From: Aurelia coerulea
Lineage: Eukaryota; Cnidaria; Scyphozoa; Semaeostomeae; Ulmaridae
Assembly (NCBI GenBank): GCA_039566865.1
Contig: CM076948.1
Span: 20,161,001 to 20,225,000 of the forward strand
Direction of reading: 5' to 3'
DNA length: 64,000 bases
In this document: positions 1 through 64,000 of the stretch, one piece after another
Layout of the letters: each line of letters starts with the position of its first letter
Position numbering within the stretch: position 1 is the stretch's first letter
Notes under the pieces: model-generated
Databases searched by the model: none
What the model was told of the DNA's origin: nothing
Seen by the model: only the letters and a program-made list of their open reading frames with translations
Position numbers and translations under genes: made by a program

Positions 1-1111
1 TTTGAAAGGCAGCTCATCACCATGTTATTGTGTTGTGGTAATTTTTTGTATCAAGTTTGGCCTGCCCCCCCCCCCACTTTTCTGATCTCGTCGGGGGCCT
101 TGAATTTCTAATATTATCTAACTGCAAGCATGTTACTTGGCAATGTTGGGCTGTCGTACTTTATCACCTTAACAGTTGTTTTGGTTTGAATGCATTTGAT
201 CTGCCAAATATAACAATCTTAGATATTTTAGAAGTTTAGAATCTTTATAAGTTCCATATGTGATCCAACCCCCCCCCCCCCCCACCCACCCCGTGTTTGG
301 ATCACATACGAAAAGGAAAGGGTGATATAATTTTTTGCTTGTGATTTAACAAGTACTTGTTACTTTATCACATTGATGTTGATGTTCTTAATTCATAGGG
401 GTTTGTTTAAAGCAAGATATCTGCTTCATTATTATCAGACCTTGCATCAGTATGCATTTAGGTGGCACTTTTCTTGGAGAGAGTTTGTCTATCTGATGCA
501 GCAAATCACTTGGAGCAAATATAAAGAACAGTTCCCTTGAAAATTCCTTGTACTTCAGTCCTTCAGATACCACTTAACTGATTGCTAATGATAATGTATA
601 ATGATGATGAAATGTCTAATCTTGTCAAGTCTTTGGTTCCTTCCTTTATCTTTGGTCACTCTGAACTTTGGTCACTTTATCTTTGGTCACTTTGATAGGG
701 GGGGCTCTCTCCTCGATTAGTTTACCTATTGAGAGAGCTCCTCCTTTAAATAATTCTCTCCGTGGTGAATTTATATATATATGAAACTGAAACTCCTCTG
801 AAATTTCAAATTTATGTTCACTGTCCATGCTCAATTTTGTCAGAGTCATAAACTGTCTAAAATTCTTTCAAATTCACATGAATGAAACTTGGTATCAATG
901 TGTTGTTTTCTTGAGTCATATTTTGATGATTACTGATCACAGCAGCAACAACAACCAAAATACTAATTCCGTGGTCCGCGTTTTACGCATGTAGCGCTTA
1001 TGAAAACGAGGCTATCAAGTTATTCCGATTTCAGACACTGTTTGGCAACAAGTCTCTGTATTAGCGACAAATCAGTTCTAAGGAGCATACAGAGATTGTG
1101 TAGCCAGTCTA
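1..1111. repeat. Direct repeat, copy 1 (1.1 kb)
   Basis: This stretch matches 5907-7036 almost base for base in the same orientation and is cut by the left window edge. The main differences are homopolymer lengths, for example the C tracts near 67 and 271 and the G tract near 699. A short inverted repeat (about 258-268 with 295-306, arms reading TGTGATCCAA) flanks the second C tract in both copies. No coding gene is recognised. Similarity stops at about 1111, shortly before the target site of the Mutator-like element at 1143. Confidence 0.85.
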
Positions 1112-1231
1112 ATGGAATGGTAGAATCTAAGCTGTTCCGCATAACAAGGGGGAATTTCGTTTTCGACCAATCAGCGCATTTGTTGACATTTGGGGCCTCG
1201 ACCAATCAGAATGCACCATGACGTCACGTCA

Positions 1232-1414
1232 ATGGCGGAAGCTGTGGGAAGCTGCGAGGAAAACATCTCCCCCAATATCGCTCGAGCTGACAACGGTTAT
1301 CCAACTTTTGACCGATTTTATTGGTTTACATCAAAGTTTGGTAAATTTTGGAACTTTCTGCCACTGCAATTTTTGATCGATCGTTTTCTTCAAGAGAAAT
1401 CGTTTTTTAAATAA
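1232..1414 (+). other. Promoter/first-exon-like segment inside the MULE arm
   Basis: A 60-codon reading frame begins at an ATG in good context (gtcaATGGCGG) and is mirrored in the other arm at 4147-4329 on the minus strand with only a few changes. Just upstream lie two CCAAT-type motifs (gaccaatcag at 1167 and 1199) and a TGACGTCA CRE-like octamer near 1219. The frame runs through a donor-like ggtaaat at about 1339. The peptide starts MAEAVGSCEENISPN and I do not recognise it. Further in, near 1682, is a GGCGGGAAAA E2F-like site. This could be host promoter plus exon sequence captured by the element, or the element's own promoter. No expression evidence can be read from sequence. Confidence 0.35.
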
Positions 1415-2255
1415 CACTAAAATTCGAGGCTTTGATGAGAATACCATCCCCTTAGGCCCTTTTTCAAACCTGCGATCTTTCGTCTTCTTTTCCAAGAAAA
1501 GTCGAAGATTTCCTTAACTTTTCGTAGCCACATCCCACAAATAAAAATTTTTCACAAAAATAATAGTCACCCGAGTCCCCTGGGATGGCGCGATTCTTTG
1601 TTTTGGCCAAAGTAAATCTCATTCATCAGTTTCCTCGGCAGCGTTCTTTTGATTCTCTTACTTGATTGGCTCTTTTGAGAGATTTGGCGGGAAAAAAGCT
1701 CGGTGACTGGAAGAAGGAAATGTCAGGTGCTAAGTTTATTCAGTAAACAAATATGCCGAAGTTTAAGAAAACTTGTGGAAATGCCTTCCGCACAGAGTGG
1801 GTCAAACAATACAAAACATTCTATGCTTGTGAAATTGAAAGCTGAGGGATTGATTGTTGGTTTGTTTCCTTGTTTTAATTCGATCTTTGATTGAGGAGGG
1901 AGGAAGGAAAAAGTGGAGATAAGTTGTACAGAGAAGTAGAGAATGTTTGCACATCATGCCCGAAGAAAGTTTCAAACCCGACTGGCTCGATATATACGTG
2001 CATCGCATAGATTGAGAATAATAAAACAGGTAGATATAATCTAAGAAACCTTCTTATGGAATGGAGTTCATGTATTTATCTTTTAATAAGAAACTGTCTT
2101 TAAGAAACTCAGCTATCGGATCACGAAAAGATAAAGGAACTCCAGTACTGGGAAAATATAACTTGAGAAACCATTCATTTTAATAAAGGAAATCCTCGTC
2201 ACATTTTTAGTTCATTCTCACTTGTTTCCTGTTCTACTCGCAAAGTACTTCGGTA

Positions 2256-2507
2256 CAGAGATGGCGCCAGGGAAGAAATGCTAGGGGGGCAAATACTGCC
2301 AGAGTGCCGACAGTGAGAAATTTTTTCTGAACGAGTTCAATTCAAGTTCACTGAGATGACAACGCAGCAAAGAAATCTGGAGGTTTAGGTTATGAAAATG
2401 CCGACAGTGCGTAGAAATTGTCGAAAATTTAAGTGCCGATGGGGGGGCTGAGTGAAATTTTGGGGGGGCTCCTGCCCCCCCTAGCACCCCCGCTGGCGCC
2501 ATCCCTG
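2256..2507. mobile_element. hAT-like MITE nested in the MULE arm
   Basis: The 252-bp element has terminal inverted repeats CAGAGATGGCGCCAG and CAGGGATGGCGCCAG. It is flanked by a perfect 8-bp duplication, CTTCGGTA, at 2248-2255 and 2508-2515. The opposite palindrome arm (about 3300-3320) keeps a single uninterrupted copy of the target, which is the empty site. An 8-bp duplication with CAGRG ends is the usual hAT pattern. It has G- and C-rich tracts inside and no coding capacity. It inserted after the palindrome formed. Confidence 0.85.
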
Positions 2508-4427
2508 CTTCGGTAATATGTAAACATTGGAAAAGCTTCAAGAAACGTTCTGAAAAATTCACGAAGGCACAGGTAGTGAACGTGAAGATTGTTATGGAAA
2601 AATTTTCTGAGAACTAAAAATGTGATAATTTCTAGAAATTCAGTATTGGCCAAAATTCTTAGTTTCTTATGAAAAATACGTGTAAAGAGATTTCAATGCA
2701 GGCTGTTTTCTCAATTTCTTATAGCAAGGAGATTTCAACTCTTTGCTTTTGCATTTATCGAACCATTACTCTGGGATGTATTTTAAATTCAGTAAATTTA
2801 AATTTCATCATACTTCAACATCTAGTTGACTTTTCCACCTGGATTAAGTTGTGTCTCATCTTTCCATAAGCAAGATTTCTTCAGATCCTATTTATGAATA
2901 AAATAAAAGGTTTTGGGCTTCTTTACTCTCTCCATATATCTTAATAATGTTTAAACTTTAAGAAAATGCATCTTTTGGATTTTTTGTACCTAAGTTTCTT
3001 GTAAAAATGAATGTGTGAATTATGAAATTTACTGAATTTAAAATACATCCCAGAGTAATGGTTCGATAAATGCAAAAGCAAAGAGTTGAAATCTCCTTGC
3101 TATAAGAAATTGAGAAAACAGCCTGCATTGAAATCTCTTTACACGTATTTTTCATAAGAAACTAAGAATTTTGGCCAATACTGAATTTCTAGAAATTATC
3201 ACATTTTTAGTTCTCAGAATTGTTCCATAACAATCTTCACGTTCACTACCTGTGCCTTCGTGAATTTTTCAGAACGTTTCTTGAAGCTTTTCCAATGTTT
3301 ACATATTACCGAAGTACTTCGCGAGTAGAACAGGAAACAAGTGAAAATGAACTAAAAATGTGACGACGATTTCCTTTATTAAAATGAATGGTTTCTCAAG
3401 TTATATTTTCCCAGTACTGGAGTTCCTTTATCTTTTCATGATCCGATAGCTGAGTTTCTTATAGGCAGTTTCTTATTAAAAGATAAATACATGAACTCCA
3501 TTCCATAAGAAGGTTTCTTAGATTATATCTACCTGTTTTATTATTCTCAATCTATGCGATGCACGTATATATCGAGCCAGTCGGGTTTGAAACTTTCTTC
3601 AGGCATGATGTGCAAACATTCTCTACTTCTCTGTACAACTTATCTCCACTTTTTCCTTCCTCCCTCCTCAATCAAAGATCGAATTAAAACAAGGAAACAA
3701 GCCAACAATCAATCCCTCAGCTTTCAATTTCACAAGCATAGAATGTTTTGTATTGTTTGACCCACTCTGTGCGCAAGGGATTTCCACAAGTTTTCTTAAA
3801 CTTCGGCATATTTGTTTACTGAATAAACTTAGCACCTGACATTTCCTTCTTCCAGTCACCGAGCTTTTTTCCCGCCAGATCTCTCAAAAGAGCCAATCAA
3901 GTAAGAGAATCAAAAGAACGCTGCCGAGGAAACTGATGAATGAGATTTACTTTGGCCAAAACAAAGAATCGCGCCATCCCAGGGGACTCGGGTGACTATT
4001 ACTTTTGTGAAAAATTTTATTTGTGGGATGTGGCTACGAAAAGTTAAGGAAATCTTCGACTTTTCTTGGAAAAGAAGACGAAAGATCGCAGGTTTGAAAA
4101 AGGGCCTAAGGGGATGGTATTCTCATCAAAGCCTCGAATTTTAGTGTTATTTAAAAAACGATTTCTCTTGAAGAAAACGATCGATCGAAAATTGCAGTGG
4201 CAGAAAGTTCCAAAATTTACCAAACTTTGATGTAAACCAATAAAATCGGTCAAAAGTTGGATAACCGTTGTCAGCTCGAGCGATATTGGGGGAGATGTTT
4301 TCCTCGCAGCTTCCCACATCTTCCGCCATTGACGTGACGTCATGGTGCATTCTGATTGGTCGAGGCCCCAAATGTCAACAAATGCGCTGATTGGTCGAAA
4401 ACGAAATTCCCCCTTGTTGTTCCGCAT

Positions 4428-5831
4428 GCAAAAACGTCCAATTCCACGTCTGCAGCTCTTTCATTGAGACCCTTTGGCGCAAAAGTTTCAAGTCGATATT
4501 GCCAAAACAACTCTTTCCTTCTTTTTGGTAGCCTGCGTGCAGACTTTACTTTCCACTGCGAAGGAGAGCCAAGGTGGATCTTGTAAAGTCTGCGAATTAG
4601 CGCCCATTATTGAGTTCTGAGATCTTGCGCAATGATGCTCGCCTTTGTCCGGCTATTGTCTGTTAGCCAATCAGTGTTTAGTTTGAGATTCTAAGGACCC
4701 AATCAAAAGCCGACAGGATCGTCACATTTTTCGCAACTCTTTGTGGTCATTGTTTGCGACACAAGACGAAACCGTTTTCGTAAATTCAAAATTGAGGAAG
4801 TTGCTGTGCGTGGTAAACGAGTTCGCCGATGATGAAGTGTGCCGCCCAGTTTGCCTGTCTTCGGGACTTGATAACTTGGCATGAAACGTTGTTTTGAAGG
4901 AATTATAAACAGTCAAGCATATTCTAAAGGTGAAAGAAGTCTACAACGATCACGAGGCAATTCTTTGAAAGTTTCTCCGCTCCGAGGACAGAATGTTTAC
5001 TTCAGGCTAGGCCTAAACTTTCATTTGATGCGCTGATCATCAGATGGGTAATGGTGTGCTGGTAGTACCCTTAGCTTAGACACGTGTCAGCAAGTGGGGT
5101 TCTTGAATCACTGGTGAGTCTTTCATGCCTATTACCTCTGCAGTTTGCAGGCTCTGAAGTTTGTGGGTGGGATGGGATTCTCTTCGCATGATAGGGATTA
5201 TTTTTCCTTCCTGTTTTAAGTGTCAATTTATTGCGCAAGATTGCGCTCCTCTTCGAAGGAGAAACTTTGCATTCAGAACTTGATAATGGACGCTAATTCG
5301 TAGACTAGCTACACTAGTCCCTCGATTTCGCTGTTGTTGTTGTTGCTGATGGCCAGCTCAATGAGGGACTAGTTGCCAGAGAGTGTCTCAAATCGGAATT
5401 TTCAGAACGAAAAACCTGATTGTAATCTGATTGGAGCATTTCGGCTAAAACAATTGAACATTTTTTTGTAGCCAATCAACTTTTCCTCTCTTTACTTATT
5501 TTTACTGGAAAACCTCCCTTTGAAGTAGAGGCCTGTTTGGTCTGAGTTTTTCAAGAAGAAGCAATGGCGTCCGGCGCTGTCGTCGCAGCTTGATCGACCT
5601 GAAGAGCAGAAGCAAATGAAGCTGAAGGAATTTAGCTAGCCATTTGGCATAGATATTTGTTTGTGCTCTAACAGGAAATGGCAAAATGTAATGCTGTTGT
5701 GATACTTGAGAGGCATTTTCAAGACAGCAGTGAGTGTCAGTCTGTCAGTACACTGCAGTGTAGTGTAGGCCTACTCTAAGTTCAGGTTAGTGATTTTTTC
5801 GTTTACATTTGGCTCGTGTATTTCAATTTCA
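4428..5831. other. Unannotated sequence, no gene recognised
   Basis: Only short, unrecognised reading frames occur. Visible structure is limited to the hairpin repeat at 4524-4606, a small inverted pair (ctagtccctcga near 5308 and tgagggactag near 5361) and several CCAAT-like motifs. The part at 4475-4600 is repeated in inverted orientation at 7037-7147. Confidence 0.5.
4524..4606. repeat. Short hairpin repeat, copy 1
   Basis: An ~80-bp unit has partly inverted ends (TGCAGACTTTAC and GTAAAGTCTGC). It recurs in inverted orientation at 7037-7112 and as a partial copy at about 8440-8491. It resembles a very small MITE. No clear target duplication was found. Confidence 0.6.
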
Positions 5832-5906
5832 GGGCCTCCGATGACTTGGGGACCGGGGGGGGGGGCCGGGGGGCCACGCCCCCCAGATGTTTGCAAAACA
5901 TGCCGT

Positions 5907-7036
5907 TTTGAAAGGCAGCTCATCATCATGTTATTGTGTTGTGGTAATTTTTTGTATCAAGTTTGGCCTGCCCCCCCCCCCCCCCCCACTTTTCTGATCT
6001 CGTCGGGGGCCTTGAATTTCTAATATTATCTAACTGCAAGCATGTTACTTGGCAATGTTGAGCTGTTGTACTTTATCACCTTAACAGTTGTTTTGGTTTG
6101 AATGCATTTGATCTGCCAAAATAAAACAATCTTAGATATTCTAGAAGTTTAGAATCTTTATAAGTTCCATATGTGATCCAACCCCCCCCCCCCCTCCCCA
6201 CCCCGTGTTTGGATCACATACGAAAAGGAAAGGGTGATATAATTTTTTGCATGTGATTTAACAAGTACTTGTTACTTTATCACATTGATGTTGATGTTCT
6301 TAATTCATAGGGGTTTGTTTAAAGCAAGATATCTGCTTCATTGTTATCAGACCTCGCATCAGCATGCATTTAGGTGGCACTTTTCTTGGAGAGAGTTTGT
6401 CTATCTGATGCAGCAAATCACTTGGAGCAAATATAAAGAACAGTTCCCTTGAAAATTCCTTGTACTTCAGTCCTTCAGATACCACTTAACTGATTGCTAA
6501 TGATAATGTATAATGATGATGAAATGTCTAATCTTGTCAAGTCTTTGGTTCCTTCCTTTATCTTTGGTCACTCTGAACTTTGGTCACTTTATCTTTGGTC
6601 ACTTTGATGGGGGGGGGGGGGGGGGGGGGCTCTCTCCTCGATTAGTTTACCTATTGAGAGAGCTCCTCCTTTAAATAATTCTCTCCGTGGTGAATTTATA
6701 TATATGTGAAACTGAAACTCCTCTGAAATTTCAAATTTATGTTCACTGTCCATGCTCAATTTTGTCAGAGTCATAAACTGTCTAAAATTCTTTCAAATTC
6801 ACATGAATGAAACTTGGTATCAATGTGTTGTTTTCTCGAGTCATATTTTGATGATTACTGATCACAGCAGCAACAACAACCAAAATACTAATTCCGTGGT
6901 CCGCGCTTTACGCATGTAGCGCTTATGAAAACGAGGCTATCAAGTTAGTCCGATTTCAGACACTGTTTGGCAACAAGTCTCTGTATTAGCGACAAATCAG
7001 TTCTAAGGAGCATACAGAGATTGTGTAGCCAGTCTA
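5907..7036. repeat. Direct repeat, copy 2 (1.1 kb)
   Basis: This is the second copy of 1-1111, same orientation, with longer C and G tracts (near 5970, 6181 and 6608). Sequence just before it (from 5832) and its first ~110 bp have partly matching GGGCCTCCGATGA / GGCCCCCGACGA ends, suggesting a small G-rich MITE whose left part lies outside the window for copy 1. After 7036 the sequence switches abruptly to the inverted hairpin repeat rather than continuing as copy 1 does. Confidence 0.85.
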
Positions 7037-7147
7037 GCTAATTCGCAGACTTTACAAGATCCTCATAGACTCTCCTTCGCAGTGGAAAGTAAAGTCTGCA
7101 CGCAGGCTATCTTTTTGGCAATATCGACTTGAAACTTTTGCGCCAAG
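7037..7147. repeat. Inverted copy of 4475-4600, with hairpin repeat
   Basis: The reverse complement of 4475-4600 is found here: the short hairpin repeat (7037-7112) plus the adjacent ~35 bp (caatatcgacttgaaac...). The presence of flanking non-hairpin sequence in both places implies a local inverted duplication rather than two independent insertions. Confidence 0.65.
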
Positions 7148-7961
7148 ATCTACGTTGATTCCCAGATCTACGTTGCTACTTCTAACATGCGTTCAATTCT
7201 TTTCTTACGAATTTTTCCGACTCCATATTAAGACATCCACTAATTACGTAACATTTTCTCAATTTTTAGTCCCCTTTCCTTCCCTCCTTACACACCACGT
7301 GAATAGGGCAAACAGAAAACTTTATATAGAGCACAACAAGGATAAATAATGTTACAATAGGATCCACTACATATATGATTAGCGATTAGCGATTAGCGAA
7401 TAAGCGATTAGCGACTGCAGGTGGAGTTTTAATGTTAACCTTTAGAAATTTTCTGAAGATTTACCCCAAAACATGATAGCGTCGTGTTTTCAACTTTACT
7501 GTCATATCATGCCGTCTGCATGAATGTAGCGTCTGACGTAAGTCTAAAGCCTAACGTAATACCTACAGCTTAGCTTAAAGTTAAAGATTAACAGTTTCTA
7601 AGTTTCCAAGTAAATGAAGACCTCTGTATGCTTCGGGATTAAGCTCCACATTATTTCGAGATTTCCGAGAAGGAATATTTGAGTCGCAAAAGATACCGAC
7701 AGATTTTGCTGGATTATTCATGAATGGTCATGTTTATCCCCCCCGGTAGCCGACCACGCACCAATGAAAACTGTCGGTTTTCGGCTATGTTTAAAACGCG
7801 GATCGGCGATTGTTGGATGGTTGGATGGTTGGATTGTTGGACTGCAGGCAACATAATTCCACTCGAAAGTTGAAAGGTCGCTTGGGAAGATCGATGGCGC
7901 TCAGGCCTTGGGATAAAAATCCAGATGCTTAAATAACGGACTCATCGTAATAAACCCTGGA
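7148..7961. other. Unannotated sequence with short repeats
   Basis: No gene is seen. There is a 7-bp tandem (gattagc-type units, 7378-7415), a ggatggttggat run near 7815, and a ~105-bp stretch (about 7568-7672) whose diverged copy is at 13712-13808. Confidence 0.45.
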
Positions 7962-8152
7962 CTTGCTACAAGTCTCACTAATGATCAATAAGCAAACGGG
8001 AGGGGGAATGGAGGGCAAGGGGAAGGAGAAAAGGAAGGGGGAAAAGGAAATAGACCGAAACTTCCCTTTCAATTTTCTTTTTCCTATTCACCTTCCCTTT
8101 GTCCTCCTTTTCGATCCCATTTGTTTATTGATCGAGAGGGAAACTTGTAGCA
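7962..8152. repeat. Foldback MITE with purine-rich arms
   Basis: The ~190-bp palindrome has ends ttgctacaagt...acttgtagcaa and arms of more than 80 bp that meet near 8060. The plus-strand left arm is almost all purine (GGA/AAG runs) and the right arm almost all pyrimidine. There is no coding potential. The 8153-8440 stretch after it holds nothing recognisable. Confidence 0.7.
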
Positions 8153-8439
8153 ATTCCAAATAAACCCACAAATGCAACATTATACACTGTGATATGTGGA
8201 GAGAAACTGTTAAAAGAATAACAGAAATCCCATGGGAATATTTCGCATCACAATCATCAAAGATGGTGAACAGAAGGCAACACATTTCTTATAATTCCTT
8301 GTTGTGCGAAACTCAAACAATGACTGAGGACGCAGATTCAAAATTTCTCAATTAGAAATTAAAACTCCAGCACCAGACATTTGGATTCATTCTTTTCATT
8401 TTATGAGGCATACTCGTTTTTTCTCCTAAAAAACCTAAG

Positions 8440-8491
8440 ATGCTCATAGATTCTCCTTCGCAGTGGAAAGTAAAGTCTGCACGCAGGCTAA
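8440..8491. repeat. Short hairpin repeat, partial copy 3
   Basis: It matches the 7060-7112 part of the hairpin repeat in the same orientation, then stops exactly where the LINE reading frame at 8492 begins. This suggests that the LINE integrated next to, or into, this repeat. Confidence 0.6.
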
Positions 8492-9706
8492 CGTTTATTA
8501 GACTTCTTAAAAATACACAAAATTCTATACAAGCTGCAATTTGGTTTCCGAGAAAACCACTCTACTGCTTTGGCACTAACTGAAGCCTTAAATGCAATAT
8601 ACACTAGCCTTAATAAAGGGAACTTTGTACTCGGGGTTTTCCTCGACCTTAAAAAAGCCTTTGATACAATTGACCACAACATCTTAATAAAAAAGCTAGA
8701 ACATTACGGTCTTCGTGGACTTTCAAGCAAATGGTTTACTAGCTACCTTTCAAATCGAAAACAATTTACTTACGTAAACGGCCACCGCTCTAGACTTGGC
8801 ACAATTCACACAGGTTTCCCGCAGGGGTCTGTCTTAGGCCCTATACTCTTCACAATCTATGTCAACGATATGGCCAACGCTACAAAATTACAACCACGAC
8901 TTTTTGCAGACGACACCAATATTTTCGCGTCTGGCAAAAATATTGATGTGCTGATAGAAGACACAAATGCAGAATTACAAAAGTTGCATACTTGGTTCAA
9001 AGCAAACAGATTGAAACTAAGCATAGAGAAAACTTCCTACTGCATCTATTCCCCCAAAAAGACTAATCCCACACCAAACACCAGCATCAAAATTGGAGAA
9101 GATATCAAAAGGTCTAGCTACGTCAAATACTTAGGATTAACCATAGATGAAAAACTTACATGGGAAAAACACCTAGAAGAATTAGGGTCTAAAATAGTTC
9201 GCTATGCTTCAATATTTCGTAAAGTTAGACATCTACTTCCTAGAAATTGTTTACAGTCCCTCTACAATGCATTCATTCAGTCTAGAATAGACTATGTCAT
9301 TGAAATTTATGGTGATGCTTCAAAGAAGCTTCTCAAGCGAACTCAGGTTCACCAAAATAGAATACTCAAAATCTTGCAGTACAAAAATATATGCACGTCA
9401 ACCAATGCTATACACAGAGATTTCAGTGTGCTAAAAATCTCAGACCAATACGAATTGAAAATTCTACGACTGATGCATTTGTATACGAACAACAATGAAA
9501 AACTACCAGATGCTTTTCAGAATTTATTCCAAACTAGATCAAGCATTCATAACTATCACATTCGCTACAGTGATAATTTCGAAGTACCAAAAACTAAAAA
9601 TCGTTTTGGCGATCGAGCTATAACCGTCAAAGGCCCCAGGTTATGGAACTCTCAACCCTCTGAACTTAAAAAACAGCTCCCCTTAAAGAATATGTCAAGG
9701 CTCTAA
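8492..9706 (+). pseudogene. LINE reverse transcriptase, 5'-truncated (CR1/L2/Rex1 type)
   Basis: The open frame encodes the reverse transcriptase and C-terminal region of a non-LTR retrotransposon. Visible motifs in order are QFGFRENHST, the palm motif FLDLKKAFDTIDHNIL, GFPQGSVLGPILF, the catalytic FADD, and KYLGLTIDEKLTWEKH, followed by the typical C-terminal segment up to GPRLWNSQPSELK. The frame is open back to 8492, where a stop and the hairpin repeat mark the truncation point. The upstream endonuclease and ORF1 are absent. The catalytic Asp pair is intact, but the copy is dead on arrival because of the missing 5' half. Clade placement (L2/Rex1-like) is inferred from the 3' hairpin that follows. 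Confidence 0.9.
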
Positions 9707-9935
9707 AAGAATACAAACTAGGTTCCTATGTATAAAATATGATCATTGAACTAACAATGAGATCTTTCTGCGCATTTTTCATTTTCATTTTAGTTAATTT
9801 GTAAGCAGTGTATTACTTACATGAGTAGGTATTTTATAGTTTTCCAGCCTAAAATTGTATTAACCTAATTTTCGTATATAACCTCATATTGTATAACCGC
9901 ATATTGTATAATCAACCGTTCTGTTTTGTTTGTAA

Positions 9936-9974
9936 GCGCCCCAGACTCGATAAGCTCTGCTTCTTCTGGGGCGC
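9936..9974 (+). other. LINE 3' terminal hairpin
   Basis: A perfect 10-bp stem, GCGCCCCAGA / TCTGGGGCGC, with a 19-nt loop lies ~230 bp after the reverse transcriptase stop. 3' hairpins are known in some LINE clades as the RNA signal recognised by the reverse transcriptase. Here it marks the likely end of the LINE copy starting at 8492. Confidence 0.65.
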
Positions 9975-10399
9975 ATGAAATCATATGTAGTTAGTATTAT
10001 CATCATGGGCGCACATGCTTCTGTCATCCCTAGAATCGTTAGCTCTTCTCTAATGGAAGCTCTGGTTTGGGCCTAAGAGGAAATTTTACACTTGCTGATA
10101 TATTGCTCTGCAATCAAGTTACCGAAAATTATAAGAAAAATACCGAAATATAATTCAGCCATTTAGGGTTAACATAAAAATAGTTTCTCGGTGATTTGAC
10201 GGGAACTCTTGGCCTCCGAATTTTTCAAACTTGTATACAGTTTTTTGGGACACCTGGTACTTATTTTTGTAAAAAAGACAGCGAGTGGACCAGTCCAGAA
10301 CTTTTAACATTCAAACATTTTTTCTATTCATATTTGGACAAATCTTATATTTCTGACGTTTTAGCTATCTATCTTTCAATTTATTTATTCTAATGGCAT

Positions 10400-10519
10400 T
10401 TTAAATCATACTTTAGAGCTAGCTTGTAACTTTCCCCATCATGCCTAAATTGAGAATGATGGGTGTCATCGTCTAGAAATTTCTTGTTGGGAATAAACAG
10501 TTTCCATTATTATTATTTG
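10400..10519 (+). mobile_element. LINE 3'-end fragment
   Basis: An 8-bp perfect stem (CCCATCAT / ATGATGGG, about 10434-10463) is followed by a short (ATT)n tail at about 10504-10516. That is the layout of the 3' end of a severely 5'-truncated LINE. No reverse transcriptase sequence precedes it. An isolated MITE-like terminus (ttttttgggacacctggta, near 10240-10258) lies upstream without a partner. Confidence 0.4.
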
Positions 10520-10809
10520 TACTTTCCAAAAAATTATTTCCAATATGTGTTGATTCTAGCATTTCGCACTCAAAGTTGAACTGCTTTCTAGTCCATTTTT
10601 TGGTAAATCTAACAACCACTGAATTCCTAGTTAGCTTGGTACCAAGGTATTTTGAAACAGAGCAGAGATCAGATCTGTTTTTACATTTTCTTTGAATCAG
10701 GTTTTTGGAGGGAAATCATAGCTTAAACTGATCAAGGAGCATCTCAAAAGACAGTCATGCCTTACAATTAACTGATGATACAAAGCATAAACCAAGGCAT
10801 CTTTAAGGT
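10520..10809. other. Unannotated sequence
   Basis: No gene, RNA or repeat structure was recognised here. Confidence 0.4.
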
Positions 10810-10999
10810 GAAGGTGAAGTAGCGGTTTTTAGCAAGCGCCAAGCACTGGAATCACAGAAGTAGCTAAGCGTTAATCGAGTCCGCGACCCCTTGTCATAAC
10901 GCTCAAGTGGTGGGGTCCTACCGAGTATCTAAACCTGTCCGCCTGACTTTTCTGGCTGCAAAGTCAGAGGATAACACCACTGCGCCACAGCGCCTTCCA
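10810..10999 (-). repeat. tRNA-derived SINE-like element
   Basis: Read on the minus strand, the element starts GGCGCTGTGGCGCAGTGGT, an excellent tRNA A-box, followed about 35-45 nt later by a degenerate B-box (GGTTTAGATACTC) and ~100 bp of unique-looking tail. tRNAscan-like cloverleaf pairing is poor, so this is a SINE head rather than a working tRNA gene. The following ~400 bp (11000-11404) hold only scattered repeats of gctagaaaaatgc-type units. Confidence 0.55.
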
Positions 11000-11404
11000 C
11001 TTTAAGATATTTTTACTGGTGGGGAATCTATTGAAAGGGCGCCTTAGAATGCCCAGATGGTATTTACAGAGTCAATAGAAGCAGCAGTTTATGAGCAATG
11101 TATGTTTGTAACGTTCAAGAGGAGTCTTGGTTGTCCTTCAAATTGAAAGTAATTAGTTTAGAACTCACTTACAGTGATGAATTCATTGAAACGAAGTTTA
11201 TATCTTAAACGCAAGTTAACATCAACGCAAACTGCAAATCAAGATAACAAATCTGACAACAAAATCTGATAGAAAGATTGCTAGAAAAATGCCATGTTGC
11301 TAGACTGCTACAAAAATGCTGCTAGATCTGGAAGATTGCTACAAAAATGCTGCTTTTATAATGCTTTTTCTTATCAAATATCGCGTCAGATATCGCAACT
11401 CATT

Positions 11405-12982
11405 TAGCGAATGGCAAAGTATAGAATCAGGCGTCCCCCAAGGCTAAGTGCTAGGTCCATTTTTGTTTAACTTCTTTATGAATGATTTCACATTTGCCAT
11501 TACAAAGTCAGAGTTCTGTAATTTTGCAGATTGCAATACAACATACGCATGCAGTCAAAACTTGGACCATGTTCGCTGTGTTAGTTCCGGGACAATGGAA
11601 TGGTTGCAAATCCTTCCAAATTTCAAGTCATGTTTCTTGGGCTGAAATCAGACAAGTAATACGTGTTTGAAATTGATAAGAAGCCTATTCCTGCAACTAG
11701 GACAGTCAAACTTTAGGTATTAATATTGACTCCCGGCTAAAATTTTCCAAACATGTAAATACATTATGCACAAAAGCCAAAAATAAGATCAGCGCATTCT
11801 CGCGCGTAGCAGAATATTTAGATCAGGACAACAAGGATAGATTTGGTAAGACAATAGCACGAGTTGGTTTTGATTGACACCGCAATTCAAAGCGATTAGC
11901 GATCGCAGACAAAGGAAATTCTCTCAACCAGAAATTCAAAACAAACAAAGCCGCAAAAGTTTCTCTGAAACCCAAGTAGCTAGTGCGCTCGTTGTGCATT
12001 CCAGAAATTTTTTTTAAGAGCAAACATGAGCATAGATCGAGAGAAGAAGGATATATCTACACATCTGCCACGGGCATTTAATTTATTTTCTTCAAAAGCC
12101 GATTGGGAGGCGATTCCATTCTCTTATTTTTTGGGTGTCATTAAAACACTTACTGCTCAGCTTCTGAACCAAAGAAATAAAATGCCTGAGGTAAATGCTG
12201 AGATACATCCTTCCTCTTTCGATATACACTCATGTTTGCTCTTAAAAACAATTTCTGGAATGCACAGCGAGCGCACCAGCTACTTGGGTTTCAGAGAAAC
12301 TTTTGCGGCTTTGTTTGTTTTGAATTTCTGGTTGAGAGAATTTCCTTTGTCGACGATCGCTAATCGCTTTGAATTGCGGTGTCAATCAAAGCCAACTCGT
12401 GCTATTGTCTTACCAAATCTGTCCTTGTTGATCAGGACAATAGACGTATTCTTTACAATGCAATGTCACATTTCAATTATTGTGCCTTAATCTCGATGTT
12501 CTGTTGGATAAATACCAATGTAACAATGAACAGAGTCTACAAAAGAGCACTGAGAAAAATGTGGGAGGATTTTGCAGCCCCCCTTGCTGAACTCTTAGCC
12601 CGGGGTAGCGAATGTGCAATTCACACTCGGAATTTGCAAAAATCAATGCTGGAGATATATAAATGCCTCAATTCGGAAAATTCATCTGTTATGTGGAATA
12701 TCTTCCAGACGAAGGATGTAGACTATAACCTAAGGACTAAAAATCTTCTACAGTTACCTAGCACCAACACCTTGTCATATGGGAATGATTCATTATCCTT
12801 CAGGCGTGCCATCCTATAGAACACTTTGTCTGGCTCTAAAAAAAGCCCGGAAACCAATGCTAGCTTTAAGAGATCAATTAAAGAGTGGAAGGGTGACTAT
12901 TTCTCATGCTAAATTCGTAGGGTAAAGAGTCCGTGGGAATTTCACCAGAAGTATATTTGTATATTTATTTATTTATTTATTG
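11405..12982 (+). pseudogene. LINE reverse transcriptase fragment split by a MULE
   Basis: The left part (11405-11829) encodes a GVPQG-type motif with an in-frame stop, then LGPFLFNFFMNDF and the region of the catalytic box, which reads FADC instead of YADD. The right part (12439-12900) encodes the LINE C-terminal segment. The two parts are separated by the 600-bp element at 11830-12429. A (TTTA)n tail at 12961-12982 marks the 3' end. Sequence relation to the LINE at 47050-49641 is visible. With a stop, a broken catalytic box and the insertion, it is not functional. Confidence 0.8.
11830..12429. mobile_element. Mutator-like palindromic element in a LINE
   Basis: The 600-bp element has ~290-bp inverted arms meeting near 12128. 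Its ends are AACAAGGATAG / CTGTCCTTGTT and it is flanked by the 9-bp duplication GATCAGGAC (11821-11829 and 12430-12438), with LINE sequence continuing on both sides. Long reading frames in the arms are by-products of the palindrome and of open AT-rich sequence. It is the best preserved of three related copies (others at 17988 and 49641). Confidence 0.85.
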
Positions 12983-14217
12983 AATGTAATTAGTTTTTCT
13001 CTTGCGTAAAAAGTTGGTCTTAATTGGTTCAAACTAGAACTATTTGTTAGCCAACTGTCAAAATTGTCATAATAATAATGATAAAAATAATAATCAAACC
13101 TGTCTTCAATCAGCATTGATCGTATTGTCAAACAATGTTTTGATAGCAAAGGGCCTTGCTCATTGGTGGAGAAAGCGGGAATAACTGGTGGTGGGAACAT
13201 TGAAGGGGCTGCTTGAGAATTTCCCCAACATTTTTGTTAAAAGATGCGCTAGCATGTACCGGTAACGTTCGATTTCAGGGTATGTGATCTAGACTGATTA
13301 CACGAGTCTCTCTTTCCTGCACTGAATTCGATGATGTTTATGGTATGGTTTCAAACTGTTATGACTTGTATGAATGAAAATATAAACATCAGAGTGAAAA
13401 ATTTGAACTAATACAAGGAATCACGTCATCAGTCTCGGTTTGATCCAGCTTGTGAAAAGTTTATTTGTATCACCAGGTAAAGCGTTTCGCTTCCCAAACG
13501 TACTTTACGGATGCACGAAATTATGCTTTTCTGCTGCTTCAAAATTCTTATCTTATATATAGAATTGTTAAAAAGTCGGACTGCTTCCTAACGTATGTGT
13601 AAGATGAAACCTCCACTTATCTGTGATTGGATTTGATTTGATTTGATGAGTAACAAAAAAGCAATAAGATAATTCCAGAAACCCAAATCCTGGCATAATG
13701 CTTGCAGACTACTTTAAGGTTAAAGATTAACAAATTCCAGGTTTCCAAGCAAATAGAGAGCTGTGCATGTTTTTTCGGATTTAGCTCTACATTACATCGA
13801 GTCAAAGCTTGCATTTTGAATGAATTGAACTAAAGGTTCATTTAATTCCTAAAAGAAACCGATAATGTTAACTGGAATTAAGAATGATCTTCTTTTATTC
13901 AACTGTAACAGCCCACTCACAGATGAAAGCTGGCGGGTTACACGTTTGTGTGAGTCAAGTGGCGGACTTCTCAGTCTGCTAAGATTTATTACGACCAATT
14001 GTTGAAATCACCAATCTTTCAAACGATTTTCTAATACACCTCTTATTGTATGGTGACCAAGATCCTCCAAATGACCTAAATAGAAATATACTCAAACTGA
14101 CTTTACGATTTATCCACAATATTGGTTGGCTTGGGTTTGATTAAAATCATATCAAAGTTAAGTCACATGCCATGCAGCCACCAAGTTCCTTAAAGTAAAT
14201 TTTTTGTTTATTTGTAA
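12983..14217. other. Unannotated sequence
   Basis: No gene is recognised. It holds a diverged ~100-bp repeat shared with 7568-7672 (here 13712-13808) and a short gatttgattt run near 13627. Confidence 0.4.
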
Positions 14218-14220
14218 ATT

Positions 14221-14719
14221 CTGTCTCATATTAGATGTCAGGTATCCTTTTCAAATAAAATGATTAGAAGAGTTTTTCTCGTGAAAGTTTTTGGGTTATG
14301 GGTTATTACAGCCCCAACCAAGGGCGCCTACCTTGTACTCACTGTATCCGTGACCTAGTGTTCACAGAGTAATTGGTGTCCTGTGACCCAGTCCTGTTTA
14401 TCTGTGTATACAGGGATTTTCAAATTCTAGCGTCTGTTAGTGTTGACCAATCAAAAATCACGCTGTCTGATTCCCTGTGGCCAACTCGTATAACAGTTGA
14501 TCTCGTATTACATAAACACCGGAGTTTGAAACCACAAAGTTATTCATACGTCATCTCCACCTTGAAAAGACTGACTGTGTACTGCTGGGTCACGGTACGG
14601 TTCTGGGACACTCTCTGTTCTGGGTCACAGGACACCAATTATTCTACAGTACTGGGAATAAACACACTTCCTACAAGGAAGGCGATCTTGCCCCAACCTG
14701 ACATCTAATGTTAGACAGA
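14221..14719. repeat. Inverted-repeat element
   Basis: The ends match in inverted orientation (TTAGATGTCAGG near 14232 with CCTGACATCTAA near 14697). A second inner pair, 14369-14395 with 14621-14647 (both containing GTGTCCTGTGACCCAG or its complement), fits one palindromic element of ~500 bp. The 111-codon frame across it is not recognisable as a protein. No target duplication is clear. Confidence 0.55.
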
Positions 14720-14994
14720 CTACAGTACAGTATTTATCGTTTCTTTTTTAAATTGTATGTAGCACTGTGTACATTGTATTAAGTTTAGCTTTTTTTTAAA
14801 CAATGCCATGGGGTAGTCATAGTCTTTTGCTCCTCATGGTATCGTCCTTGTAGTATTATAAAGTAGTTTGCACGAAGAGTAATCCGTAGCATGTATTATA
14901 AATGTTTAATGGAGTATATATATAAAAGTCTGCTAGCTACATGGGAATCAACTGTCTTAATTGTTCATCTGTAGCAGTTTCTCGGCATTTTCCC

Positions 14995-17055
14995 ATTTCA
15001 CCGGAAAACTCGCTCAGCCGAGGTAATATCCGTTGACCTTTCATATGAGAAAAGTTTCCCCGCCTAGCCGGGAAAATATGTTCATATGGGAAGATATTTT
15101 CTTCGGCTAGGCGGGATTCCGGTATAGTTCAAGCGAGATCTCGGCTAACCGGTGCACAGGAAGCCCAATCGCCTAATATGGCGGCCTATTAGCTTACTAA
15201 AGTAATTTATGTCGCTGTAGTTTCCTACCTGCAATATAAAGATAGCAGTATTTGCTCTTTGAACTGAAGAAAATTAAATTCATACCATAACTGGTTGATT
15301 GTTATCTCGGTTATCTGTGTGTCTTTCTTCTTGTCCTCTTGTGCTCCGAAATCATTGAAGCATTCTGCCACCATGGTAACAGAATTGATGTTGTTGTTGT
15401 TATACTGGAATAACGTGTTTGCAGTATTTGTTTGCAGTGTGTATATAAGGAATAACAAGGAGCGAAGCTTCTTTACCCGCCGAAATCTAACAACAGTTTT
15501 GTCCTCGCTCAATCTCGGTGAATTTTGCATCAAACGCCCAGTTCTTTGCATGAAAATTTTCCCCAGCCTTTAAACTCCGCACTCAATGCATTTGTCTTCA
15601 CTTTCCTTCCCGAAATGATTCAAAACAAACGCGAAACAAAACTTACCACTTTGGCAGTTTGAAATCTACCGAAGCTTGGTCCAACCATCGTGGCCAGGAT
15701 AAAGAGCTCCGACGTTCGAAATTCGAACAAATCTCGTAGCAAATCCAGGTTTTATCCCCCGGATGTTTGTGAGCAAGGATTATTGGCAGCAAATACGTTC
15801 GTTGGAGATCCGGGGGTCAGCGTCGGGATTTCTGTCGAGAATCAGACGAATTTTGAACGGTGGCGCCTTTTGTACTGGCCACGATGGTGGGACCAAGCTT
15901 CGGTAGATTTCAAACTGCCAAAGTGATAAGTTTGTTTTGCGTTTGTTTTAAATCATTTCGGGGAGGAAAGTGGTGACATATGCATTGAGTACGAAGTTTA
16001 AAAGCTGGGGAACATTTTCATGCAAAGAACTGGGAGTTTGATGCAAAATTCACCGAGATTGAGCGAGGACAAAACTGTTGTTGGATTTCGGCGGGTAAAG
16101 AAGCTTCGCTCCTTGTTATTCCTTATATACACACTGCAAACGCCTTATTCCAGTATAACAACAACAACATCAATTCTGTTACCATGGTGGCAGAATGCTT
16201 CAATGATTTCGGAGCACAAGAGGACAAGAAGAAGGACACAGAGATAACCGAGATAACAATCAACCAGTCATGGTATGAATTTAATTTTCTTCAGTTCAAA
16301 GAGCAAATACTGCTATCTTTATATTGTAGGTAGGAAATAGCAGCGACGTAAATTACTTTATTAAGCTAGGCCGCCATATTACGCGATTGGGCTTCCTGTG
16401 GCCGGGGAAATGTTTTCTCATGTGAACGCTCGTTCTACCGGGTGTCCCAAAAAAAGTACTCCCGTTTGAAAAATCACCAAATTTGATTACACGGCCGATC
16501 TTCAATTTTATTTTTTTAGGACATAGATTAAGGGCCGAATCATTTTCCAAGATATACCTGATCTTGTAATTGGTTCCAAAATGAGCACATTTAGCTCTTT
16601 TTAGGGCTACCTGGTTTTGAATCATACTGCAAAAAAGCATTGAGGATTGCCAGATCAATTTCTTTGTGCGTGTAAAGCTTCTCGCTTGGTCATAAATGAC
16701 AGAAATAAATGCGCACTATCATTAAAGATTTCAACGATGATAAAAAATCTGAAAATTTGTACTCTTAGGCAAGATTGGGTATTTTGCTTAAAAACTATAG
16801 CTCAAAATAAGGTTTTTCGGCGTGTAATTTTTCGATCTTGTTGTATCGAAACCACAAATTTTATCATCTGTTAATAGTTTTGGTTATTTGACAAAACGAC
16901 TCAAAAAGAAAACTTTATCAAAGGTCTGACAATAAATTTTTGTTGATTTGTTAAACAGGAGTACTTTTTTTGGGACACCCGGTATTTTATGTGGTAACGC
17001 TATATGAGGCGTGATCTCGGCTGAGCGATTTTCCCGGTGAAGCGGGAAAATGCCG
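14995..17055. mobile_element. Long foldback element, interrupted
   Basis: Arms of ~750 bp are reverse complements around a centre near 15785. Examples are cttggtccaaccatcgtggcc near 15675 with its complement near 15880, and the stretch around 15300-15430 with 16130-16260. The outer ends, both containing CGGCATTTTCCC-type sequence, are at about 14995 and 17055. The right arm is lengthened by the nested MITE at 16438-16982. The arms contain short frames but no recognisable protein. Superfamily unknown. Confidence 0.65.
16438..16982. mobile_element. TA-flanked MITE, CCGGGTGTCCC family
   Basis: The 545-bp element has ~25-bp inverted ends beginning CCGGGTGTCCCAAAAAAA and is flanked by TA at both sides. 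It is nested in the right arm of the foldback at 14995-17055. TA duplication and this end type suggest mobilisation by a Tc1/mariner-like transposase. Unlike its relatives it is palindromic only at the ends. No coding capacity. Confidence 0.8.
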
Positions 17056-17767
17056 GGGAAAATTTGTCATCAACAGGCCCTTATAACGAACCACACTCAT
17101 AAGAACCTCTATAGGCTCAAAGGCTACCGGCCGAAAATTTTAATTCCTCTGAAACGAAGGCTGCACATAAATGAGATAGTGATTATCTGAGTCCAACTCA
17201 TGTACTATTATTTGATCTATTGTTCAGCAAAAAATAGGACTCTAGGGAATTCGTAAGCAAGGAGAGAGTAACCACATGCCAAAATGAAGAAGCGCTGCTT
17301 CCTCATTTTGACATTGTTCTAATTGTATCATTTGATGTAAGATGGACCTTTGCTCTTTCATTTTGCATTAGTTGAGTCATCGGGAAGTTGGAAAGCAGGC
17401 AGCAGCTCTTTTCATCAGAAAATGTCTCACACATTTTACCATAAGGAGTATCAAAACTCAAAGGAGAAATGTTTTGTGTTTAACAATTTATTTTTTTAAA
17501 TCGTGGTGCTGCCAAGGTTATTGCACTGGGTTTTCGTTCTTGAAAATTTTTATCAATAACATGATTGATTTCGTCAATATAATTAAATCAGTTATAGAGT
17601 TTACTGTGCAGGCTTCTCGTGCTTATTAAAAAATCAGAAAAATTCAAAGATTTTAATTGTTAGTCTCTTTCTTCCAACAAACATACAAATTAAAGCAGCA
17701 TCAAAAGGTGCTACCTCATTTTGATGTATGCATGGTTTTATCTTCTTGAAAATTCCCTAGAGATCTA

Positions 17768-18767
17768 CCGCGGGTGTTCCACAAAACGCAATGCATTTGA
17801 TCGGACCTAGCGACAAGAATTTATGTCTGATCAATCCACAATGATTTTTAAAAGAATCTTCGATGGTTTACTTGAAGATGAATACCTTGCTTGTTGATAT
17901 TAGTGCATGGAGAGTTGGACTATTAATCTTGAAAGTTCAAATTTGCCTCCATCTCCAAACCAGAGCTGTCGGATTTGTAAGGTAGAGAACAAAGGAAGAT
18001 TTTGTAATACAACAGCAACAGTTGCGTTTGATTGACACCTCAATTCAAAGCGATTAGCGACTGCAGACAAAGGAAATCCTCTCAACCATAAATTCAAAAC
18101 AAACAAAGCCGCAAAAGTTTCTCTGAAACCCTGGTAGCTATAGCTCGCTCGTTGTGCATTTCAGAAATAGTTTTTCATGAGCAAACATGAGAATATCGAA
18201 AGAAGTAGTATATATCTACACATCTACCACAGGCATTTCATTTCTTTGGTTCAGAAGCTGAGCAGTAAGTGTTTCAATTACACCCAAAAAATAAGAGAAT
18301 TGAATCGCCTCCCAATCGGCTTTTGAATCAAATAAATGAAATGCCCTTGGCAGATGTGTAGATATATTGTTCTTCTTTCGATCACGTTTGCTCTTGAAAA
18401 CAATTTCTGGAATGCACGACGAGCGAGCTAGCTACCTGGGTTTCAGAGAAACGTTTGCGGCTTTCTTTGTTTTTAATTTCTGGTTGAGAGAATTTTCTTT
18501 GTCTGCGATCGCAAATCGCTTTGAATTGCGTTGTCAATCAAAACCAACTCGCGCTATTGTCGTACCAAATCTGTCCTTGTTAAGGTAGAGGCAAATTTGG
18601 ACTTTCAAGATTAATATTGCAACTATCAGTGCATCAATATAAAAAATGACGTATGTATCTTCAAGTTAACTATCAAAGATTACTTTAAACTTATCAGGGA
18701 CCGATTAGACCTAAATTCTTGACGCTAGCGCCAATAAAATATGTTGCGCCTTTTCTGGGACACTCGG
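17768..18767. mobile_element. TA-flanked hairpin MITE containing a MULE
   Basis: The ends CCGCGGGTGTTCCACAAAA and CCGAGTGTCCCAGAAAA are inverted and TA-flanked. The inner arms (17795-17960 and 18600-18740) are also inverted repeats. The centre holds the Mutator-like insertion at 17988-18581 with its duplicated target, so the original hairpin was ~400 bp. Confidence 0.75.
17988..18581. mobile_element. Mutator-like palindromic element, copy 2
   Basis: The 594-bp element is homologous to 11830-12429. Its ends are AACAAAGG / CCTTGTT and it is flanked by a perfect 9-bp duplication AAGGTAGAG (17979-17987 and 18582-18590). It is nested within the hairpin MITE 17768-18767. It encodes no transposase. 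Confidence 0.85.
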
Positions 18768-20484
18768 TATTTTGCAAAAACTTATTCATCAAAGGATCAA
18801 CGGAAAGTGCAGGAGTATGCTGCCAAAAAAGCATTGTTTCATTTACAGCAGAATCTCCTTGCAGAAAAATTTAAATTTTGCGACCGAACGGTGGCTTTTT
18901 TGATAGACTCTGGTAGTGGTGTTTGCAGAAAATTAAGAAGTCTTCTGGACGCAATCCAAGGTGAATTCGAGGTTGGGAAAGTCGTTAAACTTTTGATTAT
19001 GTGTTGCAAGTGTTTTAAACAAATAATGCATTACTAACCCAAATAATATTGAGTGATTAGAAAAAGGTTAATGGCAAGCCTGTAGTCTGTTACCTAGTCA
19101 TCAGATCTCTTGAAACTGGCTGCTATTGTGTATTTAACAGGTCAACTCAGATAACAAAATTAGTTAGTCCAAATCGGTTTTATTTTTCCCCAGTTATGAG
19201 CGTTTTTATTTAATATTCCATCTCAGAATCCTTCAAAAAAGGCCTAATATCCCTCATCAAATTTGCCAGCAATTCAGCAATACAATACTGAAAAGACTCT
19301 GAAAACTGCTAAAGAAATTCGCAAGTGAAAGAATAGATGGGCTAGCTCCGTTTCTACGCAAGTGATTATCTAGGCAATAAGATCGCCTGATTAAGTTTCA
19401 TTGTCATCGATGTGGAGCTTGAATGCTGGAATATTGGAACCAGAACTTAAAGGCTCATGCCTTGCATGTGCCGTCTTTTCGTTTTTCTTCGTTGTCGCTA
19501 TTTTCATGGAACATGACCAAGCCCAACCAAGAGATGGCACGTGCAAAGCATGATGGTTGAATAAAAGCCTTTAACCCCCCCCCCCCCTAAAGGCTTGTTT
19601 TGAACGATTGTCATACAAAACAGCTGTTGGTAGAGAGCAATATTCACAGTCGTGGTAGATTCGTGATATGCAGCACTGTCTCGTCCTATTTCTATGGTCT
19701 TAACACTGTCTCAGCACTGTCTCCGGCTCTACGTTCATTGTTCTTTCGTTTTCTTTTGTAAATATAGCAATAGCTTACTTCAGATTCTAGCATCAATAAA
19801 TGAAATTCGACGATGCACCAAGGGACATTCTGTACTAATAATTACACTGAAAAGTTTTTAATTTGATTTTGTTTTGAATGATAAATTAATCAGCTAATTA
19901 CTTATCATTTTTTGTGTTCATATAGCATATTACAATAGATGTTACATTCTACCATACTTTCTAATTGCCATACCACTATACAATACTACTGGAGTGATAT
20001 CATAGGGAGCAATAGGCAATGACTACCCCATTGCCATTAACAGACATGCAAATAAAGAAAAACTAGATAAACAATTACAACGTTGTACAAATGCGATTAG
20101 ATCACGATATATACTGGCTTATTATTGTCGTGTTTCACTCATATCAAGAATGATGTACACTGGGTGATTCCCCGAAATCTTTTCCCAGACTCTTTCTCTT
20201 AAGTCACTCCCCAAAATCATTCCCTGATCTCGTTCCATTCCATGCGATTCGAGTCCACTCCATTCCCCGTTCCATTCCCCGTTTCATTCTCCGTTCCTCG
20301 TTCCCTGTTCAGAAGGAAATCGACATCGTTAAAGCTGGCCCGGGCCAAATGGTAAATGTGCCTTTTCATTGTGTATCTAAAGAAACAATAAGTGTGTTAG
20401 CGTTTTCTTCTGCATATTTACAGCGGCCACTCAATATACATAGGTCGATTTCATTTGATCGACTGTTATTTTTTTCAACCAGCC
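18768..20484. other. Unannotated sequence with small repeats
   Basis: No confirmed gene. A 98-codon open frame (about 18741-19037, +) starts in the MITE end and reads on into unique sequence (KVQEYAAKKALFHLQQNLL...). I do not recognise it. An inverted-repeat unit with C tract lies at about 19447-19600. A degenerate tandem of ccattccccgtt units occupies about 20215-20310. Confidence 0.4.
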
Positions 20485-21338
20485 TCAAGAAATGTTGTCT
20501 GTTCCTTTAGAGAATTTTACTGATCGCAGGAGACTTGCCATCAAAGAGAACTGAACACTGAACTTCTTCATCATCTTGGCAACAGACTTCCAGAAATTTG
20601 AATCCAGACTCAAGAAACATTTTCTGTGAATTAAAAGAATGATGCCGAATCCAAGAGGCTTAAAATCAACGGGAATGGAAATTTGAATTTCTACATCGAT
20701 TGCATGTTTTGTGACAGACTCGAGAGAGCCATTCTTATGTTTTAGATGATCAGACCATATTGCGGGGCTATTGAAGAGAAATCGATGCCTTAATTGAGCG
20801 GTTTTTTTGTACTCCAGACATAGTGGTTTGATTTTAGAGGACCAGACCGAAATAAAGGATCCTGGCGATTGGAGAAAACAGAATTTCAAGCGATTCAAGA
20901 ACCCAAAATTTCGTCAACATATTGTGTGCGCCATTTCAAGGTAAACAGGCAGAAATTAGCTGACTTGTCGAGGTTATGTGAAGCGCTATATCGACCCAAC
21001 TTTCTCTAAATTTCAAGAAGAGACATTTCTTTACTTTGAAGAATTAATCTCAGTCCAGGAAGACTGCTTTCGGGTGGCCTGCAAGTGAAACGAAATCTAC
21101 GCGCTTTGTTGTTCGTAATTTAAACAAGTGAAAATTGGAGACTTGATGAACGGGACCGCATTTGTAATCTATGTAGAACAAGCACGCAAAATATAGCTTT
21201 TACTTCGGAGAGAACAGGATGGTATTTATGAAGCTCTTGATTAAAGAGAATTGGAACTTGGTCTTTCCTATCACCTAAACTTTTATGTGCGACAGACAGC
21301 CAGAATGCGTCTTTTAGTTGGAGAAAATTGGGCTGCAT
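20485..21338 (-). other. Unrecognised antisense reading frames
   Basis: Two minus-strand open frames, 21120-21338 (72 codons) and 20485-20898 (137 codons), lie in the same neighbourhood with normal-looking composition. Both contain phrases of similar flavour (FWLSVAHKSLGDRKDQVPILF; FLQSPGSFISVWSSKIKPLCL). The interval between them has stops in all minus frames I read. They could be exons or decayed remains of a host gene, or chance. No domain is recognised. Confidence 0.25.
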
Positions 21339-21459
21339 TCGGAAACCTTACCATTAAAAACATTGAAACTTAGCAGTCTTTGTCAACTGCTAATTTAACT
21401 CAAGAGGGATTCCTTCCCTTCCAGGGAGGTCCTCAGAGGTTGTAAACGAGAGAAGAATA

Positions 21460-22430
21460 GCTCGAATATTAATATTGATATGAAGAATGTTTTTCTTAAA
21501 ACAACCAAATTCGTATATAAATTACTGACTTTGGATCATTAATTGCTGTAAAGAAACTGGACAATACATTCTGGAGTCAAGCAGAGATCGCAATCTAGTA
21601 AGTTCTTTTCAAGAGCTATCTTGCCTAAATTGTTTATTTAATAATCAAAATCGATCACTTACAAGGAAGAACTGTTCTATAGCATTTTCATAAATTGTTT
21701 TTATTAGAAGATTTTGATTTGGCATGCATTTTCAAAGAAATAGAATCATCATCCTTCAAATTATTTATTCGAGAACTTTTTGTTTGTGCTTGAATCATCA
21801 ACAAATAGGATTGAAGAGGAAATGTTCAATAGCACTTTCAAAAATTTTCATCTGAGAAGACTGTGATTTGACTTGAATTTTCAAAGAAATAGAATCATCA
21901 TTCATAACGTTTCATGGAAATCCCATATTTCATTGTTTTTTCGTTGATATTGATACTGATATCAAGAAGTTATTCTTTAAAAAGACCAACTTTTTGCAGA
22001 AGATTCTGACTTCAGGAAGATTAATTAGTGCAGAGAAACTGGACAATAGTTCTGGAATCAAATAGAGATCACTACTGCCGACACAATTTTTAAAGAACTT
22101 TTCTTTGTGAATTGTTGATTTAATGAGGAAATGCGATCACTTTTGATGAAGAAGCGTTCTATAGCATTTCAAGAATTGTTTATTTGGACAGATTTGAATT
22201 GGCTTCAATTATCAAAAATAGAAATGAAAGCAAGCAATGATCAATCGCATTTTCATGAATTGTTTGTTTTCATTATCAATGAATAGACACTAAAGGAAGA
22301 CATGGGCTATATCATTTTCAAGGATTGTTTATTTGAGGAGAACTGGATTGGCTTGAATTATTAATGAATAGAGCTGGAAGTAAGAAATGTTCTATATAGA
22401 TCTTGATTTGGCATGAAGTAGCACCAGCTC
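21460..22430. repeat. Degenerate higher-order tandem repeats before receptor 1
   Basis: Two ~480-bp units start at about 21460 and 21945. Each contains aaactggacaata and a gaagattctgactt-type phrase. Within and after them are 5-6 shorter units containing gttctatagcattttcaa...attgttt...tttgaattggcttgaatt. The last unit type (ttgaattatca..aaata) reappears at about 22857 in the leader of the first receptor gene. A weak 86-codon frame (22441-22701) follows and is not recognised. Confidence 0.55.
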
Positions 22431-22890
22431 AATCATCATCGTGAGTTATCATAGCATTCCAGATTGTGTAACCAAGTCATGCTTGTTTGGCAATGACATC
22501 TGTCCTGTCAAACTCTCGGCAGTGTTTAATGCACTGAATTTTGAGAAGAGTAAAATTGACAAGTGCTTCGACGAGAGGAAAACTGGACCATCAACTCTTG
22601 CGTTTTTCCAAAGAGTTGTTAGAACAAGTAAGTTAATGAAATCTTATCTTAGAAGAGGACTTCTGCTGGGACTGAAAAACAAACTGCATAACGAATGGTA
22701 GAGTCACCCAGGGCTCCAATACTTCGTAGATTGCTCGCAGCTAAAATGCTTTCTTCGTGAAGTTTGACAAACCATTACAATGCACTGACTTGGATGCGTG
22801 AGACATCTTATGGCAAGGTCAATAAAATTTTTCTTGGAAAGAGATATGTTTGCACTTGAATTATCAGGAAATAAAATCGCAACATTTGTG

Positions 22891-22920
22891 GTTCCTCAGG
22901 GATACTGGCTTGGTACCGTG
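22891..22920 (+). promoter_or_regulatory. Conserved leader motif, receptor gene 1
   Basis: The phrase gttcctcagggatactgg followed by cttggt lines up with the motif GTTACACAGGGTTACC found before the other four receptor genes. It ends ~50 bp upstream of the ATG at 22967. Only one diverged copy is seen here. Its role (promoter, 5' UTR or splice signal) cannot be told from sequence. Confidence 0.4.
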
Positions 22921-22966
22921 CTTTTGCAGGAACTTTAAGCTTGTTACTGAAGCCAATCTAGATATT

Positions 22967-23941
22967 ATGGCTTGCGTAGTGTTACCAGCAGTATTGCCAA
23001 TGGCAGCATCCGTTATTTACTTGCTAGTTGTAACAAATGCAGTTACAGCAATAACAAACATAATGATAAACTTCTGCTTTATAAAAGGTATATTTAGCAA
23101 AGAACGGCTTATAACCCCGACAAACCTATTCGTGGTGTCTTTGGCTGTCAGTGATTTGCTGGTGGGCCTTATAAGTCAACCTCTAATGTGTGTACATTTA
23201 TTGCTGAACAGATCAACTGTTCGTAGCTGTGCAATTTCCTACATCACTTATTTCGCACTGGGGATATTCTGCGGAGTATCAGGACTGTGTTTACCAGTGA
23301 TAAGCCTTGACAGATACATCAGAATGAAAAAATTGCAATACTACAACAGATATGTTACTAAAAGAAGGGTTGTTGTTGTGATTTTGGCACTATGGGTTAA
23401 TGCATTGGTAATAGCATTTTCGCCTTTATACGGCGTCCCACGCCATGTCTTCTATAGTGTGTTAATAGCATACCTCTGCGTTATATCTATCGTCATGTCA
23501 ATTGCATATGCGTCTGTGATTATCCGATCAACACGATCACTTCTCAGGATTGGACCAATCAGTACACCCCAGGCGCCGACTTCTTCAAGCATGAATTCAG
23601 CAGCAGCAGCAACAACAGCAACGGCTTCAATGGAAGCCTCGGTATCAGATTCCGCACAGAGGATAGCAGCAGATACCTCAAGACAGCTGCGCATAACTAT
23701 TACTGTAGCAATACTCGTTGCGGTGGTGCTTGTATCTTGGATACCGTGCTTCGTCTTTGGTCTTGTATGGTCATTGGGGATTCCTGCATCGGACAAAGAC
23801 AGCACAATAGTTACATTGCGTTATCTTACTATAACAATAGGATTTGCGTCATCGAGTGTCAATCCATTGTTGTACTGTTGGAGGATCAGAGATGTTCGAA
23901 AAGCAGCTTTAGATGTCTTTCGGAACATGTTGACGTGTTAA
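22967..23941 (+). CDS. Class A GPCR, receptor 1 (324 aa, intronless)
   Basis: A rhodopsin-like seven-helix receptor expected in the plasma membrane and coupled to G proteins; ligand unknown. The start MACVVLPAVLP is chosen because it aligns with the starts of the four paralogues; the frame is open further upstream but that part is not conserved. Landmarks: N1.50 at residue 35, D2.50 at 63 (SLAVSD), Cys88, DRY 115-117, SWIP 257-260, NPLLY 299-303, then helix 8 CWRIRDVRKAA and a terminal Cys. Counting back from DRY, position 3.32 is Leu, so it is not a classical amine receptor. The TM4-TM5 loop is very short and lacks Cys. Intracellular loop 3 is short and Ser/Ala/Thr-rich. The closest paralogue is receptor 2. 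There is an ATTAAA ~45 bp after the stop. Confidence 0.92.
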   Translation: MACVVLPAVLPMAASVIYLLVVTNAVTAITNIMINFCFIKGIFSKERLITPTNLFVVSLAVSDLLVGLISQPLMCVHLLLNRSTVRSCAISYITYFALGIFCGVSGLCLPVISLDRYIRMKKLQYYNRYVTKRRVVVVILALWVNALVIAFSPLYGVPRHVFYSVLIAYLCVISIVMSIAYASVIIRSTRSLLRIGPISTPQAPTSSSMNSAAAATTATASMEASVSDSAQRIAADTSRQLRITITVAILVAVVLVSWIPCFVFGLVWSLGIPASDKDSTIVTLRYLTITIGFASSSVNPLLYCWRIRDVRKAALDVFRNMLTC

Positions 23942-24077
23942 GAACCTAATGTCACCTTGTTGTATCACAAAGGAGTCAAATTAGATTAAATCCAGCAATA
24001 GTCAAGGAGGGAAATTTAGCTGGAAAAGGCAACTAATTTTGCCTTCTCTTCGTAATAACTCTCACAGGGTTTCCGTT

Positions 24078-24790
24078 TTACGGTAAATGTTCGATTAAGC
24101 CCCCACCTTTTGAATGAGCTTCCCCCTCGAATAAGCCCCCATCTCATAACTAATTTTTTAGATTAACCCCCCCCCCCAAGAAGCCCCCATGTGGAGTATT
24201 TGAATTGCACAAAAGGCCAAATTTTACATAAATTTTTAGATTCTTTGTCTTGGTATTGTCTCCTTTGAATTGTAGTTAAGAATCAATACCTTTTTGACTT
24301 AGTAGAGGATGAACAAGTCCTCAGCTCCCCCTAGTATCGATGACCTATTCAGGGGGATCCCATTCTCCCAAGAGGACAAAATACATGAATTTATGTGAGT
24401 GTCATCAATTTTAGGAAGGAAAATGTGCTCATTGTTTTCATTGGTTTTGCAGGATTTTTGAAGGGGCTTTCTGCACAAAATCACCCATATCCACGGGAAG
24501 GAATGGCCGATTAAGGCCGGGTAAATTACTGAACCTAATTGAACATATTGGCAATAACACAAGACATTTTTCAATATTATTGCTTTGATATTAATGGAGC
24601 AGTGGCTTTCCAAGCGGGGTTCCTTTTTTCTGACTCACCCAGTAGAATTACAGTATACCATGAGAGATCTACGTTATTATTTGATAAGCCCCCCTTCGAA
24701 TAAGTTCCCCTCAAATAAGCCCCCATTCAGCAATTCATCTTTGACAATAAGCCCCCCCCTAATGAGGCATATTCGAGGATCTACAGTATC
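24078..24790. mobile_element. TIR element with repeated 'aataagccccc' phrases
   Basis: Outer ends tacggtaaatgttcga and its diverged complement (tcgaggatctacagta) are inverted. Both flanks contain several taagccccc phrases. A half-copy of another MITE (24300-24650) sits inside. A related remnant with gggggcttatt phrases occurs near 44140-44200. Superfamily uncertain. Confidence 0.5.
24300..24650. repeat. Half-copy of the 40013-40645 hairpin MITE
   Basis: The sequence matches one arm of the element at 40013-40645 (cctcccaagagg-like centre to the terminus tttttctgactcaccc near 24628-24645) in reverse orientation. The other arm is missing. It is a truncated or single-arm copy nested between the two ends of the 24078-24790 element. 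Confidence 0.65.
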
Positions 24791-24839
24791 CTAGCTGACT
24801 GTTGATCGAGCGTTGAAGTAAATTAACGGACTTAATGTA

Positions 24840-25777
24840 CAGTCGTGGCCAAAAGTTTAAGACCACATTTTTGTCAACAACGTTTCTTGGCCTAACGATA
24901 TGGAACACTACCACTCTGCCTATTTTACTCTCTTGGAGTTCATTTAGATCAACTTTCCATTTAGATTTCACATTTTGGTGCTGATTTTTAAATTTTGGCG
25001 CCATTTTGCTATGACGTCACAATGAAATGTATAGAAAATTTCGGAAATTACAGTGGTTCTGGCGAGAAGGGGTGTGACCCAAAAATTGTGTTACTCAGCT
25101 GGATTTTACATCAATCTATGCACAGTTCATTTCTATGATTTTTTTGCAAAATATCGAAACTCCACGAAGAATATTGCTTCAGGGAAAAAGGTAGTGGAGG
25201 GCCTTATGTCCACAGCTTTGGCCATAAGTTTAAGACCACCCTTGGAAAAGAGTGAAAAACAATCTGTGCTTATGAGGTAAGAGCCTGTGATGTTCGATAA
25301 TTCAAATAATGAAATGATTCTTGAACATTAATTCGAATAACTATGTGATTTGTAACTTGAAACTAAAAATCCAAGGGCTGGTCTTAAACTTATGGCCATA
25401 GCTGTGGACTGAATGCCCTCTACTACCTTTTTCCCAGAAGCAATATTCTTCGTGGAGTTTCGATATTTTGCAAACAAATTATAGAAATGAATTGTGCATA
25501 GATTGATGTAAATTCCACCTGAGTAACACAATTTTTGGGTCACACCCCTTGTGGGCAGAACCAATGTAATTTCCGAGAATTTCTATATATTTCATTGTGA
25601 CGTCATAGCAAAATGGCGCCGAAATTTAAAAAACAACACCAAAATTTGAAATCTACATGGAAAGTTGATCTAAATAAATTCCAAGAGAGTAAAATAGGCA
25701 GAGTGGTAGGGTTCCATATCGTTAGGCCAAGAAACGTTGTTGACAAAAATGTGGTGTTAAACTTTTGGCCACGACTG
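24840..25777. mobile_element. Tc1/mariner-type palindromic MITE
   Basis: The ends CAGTCGTGGCCAAAAGTTTA and the exact inverse at 25777 are flanked by TA. The arms are near-identical over most of the 938 bp. The terminal phrase recurs, inverted again, around the centre (near 25211-25238 and 25374-25405: tggccataagtttaagacca). That gives four terminus-like copies in one element. Ends of this type are common in Tc1/mariner elements. No transposase is present. Confidence 0.85.
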
Positions 25778-26451
25778 TAGCTCTTCTTTCAAACGAATCT
25801 ATAAAATGTTTACAATGGGCTTCCTTGAAACCTGCAAAAGTAAACGATTGCGCTTAGTATATCTTTTCATTGCCAAGAATATGGCTAACATACTACGTTT
25901 TGCAGAATTTTGATCGACTGATTGGTTGCCGAGTAATTACAGGCAGTCTGTCACGCATCTGTTTTGCTGCAATAAAGTTAGGGCTTAACACAACAGATGC
26001 TCATCAGATGCCTTTGTGAATATATGCACTGGAAACAAAGTCAGTGGGATCACCCGCCATTTAATTCCCCTATTCTTTGCATTGTCCTTATCACCCAAGC
26101 AGATGCGTCACAGACTGCCATTAAGATCTTTTTGGAGAGAAAGATTTCTTAAAACAGGCTTTCCGTTTTCATTAGAATGGAAAACAGAGTTTCATTAAAG
26201 GAGCTCTGTCACACAGGTGATTGGTTTAGAGAACAAAGCCTAGACAAAGGAAAGGACCTAGAGCCCAGACTCTTTGAATATTTCGCAGGATAAAAATTCA
26301 GTTCAATTCAAAACAATCTCTTCCCAATTCTTCTCCGTTATTCAATTAGATGTATTGTTCTCTATTGTCTTCAGAACAATTGCCCCCCCCCAATCCGAAG
26401 CTTCTTCCTACGGCCCTGATTCCTGCAATGCAAATCTTTAATCCCCTTATA
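25778..26451. other. Unannotated sequence
   Basis: No gene is seen. A phrase with cacgcatctg...ttagggctta (25950-25990) is shared with about 57670-57735. Both look like old intergenic repeats. Confidence 0.35.
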
Positions 26452-27069
26452 CCGGGTGACCCAGAAAAAAGTGACCCAATGCAATCTGTTATAGAAAAAC
26501 AATTAAGTGGCAGATTGAAATATTTCAAACGTTGTTATGTCACTAAAAGAACAGTCTATAGTACGAGTTTTTTTGCAATTTTTTTGGGCACGGAAAAGTT
26601 CCCGAAATAAGGATTTTGAGGAAAAGCGATGGCTTGAAATTCTCATAAAGTCGTCAAAAACAAGGGATCGATTTGAAGCCATTTCAGATCTTCAAACAAA
26701 CGAGGAGCGTGTTTCATTCGGCCTGAGAATATTTTCGATTACCTAGGGACTATAAAATTCCTCTGAAGACTTCTGATTGGGTTGCCTATTCCCTGGTTGA
26801 AATGAAACACGCTCCTCGTTGTTTTGAAGAGTTGAAATGGCTGTAAATCGATCCCCTGTTTTTGACGACTTTTTGAGGATTTCAGGCATGCTTTTTTCAT
26901 CGAAATCTTTAATTTTGGAAATTTAACATGCCGAAAAAAATTTCGCAAAATACTCGTAGCCTAGGCTAGTCTTTCAGCGACAGAACAACGTTTGAAGCAA
27001 TATCAATCGGCCACTTAATTAATTCTCTGTAACAGATTGTGTTGGGTCACTTTTTTCTGGGTCACCCGG
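26452..27069. mobile_element. TA-flanked hairpin MITE, CCGGGTGACCC ends
   Basis: The 618-bp element has ends CCGGGTGACCCAGAAAAAAG in inverted orientation with TA at both sides. The arms pair along almost the whole length (for example gaggagcgtgtttcatt near 26703 with its complement near 26803). No coding content. Confidence 0.85.
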
Positions 27070-27406
27070 TACAATCTTCAGCCAATTATGATTGAGACAG
27101 ATTGCCTTTAAGGCTAATTTCCAGTCAGCGATATTTTCCAAGCAAGAGGAAATTCTATTGTTTAAGATGGAAAATATTGCTCGAAAGTTGAATAGGCCGT
27201 TACGGTTGAGCGATCTTCTATTGTTTAAAATTCCACCAGCTTGGAACATTCCACTGACTGGAAATCAGCCTTCAAAGCAGCTGTGTTGAGCGGACTAGGG
27301 GCAATCTAAATGTAGCCAATTATATTGTCGATAGATAAAAAACAGGAACATAGGTGGCAACGTACCCTTTTTTACATGCTTCGACCTTGTTGCCATATCT
27401 CAGTCA

Positions 27407-27765
27407 GGCCCGTTATATATGTCGTGCCGCGCCGTGCCGTGCCGAACCATAGGAATTTGAGTTCGACTGAAGTTCGACTTGGAGCGCCTCTGTTTTATAA
27501 GGAAAAACTTTTGCCGTGCCGTGCTGCGTCGAACCACAATGACGCATGCGCATGTTGGGTATGGTTGGGTTGCACATCCACAACAAACAATGGCTTTTGT
27601 CGTTGTGCGCATGTGTGAAAATGCTGCAGCACGGTGGGACTGAAATTTAGTTTTATAAGTCGCACCGGGTCGTCCCAGTCGAGATGCCTTGGGCATATGG
27701 TTCGACGACAATTGTTCGAAATTCACTTGATTCGGCACGGCGCGGCACGACTTATAAAATGGGCC
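27407..27765. mobile_element. GC-rich inverted-repeat element
   Basis: The ends GGCCCGTTATATATGTCGTG and GGCCCATTTTATAAGTCGTG, each followed by CCGCGCCGTGCCG, are inverted. They are flanked by TCA (27404-27406 and 27766-27768). The arms carry a further inner inverted pair around aaccat/ggttcg. It is strikingly GC-rich against the AT-rich background. A 3-bp duplication hints at a Harbinger-type element but is weak evidence. Confidence 0.65.
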
Positions 27766-28202
27766 TCAATTTACTTTAAAGGCATCGAGTCATGCATGAC
27801 AAATAAGCCTGCTTTGCCGTGTATCATGTGACCCATGTGATAAAGATCAATTTGTCACTCCTAAAAAACTAAAAAGACCTGCAGTTGTACAATGCATCTC
27901 ATGTGATCGGTTTCATTTCACAGTATACGCAGTCTACTTAACATGACTCAATGCCTTAAAGTCGCCTTGAAAATGTACGCCTATGTTTCTAATAAAATGT
28001 CATCAAAGTCCAAATTCATCCATGCTGGGTTCGATGGCGAGTTAGTACCAACAAGGGTGAAAATGGTACGCGTACCGCAAGTAACGAATAAAGCTTGTAA
28101 TGTCGAATAGAACTCGCACCTTAGACTTATTTCATTCAGCACAACGTTTTAATTTCCATGTACCGTATAACGTGATGTTGGTTGTACCCAATCGGTTCCA
28201 AA
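27766..28202. other. Unannotated sequence
   Basis: No gene or repeat structure was recognised here. Confidence 0.35.
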
Positions 28203-28575
28203 AATGAATAGATTACACTCATTTTTTATAAGAAACGGTAGGTGCAATTTTTTGGAACTTAAAGAACTGCCCTCCTGATTCAAAGAACGTAAGGAACGTT
28301 TGTTATTTGCACTCAGCAATATTTTGACACTGTGTGGTAGTATAATCTGTTTTGGCATGTTTTACTCCAAATTATGTTATTAATTGTTTTGAGATCTTAC
28401 TAAGTAATTTTGAGCCTTTCTAACAAAAATAGATTAACTCTACACTTGAGTTATTGAAATATAAAAAACATACAAGAAACTTCTTGTAGCAAAAGTTTTT
28501 TCAAATGTAAAAAATACCTACCAGCCTGGACCTTAGTTTCTTATAAAAAGAATGAGTGTATTAGATTCAAAATCC
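28203..28575. repeat. Inverted-repeat element (~370 bp)
   Basis: The ends contain acactcattttttataagaaac (28214-28236) and its near-complement gtttcttataaaaagaatgagtgt (28535-28558). The interior has further matching taagaaac and ttcttgta phrases. It is a likely MITE with no clear target duplication. Confidence 0.5.
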
Positions 28576-28966
28576 GTATGCAATAGTTTCTGTTTGGAAA
28601 CACCAACGCATTAGCCGTTGTTGCAAATCGTATTATCTTTGAAGCGACAATGACATATACCAAGACAGCGAAGAGACATAAATTTTGAGTAAATAGCAGT
28701 TGCCATTCTAGTCCGTCCTTCGTAATTTCATGTTTTGTAGTAATGTTTTGTTAAACTAGTCTATATTATTTATTGCTTATTTATTGTAAGTGCTATTTAT
28801 AGTGGGAACTCAATTACCATGTATCCATTCCCAATGTGAATAACACAGTTTTTAGTTTATCTGTTGATCTTATATATTTATTTTAAACTGTTGAATTGTG
28901 TTACAGTCTTTCACAAACCTTAGGAATGAGGACCGTCTCTATGCTGAAAATTTTCTGTACCATATA

Positions 28967-29565
28967 CCGGGTGCGCCAAAATAAACTATGCACGTTTAGC
29001 AGGCCACAATAAATCTTACACTCGACCGATTTTGATGATTTATGACTTATTCTTTAGCAGAAAGCCTGAGTTAGATACTAAGATTTCTTGCAATTTTTTT
29101 TTTCGATTTTTAGAGCTAGAAGCGAGTTTCGTAAGATTTTAGTTTTCAAAAACACTGAAAACGATCAAAAACATCGATCAAATTTTCTAAATAACCGACA
29201 TGAATGGACAAAGAGAGTACTTGTTCGTGGTGATTTGCGATTCAGAAATCGACCAATTGTAATCTGCTGTACGAGAGTTCGCACTAAACCCCCAAATCCC
29301 CCTGAAACGTGTTCTCTTTGTTCATTCATGTTGAATCTTTTAAAATTTGATCGATGTTTTTTGATCGTTTTTCAATGTTTTCGAGAACGAACATTTTAAG
29401 AAACTCGCTTCTAGCTCTAAAAACTGAAAGCGGGAAATTTGCAAAAAGTCCTAGAATCTAATTCAGGCTTTCTGCTAAAGATTAAGTCATAAAACTTCAA
29501 AATCGGTTCAGTGTACGATTTATTGTGGCCTGCCAAACATGCATGGTTTATTTTGGCGCCACCGG
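28967..29565. mobile_element. TA-flanked hairpin MITE, CCGGGTGCGCC ends
   Basis: The 599-bp element has inverted ends (CCGGGTGCGCCAAAATAAAC / GTTTATTTTGGCGCCACCGG), TA on both sides, and arms that pair across the full length around a centre near 29266. The reading frames inside are by-products of the palindrome. Confidence 0.85.
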
Positions 29566-29978
29566 TATTGTTGTCTTTACTTTCGGCAGCTGCAAATGAT
29601 GTATATTGCGCAGCTATGCTTTTCTGCGAAAATTTTTGATGATGGTTGGGTTGACTCCTTTCTTTGTGTTGGAAATTTCTATCATATGCAACTGCAGATG
29701 GTATTTATGGGTGGTTCAACCATTAGCAAAGAGATTTTTGCAGAGAAGCACAGCTGCGCAATGTACATCATTTGCAGCTGCCAAAAGTAAAGACAACAAA
29801 GCAATATTTGCAAAATTTTTTCTGCTCTCTTTGCATACAATTCGCAATGCTCTCGCGGATTTTGTTAATTTTAGAATTGATCGTCCTGTCATGGAACATC
29901 CATACAAGTGGACAGTAATTGAACTGCGATCTGATGAATGCATCCATCAGTAGTTTTAATTTGACAGGGTCCTTATTA

Positions 29979-30392
29979 CAGTAAAAACCCGCACATAAGA
30001 ACCTAAGATTTTGAACTCAGCCTGTTTAGGTTCTTATGCAATGAGGCCCATCCAGTAATCAGGGTGTAGGTCCTTAACATAGGAAAATGTGTAAATCTAA
30101 ATCTTAGCCAAATTTATTTACGCTCTTGGTGCTATCCACTTCAACCCTAGCTTACCCAGTTTATTCCTGCAGGCCCTCCCTATCAGAGTTCTGTAAGTAA
30201 TGTTTTGGAATTCACGAAAGAGGTTGATTAGCAAACAGATTGCATTTATTTCCCAATGAATGAATGAAACACTTCATTAAGAACCTAGTTAAGATATCAG
30301 CCTGAAATGGTTCTTATTTATTGGGTACAAAATATATTATTTCAGGCTGTAGGTTCTTATTAGATGAAGGTTCTTATGTGCGGGTTTTTTCT
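29979..30392. mobile_element. MITE with repeated 'ggttcttat' phrases
   Basis: The ends CAGTAAAAACCCGCACATAA and the inverse (ttatgtgcgggttttttct) are flanked by a TTATTA direct repeat (29973-29978 and 30393-30398). The phrase aggttcttat or its complement occurs at least six times inside. Superfamily uncertain. Confidence 0.65.
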
Positions 30393-30399
30393 TTATTAG

Positions 30400-30845
30400 A
30401 GAGGTGAGCATGTGCATGCAATTCTTAGTTTGCCTTTTTGCATAAATCTTCGGCATGTTTTGTGAAACTTAATCTTTTATCAAATGTGACTTTTGAAAAC
30501 TTTTCATAATCACATTCTTCAATTGTGAAGCTACCAATGGCGACAATTTGTTACAAAATATTGGAAGATGTGTGCCCTTTATTTTCGTTAAGTTTCATGT
30601 AATTCTCTAAAAACCATTTCACAAGTACTGAACTGTCTATTTCTAATCTAACAATTATAGCATTGAGATCTGAATTGCATGCATAGATAGTGGTGTCGTC
30701 AGCATAGTTACCAATTTTGATATTGTTTACATTGAGGAAAATGTCGTTTATGAAAACATTGACTAAAAGAGGCCCTAGAACTGATCCTTTCGGTTGCCCT
30801 ATCGTTACATCTCTCCAACAACTATATGATTATATCCTCAATGTA
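30400..30845 (-). pseudogene. LINE reverse transcriptase fragment
   Basis: Reading the minus strand gives RDVTIGQPKGSVLGPLL, then NVFINDIF, the catalytic NYADDTTIYA, and VKWFLENYMKLNENK, with an in-frame stop shortly after. It continues to a cysteine-containing C-terminal segment near 30405. The usual GVPQG is GQPKG here. It belongs with the LINE family of 47050-49641 by motif wording. Only the palm region remains. Confidence 0.8.
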
Positions 30846-30953
30846 TGATAATTAATATTGTGAGGACAATAGTTTTCAGAAATTAGACAGTTCCATGATA
30901 AACATATATGATGACAATCACAATTCCAGTGACTTATCAGATAATTCCAAGTA

Positions 30954-31743
30954 CCGGGTGTCCCAAAAAAAACGCAACAGATTTGAAAAATTCTACTGCA
31001 ATGCAAACTGTTTCATACCCATTATCCAACAATTATTTTTCTTCAAATCAGCCATAATTAGATTAAATTTTGATATATTTTTCAGTATTTTTGGTGACTT
31101 GGTTGTAGAGTTAAAAATCAGCAAACTTCAAAATTGCCCCCAGGTCAAAACCAGATATGCTGCATTAACAATGATGAATCATAATGTCAAATTGTAAAAA
31201 CATGGCAATCCCTGCAATTAAAAAGAATTGCTGACAAACAGGCAAACACATGATTTAATTGAACATTGAACAGACACTGTCATAAAGATTTCTGTCAAAA
31301 CACTGCCATGCCTCTTAAGTGTAAATGATGGTTGCTTGCTTTTTCTAAATGACTAGGCCATTATTAGATTTATACTTTCATTTATCAATGAACACTGAAA
31401 GCTCCCTCAAGAATGGATAACTCATGAATCTGTAAGAGATCCCTTCGTTGTAGTTTCTTAATGAAGTTGTGTGCTTGTAATCATGTAAAGTTTCAGATAT
31501 TGCCATTCTTTTAACTTTACAGTATACTTTGCACTAATGCTGATAGCTCTGGTTTTGCCCTGACAGCAAATTTGAAATTTGTTGATTTTTAACTATTCAA
31601 GCAAGTCATCAAAAATTCTGAAAAATACATCAAAATTTAATCTAATCATTGCAGATTTAGATAAAAATATTCATTTGATTATTAATTTGAAACAGATTCC
31701 GTCAGAATTGTTTGAATCTGTTGCGTTTTTTTGGGACACCCGG
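30954..31743. mobile_element. TA-flanked hairpin MITE, CCGGGTGTCCC ends
   Basis: The 790-bp element has ends CCGGGTGTCCCAAAAAAAAC in inverted orientation, TA on both sides and long imperfect arms (taatctaatcattgcagattt near 31640 against the complement near 31050). A diverged half-copy lies at 62858-63300. No transposase. Confidence 0.85.
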
Positions 31744-31745
31744 TA

Positions 31746-32146
31746 TATGAAACAATTCTAGTATTAATTAGACAATTCTATATTATTATTACCGTTGTAG
31801 AGAAATAAATGGTCGGACTGTACTAGCCCATATTGTAATTTAAACTTTCATGAAACTTGTTTGAAGCTTTGTCCAAGCACGGGTAGTCAGACACCGCTGC
31901 AGTTGTGCTTTATCGCCACAGCTTGTGGGGAGGACAGATTTATGTTGTTCTACGGAGGAGATAGTAAAATAAATACGATATAAATATTTTTTCCACAGAA
32001 GCCTACAATCTGAAGCACTCACCCGTGGTTCAAGATTGAAAAATCCTCCAAGGGTGCTGGATGATTCTCAAGTTTCTCCAACTATCTTGTAGCACTGGAG
32101 TGGTTGAGAAATGTTTTAGATTTGAAGGTCGCTGGTTTTACACCCG
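31746..32146. other. Unannotated sequence
   Basis: No gene or clear repeat was recognised. The next LINE begins at or shortly before 32147. Confidence 0.35.
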
Positions 32147-32966
32147 GTGATCATAAAGGAAAACGTTGCTTTCAGTGGCACAAAGCTTCATTTTTTCATT
32201 GGATTGAAAATTGCTGAATCAGCAGCCTATAAATATTTAGGGGTCATAATGGATAAAAGCCTGACGTATGCAGAACACATCGAAAAAAATCTTAAAAAGG
32301 CAAGCTCGAGAGTCAAATTATTGTCCAGGATAAGACCGAACTTGACGCCTCATGCAGCAGAAACAATATACAGAGTTATGATACTGCCACTCCTAATATA
32401 CTGCAACAACATTTTTATAGATATGTCAGAATCTAAGAAACAACGATTTGAGAACATCCAAATACGATCGTTAAAGATTATAAATGGTAGAAGAAATAGT
32501 GTAAAACTACCATCAGTAAACCACATCAGAAACAGAATGTGTGCGGTTGAGGTCTTCAAATGCTTGAACGGTCTTGCACCACCTGACTTTAGGGAATACT
32601 TTCACCGTGTAAAACACTGCAAAGGAACTCGTGGAAATGAACACAATTTATTGCTCCCAAGAGTAAAATCTGAAGCAGGACGGAAAACTTTTGCATTCCA
32701 GGGTGCAAAAATATTTAATAAAGTTTCAAACAAACTAAAGAGCGAAACATCAGTTTTGAAGTTCAAGACTTACTGCAAGGATTTTAACTTTGACTTTTAA
32801 AATTTTCTTTAAACTCTATTATTGTAAATAACTTTTAAAACTATATTGGTGTAAATTATATATTTAGGTATTTTAGGTTGACAGGTCCTTGGTTGATAGC
32901 AGCAAATCCATTTTGCTGAACAAGTTTACCTGTATAAATATGGTTTTATTATTATTATTATTATTA
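32147..32966 (+). pseudogene. LINE C-terminal fragment with (ATT)n tail
   Basis: The 217-codon frame carries AYKYLGVIMDKSLTYAEHI, the thumb/C-terminal start of CR1-like reverse transcriptases. It then has PHAAETIYRVMILPLLIYC, KIINGRR and the terminal FAFQGAKIFNKVSNKLK segment. The palm and endonuclease are missing, so the copy is 5'-truncated. The 3' end is marked by TTATTATTATT at about 32945-32966. Confidence 0.85.
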
Positions 32967-33109
32967 TTTTCATTTTAAATTATTTACACACAAAAACCCT
33001 TCAGCTTATTAACGCAATACTTAAATAAGAAAATAAATACCCTAATTACATTAATATAATCTATGTACAGTTAAAGCAAAATTATGTACAGTATTCTATC
33101 TACTAGCAG

Positions 33110-33572
33110 CTGCTCTTCCAGGGCGTCGTGTTTTAGGCTTTTTCAGCTCATATAATAGCTTCTCAATTGTTTTTTAATCTACTAAGTGTAGGGAGCTCTC
33201 TGATATTGATGGGTATATCGTTCCAAGCTTTCAGAGCCGAATAGTGAAAGCCTTTCTTGACATATTCAAGATTATTTCTTGGGATTTGTAGGTCCCTGCA
33301 ATTCCTTGTTCTGTAGTTTGAGTGCTGGGTCCTATGATGGTATTTACCCCCAAAGGCTTTCGGGACATTGCCTGTTGATTATTTTGTATGTCATAACTGA
33401 TCGATCAAAGTTTATTAGTTGTTCAACGGTCAACCAATTATGAGACCAATTGTCTTTTATGAGACCAATTGTCTGGCCTTATCAATAATCGAACGGGCTC
33501 GTCCTGCAGACGTTGGAGGGTATTCAATTTTGATTTAGGAAGACTCCCCCAAATAACATTGATTGATTCATA
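33110..33572 (-). pseudogene. LINE C-terminal fragment, antisense
   Basis: Minus-strand translation with frame changes shows SINVIWGSLPKSKLNTLQRL near 33560, then LINFDRSVMTYKIINRQCPES, and KGFHYSALKAWNDIPINIRE near 33220. That is the usual C-terminal segment of CR1/L2-like LINE proteins. The catalytic part is absent, because the fragment begins at the G-rich MITE at 33574. Confidence 0.75.
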
Positions 33573-33573
33573 C

Positions 33574-33890
33574 CCGGGAGGGGGGGTACTTGATTTATCT
33601 TTGTACGCGGGTGTGCCCACGAAAAAATTGTTTTACCCTGCTCCAGAATTTTTCGCTCAAAATGATAACCCATTCTAGAAAAAATTTGTGGAAAGTATAC
33701 TCCAAAACATGTACATTTGACCGAAAAACGACCCGATCTGAAAAAATATCGCCTTTTGACATGTTTTGACAACCTGCCCTAGAAAAATTGCCTTATTTGA
33801 TACCCTGTGCTAGAAAAAATTGGTGAAAACGATACCCATAAAACGGCACATCCCCGTCGGATAAATATACTAAGTGCCCCCCCCCCCGGG
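33574..33890. mobile_element. hAT-like MITE with G/C-tract ends
   Basis: The ends CCGGGAGGGGGG and the inverse (cccccccccccggg) are flanked by ATTCATAC and ATTTATAC (8 bp, one mismatch). The interior repeats phrases such as tagaaaaaattg. It is the same architectural class as 44274, 53591 and 55015. No coding content. Confidence 0.65.
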
Positions 33891-34562
33891 ATTTATACCT
33901 AATTCTTTCAAGGAGTATACGCCAGCTGTGGTGTTTCCGTAAACATATAGTGTGAGTGGTAAAAAAGGTTTGATTTAGATCTTTAGATTAGTGGAGTGGA
34001 AAATGAAGTTCTTCCGAAACAAATAACATATTTTGAAACGAGCATTCTCCAAAGACGTGAAAATAAAAAATGTTTGTTTAATATATCTTTCGATTGCTAC
34101 GAATATGAGTAATAGATTGCCTGCGAATAAAATCAATAGAAGTATTTTGCAAAGGAATTTTGCGTTATCGCAAATCTCAGGTGACATCTAATTTGAGACT
34201 TTGATAACTTCCTGGAGGGGGAAGGGGGAATTTCTAAATATTGGCTTTCCGTCCTCATCAGAGTGGAAAGCAAAATCACCTTAAAGGACAAATCCGGGGC
34301 TGGTATGATTGATGATAAGATACAAGATAATACTGCTATGAATGATGTATGATACTTTTTTCCACTATTTGTCGCCCTTTCCTTCTGAAATTACGTATTC
34401 AAATAAGCAATTGGAGCGAAGTGATGTCATATCGCGCAAACAAAAGCGAGGCTGTGTGATTGTTTTTTCGCCTCTTTATCGTAGCAAGCCTCTTTATATT
34501 GTTCGTGTGCCATTTTCAATGCATGAGTACATGAATGGTGCTTGAATGGTGCTTTGCTGTAA
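33891..34562. other. Unannotated sequence
   Basis: No gene was recognised. It is AT-rich with no obvious internal repeat. Confidence 0.35.
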
Positions 34563-35693
34563 GTCTGCCGTGGAAAATTTTTGATATCTTTGATTTTTTT
34601 TCAAAATAGCGGCAGTTTAATTATTTTTGAAAAAATGCATGGAAAATTTAAAAAAAAAATTAAATCCTTGTATATCTTAAACCGAGAAAAGATGATATAA
34701 CCTTGAACAAATAGACAGGGAATATTGTCTAGCGATCTAACAATCATGCTAACCTTTGATTTTGTGCCTTACTTGTACCAAATCGACCATAGAGATTCAG
34801 AATTCAACCGGTACCTTTTTTAATTTTGACCTGAAGTGTTATTTTTGATCACGTCAATTACGTCAATTACTGACATTTTGAGAACAAATGTGTGACTATA
34901 ACTTTTCACAGGTATGTTTGATCAGGCTATGAAATGACACAGTTGAATTCAGCTTGATTAGAGCTTTCGAATGATATATAATTTTTTATATTTTGATGAA
35001 GTTACAAAATTTTTTATGACGTCATCATTCCTATAACGTCATAATTGACATTTTCTTGTAATGATGCAAATTTAAACTTTTTCATTGAAGTTTACTAAAT
35101 CGATCATGCTGATTCGGAATTTGCTGAAATGTTATTGCATAATGAAATGCCTTTTTGACACATGTCATTTTCCCACTGCCTGAAAAATGTTGAGAAAATA
35201 ACATGGCGGAAAATGTAATTTCTGGAGATAATGACAATCTATTGACTTTGGATTCAAAATCAGCATGATCGATTTGGTAAGATTCAGCGAAAAGAAATTG
35301 ATTTACACAATTGAAAGAAAATGTGAAATATGACGTCATAGGACTTATGACGTCATAAATAATTTTCTAACTTCATCAAAACATAAAAAATTATACCTGT
35401 CGAAAGCTCCAATCAAGCTGAATTCAACTGTGTCATTTTATAACCTGATCAAACATACCGGTGAAAAGCTATGGTCATATGTTAGTTCTCAAAATGTCAG
35501 TAATTGACGTCATCAAAATGACGGTTAATGATGGTTCCGGTCAAAATTATAAAAGGTACCCGTTGAATTCTGAATCTATGGTCGATTTAGTACAAATAAG
35601 TCACAAAATCAAAGGTTAGCATGATTGTTAGATCGTTAGACAATATTCCCTGTCTATAATCAAGATATCAATAAATTTCCACGATAGATTTAC
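34563..35693. mobile_element. Long palindromic element (1.1 kb)
   Basis: The arms are reverse complements from about 34715-35170 to 35210-35665. An example is gacagggaatattgtctag at 34718 with its complement near 35640. The outer ends (gtctgccgtggaaaattt and aatttccacgatagattt) also match in inverse. Several tgacgtcat/atgacgtca octamers occur in both arms. No target duplication is clear. Confidence 0.65.
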
Positions 35694-35844
35694 AACAACA
35701 AATCCTAAATTGCTTCCAAGACATTTAATTCAAAGAAAACTGTTATAGAATTTTACACTGACCTGTTTCAAGACTTGAGCCCTATGTTTGTTGTCTATGT
35801 TTCTGGCTTCCGAAGATATTTTTTGGACACTGAAAAGCTAGGCT

Positions 35845-35990
35845 TATACACCTCGTGATTCCTTTAGCCGGGAATTGCAAAGAGTTGGTAGCTCTCCTAT
35901 CTCTATGTAACAAGCGCAGAAAAGTGGCGACTCAACTACCAACCTTCAGATTGGTGGTCAAGTGCGCTGCCATTGAGATATCTCTACTCT
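35845..35990 (-). repeat. tRNA-like SINE head
   Basis: Read on the minus strand, ATCTCAATGGCAGCGCACTT resembles a tRNA D-arm/A-box region and GGTAGTTGAGTCGCC resembles a B-box about 30 nt later. Arms do not form a clean cloverleaf. It could be a degenerate SINE or tRNA pseudogene. Confidence 0.35.
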
Positions 35991-36289
35991 AAAACTTTGT
36001 AGCTCACGTCTGCCATCATGGACTCTGTTTGCCGCTCAAGCACATGATTATGACGTCAATATGCATGTCGTATGAACTATAACGTCAAATGATCAACAAG
36101 ATGGGATGATTAAGTATTGCTGCCTTGTATGGGAGCCGTATTTCCTTGCTTGGTTTATTGATATTGGCAACCGGCAGACACCTTTGCAAAGAGATGAGAT
36201 GAATTGCTGGATTCTCTAATTACATCTTACAGATTGTTTCATCTCGTACAGCACTTTGGGTGCTTTGAGACGACACAAGTGTATGTACA

Positions 36290-36591
36290 GTACAGGACAA
36301 AGAATCTACAAGTTGGGATCATACGAAAAAAAACCCAGCCAAACAGCATTCTTGGTACAACTCGTACCTGCTCAATTCTTCGGAGGCCTTGGACATTGAC
36401 AGCGGCTTTATTTACATTTTGACACCAATAGAATATTGCTTTATCTTTTTACTCAATATTGTTGTTCCTTGAGACTACTGCATCTTGCACAAACTGTTCA
36501 TCTAGCAAGATACAAAACTGTACTTGATGTGCGAATTTGATCAGTACTGATACGACAAACGATCTACAAGTTGGCGTTACACAGGTTTACC
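36290..36591 (+). promoter_or_regulatory. Leader modules of receptor gene 2 (two copies)
   Basis: Copy one begins at about 36296 (caaagaatctacaagttgg), followed by the ttcttcggaggccttggaca phrase. Copy two (36551-36591) has gatctacaagttggcgttac and acaggtttacc and ends ~60 bp before the ATG. The same two phrases in the same order precede receptor genes 3, 4 and 5, so they are part of the duplicated gene unit. Confidence 0.5.
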
Positions 36592-36650
36592 GGTTCGCTT
36601 CTTTTGAAAAGTGGAAATGCTTCAGGAAATACAATAAATAGACCAAGAAT

Positions 36651-37658
36651 ATGGAATGCTCAATCTTACCCGCGATCCGGACTATGGCATCACCTGTTAT
36701 CTACATTTTAGTGATAATAAACGCTGTCACATCAGTAACAAACGTATTGATCAACTTCTGCTTCATAAAAGGTATATTTAGCAAAGAACGGCTAAAAACC
36801 CCTACCAATCTATTCGTGGTGTCTTTGGCTGTCAGTGATTTCCTTGTGGGCCTTATAAGTCAACCTCTAATGTGTGTGCATTTATTGCTGAACAGATCGA
36901 CGATTCGTAGCTGTGCAATTGCCTATCTCACATATTTCGCACTGGGGATATTCTGCGGAGTGTCAGGATTGTTTCTGCCCGTGATAAGCCTTGATAGATT
37001 CATCAGAATGAGGAAATTGCAATACTACACGAAGTATGTCACTAAAAGAAGAGCTGTTATTGTCATTTTGGCGATATGGGCTAATGCAATTGCAATGGCA
37101 TTATCGCCTTTATACAACGTGCCACGTGATTTCTTCTATGGTGTACTACTAGCATACCTCTGCATAATATCCATCATTATGTCATTTTCATATACTTTTG
37201 TAATTACTAAATCGATCAAAGCAATTGGGCCAATGAAGAAACGCCAGAGAACGTCTCTTACAAGCATGAATTCAGTAGGAACAACAACAACCGTAGCACC
37301 AGCAACGATGACCACAACTTCAACAACAGCAACAACCCCAACGAATCACCGTGTTTTAAGATCTGAATGGAGGCCAACAGCAGAATCAATGCAGCTGCGC
37401 ATCACTACCACTGTAGCAATACTTGTTGTTGTGGTGATTGTGTCATGGGTACCGTGCTTCATCGTGGGCATTATATGGGCATCAGACATTCCTGCATCGG
37501 ACGAAAACAGCGTGATCGTTACAATGCGTTACCTTACTATAACGATAGGATTTGCCTCATCGAGTGTCAATCCATTGTTATATTGTTGGAGGATCAGAGA
37601 TGTTCGGAAAGCGGCCTTAGCCACCTTTCGAAGTATCTTTAGGTGCAAAGTATGCTAG
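36651..37658 (+). CDS. Class A GPCR, receptor 2 (335 aa, intronless)
   Basis: A seven-helix rhodopsin-like receptor and the closest paralogue of receptor 1. N1.50 is residue 35, D2.50 is 63, Cys88, SWVP is 265-268, NPLLY is 307-311, helix 8 is CWRIRDVRKAA, and the protein ends in Cys. The DRY motif is DRF (115-117), a tolerated but less common form. Loop 3 (about residues 188-248) has a Thr-rich stretch (TTTSTTATTP). The TM4-TM5 loop SPLYNVPRDFF is short and cysteine-free. Ligand unknown. AATAAA occurs at 37867-37872, ~210 bp after the stop, as a plausible poly(A) signal. Confidence 0.93.
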   Translation: MECSILPAIRTMASPVIYILVIINAVTSVTNVLINFCFIKGIFSKERLKTPTNLFVVSLAVSDFLVGLISQPLMCVHLLLNRSTIRSCAIAYLTYFALGIFCGVSGLFLPVISLDRFIRMRKLQYYTKYVTKRRAVIVILAIWANAIAMALSPLYNVPRDFFYGVLLAYLCIISIIMSFSYTFVITKSIKAIGPMKKRQRTSLTSMNSVGTTTTVAPATMTTTSTTATTPTNHRVLRSEWRPTAESMQLRITTTVAILVVVVIVSWVPCFIVGIIWASDIPASDENSVIVTMRYLTITIGFASSSVNPLLYCWRIRDVRKAALATFRSIFRCKVC

Positions 37659-37944
37659 AGAAATAACAGCAAAATTAGCGAATTGTGTAATATTGCGTAG
37701 AACTTCTTGAAATACTGAGTGTGCCAAGAATCTTTCTAATTTTTGAATATTCTTATCACATAAAGTAGTAAGTTACATCTGGTATGTGACCATATATTTG
37801 TCCAGTAATAGTATGGTAGAGCCGTGTATCTAAATTTGTATCTAAATTGTTACCGTTACTGTGAAAAATAAATCTAGTGTATTGATCAGCGAATGAAGTT
37901 ATTTTCTTTTCAGCGTAACGAATTACATTAAAAGTTAAACATTT

Positions 37945-38360
37945 CCGGTGTCGTACGCAAAATCCGGCACGTCCGAAAATTTTAATGTCCGAACTTTTTT
38001 GTAGTTCGAGATATTTTAGTGTCCGAGATTTTTTAGCATAGGAAAGTCACAGCAAACATTTCCACTGTTTGAAAACGTAATTTAACTTTTTTTTGCTCAC
38101 GCAACGCTTTGCATTGAAAAAGTCATGTGGTGAGAGTGTTAATTAGTAAAAAATATTATATTTTCTTCAACTAAATCTATCTCGGCAATCAGCATCCTCG
38201 ACAATATTCTTTCGTGGAAATTTCTGATTAAGAACGCATAAAATGAGTCATTTGAAATTTATGTATAAGCGTCCGAAATTTTGCGAAAAAACGTCCTAAT
38301 GTTTTTTTGCGTAAATATTTTGTCCGAGATCTATTCGTCCGAAATGGGGCCTTCGAATGA
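37945..38360. repeat. Repeat with many 'gtccgaaatttt' phrases
   Basis: The gtccgaaattt/gtccgagattt phrase occurs at least seven times between 37970 and 38345, in direct array. Inverted matches such as tacgcaaaat against ttttgcgta lie at the two sides. It looks like a MITE built of short subterminal repeats. No gene is present. Confidence 0.5.
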
Positions 38361-38399
38361 GGCCTAAAATCACGAGAATAGTTTCCACCGACAGGAATG

Positions 38400-38760
38400 A
38401 CTTTTGCATACTTTAGCACGAGTTATCCCTTTTTGGGAGGATGAAAATATCATCATCTGGAAGCATAACAACATTATTCCAGGCGATTTTATCCTCCCAA
38501 GAGGATAATACATCCTAAAACGTGTTGAAGTCCTTGCCGATTTTAGGCCCGTTTTGAAGGTTTATCAAAAGGGCTTTCTGGGGAAAATTCCTCACAATTT
38601 CAGAAATAGGTGGTTATTTGCAGTCAGGTAAATTTCAAAATTGATTTGAAAATGCCCAATATTAAATGATACACATGTCGATATCATAGTTTTGATATCC
38701 AGGAGGCAGTGGCCTTTCAAATTGCTGAAGTTCCCGTTTGTTTGAGCAAAATGATGTCAC
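38400..38760. repeat. Half-copy of the 40013-40645 hairpin MITE
   Basis: The tcctcccaagaggat centre (38483-38505), the gggctttctgg phrase and the cagtggcctttcaaa...ttcccgttt end match one arm of 40013-40645 in order. The terminal ctgactcacc is lost. It is another single-arm remnant. Confidence 0.6.
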
Positions 38761-39092
38761 AAAATTGAAGAATAACACGGTCCCTCTGGTAGGCAATACC
38801 ATATCAACATTTTAGAAATAAGATATTTTGAGTAATAAATTCTTTGGGACCTGTTATAAAGTTTGTGCTGTACCGTGGTGTGGAGGATATGGGAAATGTT
38901 AAAGGTTTGAAAATGGGTAGCGCAAAATATTCGTAGCCTCTGAATGGGTCATGAAATTTTGTTGTGAAAAATCGGACAAATTGTTGTAAGATACTGGAAG
39001 GTGTCTACAAGAGCAAGCTCCAAAGGCAGGTAGAAGTAAATATTCTTATGATTCAAGATTAGAACCATTTATTGGAACCATTTATGAAACAT

Positions 39093-39281
39093 TCAAGATT
39101 GGAACCATTGGTTAGTAATTCCCCTAAAGCCATAATATTCGAGCTTCCGGTGAAGGATTTTGTGGTCAATTGTATCGAATGCTTTTTTCAAGCCAAAGAA
39201 TACACCAATGACAACATTGTTACGGTCCAGATTTTGGTACACCTCGTTCATAACCTCGTTTAATGCGTGGATATATGAGAC
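39093..39281 (-). pseudogene. LINE reverse transcriptase palm fragment
   Basis: A 62-codon minus-strand open segment reads IGVFFGLKKAFDTIDHKILH followed by RKLEYYGFRGITNQWF. It is the first palm motif of a reverse transcriptase with the catalytic Asp (FxD) changed to Gly. It resembles the LINE at 8492-9706. Nothing else of the element is left. Confidence 0.8.
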
Positions 39282-39289
39282 ACAATAGA

Positions 39290-40975
39290 ATATAGACTGA
39301 TGACTTTTCGTCCCTTGTTTCTCTACGTTCTTTGATTTGCTGATATCATTTGCTCAATAGGGACTTATACCATTACTCTTATGTAGTGGGTTATAATACC
39401 CCCTGTTTTAAAATGGCTTAAACTAGCAGGAGTTACTCTGTTTACTCTTGTGGCCAGATTGAAGTTAATCATTTTCAACAGTGGAACTGTACGCTAAGAA
39501 ACTGTTTCAGTCGCTTTTCTCAAAATCAATTTTTAACCAATGGGTATTCATACAGCTCCCTGTACCCAACAGCTTGATACAATATGACTGAAATTTGGCA
39601 GACAGAGAGAAAAGGCATAACAAACTATTGAGCCATTGTGAACATGTGAATGATCTGCTATCGGGCCTAACTAAATCGAAAGCTGCGAGGAGATTGAAAG
39701 CACATAGGAATAAATCCTAAAGGTAAGCGTTTTTATTGATTTAAAAACATTCTTCACTTTTCAGAATCGCCCATGCTTTTAGTTAAAAGCAATCTGTCCC
39801 CTATTGTTCTGACCTTGGTTACTGCTTTATTTACCTTATTTACGCTGCAGCTAAATTCATGCATCAATGCGTCTCTATGACCCTGATTTCTTTGGATAAA
39901 GCGAATTAACACCAACTTCTGGAATATACAATAGAGATCTTTATCGATTTTATTTTCATTCATCGAATCGCCCATGCTTTTAGTTAACTTTTCTTTTATT
40001 GTAAATATCGTACCAGGTGAGTCAGAAAAAAGAATCCCCGGTTGGAAGGCCACTGCTCCATGAATATCAAAGCAATAATATTGAAAACTGTCTTGTTTTA
40101 TTGCCAATGTGTTCAATTAGGTTCAGTAATTTACCCGGCCTTAATCGGCCATTCCTTCCCGTGGATATGGATGATTTTCTGCAGAAAGCCCCTTCCAAAA
40201 ACGTGCAACAACGAATGAAAACAATGAGGAAATTTTCCTTCCTGAAATTGATGAAACTCAAATAAATTCATGTATTTTGTCCTCTTGGGAGAATGGAATC
40301 CCCTTGAATAGATCATCGATACCAGAGGGAGGACTTGTTCATCCTCCCAAGAGGATAGCACGTGCTAAAGCGTTCACAACTCATTGCTGTAAGGCTGTTG
40401 TTTGTAAGGCAGAAATGTAAGGAAAATTTGTTCGCGATTTTGGGCACGTTTTGAAGGTTTTTTGAAGTGGCTTTCTGGAGAAAACCCCTTATAATTTCAC
40501 AATGGAGTGGCCGATTTCAGTCAGGTAAATTTTATAGTAGATTTGAACATTTCTACCATAAAACTATACATTTGCCGATATCATTTTCTTGATATCCAGG
40601 GAGCCGTGACCTTTCAAACGGGGATTGTTTTTTCTGACTCACCGGTACAAAAAATAATGTTTTCCTGACCTACTCATCGCAAAATACATACCTTTCAAGC
40701 AGTGATCTTCCTCTGTAGAAACAAAATAGATCAATCGCAGCTACGAGAACTCTAGGCCGTATCAACCGTTTTTTGTATGCAATAACAACAACTGTCTAAA
40801 TAGCGCCTCCTTTTTGGTTGAAAACTAAATTCTAGCAATTTGATTGGTCAATACGGAACCACTCCATATTGGCCTCCACTCTATAAGAGTAATGGTATGA
40901 GTCCCTATTACCAAGTGATATCAGCAAATCAAAGAGCTCGGGGAAATAAGGGACGAAAGGTTATAAGTCTAGGAA
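39290..40975. repeat. Inverted ~95-bp repeats flanking a MITE; third copy at 40985
   Basis: The sequence 39290-39385 (cgtccctt...gatatcatttgctcaataggg...ccattactctta) recurs inverted at about 40880-40975 and again in direct orientation at 40985-41068. The first two could be ends of a larger element that later received the hairpin MITE at 40013-40645. Between them a 23-bp phrase (gaatcgcccatgcttttagt...) is also directly repeated at 39765 and 39965. Confidence 0.5.
40013..40645. mobile_element. TA-flanked hairpin MITE, CCAGGTGAGTC ends
   Basis: The 633-bp element has inverted ends CCAGGTGAGTCAGAAAAAAG / CCGGTGAGTCAGAAAAAACA and TA on both sides. The arms pair across the whole length around a cctcccaagagg centre near 40329. 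Single-arm relatives lie at 24300-24650 and 38400-38760. Confidence 0.85.
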
Positions 40976-41068
40976 GAATATAGACTTATAAACTTGTGTC
41001 CATTACGTCCCTATGTTCTTTGAATTGTTGATGTCACTTCGGTCAATAGGGACTGCTAACATTACTAT

Positions 41069-41599
41069 GCAATTTCAGGGACACTTACTCTGATTACCCA
41101 GGAATGATCTAAACTTGTGGAGCTTTCAAACACCGACGCAACATCCTGCATCAGAATCACTTCAACGTTTGATTTAAAATGCTTAAACGTTGGGAAACAA
41201 GCTGTTTGAGGCATGAAGCATGTTTCCCTGACCTGCTAACTACAAAATCATAATGGCAAAATGCACCATTAATGTGGCCTATATTGTTATCAAAAGAGGA
41301 GGAGGAGTTAGGCTACGGGTTGTAATCAGTCTTAAGTATAGGCAGTGAAGAGGTTTAGGGTCCCCTGCCCAGACACCAATCTAACGTTCTGATTGGTTAA
41401 TTTTGTGAGCTGTATGAATTTCCATTTAATAATACGTCAAACAATCAACAAGTTTGCATGATAAAGGATTACTGACTTCGTACCTATCGACATATTGAAG
41501 ACGCACTTGCAAAGAGTGTTCAGAATTATGGATTGCCGATGAAAGATTGGTTTATCTGATATATAATTTGTTTCTGCTTTGAGACGAAGAATTTTAATG
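41069..41599. other. Unannotated sequence
   Basis: No gene was recognised. The end of this stretch begins to resemble the upstream regions of receptor genes 4 and 5 (gtgagctgtatgaatttccatttaataa near 41405), indicating the duplicated gene unit starts here. Confidence 0.45.
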
Positions 41600-41952
41600 C
41601 ATTGTGCACAACAAAGAATTCACAAATTGGAATCACACGGGGCTACCGACTACGTAGCAACTCGTGTTTACTGAGAGATATATGGTACCAAAGAACAGAA
41701 AAACGGAATTCTTACTGGGTCAATTCTTACCAAATCAATTCTTCAGACGCCTTGGATATTTTCAACGGTTTATTTACGTTTTAACCCCATGAGATGTTGC
41801 TTTATCTGATTCACAATGTTGGCTGCCTTGAAAATACAGAATATTGGTATCTTACGAGAACTATTCATCTAGCAAGATGACATCTTTGTTTGGAGGTGCG
41901 AATTTGATCAATGCTGATATGGGTCTACTAGTTGGTGTTACACAGGGTTATT
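41600..41952 (+). promoter_or_regulatory. Leader modules of receptor gene 3 (two copies)
   Basis: Copy one (about 41609-41800) has cacaaattggaatcacacgg and ggctaccgac, then cttcagacgccttggata. Copy two (41921-41952) has ctagttggtgttacacaggg and ends ~65 bp before the ATG. The order and spacing match the leaders of the other receptor genes. Confidence 0.5.
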
Positions 41953-42016
41953 GACTTTGCATGTTCCTTTTGAAAATTGGAAGAAGTTTTAGAAAAAAAG
42001 GCAACAGATTAAGATC

Positions 42017-43024
42017 ATGGATTGCTTAAACCTACCCGCGGTAGGGCCTGTGACAACGCCAGCTATTTGCTTCTTATTATCTATAAATATTTCCACGGCT
42101 ATTACAGGCATTGTGATCAATTCCTGCTTAATTGCAGGTATTTTCAGCAACAAACAGCTTATAACGCCGACGAATATATTCATAGTATCTTTAGCTGTCA
42201 GTGATTTTCTGATAGGCCTCATATGTCAACCTCTGCTGTGTGCACATTTATTATTGAATAGATCGACCGTTCGTAGCTGTGCAATTGCAGCTTGTACCAT
42301 TTCTTCGTCTTTGATCCTTTGTTGGGTATCGGGCCTCTGTTTACCTGCAATAAGCCTTGATAGATATATTCGCATGAAAAAGCTGCAATTCTACAACAAA
42401 TATGTGACTATAAGACGGGTCGTTATTGTGATTGTTACAGTTTGGATAATCTCAACTGTGCTTGGTCTTCTCCCTCGTTACGGCGTTCCGCGTTTTATCT
42501 CCTACGTTATCTGTACTGCTGGTCTTGGCATCTGTTCTATTGTAATGTCAACTGCATATGCTTCGTTGATTAGATCATTGAGAAGATCACGTGTCATCAC
42601 AGTTGGGCCAATGAGCACAGAGCGGGAATCGACTTCTTCGAGTGTGAATAGTGCAGCAACAACAACAACAGCAGCAGCGATGAGCTCAACGGACCCGGAT
42701 GCCTCGGTATCGAAATATGAACGGAGGCTGGCAGTGGATAACGCAAGACAGCGTCGTATAACTAGTACTGTAGCAATGCTCATCGTCGTTAATATTGTTT
42801 CATGGACGCCATGTTTCATTTCAGGCCTTATATGGTCATTGGACATTCCCGCTAATAACAAAGACAGCACAACGGTTACATTGTATTATATTTCTGTGAC
42901 AATTGGTTTCTCATCATTGGTTGCCAATCCATTTTTGTATTGTTGGAGGATCAAGAATGTTCGAAAGGCAGCCTTTAACATCTTTCGAAATATTGTGACG
43001 CTCAAAGTCTGTCAGCAAAACTAG
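42017..43024 (+). CDS. Class A GPCR, receptor 3 (335 aa, intronless)
   Basis: A seven-helix rhodopsin-like receptor intermediate between receptors 1/2 and 4/5. N1.50 is 35, D2.50 is 63, Cys88, DRY is 115-117, SWTP is 262-265. The TM7 motif is NPFLY (304-308) preceded by LVA where the paralogues have SSV. TM3 differs most (AACTISSSLILCW). The TM4-TM5 loop LPRYGVPRF is short with no Cys. Loop 3 has SSS/TTTT/AAA runs. The C terminus is KVCQQN, three residues beyond the paralogues' final Cys. AATAAA is at 43436-43441. Ligand unknown. Confidence 0.93.
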   Translation: MDCLNLPAVGPVTTPAICFLLSINISTAITGIVINSCLIAGIFSNKQLITPTNIFIVSLAVSDFLIGLICQPLLCAHLLLNRSTVRSCAIAACTISSSLILCWVSGLCLPAISLDRYIRMKKLQFYNKYVTIRRVVIVIVTVWIISTVLGLLPRYGVPRFISYVICTAGLGICSIVMSTAYASLIRSLRRSRVITVGPMSTERESTSSSVNSAATTTTAAAMSSTDPDASVSKYERRLAVDNARQRRITSTVAMLIVVNIVSWTPCFISGLIWSLDIPANNKDSTTVTLYYISVTIGFSSLVANPFLYCWRIKNVRKAAFNIFRNIVTLKVCQQN

Positions 43025-43740
43025 CGATCTGTGCAATATATTGTGTAGTACTCTGCATCTTGATGGTCCTAAGTGAATTAAAATTCGTTCTAACTTTGAA
43101 TACTTTTATAGGTAATGTATGAAAGTACAGCTGGAAAGTGCGACAAAATATTTTCAAGTAGTATCATTGTAGCGCATTGTATTTGAATTTTTGTACTAAC
43201 CCACGAAGAATAATCAAGAGCTCGTTTATATGTCATCACTTCGATTGCAAAATAGGGTATATTCAAAATTAGAGCTACAGGAGGCCCATTCGTGTATCCT
43301 CCAGGCCTAGCTTCACTGCAGCAATTTTTGCTACTGCTGCGCTGCTGCTTCTGTTAAAGGCGGTAGTTCCGGCCGAAGCCTTGCTAGGTAAACACGATTT
43401 AAAACGCTTCCAATATAGTTTCCAGTTTGATTTCCAATAAACTTTACACGCAGTAGAATATTAATAAAGCTTATTTCTAGGCCGAAATCATAAGAATATT
43501 CTCACAAGATCAAGCACTCGGCCTCGTGCGCAGATCTAGGGACCTGGGGCGAATGTCTCGTTTTGATACTTGCCTCGAATTGCTTCGAGTTGCGAGCGGG
43601 AAACTTGAAACTATTTAAAATAAATCAAAAGAAACACTATTTGCATAGTCTTAATCGTATCATCACATTTCCTAATTGCAACATGAAGATAGCGGCCCCT
43701 TTTCTCGTACGCTTCTTTTACGTATGCACAATATTCCGGG
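43025..43740. other. 3' flank and unannotated sequence
   Basis: The first ~70 bp (agcaaaactagcgatctgtgc...) align with the 3' flanks of receptors 2, 4 and 5, so the duplicated unit extends past the coding region. The rest has no recognised gene. Confidence 0.45.
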
Positions 43741-44060
43741 TGAGCCAGAAAAAGTTCCCACTTTCGAAAATTCGTAGCACCACAAGTAATTGATGGACTT
43801 GAATGATTCAAATTCTAGTTCAAAGCGAAAAGATCGAAGTATTTTTGTGATTTTTCTTGTTTTCCTGCGAACACTGCAAATGTAGGTAAATTCAATTTTG
43901 CAAAAGTTTCATGTTTGCAAAATGACGGCAGAGGGCCAAAAACACTTCATCAAATCTTTAGGACTCTCCTAACACGGAACAATACGCACAGGCGTTTCAC
44001 CTCTCTCAAGAGTTATAAGAAATTATGTTATATATGTTGTTGAGTAAATCTTTACGTTCT
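43741..44060. repeat. Single-arm copy of the 44830-46325 hairpin MITE
   Basis: Begins CCGGGTGAGCCAGAAAAAG and matches the arms of the element at 44830-46325 for ~300 bp (gcaccacaagtaatt..., aggactctcct...). The second arm is missing. The flanking TA is altered to TT. Confidence 0.6.
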
Positions 44061-44273
44061 GCGTTTAATTCTGTGTCAAATGATATATAAGTTTGTTTGG
44101 TATATTTTGACGAACACCCGTGGTAAGCAGAGTTTCTTTATCGGGGGGCTTATTTAATTTCAGAGACTCCAGAGTGGGCTTATTAGAGAGAGAGCGGCTT
44201 ACTCCTAAATCTAAGTGAAACGAGCATAAATGATAGCTTTAAATTACTTCACCCCAAATATTGCCGATTCAAT

Positions 44274-44666
44274 CACGGGGGGTTTCTTCCATAGTAAAGG
44301 TACCTGGGGATGTGCCACGAGCAAGGGTATACTTTTTCGGACTTCTAGTCTAGCCAAGGGTATACTTTTTTGCAATTTTGGCCAGCAACGGTCTAGCCAA
44401 GGGTATCATTTTTGACAATATTGGTCTAGCGAACGGTCATGATATCATATTTGGCACAAATTTGACAATATTGGTCGAGGAAATGGTCAAAATTGGTCTA
44501 GCCAAGGGTACCATTTTCGTAAAAATTGGTTCAGACAATGGTCAAATTGGTCTAGCCAAGGGTACCATTTTCGTAAAAATTAGTCTAGCCAACGGTACCC
44601 TTTTGAAGATGCTCGCGGCAGACCCCTACCCAAAATTTGACCAAGAACCCCCCCCCCCCCCCCGTG
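44274..44666. mobile_element. hAT-like MITE with CACGGGGG ends
   Basis: The 393-bp element has ends CACGGGGGG / CCCCCCGTG and a perfect 8-bp duplication GATTCAAT (44266-44273 and 44667-44674). The interior is an array of ggtctagccaagggtacc and attttcgtaaaaattggt phrases. It is homologous to 53591-54026 but in the opposite orientation. No coding content. Confidence 0.85.
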
Positions 44667-44829
44667 GATTCAATATACAATTTCATTAGTCAACTATTCA
44701 AATTTTACACAGCTTTTATCCCAAACCTTGTCAGTATCAAAACATGGAAGCGTGTTTAGCTAACAAGATAGAACATCTTTGGTAACCTCTTGCATTTGAA
44801 ATAAGCGGCGCCAAAATTGATTCTTTATA

Positions 44830-46325
44830 CCGGGTGAGCCAGAAAAAAGTTTCCAATTTTGAAAATTCATAGCATCAAGAGTACTGAATGAATTGGAATG
44901 AATCAATATCTGCTTGGCTGCCAAAAGATTAAAGTATTTTTGTAATTTTTCTCGCCTTGTTACAAGCATTGGAGAAATTGATAAATTCAAATTTATAAAA
45001 GCTTTGTGGTTGCAAGATGACTGAAAAAGGCCTAAAATGCATGATCAAATCATAAAAGATCCTCTCTCAGAACAACAGAGAAAAGCAATTTCTCATAGGC
45101 AGAGGCCGGAGGCTCCATGATGCGTCGGGGGCAGGAATCACAGAAAGGGCACCTTAGAGTGTCAAAGTCTGCCATTGAAAATAATCGGGAATCGTCGTTT
45201 AGGATATTGTACTCAACATCTATTTCGACACGGGCGTCGCCAGCCCAAAAAGCTGGAGCGGAAAGGTAGAAGGGGGTCTGGGAGGGAAGCCCCCTGAAAA
45301 ATTCTCCTGACCACGCCCTTCAGACCCTCAGAAAACGTGGGAAACGCCCTTCAGACACTCGGAGAACATGATGGGAATACCCTTTTTATTATTTTGATCT
45401 ATTTCGATATTTCTGGAAAAGCAACCATCTCAAGCAGTACTTTTCACAACATCGGGCATTTTGTGCAAAAAAAATCGAAACAGAGAAGAACATCATATAT
45501 TTATTTACGAGGAAGGAATAGATATGGTTAGAAATTGAAATTTAAGGCCTTTCTCGAAATCTTCAGTAAAGGAATTGAGAATTCAAGAGGAAGGCCAGTA
45601 TCACAAAATTTTCAAGTCAATAAAAATCTGCCCTCCCCAATCTTTTTGACTGATTTCAAGAAATTATAACATTGACTCTGTGAAAACTGTGGTCGACATG
45701 TCCACCCCCAGACCACCCCGTGGCGATGCAACTGTCCTTCGAACGTACTGTAATCTTCAGAGCAGAAGGAATCGTTCTATTGTTGTGACTGCGGACGAGA
45801 AATAACTCGCTTCCAACTAACAGACGCGATTCATAGTTCTCTGAAATAAATTTTATGGAAAGGGCACTTTGCTGCCCCCGCACTGCCCCCGCACTGCCCC
45901 CACACCGCCCCTGCACCGCCCCCGTACCACTAGGGCAGTGGGGGCAGCTGCCCCGCTACCCCCGTGGCTCCGGCGCCCTTGCTCATAGGTGAGAGATATC
46001 GTCTGCAGGTCTGCAGATTTATTGCCATGGGATTGCAAATCTTTAGTATCTGTTTGAGAATCTATGTCTTATTACTCTTAAGAGAAGTGAAAAGCCCGTG
46101 TGTATTGTTCTGTGTGAGGAGAGTCCTAACAATTTGATCAAGTGTTTAGGCCCTTTTTCAGTCATTTTGAAAACATGAAATTTTTGTAAAATTGAATTTA
46201 CCTATATTTGCAGTGCTCGTAAGAGGACGAGAAAAATCATAAAAATACTTTGATCTTTTGGCTTTTAACTAGAATTTGAATTATTCAAATCCATGAAGTA
46301 CTTGTGGTGCTACTGATTTTCGAAA
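44830..46325. mobile_element. Hairpin MITE split by a nested hAT-like element
   Basis: The left arm (44830-45099, start CCGGGTGAGCCAGAAAAAAG after TA) and right arm (45990-46325) are reverse complements, for example gcaccacaag against cttgtggtgc. The right terminus has decayed. The centre carries an 882-bp insertion (45100-45981) with its own 8-bp duplication. Removing it leaves a ~610-bp hairpin, the usual size of this family. Confidence 0.7.
45100..45981. mobile_element. hAT-like element nested in a hairpin MITE
   Basis: The ends CAGAGGCCGGAGGCTCC and CAAGGGCGCCGGAGCC are inverted and flanked by a perfect 8-bp duplication CTCATAGG (45092-45099 and 45982-45989). The right part holds a tandem of cactgcccccg-type units (about 45870-45930). 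At 882 bp there is no transposase, so it is non-autonomous. A relative with CAAGGGCGATGG ends is at 46590-46963. Confidence 0.85.
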
Positions 46326-46589
46326 CATTACACAAATTTAGATCAACACTACTCTAAAAGAAACTACTATGCTGTTATGAAACTACTAAGAATGCACCAA
46401 AGATGATGCAACTGAAACTCTTTGTGAGCCAAGGTGCATCATGCAATGAATGAGAATGTTCAACCCACCGATGATTCAGGGATTCTAGATTAGCTGGATC
46501 GCTATTGGTTGATTTTGTAGTTTTTTGGAACTAAATTGACCAGCATTCAGAAGAGAAGAATTTATTTACGTTCCAAAAGTTTGTGGAAG

Positions 46590-46963
46590 CAAGGGCGATG
46601 GAACGATTTTCGTGTAGGCCTAGCCTGCTTGCAGACTAGTGTAGGCCTAGCCCGGGCCTAAGTAGTGCTTTAATGATCGTCCCAATTCCTTGGAGTGATA
46701 AACAAAGATTAAAGAGTTGATTACCTGTGTTTTATCTGCGCCTTCATCTCTGTTCTCGATTTGAATTTGCTGTGCTTGGATTTGGCCTGCTTACTGTTTT
46801 ATATTGCAGAGAAAAGAGATGAAGATGCAGATAAAACACAACCCAATTGCATAAAGATGTACACATGTAATCAACACTTTAATCTTTGTTTGCCACTCCA
46901 AGAAATACAGATGATCAATTAGGCCCGGGCTACGCCTACATGAAAATCATCCCATCGCCCTTG
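46590..46963. mobile_element. Palindromic MITE, CAAGGGCGATGG ends
   Basis: The ~374-bp element has inverted ends CAAGGGCGATGGAACGATTT / CAAGGGCGATGGGATGATTT and arms pairing around a centre near 46775 (attaaagagttgattac with gtaatcaacactttaat). Flanks share only a short TGGAA, so the target duplication is unclear. Ends resemble the hAT-like element at 45100-45981. Confidence 0.65.
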
Positions 46964-47049
46964 ATGGAAAAAACCAAGAGCTGAAGGTTCTTACGCTCTA
47001 CTACAAAGATTTTACTGTCTCCTAAACGAAGCTTTTGTTGACGCTTTTC

Positions 47050-49641
47050 TTAGAAGTTGGATCAATTCTTTAGGCATATGGCGTATGTACATTTCTATGA
47101 TTTTAATAATGAGGAAAACGATTATGAGTTCAGAAATTTCTTGGATGCCTATGACCTACAATATCTGGTCAAAGCAGCAACGTGTTTTAAGTCGAATACT
47201 AATCCTAGAACTATTGATTTGATACTGACGAACAGAAATAGATGTTTCTCTAATTCATTAACTACTGAAACAGGATTATCTGATTTTCATTTAATGGTAT
47301 CAACGGTTCTAAAGAGTGGATTTGTAAAGAGGGGTCCCGAAATATTAAACTACCGTGACTATAGCAAATTTGATTATGTAAAGTTTAGGAGTGACTTGCG
47401 TGAAGAATTAAGTAAATGTTTCGGAGATGGAACCACTTACGACCATTTCAATGCTACTGTTGAAAAGGTTTTTAATAAGCACGCTTCCCTCAAGAAGAAA
47501 TCTGTTCGAGCAAATGATGGTCCTTTTATGACCAAGGTCTTGAGGAAAGCGATTATGCTAAGAACTAGATTACGTAACATATACAATAAAAATAGGACGC
47601 AAGACAAATGGAATGCTTTAAAAAAACAGCTAAACAAATGTGTAAAGATATTACGACAAGCGAAGGTTGATTACTACCATATGTTACTACGGAAACCTCG
47701 ATGTGAAAGATATTTCAGATAACAGAAGGTTTTGGAAAACGGTAAAGCCTCTTTTCTCAGATAAAATTCAAACCCCTGGAAGCATTACCTTATTAGAGGG
47801 TGATGAACTGGTCTCTGATGATAAGAAAGTTGCCAAAATCCTAAATAATTACTTCGTCAATATCACTGCTAGCCTAGAAATTTCAGAGGTAGAGGAGAAT
47901 TTGACAAAAACAAACAAATTAAGTGACTCTATAGACATTGCCGTAAATATGTACAAGCACCACCCGAGTATACAATCGATAAAGCAAAGGGTAACTGTCT
48001 GTGAAAAATTTTCTTTCCAGCAAGTTTTCTTTGGAGGAGATATTGTGTCAGCTTAAGGCTTGGCCAAACTGGACAACATTGTCGGGGAACATGGACAAAA
48101 CGCAAATGTTGCTCAAATGTTGCCCAGTTTGGCCACTTTGTCGGCCGACAAATTCATCAGAAAATTTGTTGCCGAAATGTTCAAACATGCTCAAACATTT
48201 TGTGGCAACATTTGTCGTTCAGTTCGATGTTTCCCAGTTTGGCCACAATGTTGGGCAACAATTCAACTTAATTTCCCTTTTTTCTAACTTTCATCTTCAT
48301 CTAAGGCATCCAGTAACAGCAAGCAGGCTACAGCTTTCTTTCGTTCTGCCATATTTTAGCTAAATTTTGGGTTCAAGTACAATATGGCGCGGTAAGCCAC
48401 CTATCAAATCAAATTTGGCACGCCTTTTGATAACAACAGCAACAATATGCTGCACGACCATGTTGCCCAGTTTGGCCACAATGTTTCGACTACATAAAAA
48501 TGAAAAAAAATTCAAGCAACATTGTTGGGCAACATTGTTGCCAAGTTTGGCCCTAGCTTTAAGAACTTAGATCCGACTAAAGCTTCTCCTTTTGGCAGCA
48601 TACCTGTGAAAATATTAACTGAACACTCTGATTTGTTTGCCCCAATGATACAACTCTTCATCAATGAGAGTATAAACACAAGCAAATTTCCAAAAGAATT
48701 AAAGAAAGGAGAGATTACATCCCTCTTTAAGAATAGTGGTGCCTTTACAAAAAAGAATTACAGGTCTATAGCAGTCTTACCGGCTATATCCAAAATTTAT
48801 GAGAGAACAGTTTCAGGTCAAATTGTTCGTTGCATGGAAAATATCTTCTCTCCCTATCTTTGTGCGTATCAAAAAGGCTATAACACCCAACATGCACTCC
48901 TTAGATTGATAGAAAAATGCAGATCTTTCTTAGATACGAAAGGGTTCACAGGCGCAATTCTAATGGACCTTTCGAAGGCATTTGATTGTCTGAATCACGA
49001 ACTCCTCATTGCAAAGCTTGAAGCTTACGGCTTCAGTAGATCTGCCATAAAACTGGTTCATGACTATCTTTCGAATAGGAAACAGCGAGTTAAGGTAAAT
49101 GGGTCATTCAGTTCCTGGGAGGAATCAATTAAGGGAGTACCTCAAGGTTCTGTTTTGGGACCCCTCCTATTTAATGTATTTATAAACGACCTTTTCTTTT
49201 TGGTGGAAGAGGCTGAGATTTGCAACTATGCTGATGACACAACTATCTATGTGCTAAATCATGAACTAGAGCATATTGTTTCTAGCCTTGAAACAGATGC
49301 TCAAAAGCTCTCTAAGTGGTTTCTTGATCACAGTATGAAACTAAATGCTGACAAATGTCATCTTTTGATTTTTGGGGAGAAAAACACTGACGTATCAGTG
49401 CAAATTGGTGCAACTACGATAACAGAATCTGTTGAAGAAAAACTTTTGGGAGTAACTCTGGATAAGAGCCTTGATTTCAAGAACCATGTGAACACACTTT
49501 GTAGAAAAGCTGGACAGAAGTTGCATGCACTTGCACGCATTTCAAACTATGTGGATGTTGAGAAATTGAAGATTATGATGAACGCCTTCGTTATCTCTCA
49601 GTTTAGCTATTGTCCACTTGTTTGGATGTTCCATGATAGGT
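47050..49641 (+). pseudogene. LINE with endonuclease C-end and reverse transcriptase, disrupted
   Basis: The longest LINE copy here. 47057-47722 encodes the C-terminal part of an APE-type endonuclease (RTIDLILTN, then LSDFHLMV) and the linker. The frame then shifts and continues at about 47690-48057 (DISDNRRFWKTVKPLFSDKI). It is interrupted by a 498-bp MITE (48058-48555) and resumes as the reverse transcriptase (48564-49641) with MDLSKAFDCLNHELL, GVPQGSVLGPLLFNVF, the catalytic NYADDTTIYV, and KLLGVTLDKSLDFKNH. The end at 49641 joins directly to a truncated Mutator-like element, so the C-terminus is lost. The 5' half of the endonuclease and any ORF1 are missing. Neither breaks in frame nor the insertion are compatible with activity. 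Confidence 0.88.
48058..48555. mobile_element. hAT-like MITE inserted in the LINE
   Basis: The element begins GCTTGGCCAAACTGGACAAC, ends in the inverse GTTGCCAAGTTTGGCCCTA, and is flanked by GCTTAAG (48051-48057) and GCTTTAAG (48556-48563). The LINE frame is continuous across the two flanks (...QLK then NLDPTKAS). The phrase ttgcccagtttggcca recurs at least five times as subterminal repeats, a hAT trait. Confidence 0.8.
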
Positions 49642-50047
49642 AAACACGAGCATAGATCGAAAGAAGAAGGATATATCTACACACATGCCGCGGGCATTTT
49701 ATTCATTTGGTCCAGAAGCTGAGCAGTAAATTTTTTGATAACACCAATAAAATAAGAGAATTGAATCGCCTTCCAAATGGCTTTTGAACCAAACAAATAA
49801 AATGCCCGCCGCAGATGTGTAGATGCATCCTTCTTCTTTCGATCTATACTCATAATTGTCCTTAAAACAAAATCGGAAATGCACAACGAGCAAGCTAGCT
49901 ACCCGGGTTTCAGAGAAACTGTTGCGGTTTTGTTTGTATTGATTTACTGGTTGAGAGAATTTCCTTTGTCTCTAATCGCTAATCGCTTTGAATTGAGGTG
50001 TCAACGAAAGCAGCTCATGCTATTGTATTACAAAATCTGCCCTTGTT
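49641..50047. mobile_element. Mutator-like palindromic element, truncated copy 3
   Basis: The right arm and centre match 11830-12429 and 17988-18581 (ends ...AAATCTGCCCTTGTT). The left arm is cut to ~110 bp at the junction with the LINE. The 9-bp duplication is therefore not visible. The short frames in it are the same palindrome by-products seen in the other copies. Confidence 0.75.
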
Positions 50048-50126
50048 TAATCGCCCCTAAAGCTAAACCAGTTTTCATGGACTGCTGCATCATGAATAGT
50101 GATAATGATAACAATCGCTTTATGTA

Positions 50127-50721
50127 CAGGGTGTCCCAAAAAAATGTGCCCCGTTTGTCTGTAGATTGCGACAAAACGGTAAAACATTCTCGCCAATTTT
50201 TTGCATGATGCTGCTCTTTAGATATTCAATTAAAGTTTGCAACCATCCCCGTAAAGATCCGTTGAGAAATGACGTTGCTATGACCTTCAGGAGACCAAAT
50301 TTTCCCGATCACTGAAACCAGCAGTCGGCCATTTTGTCTTACTATATTGAAGCGATAAATAGCTTCATGGATTGAAAATGAAACAGCAGCCTCCAATTTC
50401 ATAGCTTTCGTGAAAAATTCGATAATCCTCGGAGAGTTCCACTATTTCTGACCTCACAGAAACTATTTCTTACTTCACGTGAAGATACTTATCACTGCAA
50501 AAAAAGTAAGACAAAATGGCCGACCGCTGGTTTCAGTCACCAGGCAAATTTGGTCTTCTGAAGGTCATAGCTCCATCATTTCTCAACGGATTTTTACGGG
50601 GATGGTTGGAAACTTTAACTGAATATCTGAAGAGCAGCACCATGCAAACTTTTGCTGAGTATCTTTTGCCGTTTTGTCGCAATCTTTAGGCAAACGGGGC
50701 ACAATTTTTTGGGACACCCTG
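50127..50721. mobile_element. TA-flanked hairpin MITE, CAGGGTGTCCC ends
   Basis: The 595-bp element has ends CAGGGTGTCCCAAAAAAATG in inverse, TA on both sides and near-perfect arms around about 50424 (for example ggtcatagctccatcattt near 50565 with its complement near 50275). No coding content. Confidence 0.87.
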
Positions 50722-51399
50722 TACAGCTGGATAATGACGTGGATTGTGCCAGAAAGCACAAAATGATAGAAACCAACTAACTTAGACTAATTTACAGCAA
50801 TACTATTTCAAAATTTTACAATTGAAACCCTCCCCCGCCCATCATTTATGTTTTCGCCAAAAATGAAACTAGCTGTCAGTACTTACATTGAGCCATAATT
50901 GTAATAATCTCATTCCTTTAAGGCATTTCTTGTTAGTTTGGAGATGCAAAATATTCTGAGATTTTTCTTCATTCAGCCATCTTGGCAGATCATTTGAACG
51001 CCATTTTCGACGGTCTTGTTTGCTTTTGGCAGGAAGTAAGATTCAAATCAGGATTAGCCAATCAAAGTAGGTTTTTTCGAATAGTTTTTCTGATTGGAAC
51101 ATACACATCGTATGCCCATTGAGATTTTTCTTAAATTTAGTACGTATAGAGACATGAATCAAATCTAACAATGTTTTGTGAAGTAAGGCTAGCATTATCC
51201 AATCTAACGTTTCCAATCTAACGTTGTAAAGTTGGTTGATTTTGCAGGCTGCATGAATTTCCATTTAATAAGACGTCAGATGATCAACAAGATCTGATGA
51301 TGCAGGAGCTTGCTTCCTTAAAGCACATCCGAGCACTGACGATAGAACCACTTGGAGATTGGAGACAACAGAAGCTTTGCAGTAAATTCCATCATTGCA

Positions 51400-51985
51400 G
51401 TAGAAAACAAGTATCAACAAGTTGGGGTTACATATTTTGTGATTGCCTTCGCACCTTGTTCTTGTGATAAAAAATAGACACATTTCTCAATGAAGACACA
51501 GATAAGAATTGCATCTTGCTCAATTCTTCAGATGCCTGGAACATTGTCAATGGTTCTATTTAGATTTTAATACAAATGACAGATTGGCTTATCTGATACA
51601 ACCTTGGCTGCTTTGAGACATCAGATATTTGAATGCTGCCGATATTTGTATATTGTACACGACAAAGTTGGGATTGCACAGGGTTACCGAGAACGCAACT
51701 TGCCTTTAAAGAGCCCAACAAATCAGCATTCGTAGCCCAACTCACACTAGCTCAATTCTTCAGAGGCCTTGGACATGGGCAGCTGTTTGTTGACATTTTG
51801 ACACCGATGAGATATTGCTTCATCGCATTCATTATTGTAATTCCTCGAGACTGCTGCTATTTAACAACAATTGTAAAGGTAGCAAAATGCAAAGCAGAAC
51901 TTGGATGTGAAACTTTCAGCATTACTGACAGGAAAAACGATCTACAATTTGGGGTCACACAGGGTTACCAGCTTGGTTCGCTTCT
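51400..51985 (+). promoter_or_regulatory. Leader modules of receptor gene 4 (three copies)
   Basis: Copies begin at about 51417 (caacaagttggggttacat), 51665 (aaagttgggattgcacaggg) and 51946 (caatttggggtcacacaggg), a spacing of 240-285 bp. Copies one and two are followed by a ctcaattcttcagaggccttgg-type phrase. The last copy ends ~60 bp before the ATG. A 1-kb block containing them is shared with receptor gene 5. Function unknown. Confidence 0.55.
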
Positions 51986-52027
51986 TTTGCAAAAAGGAAA
52001 CAGCTTAGGAGACGCAATAAATTTACG

Positions 52028-53323
52028 ATGATCAAGGATTGCATAATTATGCTCCCGGTGGGGCCTATGACAACGCCAGTTATTTACATTCTGGTGATAA
52101 TAAACTTTCTCACGTCTATAAGTAGCAGTGTGATCAATTTCTGCTTTATTGCAGGTATCCTCGGCAGGAAAAAGCTTATAACGCCGACAAATTTAATAGT
52201 AGTATCACTATCTGTCAGTGATTTCCTGGTAGGTGTTCTAAGTCAACCTCTGATGTTTGCACATTTATTGGTGAATCGATGGACTGTTCGCAACTGTGCA
52301 CTTGCATCTATTTCTTTCTATACCGTCAGTTTATTTTGCGGGGTATCGGGCCTCTGTTTACCTGTAATAAGCCTTGACAGATATATACGCATGAAAAAGC
52401 TGCAATACTACAGGAAATATGTCACCATAAAACGTGTCGTTATGGTAATTGTTACAGCGTGGATAAACGCAGCTATGATTGTCCTTATTCCAATGGTCGG
52501 CATTCCGCACTATATCTATTGGATTACTGTCATATCTTCTCTCGGCGCCATTTCCATTGTAATGTCCATGGCATACGCTTCATTAATTACTGGACTGACA
52601 AAGCCCTCTCTCGTCAGAGTTAAGCCTATCAATAGTCTGCGGAAACCGTCTTTGACAACCATGCATTCAGGAACAACCAACTGGCCGTCAATAGCAGAAC
52701 CAACAACTGCTGCACCAGCAACAACAACAAACATAGCACTAACAACAGCAGCAACCACAGAACCAGCAACAGCCACAGCCAGAGAACCAACGACAGTATC
52801 AACAAGCACATTACCAACAACAGTAACAACAGCCACAGTACCTGCAGTAGCAACTACCACAGAACCAACAACAGTAACAACAACCACAGTACCAACAACC
52901 ACAGTACCTGCAGTAGCAACAACCACAGAACCAACAACAGTAACAACAACAACATCACCAGCAGTAGCAGCAATCATAGAACCAACTGTAGCAACGACTA
53001 CTACGGATTATTCGACATTAAAATCTGAAAGAATGTTAGCGAAAGATGAAAGGAGGCAAATGCGCATTACTATTACTGTAGCAATACTGGTTGTGGTGGT
53101 GATTGCATCATGGACGCCGTGTTTCATTTCAGGCCTTTTATGGGCATTGGACGTTCCGGAATCCAACAAAGACAGGAAAATAATTACTATTCATTATTTC
53201 TCTATTATGATTGGTGTTGCATCATCAAGTGTCAATCCATTGTTGTATTGTTGGAGGATCAAAGAAGTTCGAAAGGCAGCCCTAGATGTTTTTCGAAAAA
53301 TCGTGACGTTCAAACTATGCTAG
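52028..53323 (+). CDS. Class A GPCR, receptor 4, long Thr-rich loop 3 (431 aa)
   Basis: A seven-helix receptor and sister of receptor 5. N1.50 is 37, D2.50 is 65, Cys90, DRY is 117-119, SWTP is 361-364, NPLLY is 403-407, and the protein ends in Cys. The notable part is intracellular loop 3 (about 191-345): after a conserved KPSLVRVKPINSLRKPS it runs into ~105 residues of Thr/Ala/Pro/Val repeats (VPAVATTTEPTTVTTTTVPT). At the DNA level these include a 66-bp unit (two copies starting at 52838 and 52904) made of ACA/ACC/GCA triplets. The loop stays in frame, implying selection to keep the receptor open. Ligand unknown; heavy Thr content offers many possible kinase sites (inference). Confidence 0.93.
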   Translation: MIKDCIIMLPVGPMTTPVIYILVIINFLTSISSSVINFCFIAGILGRKKLITPTNLIVVSLSVSDFLVGVLSQPLMFAHLLVNRWTVRNCALASISFYTVSLFCGVSGLCLPVISLDRYIRMKKLQYYRKYVTIKRVVMVIVTAWINAAMIVLIPMVGIPHYIYWITVISSLGAISIVMSMAYASLITGLTKPSLVRVKPINSLRKPSLTTMHSGTTNWPSIAEPTTAAPATTTNIALTTAATTEPATATAREPTTVSTSTLPTTVTTATVPAVATTTEPTTVTTTTVPTTTVPAVATTTEPTTVTTTTSPAVAAIIEPTVATTTTDYSTLKSERMLAKDERRQMRITITVAILVVVVIASWTPCFISGLLWALDVPESNKDRKIITIHYFSIMIGVASSSVNPLLYCWRIKEVRKAALDVFRKIVTFKLC

Positions 53324-53590
53324 AGAAATGGTTGCAAAACTAGCGACTGGTATAATGCTGTGTGTAGCATTATGTATCGTGATAGTATCAGCTTTCCCAA
53401 AACTCATTGTATCATAGATATTCTTACTACGAAAAACACTGAGTGTCATCTTACATTTGGTGTCATCAGAAAATGTGACGTAAACTAGTTGCAAGTAATG
53501 GTATTTTAAAGTCGTGTATCTAAAGTTTGATTGATACTGAAGAAAAGCAATCAAAAATTCTCTTATTTGCCATCGCTTTGATCATTAAAT

Positions 53591-54026
53591 CACGGGGGGG
53601 GGGAGTTGTTGGCCAAATTTTGGGTAGGGGTCTACTGCGAGCATCTTCAAAAGGGTACCGTTGGCTAGACCAATTTTTACGAAAATGGTACCCTTGGCCA
53701 GATTAATTTTTACGTAAATGGTACCCTTGGCTAGACCAATTTGACCATTCTCTGGACCAATTTTTACGAAAATGGTAACCTTGGCTAGACCAATTTTGAC
53801 CATTTCCTCGACCAATATTGTCAAATTTGTACCAAATATGATTTCATGACCGCTCGTTGGACCAATATTGTCAAAAATGATGCCCTGGGCTAGACCGTTG
53901 CTGGCCAAAATTGCAAAAAGTATACCCTTGGCTAGACTAGAAGTCCGAAAAAGTGAAAAAGTATACCTTTGCTCGCGGCACATCCCCAGGTACCTTTACT
54001 ATGGAAACCCCCCCCCCCTCCCCGTG
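53591..54026. mobile_element. hAT-like MITE 3' of receptor 4
   Basis: The 436-bp element, homologous to 44274-44666 but inverted, has CACGGGGG / CCCCGTG ends. The flanks are CATTAAAT (53583-53590) and TAATAAAT (54027-54034). The same place after receptor 5 (about 62632-62642) reads attattaaatatgct with no insertion, so the ancestral 8-bp target was TATTAAAT. It inserted after the receptor 4/5 duplication, at an ATTAAA hexamer ~260 bp past the stop. Confidence 0.85.
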
Positions 54027-54034
54027 TAATAAAT

Positions 54035-54530
54035 ATGCTAATTTTAAGGAGAAGAAGCTTTTGTGAGAAGAAAATTTGGCGTTTCCGTGTTTTGGCCTAA
54101 ATTCGCGGAAGCTTATTCCACGAAATTTCCTAAAATGTGAAATTTGCGAAAGTTTATTCCTGATAAGTGTTTTTTCAATCAAATATTGATATTCCTCGTC
54201 TCAAATTCAATATGATCTTTTGATGAAAAATCTTTTTAACAATCTACCAACAAACATAGATATGAATCTACCAACAAGCATAGATATGAATCTACCAACA
54301 AGCATAGATATGAATCTACCAACAAGCATAGATATGAATTACTCGAAAGAGTCCTCGAAGAATTGAGGAACATTTGAGACACTGTAGAATTTGGTAGGAA
54401 AACTAGCTCGCAAAAGTTTATTCTCAAGAAATTTCCCATTTTGGCCGATTCGCAAAATTTAATTGCGAAAATTCTGCGTTTATTCCAACTCGCGAAAGTT
54501 TTTTCCAACGAAAGTATCTTTGCTCAAAGT
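54035..54530. repeat. Repeat with 'cgcgaaagtttattcc' phrases and a 24-bp tandem
   Basis: The phrases ttcgcgaaa..ttattcc and gaaatttccc recur several times on both sides of a 24-bp tandem repeat (unit atgaatctaccaacaagcat + agat, about four copies, 54239-54333). The left ~200 bp are duplicated after receptor 5 (62640-62850); the tandem is not. No gene was recognised; 54531-55014 holds nothing obvious. Confidence 0.6.
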
Positions 54531-55014
54531 ATATGCAAAATGAATGCTTCTGGTAAAGCAAAATAGGGGTTCACCAATGCAACTTCAAATGAAGATTGTG
54601 TTGTACATTAGCGCCAATCGCCAATTACCGCCACTTTTTCTTTTAACCTTTTAACGACGAGCATGACAAATGACTAATGGAAAATTGAGGTAAATTGCGG
54701 ACCATTCTATAAAGCAAAATCCTGTTGCTTTTCAAATAATTCACGTCAATTTAGCCCGAGCCCTTGCGACCCGCATAATATGCTCGTAGATAAAGGCTTC
54801 TGGCCAATCAAATGTATCTTCGCCGGTGCTCAATATCATTTTTGACCGGTTCTCGATGGAATCCATTAATCAAATAGTGGGGCTGACCGGGGCTCGACGT
54901 CAAAATGAATTCATTCGATCCGTAGGAGATTGTTCCATTGCTGAATTGAGATTGAAATGATGCAGTTCAGAACTCAAAATGATTGACTGGCTGCTCGCGT
55001 ACTCTTTTGGAAAT

Positions 55015-55428
55015 CCCAGGGGGGTACTCCCTAACTTTCAATACGGGTGGGTCCATGCCACTATTTCTTTGCTGACCACTAAATATTAAGCCTGATGTTT
55101 TGGGGACCCCAAATATTGAGTCTAACGTTTTGGAGACCCCAAATATTGTTATCTATTTCTGGGGTCTCTGACATGTTTTTGAATGATTTCAATTTGAGCT
55201 TCTCGATCTTTCTCAGTTTTTGAATAATACCAAAACATTCATTTCATGATTCGCAACTTCAGGGCCAAATTGTGCGATTCTTCCTTTCTTCAGATTTGTG
55301 GACCCCAAATATTGAATTTTTATCCATGTTGTTATTCACAGACCCCAAATGTTGATTGAACATAAAATTTCAGACCCCAAATATTGGCATGGACCCCCCG
55401 TATTGGAAGTCAATGACTACCCCCTGGG
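55015..55428. mobile_element. hAT-like MITE with CCCAGGGG ends
   Basis: The 414-bp element has inverted ends CCCAGGGGGGTACTCCCTAA / CCCAGGGGGTAGTCATTGAC and flanks TTGGAAAT / TGGGAAAT (8 bp, one mismatch). The phrase gaccccaaatattg occurs about six times inside. Non-coding. Confidence 0.75.
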
Positions 55429-55436
55429 TGGGAAAT

Positions 55437-56060
55437 ACTACGAAGGAAATCAATCACCGATTTACTGCTACAAGAGAGGCTGCGCTATATACGAATTAGA
55501 GGAGACAAGCAGTAAATAAACCATCACCAAAACAAATGATTGCTCTCTTTCTGCACAATACAAATTTTCCATGATGTATACAGGAGAGGAATGATGTAAA
55601 ACACGCAGCAATAGTCTGATGCCTGTTGCATTTGTTGCATTTTGGTATATTCTAACGATTATGATTCGTGCTAAAAATTACTATCACTAAAAGCAACTGA
55701 GTTGATAATCAAACTTAAATCTAGTTTATTTTTGTTTTCTTGATCGTTATAGATAACTGTAAGGCATTTTAGAGTATTTGTATCAGTAGTTAAGGGTTTG
55801 GATGAAACAATGACAAACTGGTGTAAATAAATAGTGAATAAGTGATATATATGATGAGCTTAAGTAGATGTTTTGTTGCCAATTATTGCTAGACTATGTT
55901 CCAGACCACTTGAAAGGGACAGTTGTCTGTGTAACGGAGCACTTATTCTTCTTCAGATGATGAGCTGAATTGCGATATACTTAAAGGAAACATGTCATGT
56001 TAGCAATTGGTTAATACAACAAAAAACTTGTTATTTCATTTGATATTTGATATTTGATTC
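55437..56060. other. Unannotated sequence
   Basis: No gene or repeat structure was recognised before the 3' end of the antisense LINE. Confidence 0.35.
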
Positions 56061-56064
56061 TTTT

Positions 56065-57545
56065 AAGGAGGGTTGCCCTTCAGCCGGAGCTGTTTTACAA
56101 GGGGCCCTCCACTTAAAACACTACTTACAATATAAATTTACAAAGGAATAGATTAAATACACTATCACTAAATACAATAAAAACCATAACTATAAAAACC
56201 TAATAACATTTTACAAAGTTTAAGATAAAGGAAAAGAAACACTAACTTCTAAATAGACTGTTTAAAACTATTTAGGGAAGATACCGTTTGATTTCAGCAG
56301 GAAGGTCATTCCATATTTTTGCTCCTCGATAAGAAAAACATTTTTGCCCATTACTTGACTTTTTCTTGGGTAGTCTTAAATCTGTCTCTGTATTACGCAG
56401 GACATACAAAGAGCTCTTTGAGTTTCGGGTGAAGAGGTCACAGAGGTATTTCGGAGCCAGTTCATGCAGGGACATGAAGACCATTGTTTTAGATTCACCA
56501 GCTATAAGTTCTTCAATGGTCTTCCAACCCAGCCTGTCAATAAGTGGTCTACTTGGGGTGTCAAAACTGCTATTGGTTATAATTCTAGCAGCTCGGTTTT
56601 GAAGTTTTTGCAACTGATTCAGCTCAGTCGATCCGGCACAACCCCAAACAGAGCAACAATATCGAAAGTGTGGCTCGACAATACCTGTGTAAAGAGTCTT
56701 CAGAGTTTCCTGCGGTAGGAAAGTTTTGGCATGCTTTAAAAAGCCAATAGCTCTAGAAACTTTAGTAGAAACAGTCTTGATGTGTTCTTTCCAGTTAAGA
56801 GAGTTATCAATCTGCACACCAAGGTATTTAGTTTTTTGGATTACTTTGAGCTCGTTGTCACGAATTTTCAAATCCAAATCCTCAGTTCGATTTTTGAGGA
56901 TGTTATGCTTTTGCTTAGTGGAAACTAACATGGAATTTGTTTTCGCAACATTCAAAGAGAGTTTGTTGCCTTGAAGCCAAGTGTCCAGTTGTTTGAGATC
57001 ATCATTGATGGCGTCATTCAGCACATTTATATCTGAAGACTGGTAGCACAGACTTGTATCATCAGCATACATAGAAACAACTGAATTTTGGACAGCTTGT
57101 GGTAGATCATTGATATAAATAAGGAAGAGAAGGGGACCAAGACATGAGCCTTGGGGCACACCGACATCTATACCCTCGGTTTTTGAACAGACACCATTAA
57201 CCCGACAAAACTGTTTTCGGTTGTATAGGTATGATTTAAACCATGCGAGTTCCCGCTGTTGAACGCCATAGTGCGCCAGTTTTTGGCAAAGAATCTTATG
57301 GTCAACAGTGTCAAATGCTTTTTTTAGATCAATGAAAACTAGGCCCACAAGCTTCCCAAGATCCAGCCCATTGTACCAATCGTCGGTATTTTTAAGTAGG
57401 TGGGTTACAGTAGAATGCAGGCGCAAATAGGCAGATTGGCCAGATGAAAACAGACCGTTATCTTCCATATGCGTATACACCTGATTGGTTACTAGCTTTT
57501 CAAAGAGCCTTGAAAGGACAGGTAAGACTGTTTCGTGTCTTTTCA
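56065..57545 (-). pseudogene. LINE reverse transcriptase, near-intact 3' half
   Basis: A 424-codon minus-strand frame (56272-57546) with no internal stop reads VLPVLSRLFEKLV, VFIDLKKAFDTVDHKIL, VGVPQGSCLGPLLFLIYIND, the catalytic MYADDTSL, KTKYLGVQIDNSLNWKEH, and the C-terminal FSYRGAKIWNDLPAEIK. The first residues (MKRHETV) do not fit the family, so the 5' truncation lies at ~57530. The 3' part has a hairpin (GGAGGG at 56067-56072 with CCCTCC at 56105-56110) near the element end. It is the youngest-looking LINE in the window, with no frame breaks in the reverse transcriptase, but lacks the endonuclease. Confidence 0.9.
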
Positions 57546-58943
57546 TTCCTGTGTCCTGAATTTTTATTGCAATGAAAAGTCAGCCTCGATTCTGTGCTTT
57601 GTAGTAAACAAAAGAGAGAACTGTGTTGCATGAACCAGTCAGGTTCATGACATATGCCCTTTAAGGGCTCTCTTTCACGCATCTGATTGGCGGATGTTTT
57701 TGTGAATCTGTGTGTTTGAAACAAATTAGGGCTTATGTTTATCATTTTTGTACGCTCGTAAAAAGTCAGTAGGATTAGCAGGCATTCAAATCTCTTACTT
57801 TTTGTATTGTAATGGGAGTTTTCAGTTGCCACTAGCAAGTAAAAGCGCTCGCTTCGCTCGCGCTTCAACATTCCTAGCTCCAACGGACAGCTTTTAGACA
57901 ATATCCGACAATGCACCTTGAATGTAACACGCTTTATAGGAGAAGGAAACATCATAATTAATGAGTGTAAACATGTGGGTAGAATGCCGAAACTTCTTGT
58001 TATGCACCAAAAAAATGCTACAGGATAAACTTTAGTGCAGTCTCTATTTAATAGCTGTATGAAAGTGTCCAGTTTCAAATTGTGCAAACCTGTTTGTTTA
58101 GTGTAAATCTATACTTGAAAGGTAGCCCATGTCCATATAAATTGCAAGAAGGAAGGTGAAACGATTCTTGAGCGGCTTGATCATATTCTACGTAGAATAC
58201 CCCTTTGGAATTATATGTTGATAACTTAATCCACAATGCATAGATATTGTCATGCTACGTACATTGATCAAAGCACTTTAATTGCTTATCAGCGTATGAA
58301 CATCAGCAATAGGTCTTGCGCACATAAGTATGAAAGAAATTTGACTGCAGTGAATGGATTTTATCCGTTCTCGTGTCTGGTCACGGAAAGCATAATCGCC
58401 GACGACTTCATAATCTAGGCCCATTTTAGAGGCATCAAAACAACGGTATGGAATAGTCTCATGGTCGGAAAATTATGTCGATTGTCATTGGGAAGATTTG
58501 AGGGAAAGGGTTGGTGGCCTATTGAAAAATGTCCAATTGTTCATACATAAGAAGGAGTGTTAGAGATGGAAATTGAGTAACTGACAGCCTTTCGGAGTTT
58601 ATTGTTCTCATATAGGACAAGAAATCAGGATTTTGATTGGCTAGAAAGTCTGGTCATACATCGAATAGCTTATTGCTTTGATCGTTTTTCGAATGATTGG
58701 TTACATGCCTTATATACCGGTTCTCCCAAAATGATGTAGGCTATTATTGTTTGATTTCTTACATGTCCATAACCAAAGAACCGATTTCCAAAAACTTTGT
58801 TTTACTTGATTACCTAAAGTCTAAATTGTATTTTAAGATGCTGGTCTTTTGCGTTTAATCTGACACAATATGTCAAAAGACTGAAAATACTGAAATTGAT
58901 CTTTCACTGCCCTTGCAGAAAACGGACAGTGGGCAAAAGGCTA
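57546..58943. other. Unannotated sequence
   Basis: A 195-codon minus-strand frame (57500-58087) overlaps the LINE junction and is not recognisable. Composition and a phrase shared with 25950 suggest intergenic repeat. Nothing else was recognised. Confidence 0.4.
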
Positions 58944-59694
58944 CAGGGTGTCCCAAAAAAATTGTTCGACCTTTGATTAAATATAAAAAATAACGACTTA
59001 ATGAATGTGCTCCCTGTTAACATAACCATATTGCTGAGATTTTAAATTAATTTTAGACACCAGAAACTAACAAATCGGCTAAATATTCACGGAATTACGA
59101 GCGTTCGAAGTTCAAGTTTGTGCGAAAGCTGAAACCAGACGCCCCTAAATTGCATATTTAGTGAAAGTAGAATCTCGTTTATCTAAAGCAAATCAAATGG
59201 AATTTGAAAATAACTTTCCATCAACTAGCTTTCTATAACATTGAATCAAGGTTATGGATGCTTGGAGGAATACTGTTCAGCACAATTTAGAATTGCCCCA
59301 TCTCTGATTGATTAAGTTTTCATGCCGTGTTTTAAGTACTCGCAGTCTTAAGTAAATTTTGGCAACGGTTACAAGAATTAGATAACTTTGGAAGTCTTTT
59401 GTGGTGTGCTCTGATATCGAGGAGAGGTAAAACATTGGACAGCCTTCTTTTACCTCGATTTTAGAACGCCTTTTTGGAAAACAAGTCAGTTAGGGGCGTC
59501 TGGTTTCAGCTTTCGCACATAATTGAACTTCAAACGCTTGTAGCTCCGTGAATTCTTAGCGGATTCGCAACATTTTTGTGTCTGAAATTAATTTAAAATC
59601 TGAGGAACAGGGATATGTAACCAGGAGCCTGTACCTTCTATCGTTATTTTTAAACATTTAATCAAGTGTCGAAAAATTTTTCTGAGACACCCCG
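58944..59694. mobile_element. TA-flanked hairpin MITE, CAGGGTGTCCC ends
   Basis: The 751-bp element has ends CAGGGTGTCCCAAAAAAATT / CGGGGTGTCTCAGAAAAATT, TA flanks and imperfect arms around about 59319 (gaaactaacaaatcgg against the diverged inverse near 59560). More diverged than its relative at 50127-50721, hence older. Confidence 0.75.
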
Positions 59695-60609
59695 TATATC
59701 TTTTCCGTGGACCTAAGCAATGAAATCAGCTTGCACTTGATATCAAACAGACACCCTCCCTTGCCACCTGATTCAAAAACAGATAATGCTATCATAGTCA
59801 CAACTATAAATGCTAATTTTGTTACTTTAATGCAGTAGATTTGTAATTAGTGATAATATGGTTTTAGCCAAGGCCCCTTGAGAAGCAGTTATGATGAACG
59901 GACGGGGCTACGTCTCAAGACAATATAAAATAAAATGGAATTGAACGCCACTTTCGACGGTCTTTGTTTGCTTTTGACGGCAAACACCCCCCACTTATAT
60001 CAACTTATATTATTTTTGTCCCCCCCCCCCCTTATATCAAATTCCAGAAGTTTCCAAAGATCCTCCATTCATTGGGCTAAGTAAGTTTGCATATTAATTT
60101 TGAGATGGTTTTTAGATAAAACTGTGACGAATTCATGTATTCAAATCGTAAAATTGTATGTTTAAACCGCAAAATGTTGTGTAAGAGAACTAGAAAGTGT
60201 CCAAAATTAAAAAAGCTCCCGTGGAGCTTTTGTGGTAGCCAATCAAAATAGTGTTATTCAAATAGTTTTTCTGATTGGAACATAGAAATCGTATGCCGAT
60301 TGAGATTTTTGTCAAGTCTAGCATAGAGTAGACTGACTCCAATCTAGCAATTTTTTGTGAAGTAAGGCTAGTATACAGACAATTCTCCAATCTAACATTG
60401 TAAATTGATTAGTTCTGCAGGCTGTATGAATTTCCACTCAATAAGACGTCAAATGCTTATCAAGCTTTGATGATGCAGGAGTTTGCTTCTTTAAAGCACA
60501 TCTGAGCACTGACGATAGAACCACTTGAAGACAGCAGAAGCTTTGCATCGTAAAAGAATTATTCATACAAGAATACTTCATGCCGTTTTGCTAAGTAAAT
60601 TTGATCATT

Positions 60610-61092
60610 CCAACAGCGACAAAGTATCCACAAGTTGGGGTTACATATATTGTGACTCCCTTCGCACCTTGCTCAAGAATCACATCTTGCTCAATTCTTC
60701 AGATGCTTCGAACAGTGGCAATGGTTCTATTTAGATGTCAATACAAATGAAAGATTGGCTTATCTGATACAACCTTGGCTGCTTTGAGACATTAGATATT
60801 TGTATGCTGCATATATTTGTATATTGCACACGAAAAACTTGGGATCGTACATGGTTACCGACCACGTAGCTTGCCTTTAAAGAGCCAAACAAATCAGCAT
60901 TGGTAGCCCAACTCGTACTAGTTCCATGCTCCAGAGGCCTTGGACATTGGCAACGGCTTGATGACATTTGACAGCGATGAAAACTGTAAATGTAGCAAAG
61001 TGCAACACAGAACTTGGATGTGTAACTTTGAGCAATACTGATACGACAAAAAATCTACACGGGGTTACTAACTAGGGTTACACGGGGTTACT
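60610..61092 (+). promoter_or_regulatory. Leader modules of receptor gene 5 (three copies)
   Basis: Copies begin at about 60626 (caagttggggttacatata), 60835 (aacttgggatcgtacatggt) and 61051 (ctacacggggttactaac). The last has an extra 24-bp internal repeat (gggttacacggggttactaac) and ends ~65 bp before the ATG. The block is colinear with 51400-51985. Confidence 0.5.
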
Positions 61093-61159
61093 AACTTGGT
61101 TCGCTATTTTTGAAAGCGGAAAAGGCTTAGGTAGAAAGAGGATGGTTAATAGATAGAGG

Positions 61160-62374
61160 ATGGTTAATGATTGCATAATGCCCCTGGTGGGGCCTATGAC
61201 AACGCCAGTTATTTATATTTTATTGACAATGACCTTTCTCACATCTATAAGTAACAGTTTGATCAATTTCTGCTTTATTGCAGGTATTCTCAGCAAGGAA
61301 AAGCTTAAAACACCTACAAATTTATTCGTAGTATCGCTATCTGCTAGCGACTTCCTAGTAGGCATTCTCGGTCAACCTCTTATGTTTGCACATTTATTGG
61401 TGAATCGATGGACTGTTCGCAATTGTGCACTTGCATCTGCTACTTTCTATACAATAAGTGTATTTACTGGGGCATCGACCATCTGTTTACCTGCAATAAG
61501 CCTTGACAGATATATACGCATGAAAAAGCTGCAATACCACAGGAAATATGTAACAACAAAACGTGTCGTTATGGTAATTGTTGCAGTGTGGAGCAGTGCA
61601 TTTATGATAAACCTTATTCAATTTGTGGGCATTCCCAAGTATATCTACTGGATTGTTGCCGTATCTTCTCTCGGCGTCATTTTAGTTGTAATGTCAGTTG
61701 CATACGCTTCATTAATTATTGAACTGACAAAGCCAAGTCTTGTGAGAGTTAAACCTATCAATAGTCTGCGGAGACCGTCTTGGACAACCATGCATTCAGG
61801 AACAACCAACTGGCCGTCAATAGCAGAACCAACAACTGCTGCACCAGCAACAACAACAAACATAGCACTAACAGGAGCAGCAACCACAGAACCAACAACA
61901 GCAACAGCCAGAAAACCAACGACAGTATCAACAAGCACATTACCTGCAGTAGCAACAAATGCAGAACCAACAATAGTAACAACAAACACAGTACCAACAA
62001 CCACAGTACCTGCAGTAGCAACAAACGCAGAACCAACTGTAGCAACGACTACAACAGATTATTCGACATTAAAATCTGAAAGAATGTTAGCGAAAGATGA
62101 AAGGAGGCAAATGCGCATTACTATTACTGTAGCAATACTGGTTGTGGTGGTGATTGCATCATGGACGCCGTGTTTCATTTCAGGCCTTTTATTTGCATTG
62201 GACCTTCCGGAATCCAACAAAGACGGGAAAATAATTACTATCCATTATTTCTCCATAATGATTGGTGTTGCATCATCATGTGTCAATCCATTGTTGTATT
62301 GTTGGAGAATCAGAGAAGTTCGAAAAGCAGCCCTAGATATTTTTCGAAAGATTGTGACGTTCAAACTATGCTAG
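61160..62374 (+). CDS. Class A GPCR, receptor 5 (404 aa, intronless)
   Basis: A seven-helix receptor, very close to receptor 4 outside loop 3 and TM3-TM5. N1.50 is 36, D2.50 is 64, Cys89, DRY is 116-118, SWTP is 334-337, NPLLY is 376-380, C-terminal Cys. TM3 differs (VFTGASTICLPAIS, no Cys at 3.36), and so does TM4-TM5 (NLIQFVGIPKYIYW), which suggests altered ligand contact after duplication (inference). Loop 3 keeps the Thr/Ala/Pro repeats but is 27 residues shorter overall than in receptor 4. An in-frame duplicate ATG upstream (61142) lies in a repeated gaggatggttaat phrase followed by a stop, so the start at 61160 is preferred. Confidence 0.93.
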   Translation: MVNDCIMPLVGPMTTPVIYILLTMTFLTSISNSLINFCFIAGILSKEKLKTPTNLFVVSLSASDFLVGILGQPLMFAHLLVNRWTVRNCALASATFYTISVFTGASTICLPAISLDRYIRMKKLQYHRKYVTTKRVVMVIVAVWSSAFMINLIQFVGIPKYIYWIVAVSSLGVILVVMSVAYASLIIELTKPSLVRVKPINSLRRPSWTTMHSGTTNWPSIAEPTTAAPATTTNIALTGAATTEPTTATARKPTTVSTSTLPAVATNAEPTIVTTNTVPTTTVPAVATNAEPTVATTTTDYSTLKSERMLAKDERRQMRITITVAILVVVVIASWTPCFISGLLFALDLPESNKDGKIITIHYFSIMIGVASSCVNPLLYCWRIREVRKAALDIFRKIVTFKLC

Positions 62375-62639
62375 AGAAATGTTAGCAAAATTAGCGACTG
62401 GTATCATGCTGTGTGTAGCATTATGCATCTTTATAGTATCAGTTTTCCCAAAACTCATTGTATCATAGATATTCTTACTACGAAAAACACTGAGTGTCAT
62501 CTTACATTTGGTGTCATCAGAAAATGTGACGTAAACTAGTTGCAAGTAATGGTATTTTAAAGTCGTGTGGCTCAATTTTGAATGATCCTGAAGAAAAGCA
62601 ATCAAAAATTCTCTTATTTGCCATCGCTTTGATTATTAA

Positions 62640-62855
62640 ATATGCTACTTTAAAGGAAGAAGCTTTTGTGAGAAGAAACTTCCGCGTTTTTCATGTTTTG
62701 GCCTGACTTCGTGAAAGCTTATTCCACGAAATTTCCTATAATGTGAAATTCGCGAAACTTTATTCCTGCAAAGTTTTTTTCAATCAAATATTGATATTCC
62801 TAGTCTCAAATTCAATATGATATTTTAAGGACAAATATTTTTAACTACCAGATGT
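62640..62855. repeat. Segmental duplication tail after receptor 5
   Basis: Colinear with 54035-54235 (agaagcttttgtgagaag..., ttccacgaaatttcc..., caaatattgatattcct...). It closes a duplicated block that runs 59940-62850 here and 50990-54235 (minus the MITE) around receptor 4. Similarity ends where an older MITE copy starts at 62858. Confidence 0.8.
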
Positions 62856-62857
62856 CC

Positions 62858-63300
62858 AAAGAAAAACAAAACGCGACAGATTTGAAAAATTCTAATGAAA
62901 ACTGCTTCATACTCACAATCCAACAGTTATCTTTATTCAACTCTGCAATAATTAGGTTAAATTTTGATATATTTTCTGGTATTTTTGGTGACTTGGTTAA
63001 GAGTTAAAAATCAGCAAACTTCAAAGTTGTTACCAGGGCAAAATCAGAGCTGCTGCATTAATAATGGTGAATCATAATGTCAAATTGTAAAACATGACAA
63101 TCCCTGCAATTACAAAGCATTTCTGACAAACACGCAAACACATAATTAAATCGAACATTAAACAGACATTTTCATAAAGATTTTTGTCAAAACACAGTCG
63201 TGCTTCTTAAGTGTCCATGATGGTTGCTTAATTTTTTCCAAAATTACTAGGCCATTATTGGATTCATACTTTCAATTGTAAATGAACACTGAGAGCTTCA
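62858..63300. repeat. Diverged half-copy of the 30954-31743 MITE
   Basis: Starts TACCAGATGTCCAAAG and follows the left half of 30954-31743 phrase by phrase (cgcgacagatttgaaaaatt, ttttggtgacttggtt, gaatcataatgtcaaattg) to about 63300. The right half is missing. Confidence 0.7.
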
Positions 63301-63329
63301 TACAGCTCCCCTATAGCCCCCACTGAAAG

Positions 63330-64000
63330 CGCGCAGCAGTTTGCCCTTAGGATAAGGGTGAGACAAATCGTCAAGTTGAGAAAAATTTTCGCTCAGTCAG
63401 TGTTTTAAATACATTCTCTAAGATCTATGAAAAATTATGAAAGAACAAGTAGTTCTATATCTTGATACTACGCTCTCACCCGGTCACGCTCTAGGTTTTC
63501 ATAGGTGCCTATAGAAAGGCATACGGTACGCAACACGTTTTAATAAGACTCCTTGAAGACTGGAAGACCAAACTTGATAATAATTATATTGTAGGTGCTG
63601 TACTAATGGACTTGTCAAAAGCATTTTATATCATCCCACACGATATGCTGATTGCTGATTGAAGTTAAAATGCGTATGGTATAGATGAACATGCCTTGGT
63701 ACTAATCTATTCATATCTTAAACGGCCATCCGTGAGGATAAACAATACATACAGTTCCTTCCAAACAATCTTATCTGGTGTCCCCAAGGCTCCGTTTTAG
63801 GCCCTTTTCTTGCTAATGTACATATGAATTATCTTTGTCTGTTTGTTAAACAGGCAGTATTACATAATCATGCTGATGACAACACGCTTGCTTGTTTCTC
63901 TAGGACTCTACCAGATCTGGTGCGAGCCCTAGAGGCGTCGCACTAGACTGGTTAAAGGAAAATCATATGATTGCGAATCCATCAAAGTTTCATACACTGT
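63330..64000 (+). pseudogene. LINE reverse transcriptase, decayed, cut by window edge
   Basis: Frame-shifting translation gives GAYRKAYGTQHVLIRLLEDW, VGAVLMDLSKAFYIIPHDML (Asp of the second motif position changed), a stop, LSGVPQGSVLGPFLANVH with one frame change, and HADDNTLACF in place of YADD. Several stops and shifts mark it as a pseudogene. It is related to the LINE at 47050-49641 and continues past the window. Confidence 0.8.

What the first reader, a model, noticed from the sequence alone, without database searches (positions are those of the whole stretch)
22967..62374. Array of five intronless, same-strand class A receptor genes
Seen: five open frames of 324-431 aa share the same helix motifs, the same 5' leader phrase and related 3' flanks. 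Sharing of flanks argues for segmental duplication, not independent retrocopying. Inference: a lineage-specific receptor expansion with an unknown common ligand class. All five are open, unlike every transposon frame around them, so selection is likely.
Basis: partly seen in the sequence, partly recalled or inferred. Interest (0 to 1): 0.75.

Follow-up and report, generated by a model that had tools for sequence, protein, structure and literature searches.

The report
Jellyfish receptor gene array, odd disulfide
The stretch carries five of eleven neighbouring single-exon receptor genes in what is almost certainly a moon jellyfish genome; the gene cluster is an ordinary product of repeated duplication, but these receptors may hold their outer ends together with a differently placed sulphur bridge, a pattern that many other receptors of the same genome share.

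Summary
Partly confirmed, and extended. Five intact single-exon class A GPCR genes (g1-g5) lie at the stated places. They belong to an 11-gene array over 121 kb, nine genes on + and two on -. The genome is almost certainly Aurelia: g2 is 99% and g11 100% identical to 'Seg...GoldUCD' models (label recalled as Aurelia). Segmental duplication is supported: ten of eleven genes share upstream sequence, g1 does not; g5 is a conversion mosaic. Defined dN/dS ratios are 0.22-0.66. Divergence peaks in TM4-TM5, not TM3, without pocket excess. Ligand and transcription were not testable. Beyond the finding: the family lacks the usual C3.25-ECL2 disulfide, has an ECL2 of about three residues, and keeps an N-terminal Cys plus Cys3.22. 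That pair recurs in 41 of 60 other receptors sampled from this genome; all 28 scored bilaterian controls have Cys3.25 instead. g9/g10 lack both. The tree-corrected test is underpowered (p about 0.25), and no bond was measured.

The parts
22967..23941 (+). g1: single-exon class A GPCR, 324 aa; no clear upstream homology with the other ten members
   Evidence: AF2 model pLDDT 88.1, pTM 0.83
36651..37658 (+). g2: single-exon class A GPCR, 335 aa; 99% identical to Seg517.1 (P0001)
42017..43024 (+). g3: single-exon class A GPCR, 335 aa; pairs in the tree with P0129 of another assembly
52028..53323 (+). g4: single-exon class A GPCR, 431 aa, expanded Thr/Pro/Ala-rich ICL3
61160..62374 (+). g5: single-exon class A GPCR, 404 aa, expanded ICL3; mosaic of g7-like 5' part and g4-like 3' part
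36331..36650 (+). conserved upstream block of g2 (320 nt tested)
41697..42016 (+). conserved upstream block of g3
51708..52027 (+). conserved upstream block of g4
60840..61159 (+). conserved upstream block of g5
52714..52986 (+). tandem repeats coding the Thr/Pro-rich ICL3 of g4
   Evidence: alignment
61843..62010 (+). tandem repeats coding the Thr/Pro-rich ICL3 of g5
   Evidence: alignment
61760..62559 (+). approximate tract of g5 that is closest to g4 (ICL3 to about 185 nt past the stop); edges are bin edges, not mapped breakpoints, and one bin inside it (CDS 1000-1215) is a tie

Best explanation
The five frames are part of one 11-gene array of functional, single-exon rhodopsin-family receptors of a scyphozoan jellyfish, almost certainly Aurelia. 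SHOWN: position, copy number found, open frames, dN/dS below 1, shared upstream blocks in ten of eleven, a g4/g7 mosaic in g5, and a very young g6/g7 duplicate whose joint lies at an LTR retroelement. SHOWN IN SEQUENCE: an intact G-protein-coupling core (R3.50, W6.48xP6.50, NPxxY), no Asp3.32, no Lys7.43, an ECL2 of about 3 residues, and Cys at 3.22 plus an N-terminal Cys where Cys3.25 and an ECL2 Cys would be expected. INFERRED: the array grew by unequal exchange and microhomology joins, helped by retroelements; each receptor sits in the membrane with the N-terminus tied by a disulfide to the top of TM3, leaving the pocket without the usual ECL2 lid; a mostly apolar pocket binds a small ligand; paralogues differ in selectivity through TM4/TM5. 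A chemosensory role is my first choice (about 50%), an endogenous transmitter or peptide second (about 30%). The shared upstream block is a promoter or 5' leader that keeps the copies under common control.
Against: No transcript, surface expression or ligand data. Pocket positions (list recalled) vary less, not more, than other outer-half positions (0.43 against 0.51, permutation p 0.90 for excess), which weakens ligand-driven diversification. No test of dN/dS above 1 was made. g1 shares no clear upstream sequence with the rest, and g8/g9 gave no upstream BLAST match with each other. Introns in the 5' untranslated region are not excluded. For the disulfide, see the fourth rival.
Confidence: 0.82

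Rival explanations
1. The copies are retrocopies of one processed mRNA, inserted independently, so absence of introns is a trace of retroposition.
For: All are intronless; reverse transcriptase frames are near; g1 lacks shared upstream sequence.
Against: Ten of eleven share upstream DNA and several share 3' flanks; the copies cluster in 121 kb, nine of eleven in one orientation; partners in another assembly lie together on one 3.83 Mb contig; all frames are open with dN/dS below 1 where defined.
Confidence: 0.05
2. They are aminergic receptors (serotonin or adrenergic), as source annotations say.
For: Best PDB sequence match of g2 is 5-HT2A at E 8e-17; source names '5-hydroxytryptamine receptor 1E', 'Beta-3 adrenergic receptor'.
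Against: 0 of 33 family rows with a residue at 3.32 have Asp (28 Leu, 2 Val, 2 Ile, 1 Ser); ECL2 and its Cys are absent.
Confidence: 0.03
3. They are receptors for an endogenous neuropeptide or other transmitter, with paralogues tuned to tissues rather than to ligands.
For: Conserved upstream blocks suggest that control matters; a short ECL2 with open vestibule is found in melanocortin receptors, which bind peptides (PMC10390531 passages); cnidarian peptide GPCR families have expanded (PMC11087051 passages).
Against: The only named family members are scyphozoan (Rhopilema, and the Seg models; most members are unnamed), whereas the peptide receptor families of that paper are ancestral to cnidarians; the pocket is mostly apolar.
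Confidence: 0.3
4. Cys3.22 and the N-terminal Cys do not pair; both are inherited together by descent without bonding.
For: Tree-corrected test: 4 independent pairs, on average 3.1 in the same direction, 0.0 against, 0.9 without difference, median p 0.25. AF2 gives similar N-terminal confidence with and without the Cys pair (first ten residues 84 in g1, 79 in g10). In 109 unnamed non-canonical database receptors the association is weak (13 of 28 against 19 of 81, p 0.03, many of them near-copies). Of 11 relatives of L053, one has the N-terminal Cys alone. Six of 20 canonical receptors of this genome have the TM3 Cys at offset 27 rather than 25, so an offset alone does not fix a place in space.
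Against: 41 of 42 sampled Aurelia receptors with Cys3.22 have an N-terminal Cys against 6 of 14 with no TM3 Cys at 3.22 or 3.25 (Fisher p 1.7e-5, not corrected for kinship); g9, g10 and P0007 lack both; of 11 relatives of L053, 8 have both, one has Cys3.22 but no N-terminus in its model, one only the N-terminal Cys, one neither.
Confidence: 0.35

Closest known systems
Melanocortin receptors (class A)
   Same: Very short ECL2 (three residues in MC3R/MC5R) and no Cys3.25/Cys45.50 (PMC10390531, passages; PMC3101337, passages).
   Different: Their replacement bonds are within ECL3 and, in MC3R, N-terminus to ECL3; the family rows here show no ECL3 Cys and have a Cys at 3.22 instead. No sequence evidence of membership.
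Mas-related receptors (MRGPR)
   Same: Short ECL2, no Cys3.25/Cys45.50 (PMC9287403, passages).
   Different: MrgD uses Cys4.64-Cys5.33; the family rows have no Cys in the TM4-TM5 joint, apart from one in g3 that lies at the start of TM5.
Adenosine A2A receptor
   Same: Closest solved fold by Foldseek and VIA-align.
   Different: About 20-24% identity in the VIA-align rows; A2A has a canonical ECL2 (recalled); 6.55 is Gly in all 11 genes. Shared fold only.
Lineage-specific cnidarian class A expansions
   Same: Many-to-many expansions within cnidarian clades (PMC11087051, passages).
   Different: That study filtered out species-specific cnidarian clusters; the passages seen do not mention this family or a Cys pattern.

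Membership tests
Class A (rhodopsin) GPCR | PF00001 above curated cut-off | tested here: met
   5 of 5 window genes
Class A (rhodopsin) GPCR | N1.50, D2.50, R3.50, W4.50, W6.48, P6.50, N7.49-P7.50-Y7.53 | tested here: met
   Of the 35 rows of A2, counting those with a residue: N 32/32, D 31/32, R 33/33, W4.50 33/33, W6.48 34/34, P6.50 34/34, N, P and Y of NPxxY 34/34 each
Class A (rhodopsin) GPCR | P5.50 (common, not universal) | tested here: not met
   0 of 34 rows have Pro at the position counted from Y5.58
Class A (rhodopsin) GPCR | Disulfide Cys3.25-Cys45.50 (common, not universal) | tested here: not met
   0 of 33 rows with a residue have Cys3.25; no Cys in the short ECL2, one flagged in g3 lies at the start of TM5
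Aminergic receptors | Asp3.32 | tested here: not met
   0 of 33; the role of Asp3.32 is recalled
Opsins | Lys7.43 | tested here: not met
   0 of 34 rows with a residue; role recalled
Melanocortin receptors | Intra-ECL3 disulfide | tested here: not met
   No Cys in the ECL3 strings of the family rows (P0011 has none to show)
MRGPR | Cys4.64-Cys5.33 | tested here: not met
   No Cys pair in the TM4-TM5 joint
Tandem segmental duplication array | Adjacent copies sharing non-coding flanks | tested here: met
   ten of 11 genes upstream; not g1, and not the single pair g8/g9 by BLAST
Chemosensory receptor | Expression in sensory cells, response to external compounds | not testable with these tools
   no expression or assay data held

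The most novel reading that the evidence does not exclude
A large class A GPCR radiation in jellyfish, of which this array is one local branch, has replaced the common TM3-ECL2 disulfide by an N-terminus-TM3 disulfide (Cys3.22, about one helical turn higher) together with loss of the ECL2 lid. One genome then carries two extracellular architectures side by side: canonical receptors (long Cys-bearing ECL2) and lidless ones.
Probability: 0.45. Interest if true: 0.7.

Novelty: new variant of a known kind. Interest (0 to 1): 0.5.

Why it matters
The array gives a compact case of receptor-gene birth: a conversion mosaic and a young duplicate whose joint lies at a retroelement. If the displaced Cys pair is a real bond, class A receptors have another way to fix their outer face, homology models built on the usual ECL2 disulfide would be wrong for a large share of this genome's receptors, and automatic names such as 'serotonin receptor' for them are misleading.

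Tried and rejected
Rejected: retrocopying for g2-g11 (shared flanks); aminergic and opsin identity (key residues absent); pocket-focused diversification (not supported). ICL3 expansion was not followed further. A melanocortin or MRGPR structure did not appear among the rows shown of the fold comparisons; that says nothing either way. Ten literature searches listed no paper whose title or abstract start named this family or an N-terminus-Cys3.22 bond. What I saw is listings, plus found passages of PMC3101337, PMC9897584, PMC9287403, PMC10390531, PMC11250803 and PMC11087051; no paper was read whole, and most subscription journals are not held. TM4-TM5 ratios above 1 (10 of the 28 pairs printed) were not tested for significance. 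An earlier, stricter census that counted only offset 28 gave 14 of 20 Aurelia receptors with both Cys, 3 with neither, 3 with the N-terminal Cys alone, and 0 of 48 other database proteins with Cys3.22; the later ones also count offset 29.
Full report
WHAT IS THERE. All five pass Pfam's cut-off for the rhodopsin family. The longest ATG frame in 30 Markov-1 windows was 230 aa. tblastn with the five and with 30 homologues found no further copy or fragment in the window.

WHERE IT IS FROM. g2 is 99% identical to a source entry 'Seg517.1 ... GoldUCD', and g11 is identical to P0005, 'Seg3505.3'. I recall these labels as the Aurelia gene models; no call names the species. The window is C6:20161001-20225000 of a 574 Mb assembly in 294 contigs. 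A chromosome-level A. coerulea genome is reported at 566 Mb (PMC11250803, passages), which is compatible but no proof.

THE ARRAY IS LARGER. A search of the same genome with g2 gives eleven places in C6:20183967-20305015 and then ordinary class A matches from E 5e-16 on. With g5 nothing outside the array passed 1e-20. Both searches score only the best candidates (120 of 808; 103 of 926), so a missed distant copy is possible. The adjoining 99 kb were fetched: g6 to g9 are on +, g10 and g11 on -, all open.

RELATIVES. A profile of the five finds 30 proteins at E 1.1e-65 or better and then a drop to 2.2e-22. Named members are Rhopilema esculentum and the Seg models; the rest are unnamed. In a tree of 49 rows, g1, g2, g3 and g11 each group, at starred support, with a protein of one 3.83 Mb contig of another assembly (P0011, P0003, P0129, P0004). 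If that assembly is another species, as the identities suggest, those duplications are older than the split (inference). g4-g8 form one clade with P0008 and the Seg model P0021.

HOW IT GREW. Upstream DNA is shared among ten of eleven genes; pairwise BLAST matches add up to between about 190 and 1900 columns in the 1500 nt examined (overlapping matches counted each), except that g8/g9 gave none and g1 gave none with any. By global alignment of 320 nt, g1 is near the random level (43-50%, random mean 43.5%, maximum 47.6%). g2 and g4 are 77% identical there although their synonymous distance is 1.18; the block is thus under constraint and is probably a promoter or 5' leader (inference). g5 is like g7 upstream and through the first 400-600 nt of its frame, then like g4 to about 185 nt past the stop, with a tie in the bin 1000-1215 and a return towards g7 beyond. 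The best split (p 1e-13) is at nt 456; 0 of 500 shuffles, scanned at every eighth site, reached it. Synonymous differences agree weakly (p 0.025). g6 and g7 are 98.5% identical over 2.48 kb, with no difference in the coding columns compared outside ICL3. An element with reverse transcriptase, RNase H and integrase domains and near-identical LTRs (99.2% over 653 nt, 100% over 278) lies between the two copies. The end of g6's frame runs into the LTR at six shared bases, so g6 reads 549 aa with roughly 150 residues from the element. A join by microhomology between an empty and an occupied chromosome would produce this (inference).

SELECTION. Over 55 pairs, every defined dN/dS outside ICL3 lies between 0.22 and 0.66, median 0.37; for the ten window pairs NG86 gives 0.27-0.54. 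Of the 28 pairs printed by segment (dS below 0.75), dN is highest in TM4-ECL2-TM5 in 26; the exceptions are g5/g8 and the identical g6/g7. In 10 of the 28, dN exceeds dS in that segment (for example g5/g6 0.184 against 0.133). No test of excess over 1 was made. TM3 is not a peak. Presumed pocket positions, a list recalled rather than derived, vary less than the rest of the outer half (0.43 against 0.51).

STRUCTURE. AF2 gives g1 pLDDT 88.1 and pTM 0.83, seven helices plus a helix 8, with TM4 ending at 155 and TM5 starting at 159. The nearest solved folds are adenosine A2A receptors. The pocket is mostly apolar; Gln2.58 and His2.64 are kept in all 11 genes and Asn1.39 in ten.

THE CYSTEINES. 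No family row has Cys3.25 (0 of 33), and the short ECL2 has none. Cys3.22 is present in 32 of 33 rows; the exception, P0007, also lacks the N-terminal Cys. Of 25 rows with a residue at position 3, 24 have Cys. g9 and g10 lack both; P0009 and P0010, near them in the tree, keep both. In 60 other class A frames of the genome, 42 have Cys at 3.22 and 41 of these an N-terminal Cys; 4 have Cys3.25; 14 have neither, 6 of them with an N-terminal Cys. L025, scored without ECL2 Cys because the script could not place the loop, has one by eye. Where it could be placed (36 of the 42), the W4.50-Y5.58 spacing is 36-41. Controls: 28 of 28 scored named bilaterian receptors (of 34 marked) have Cys3.25 and an ECL2 Cys, spacing 52-76. 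Twenty frames sampled from the genome's PF00001 list have the TM3 Cys at offset 25 (13), 27 (6) or 32 (1) from R3.50, with a Cys in all 16 placed ECL2 loops; one of the 20 (L082) has Cys at both 25 and 28. So two architectures coexist. In a second lidless family, 8 of 11 relatives of L053 have both Cys, one has Cys3.22 without an N-terminus in its model, one the N-terminal Cys alone, one neither. Against the bond: in 109 unnamed non-canonical database proteins, where the Cys sits one residue higher in 28, the association is weak; the offset-27 controls show that TM3 length varies, so the label 3.22 rests on counting from R3.50; and a tree-corrected test has only 4 independent pairs, on a quick tree that did not leave out the trait columns.

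VERDICT. The array is a good new member of a known kind. The displaced Cys pair is the part that may be new, and is unproven.

Noticed in passing
window 1143-4418: Long nested inverted repeats, 409 and 712 nt arms at 98-99% complementarity, plus an inner 195-nt pair at 100%.
   Followed up: no
window 65-997 and 5977-6922: Near-identical direct repeats (98-99%) about 5.9 kb apart, flanking the inverted-repeat block.
   Followed up: no
L009-L010, C6:20229830-20241474: g6/g7 young duplicate with an LTR retroelement at the joint; g6 carries a retroelement-derived C-terminal tail.
   Followed up: partly
G000 C11:4.26-4.64 Mb, C5:23.89-23.92 Mb, C4:9.17-9.27 Mb, C2:10.98-12.25 Mb: Other dense class A receptor clusters in the same genome.
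   Followed up: no
P0125 (650 aa): A family member of another assembly whose ICL3 holds a long array of near-identical repeats, a separate ICL3 expansion from that of g4/g5.
   Followed up: no
L020-L099: Two extracellular architectures among class A receptors of one genome: short ECL2 with Cys3.22, and long Cys-bearing ECL2 with the TM3 Cys at offset 25 or 27.
   Followed up: partly
window 44367-44604 and 53682-53919: Inverted copies at 94% of a short dispersed repeat, one of them within the 3' flank of g4.
   Followed up: no
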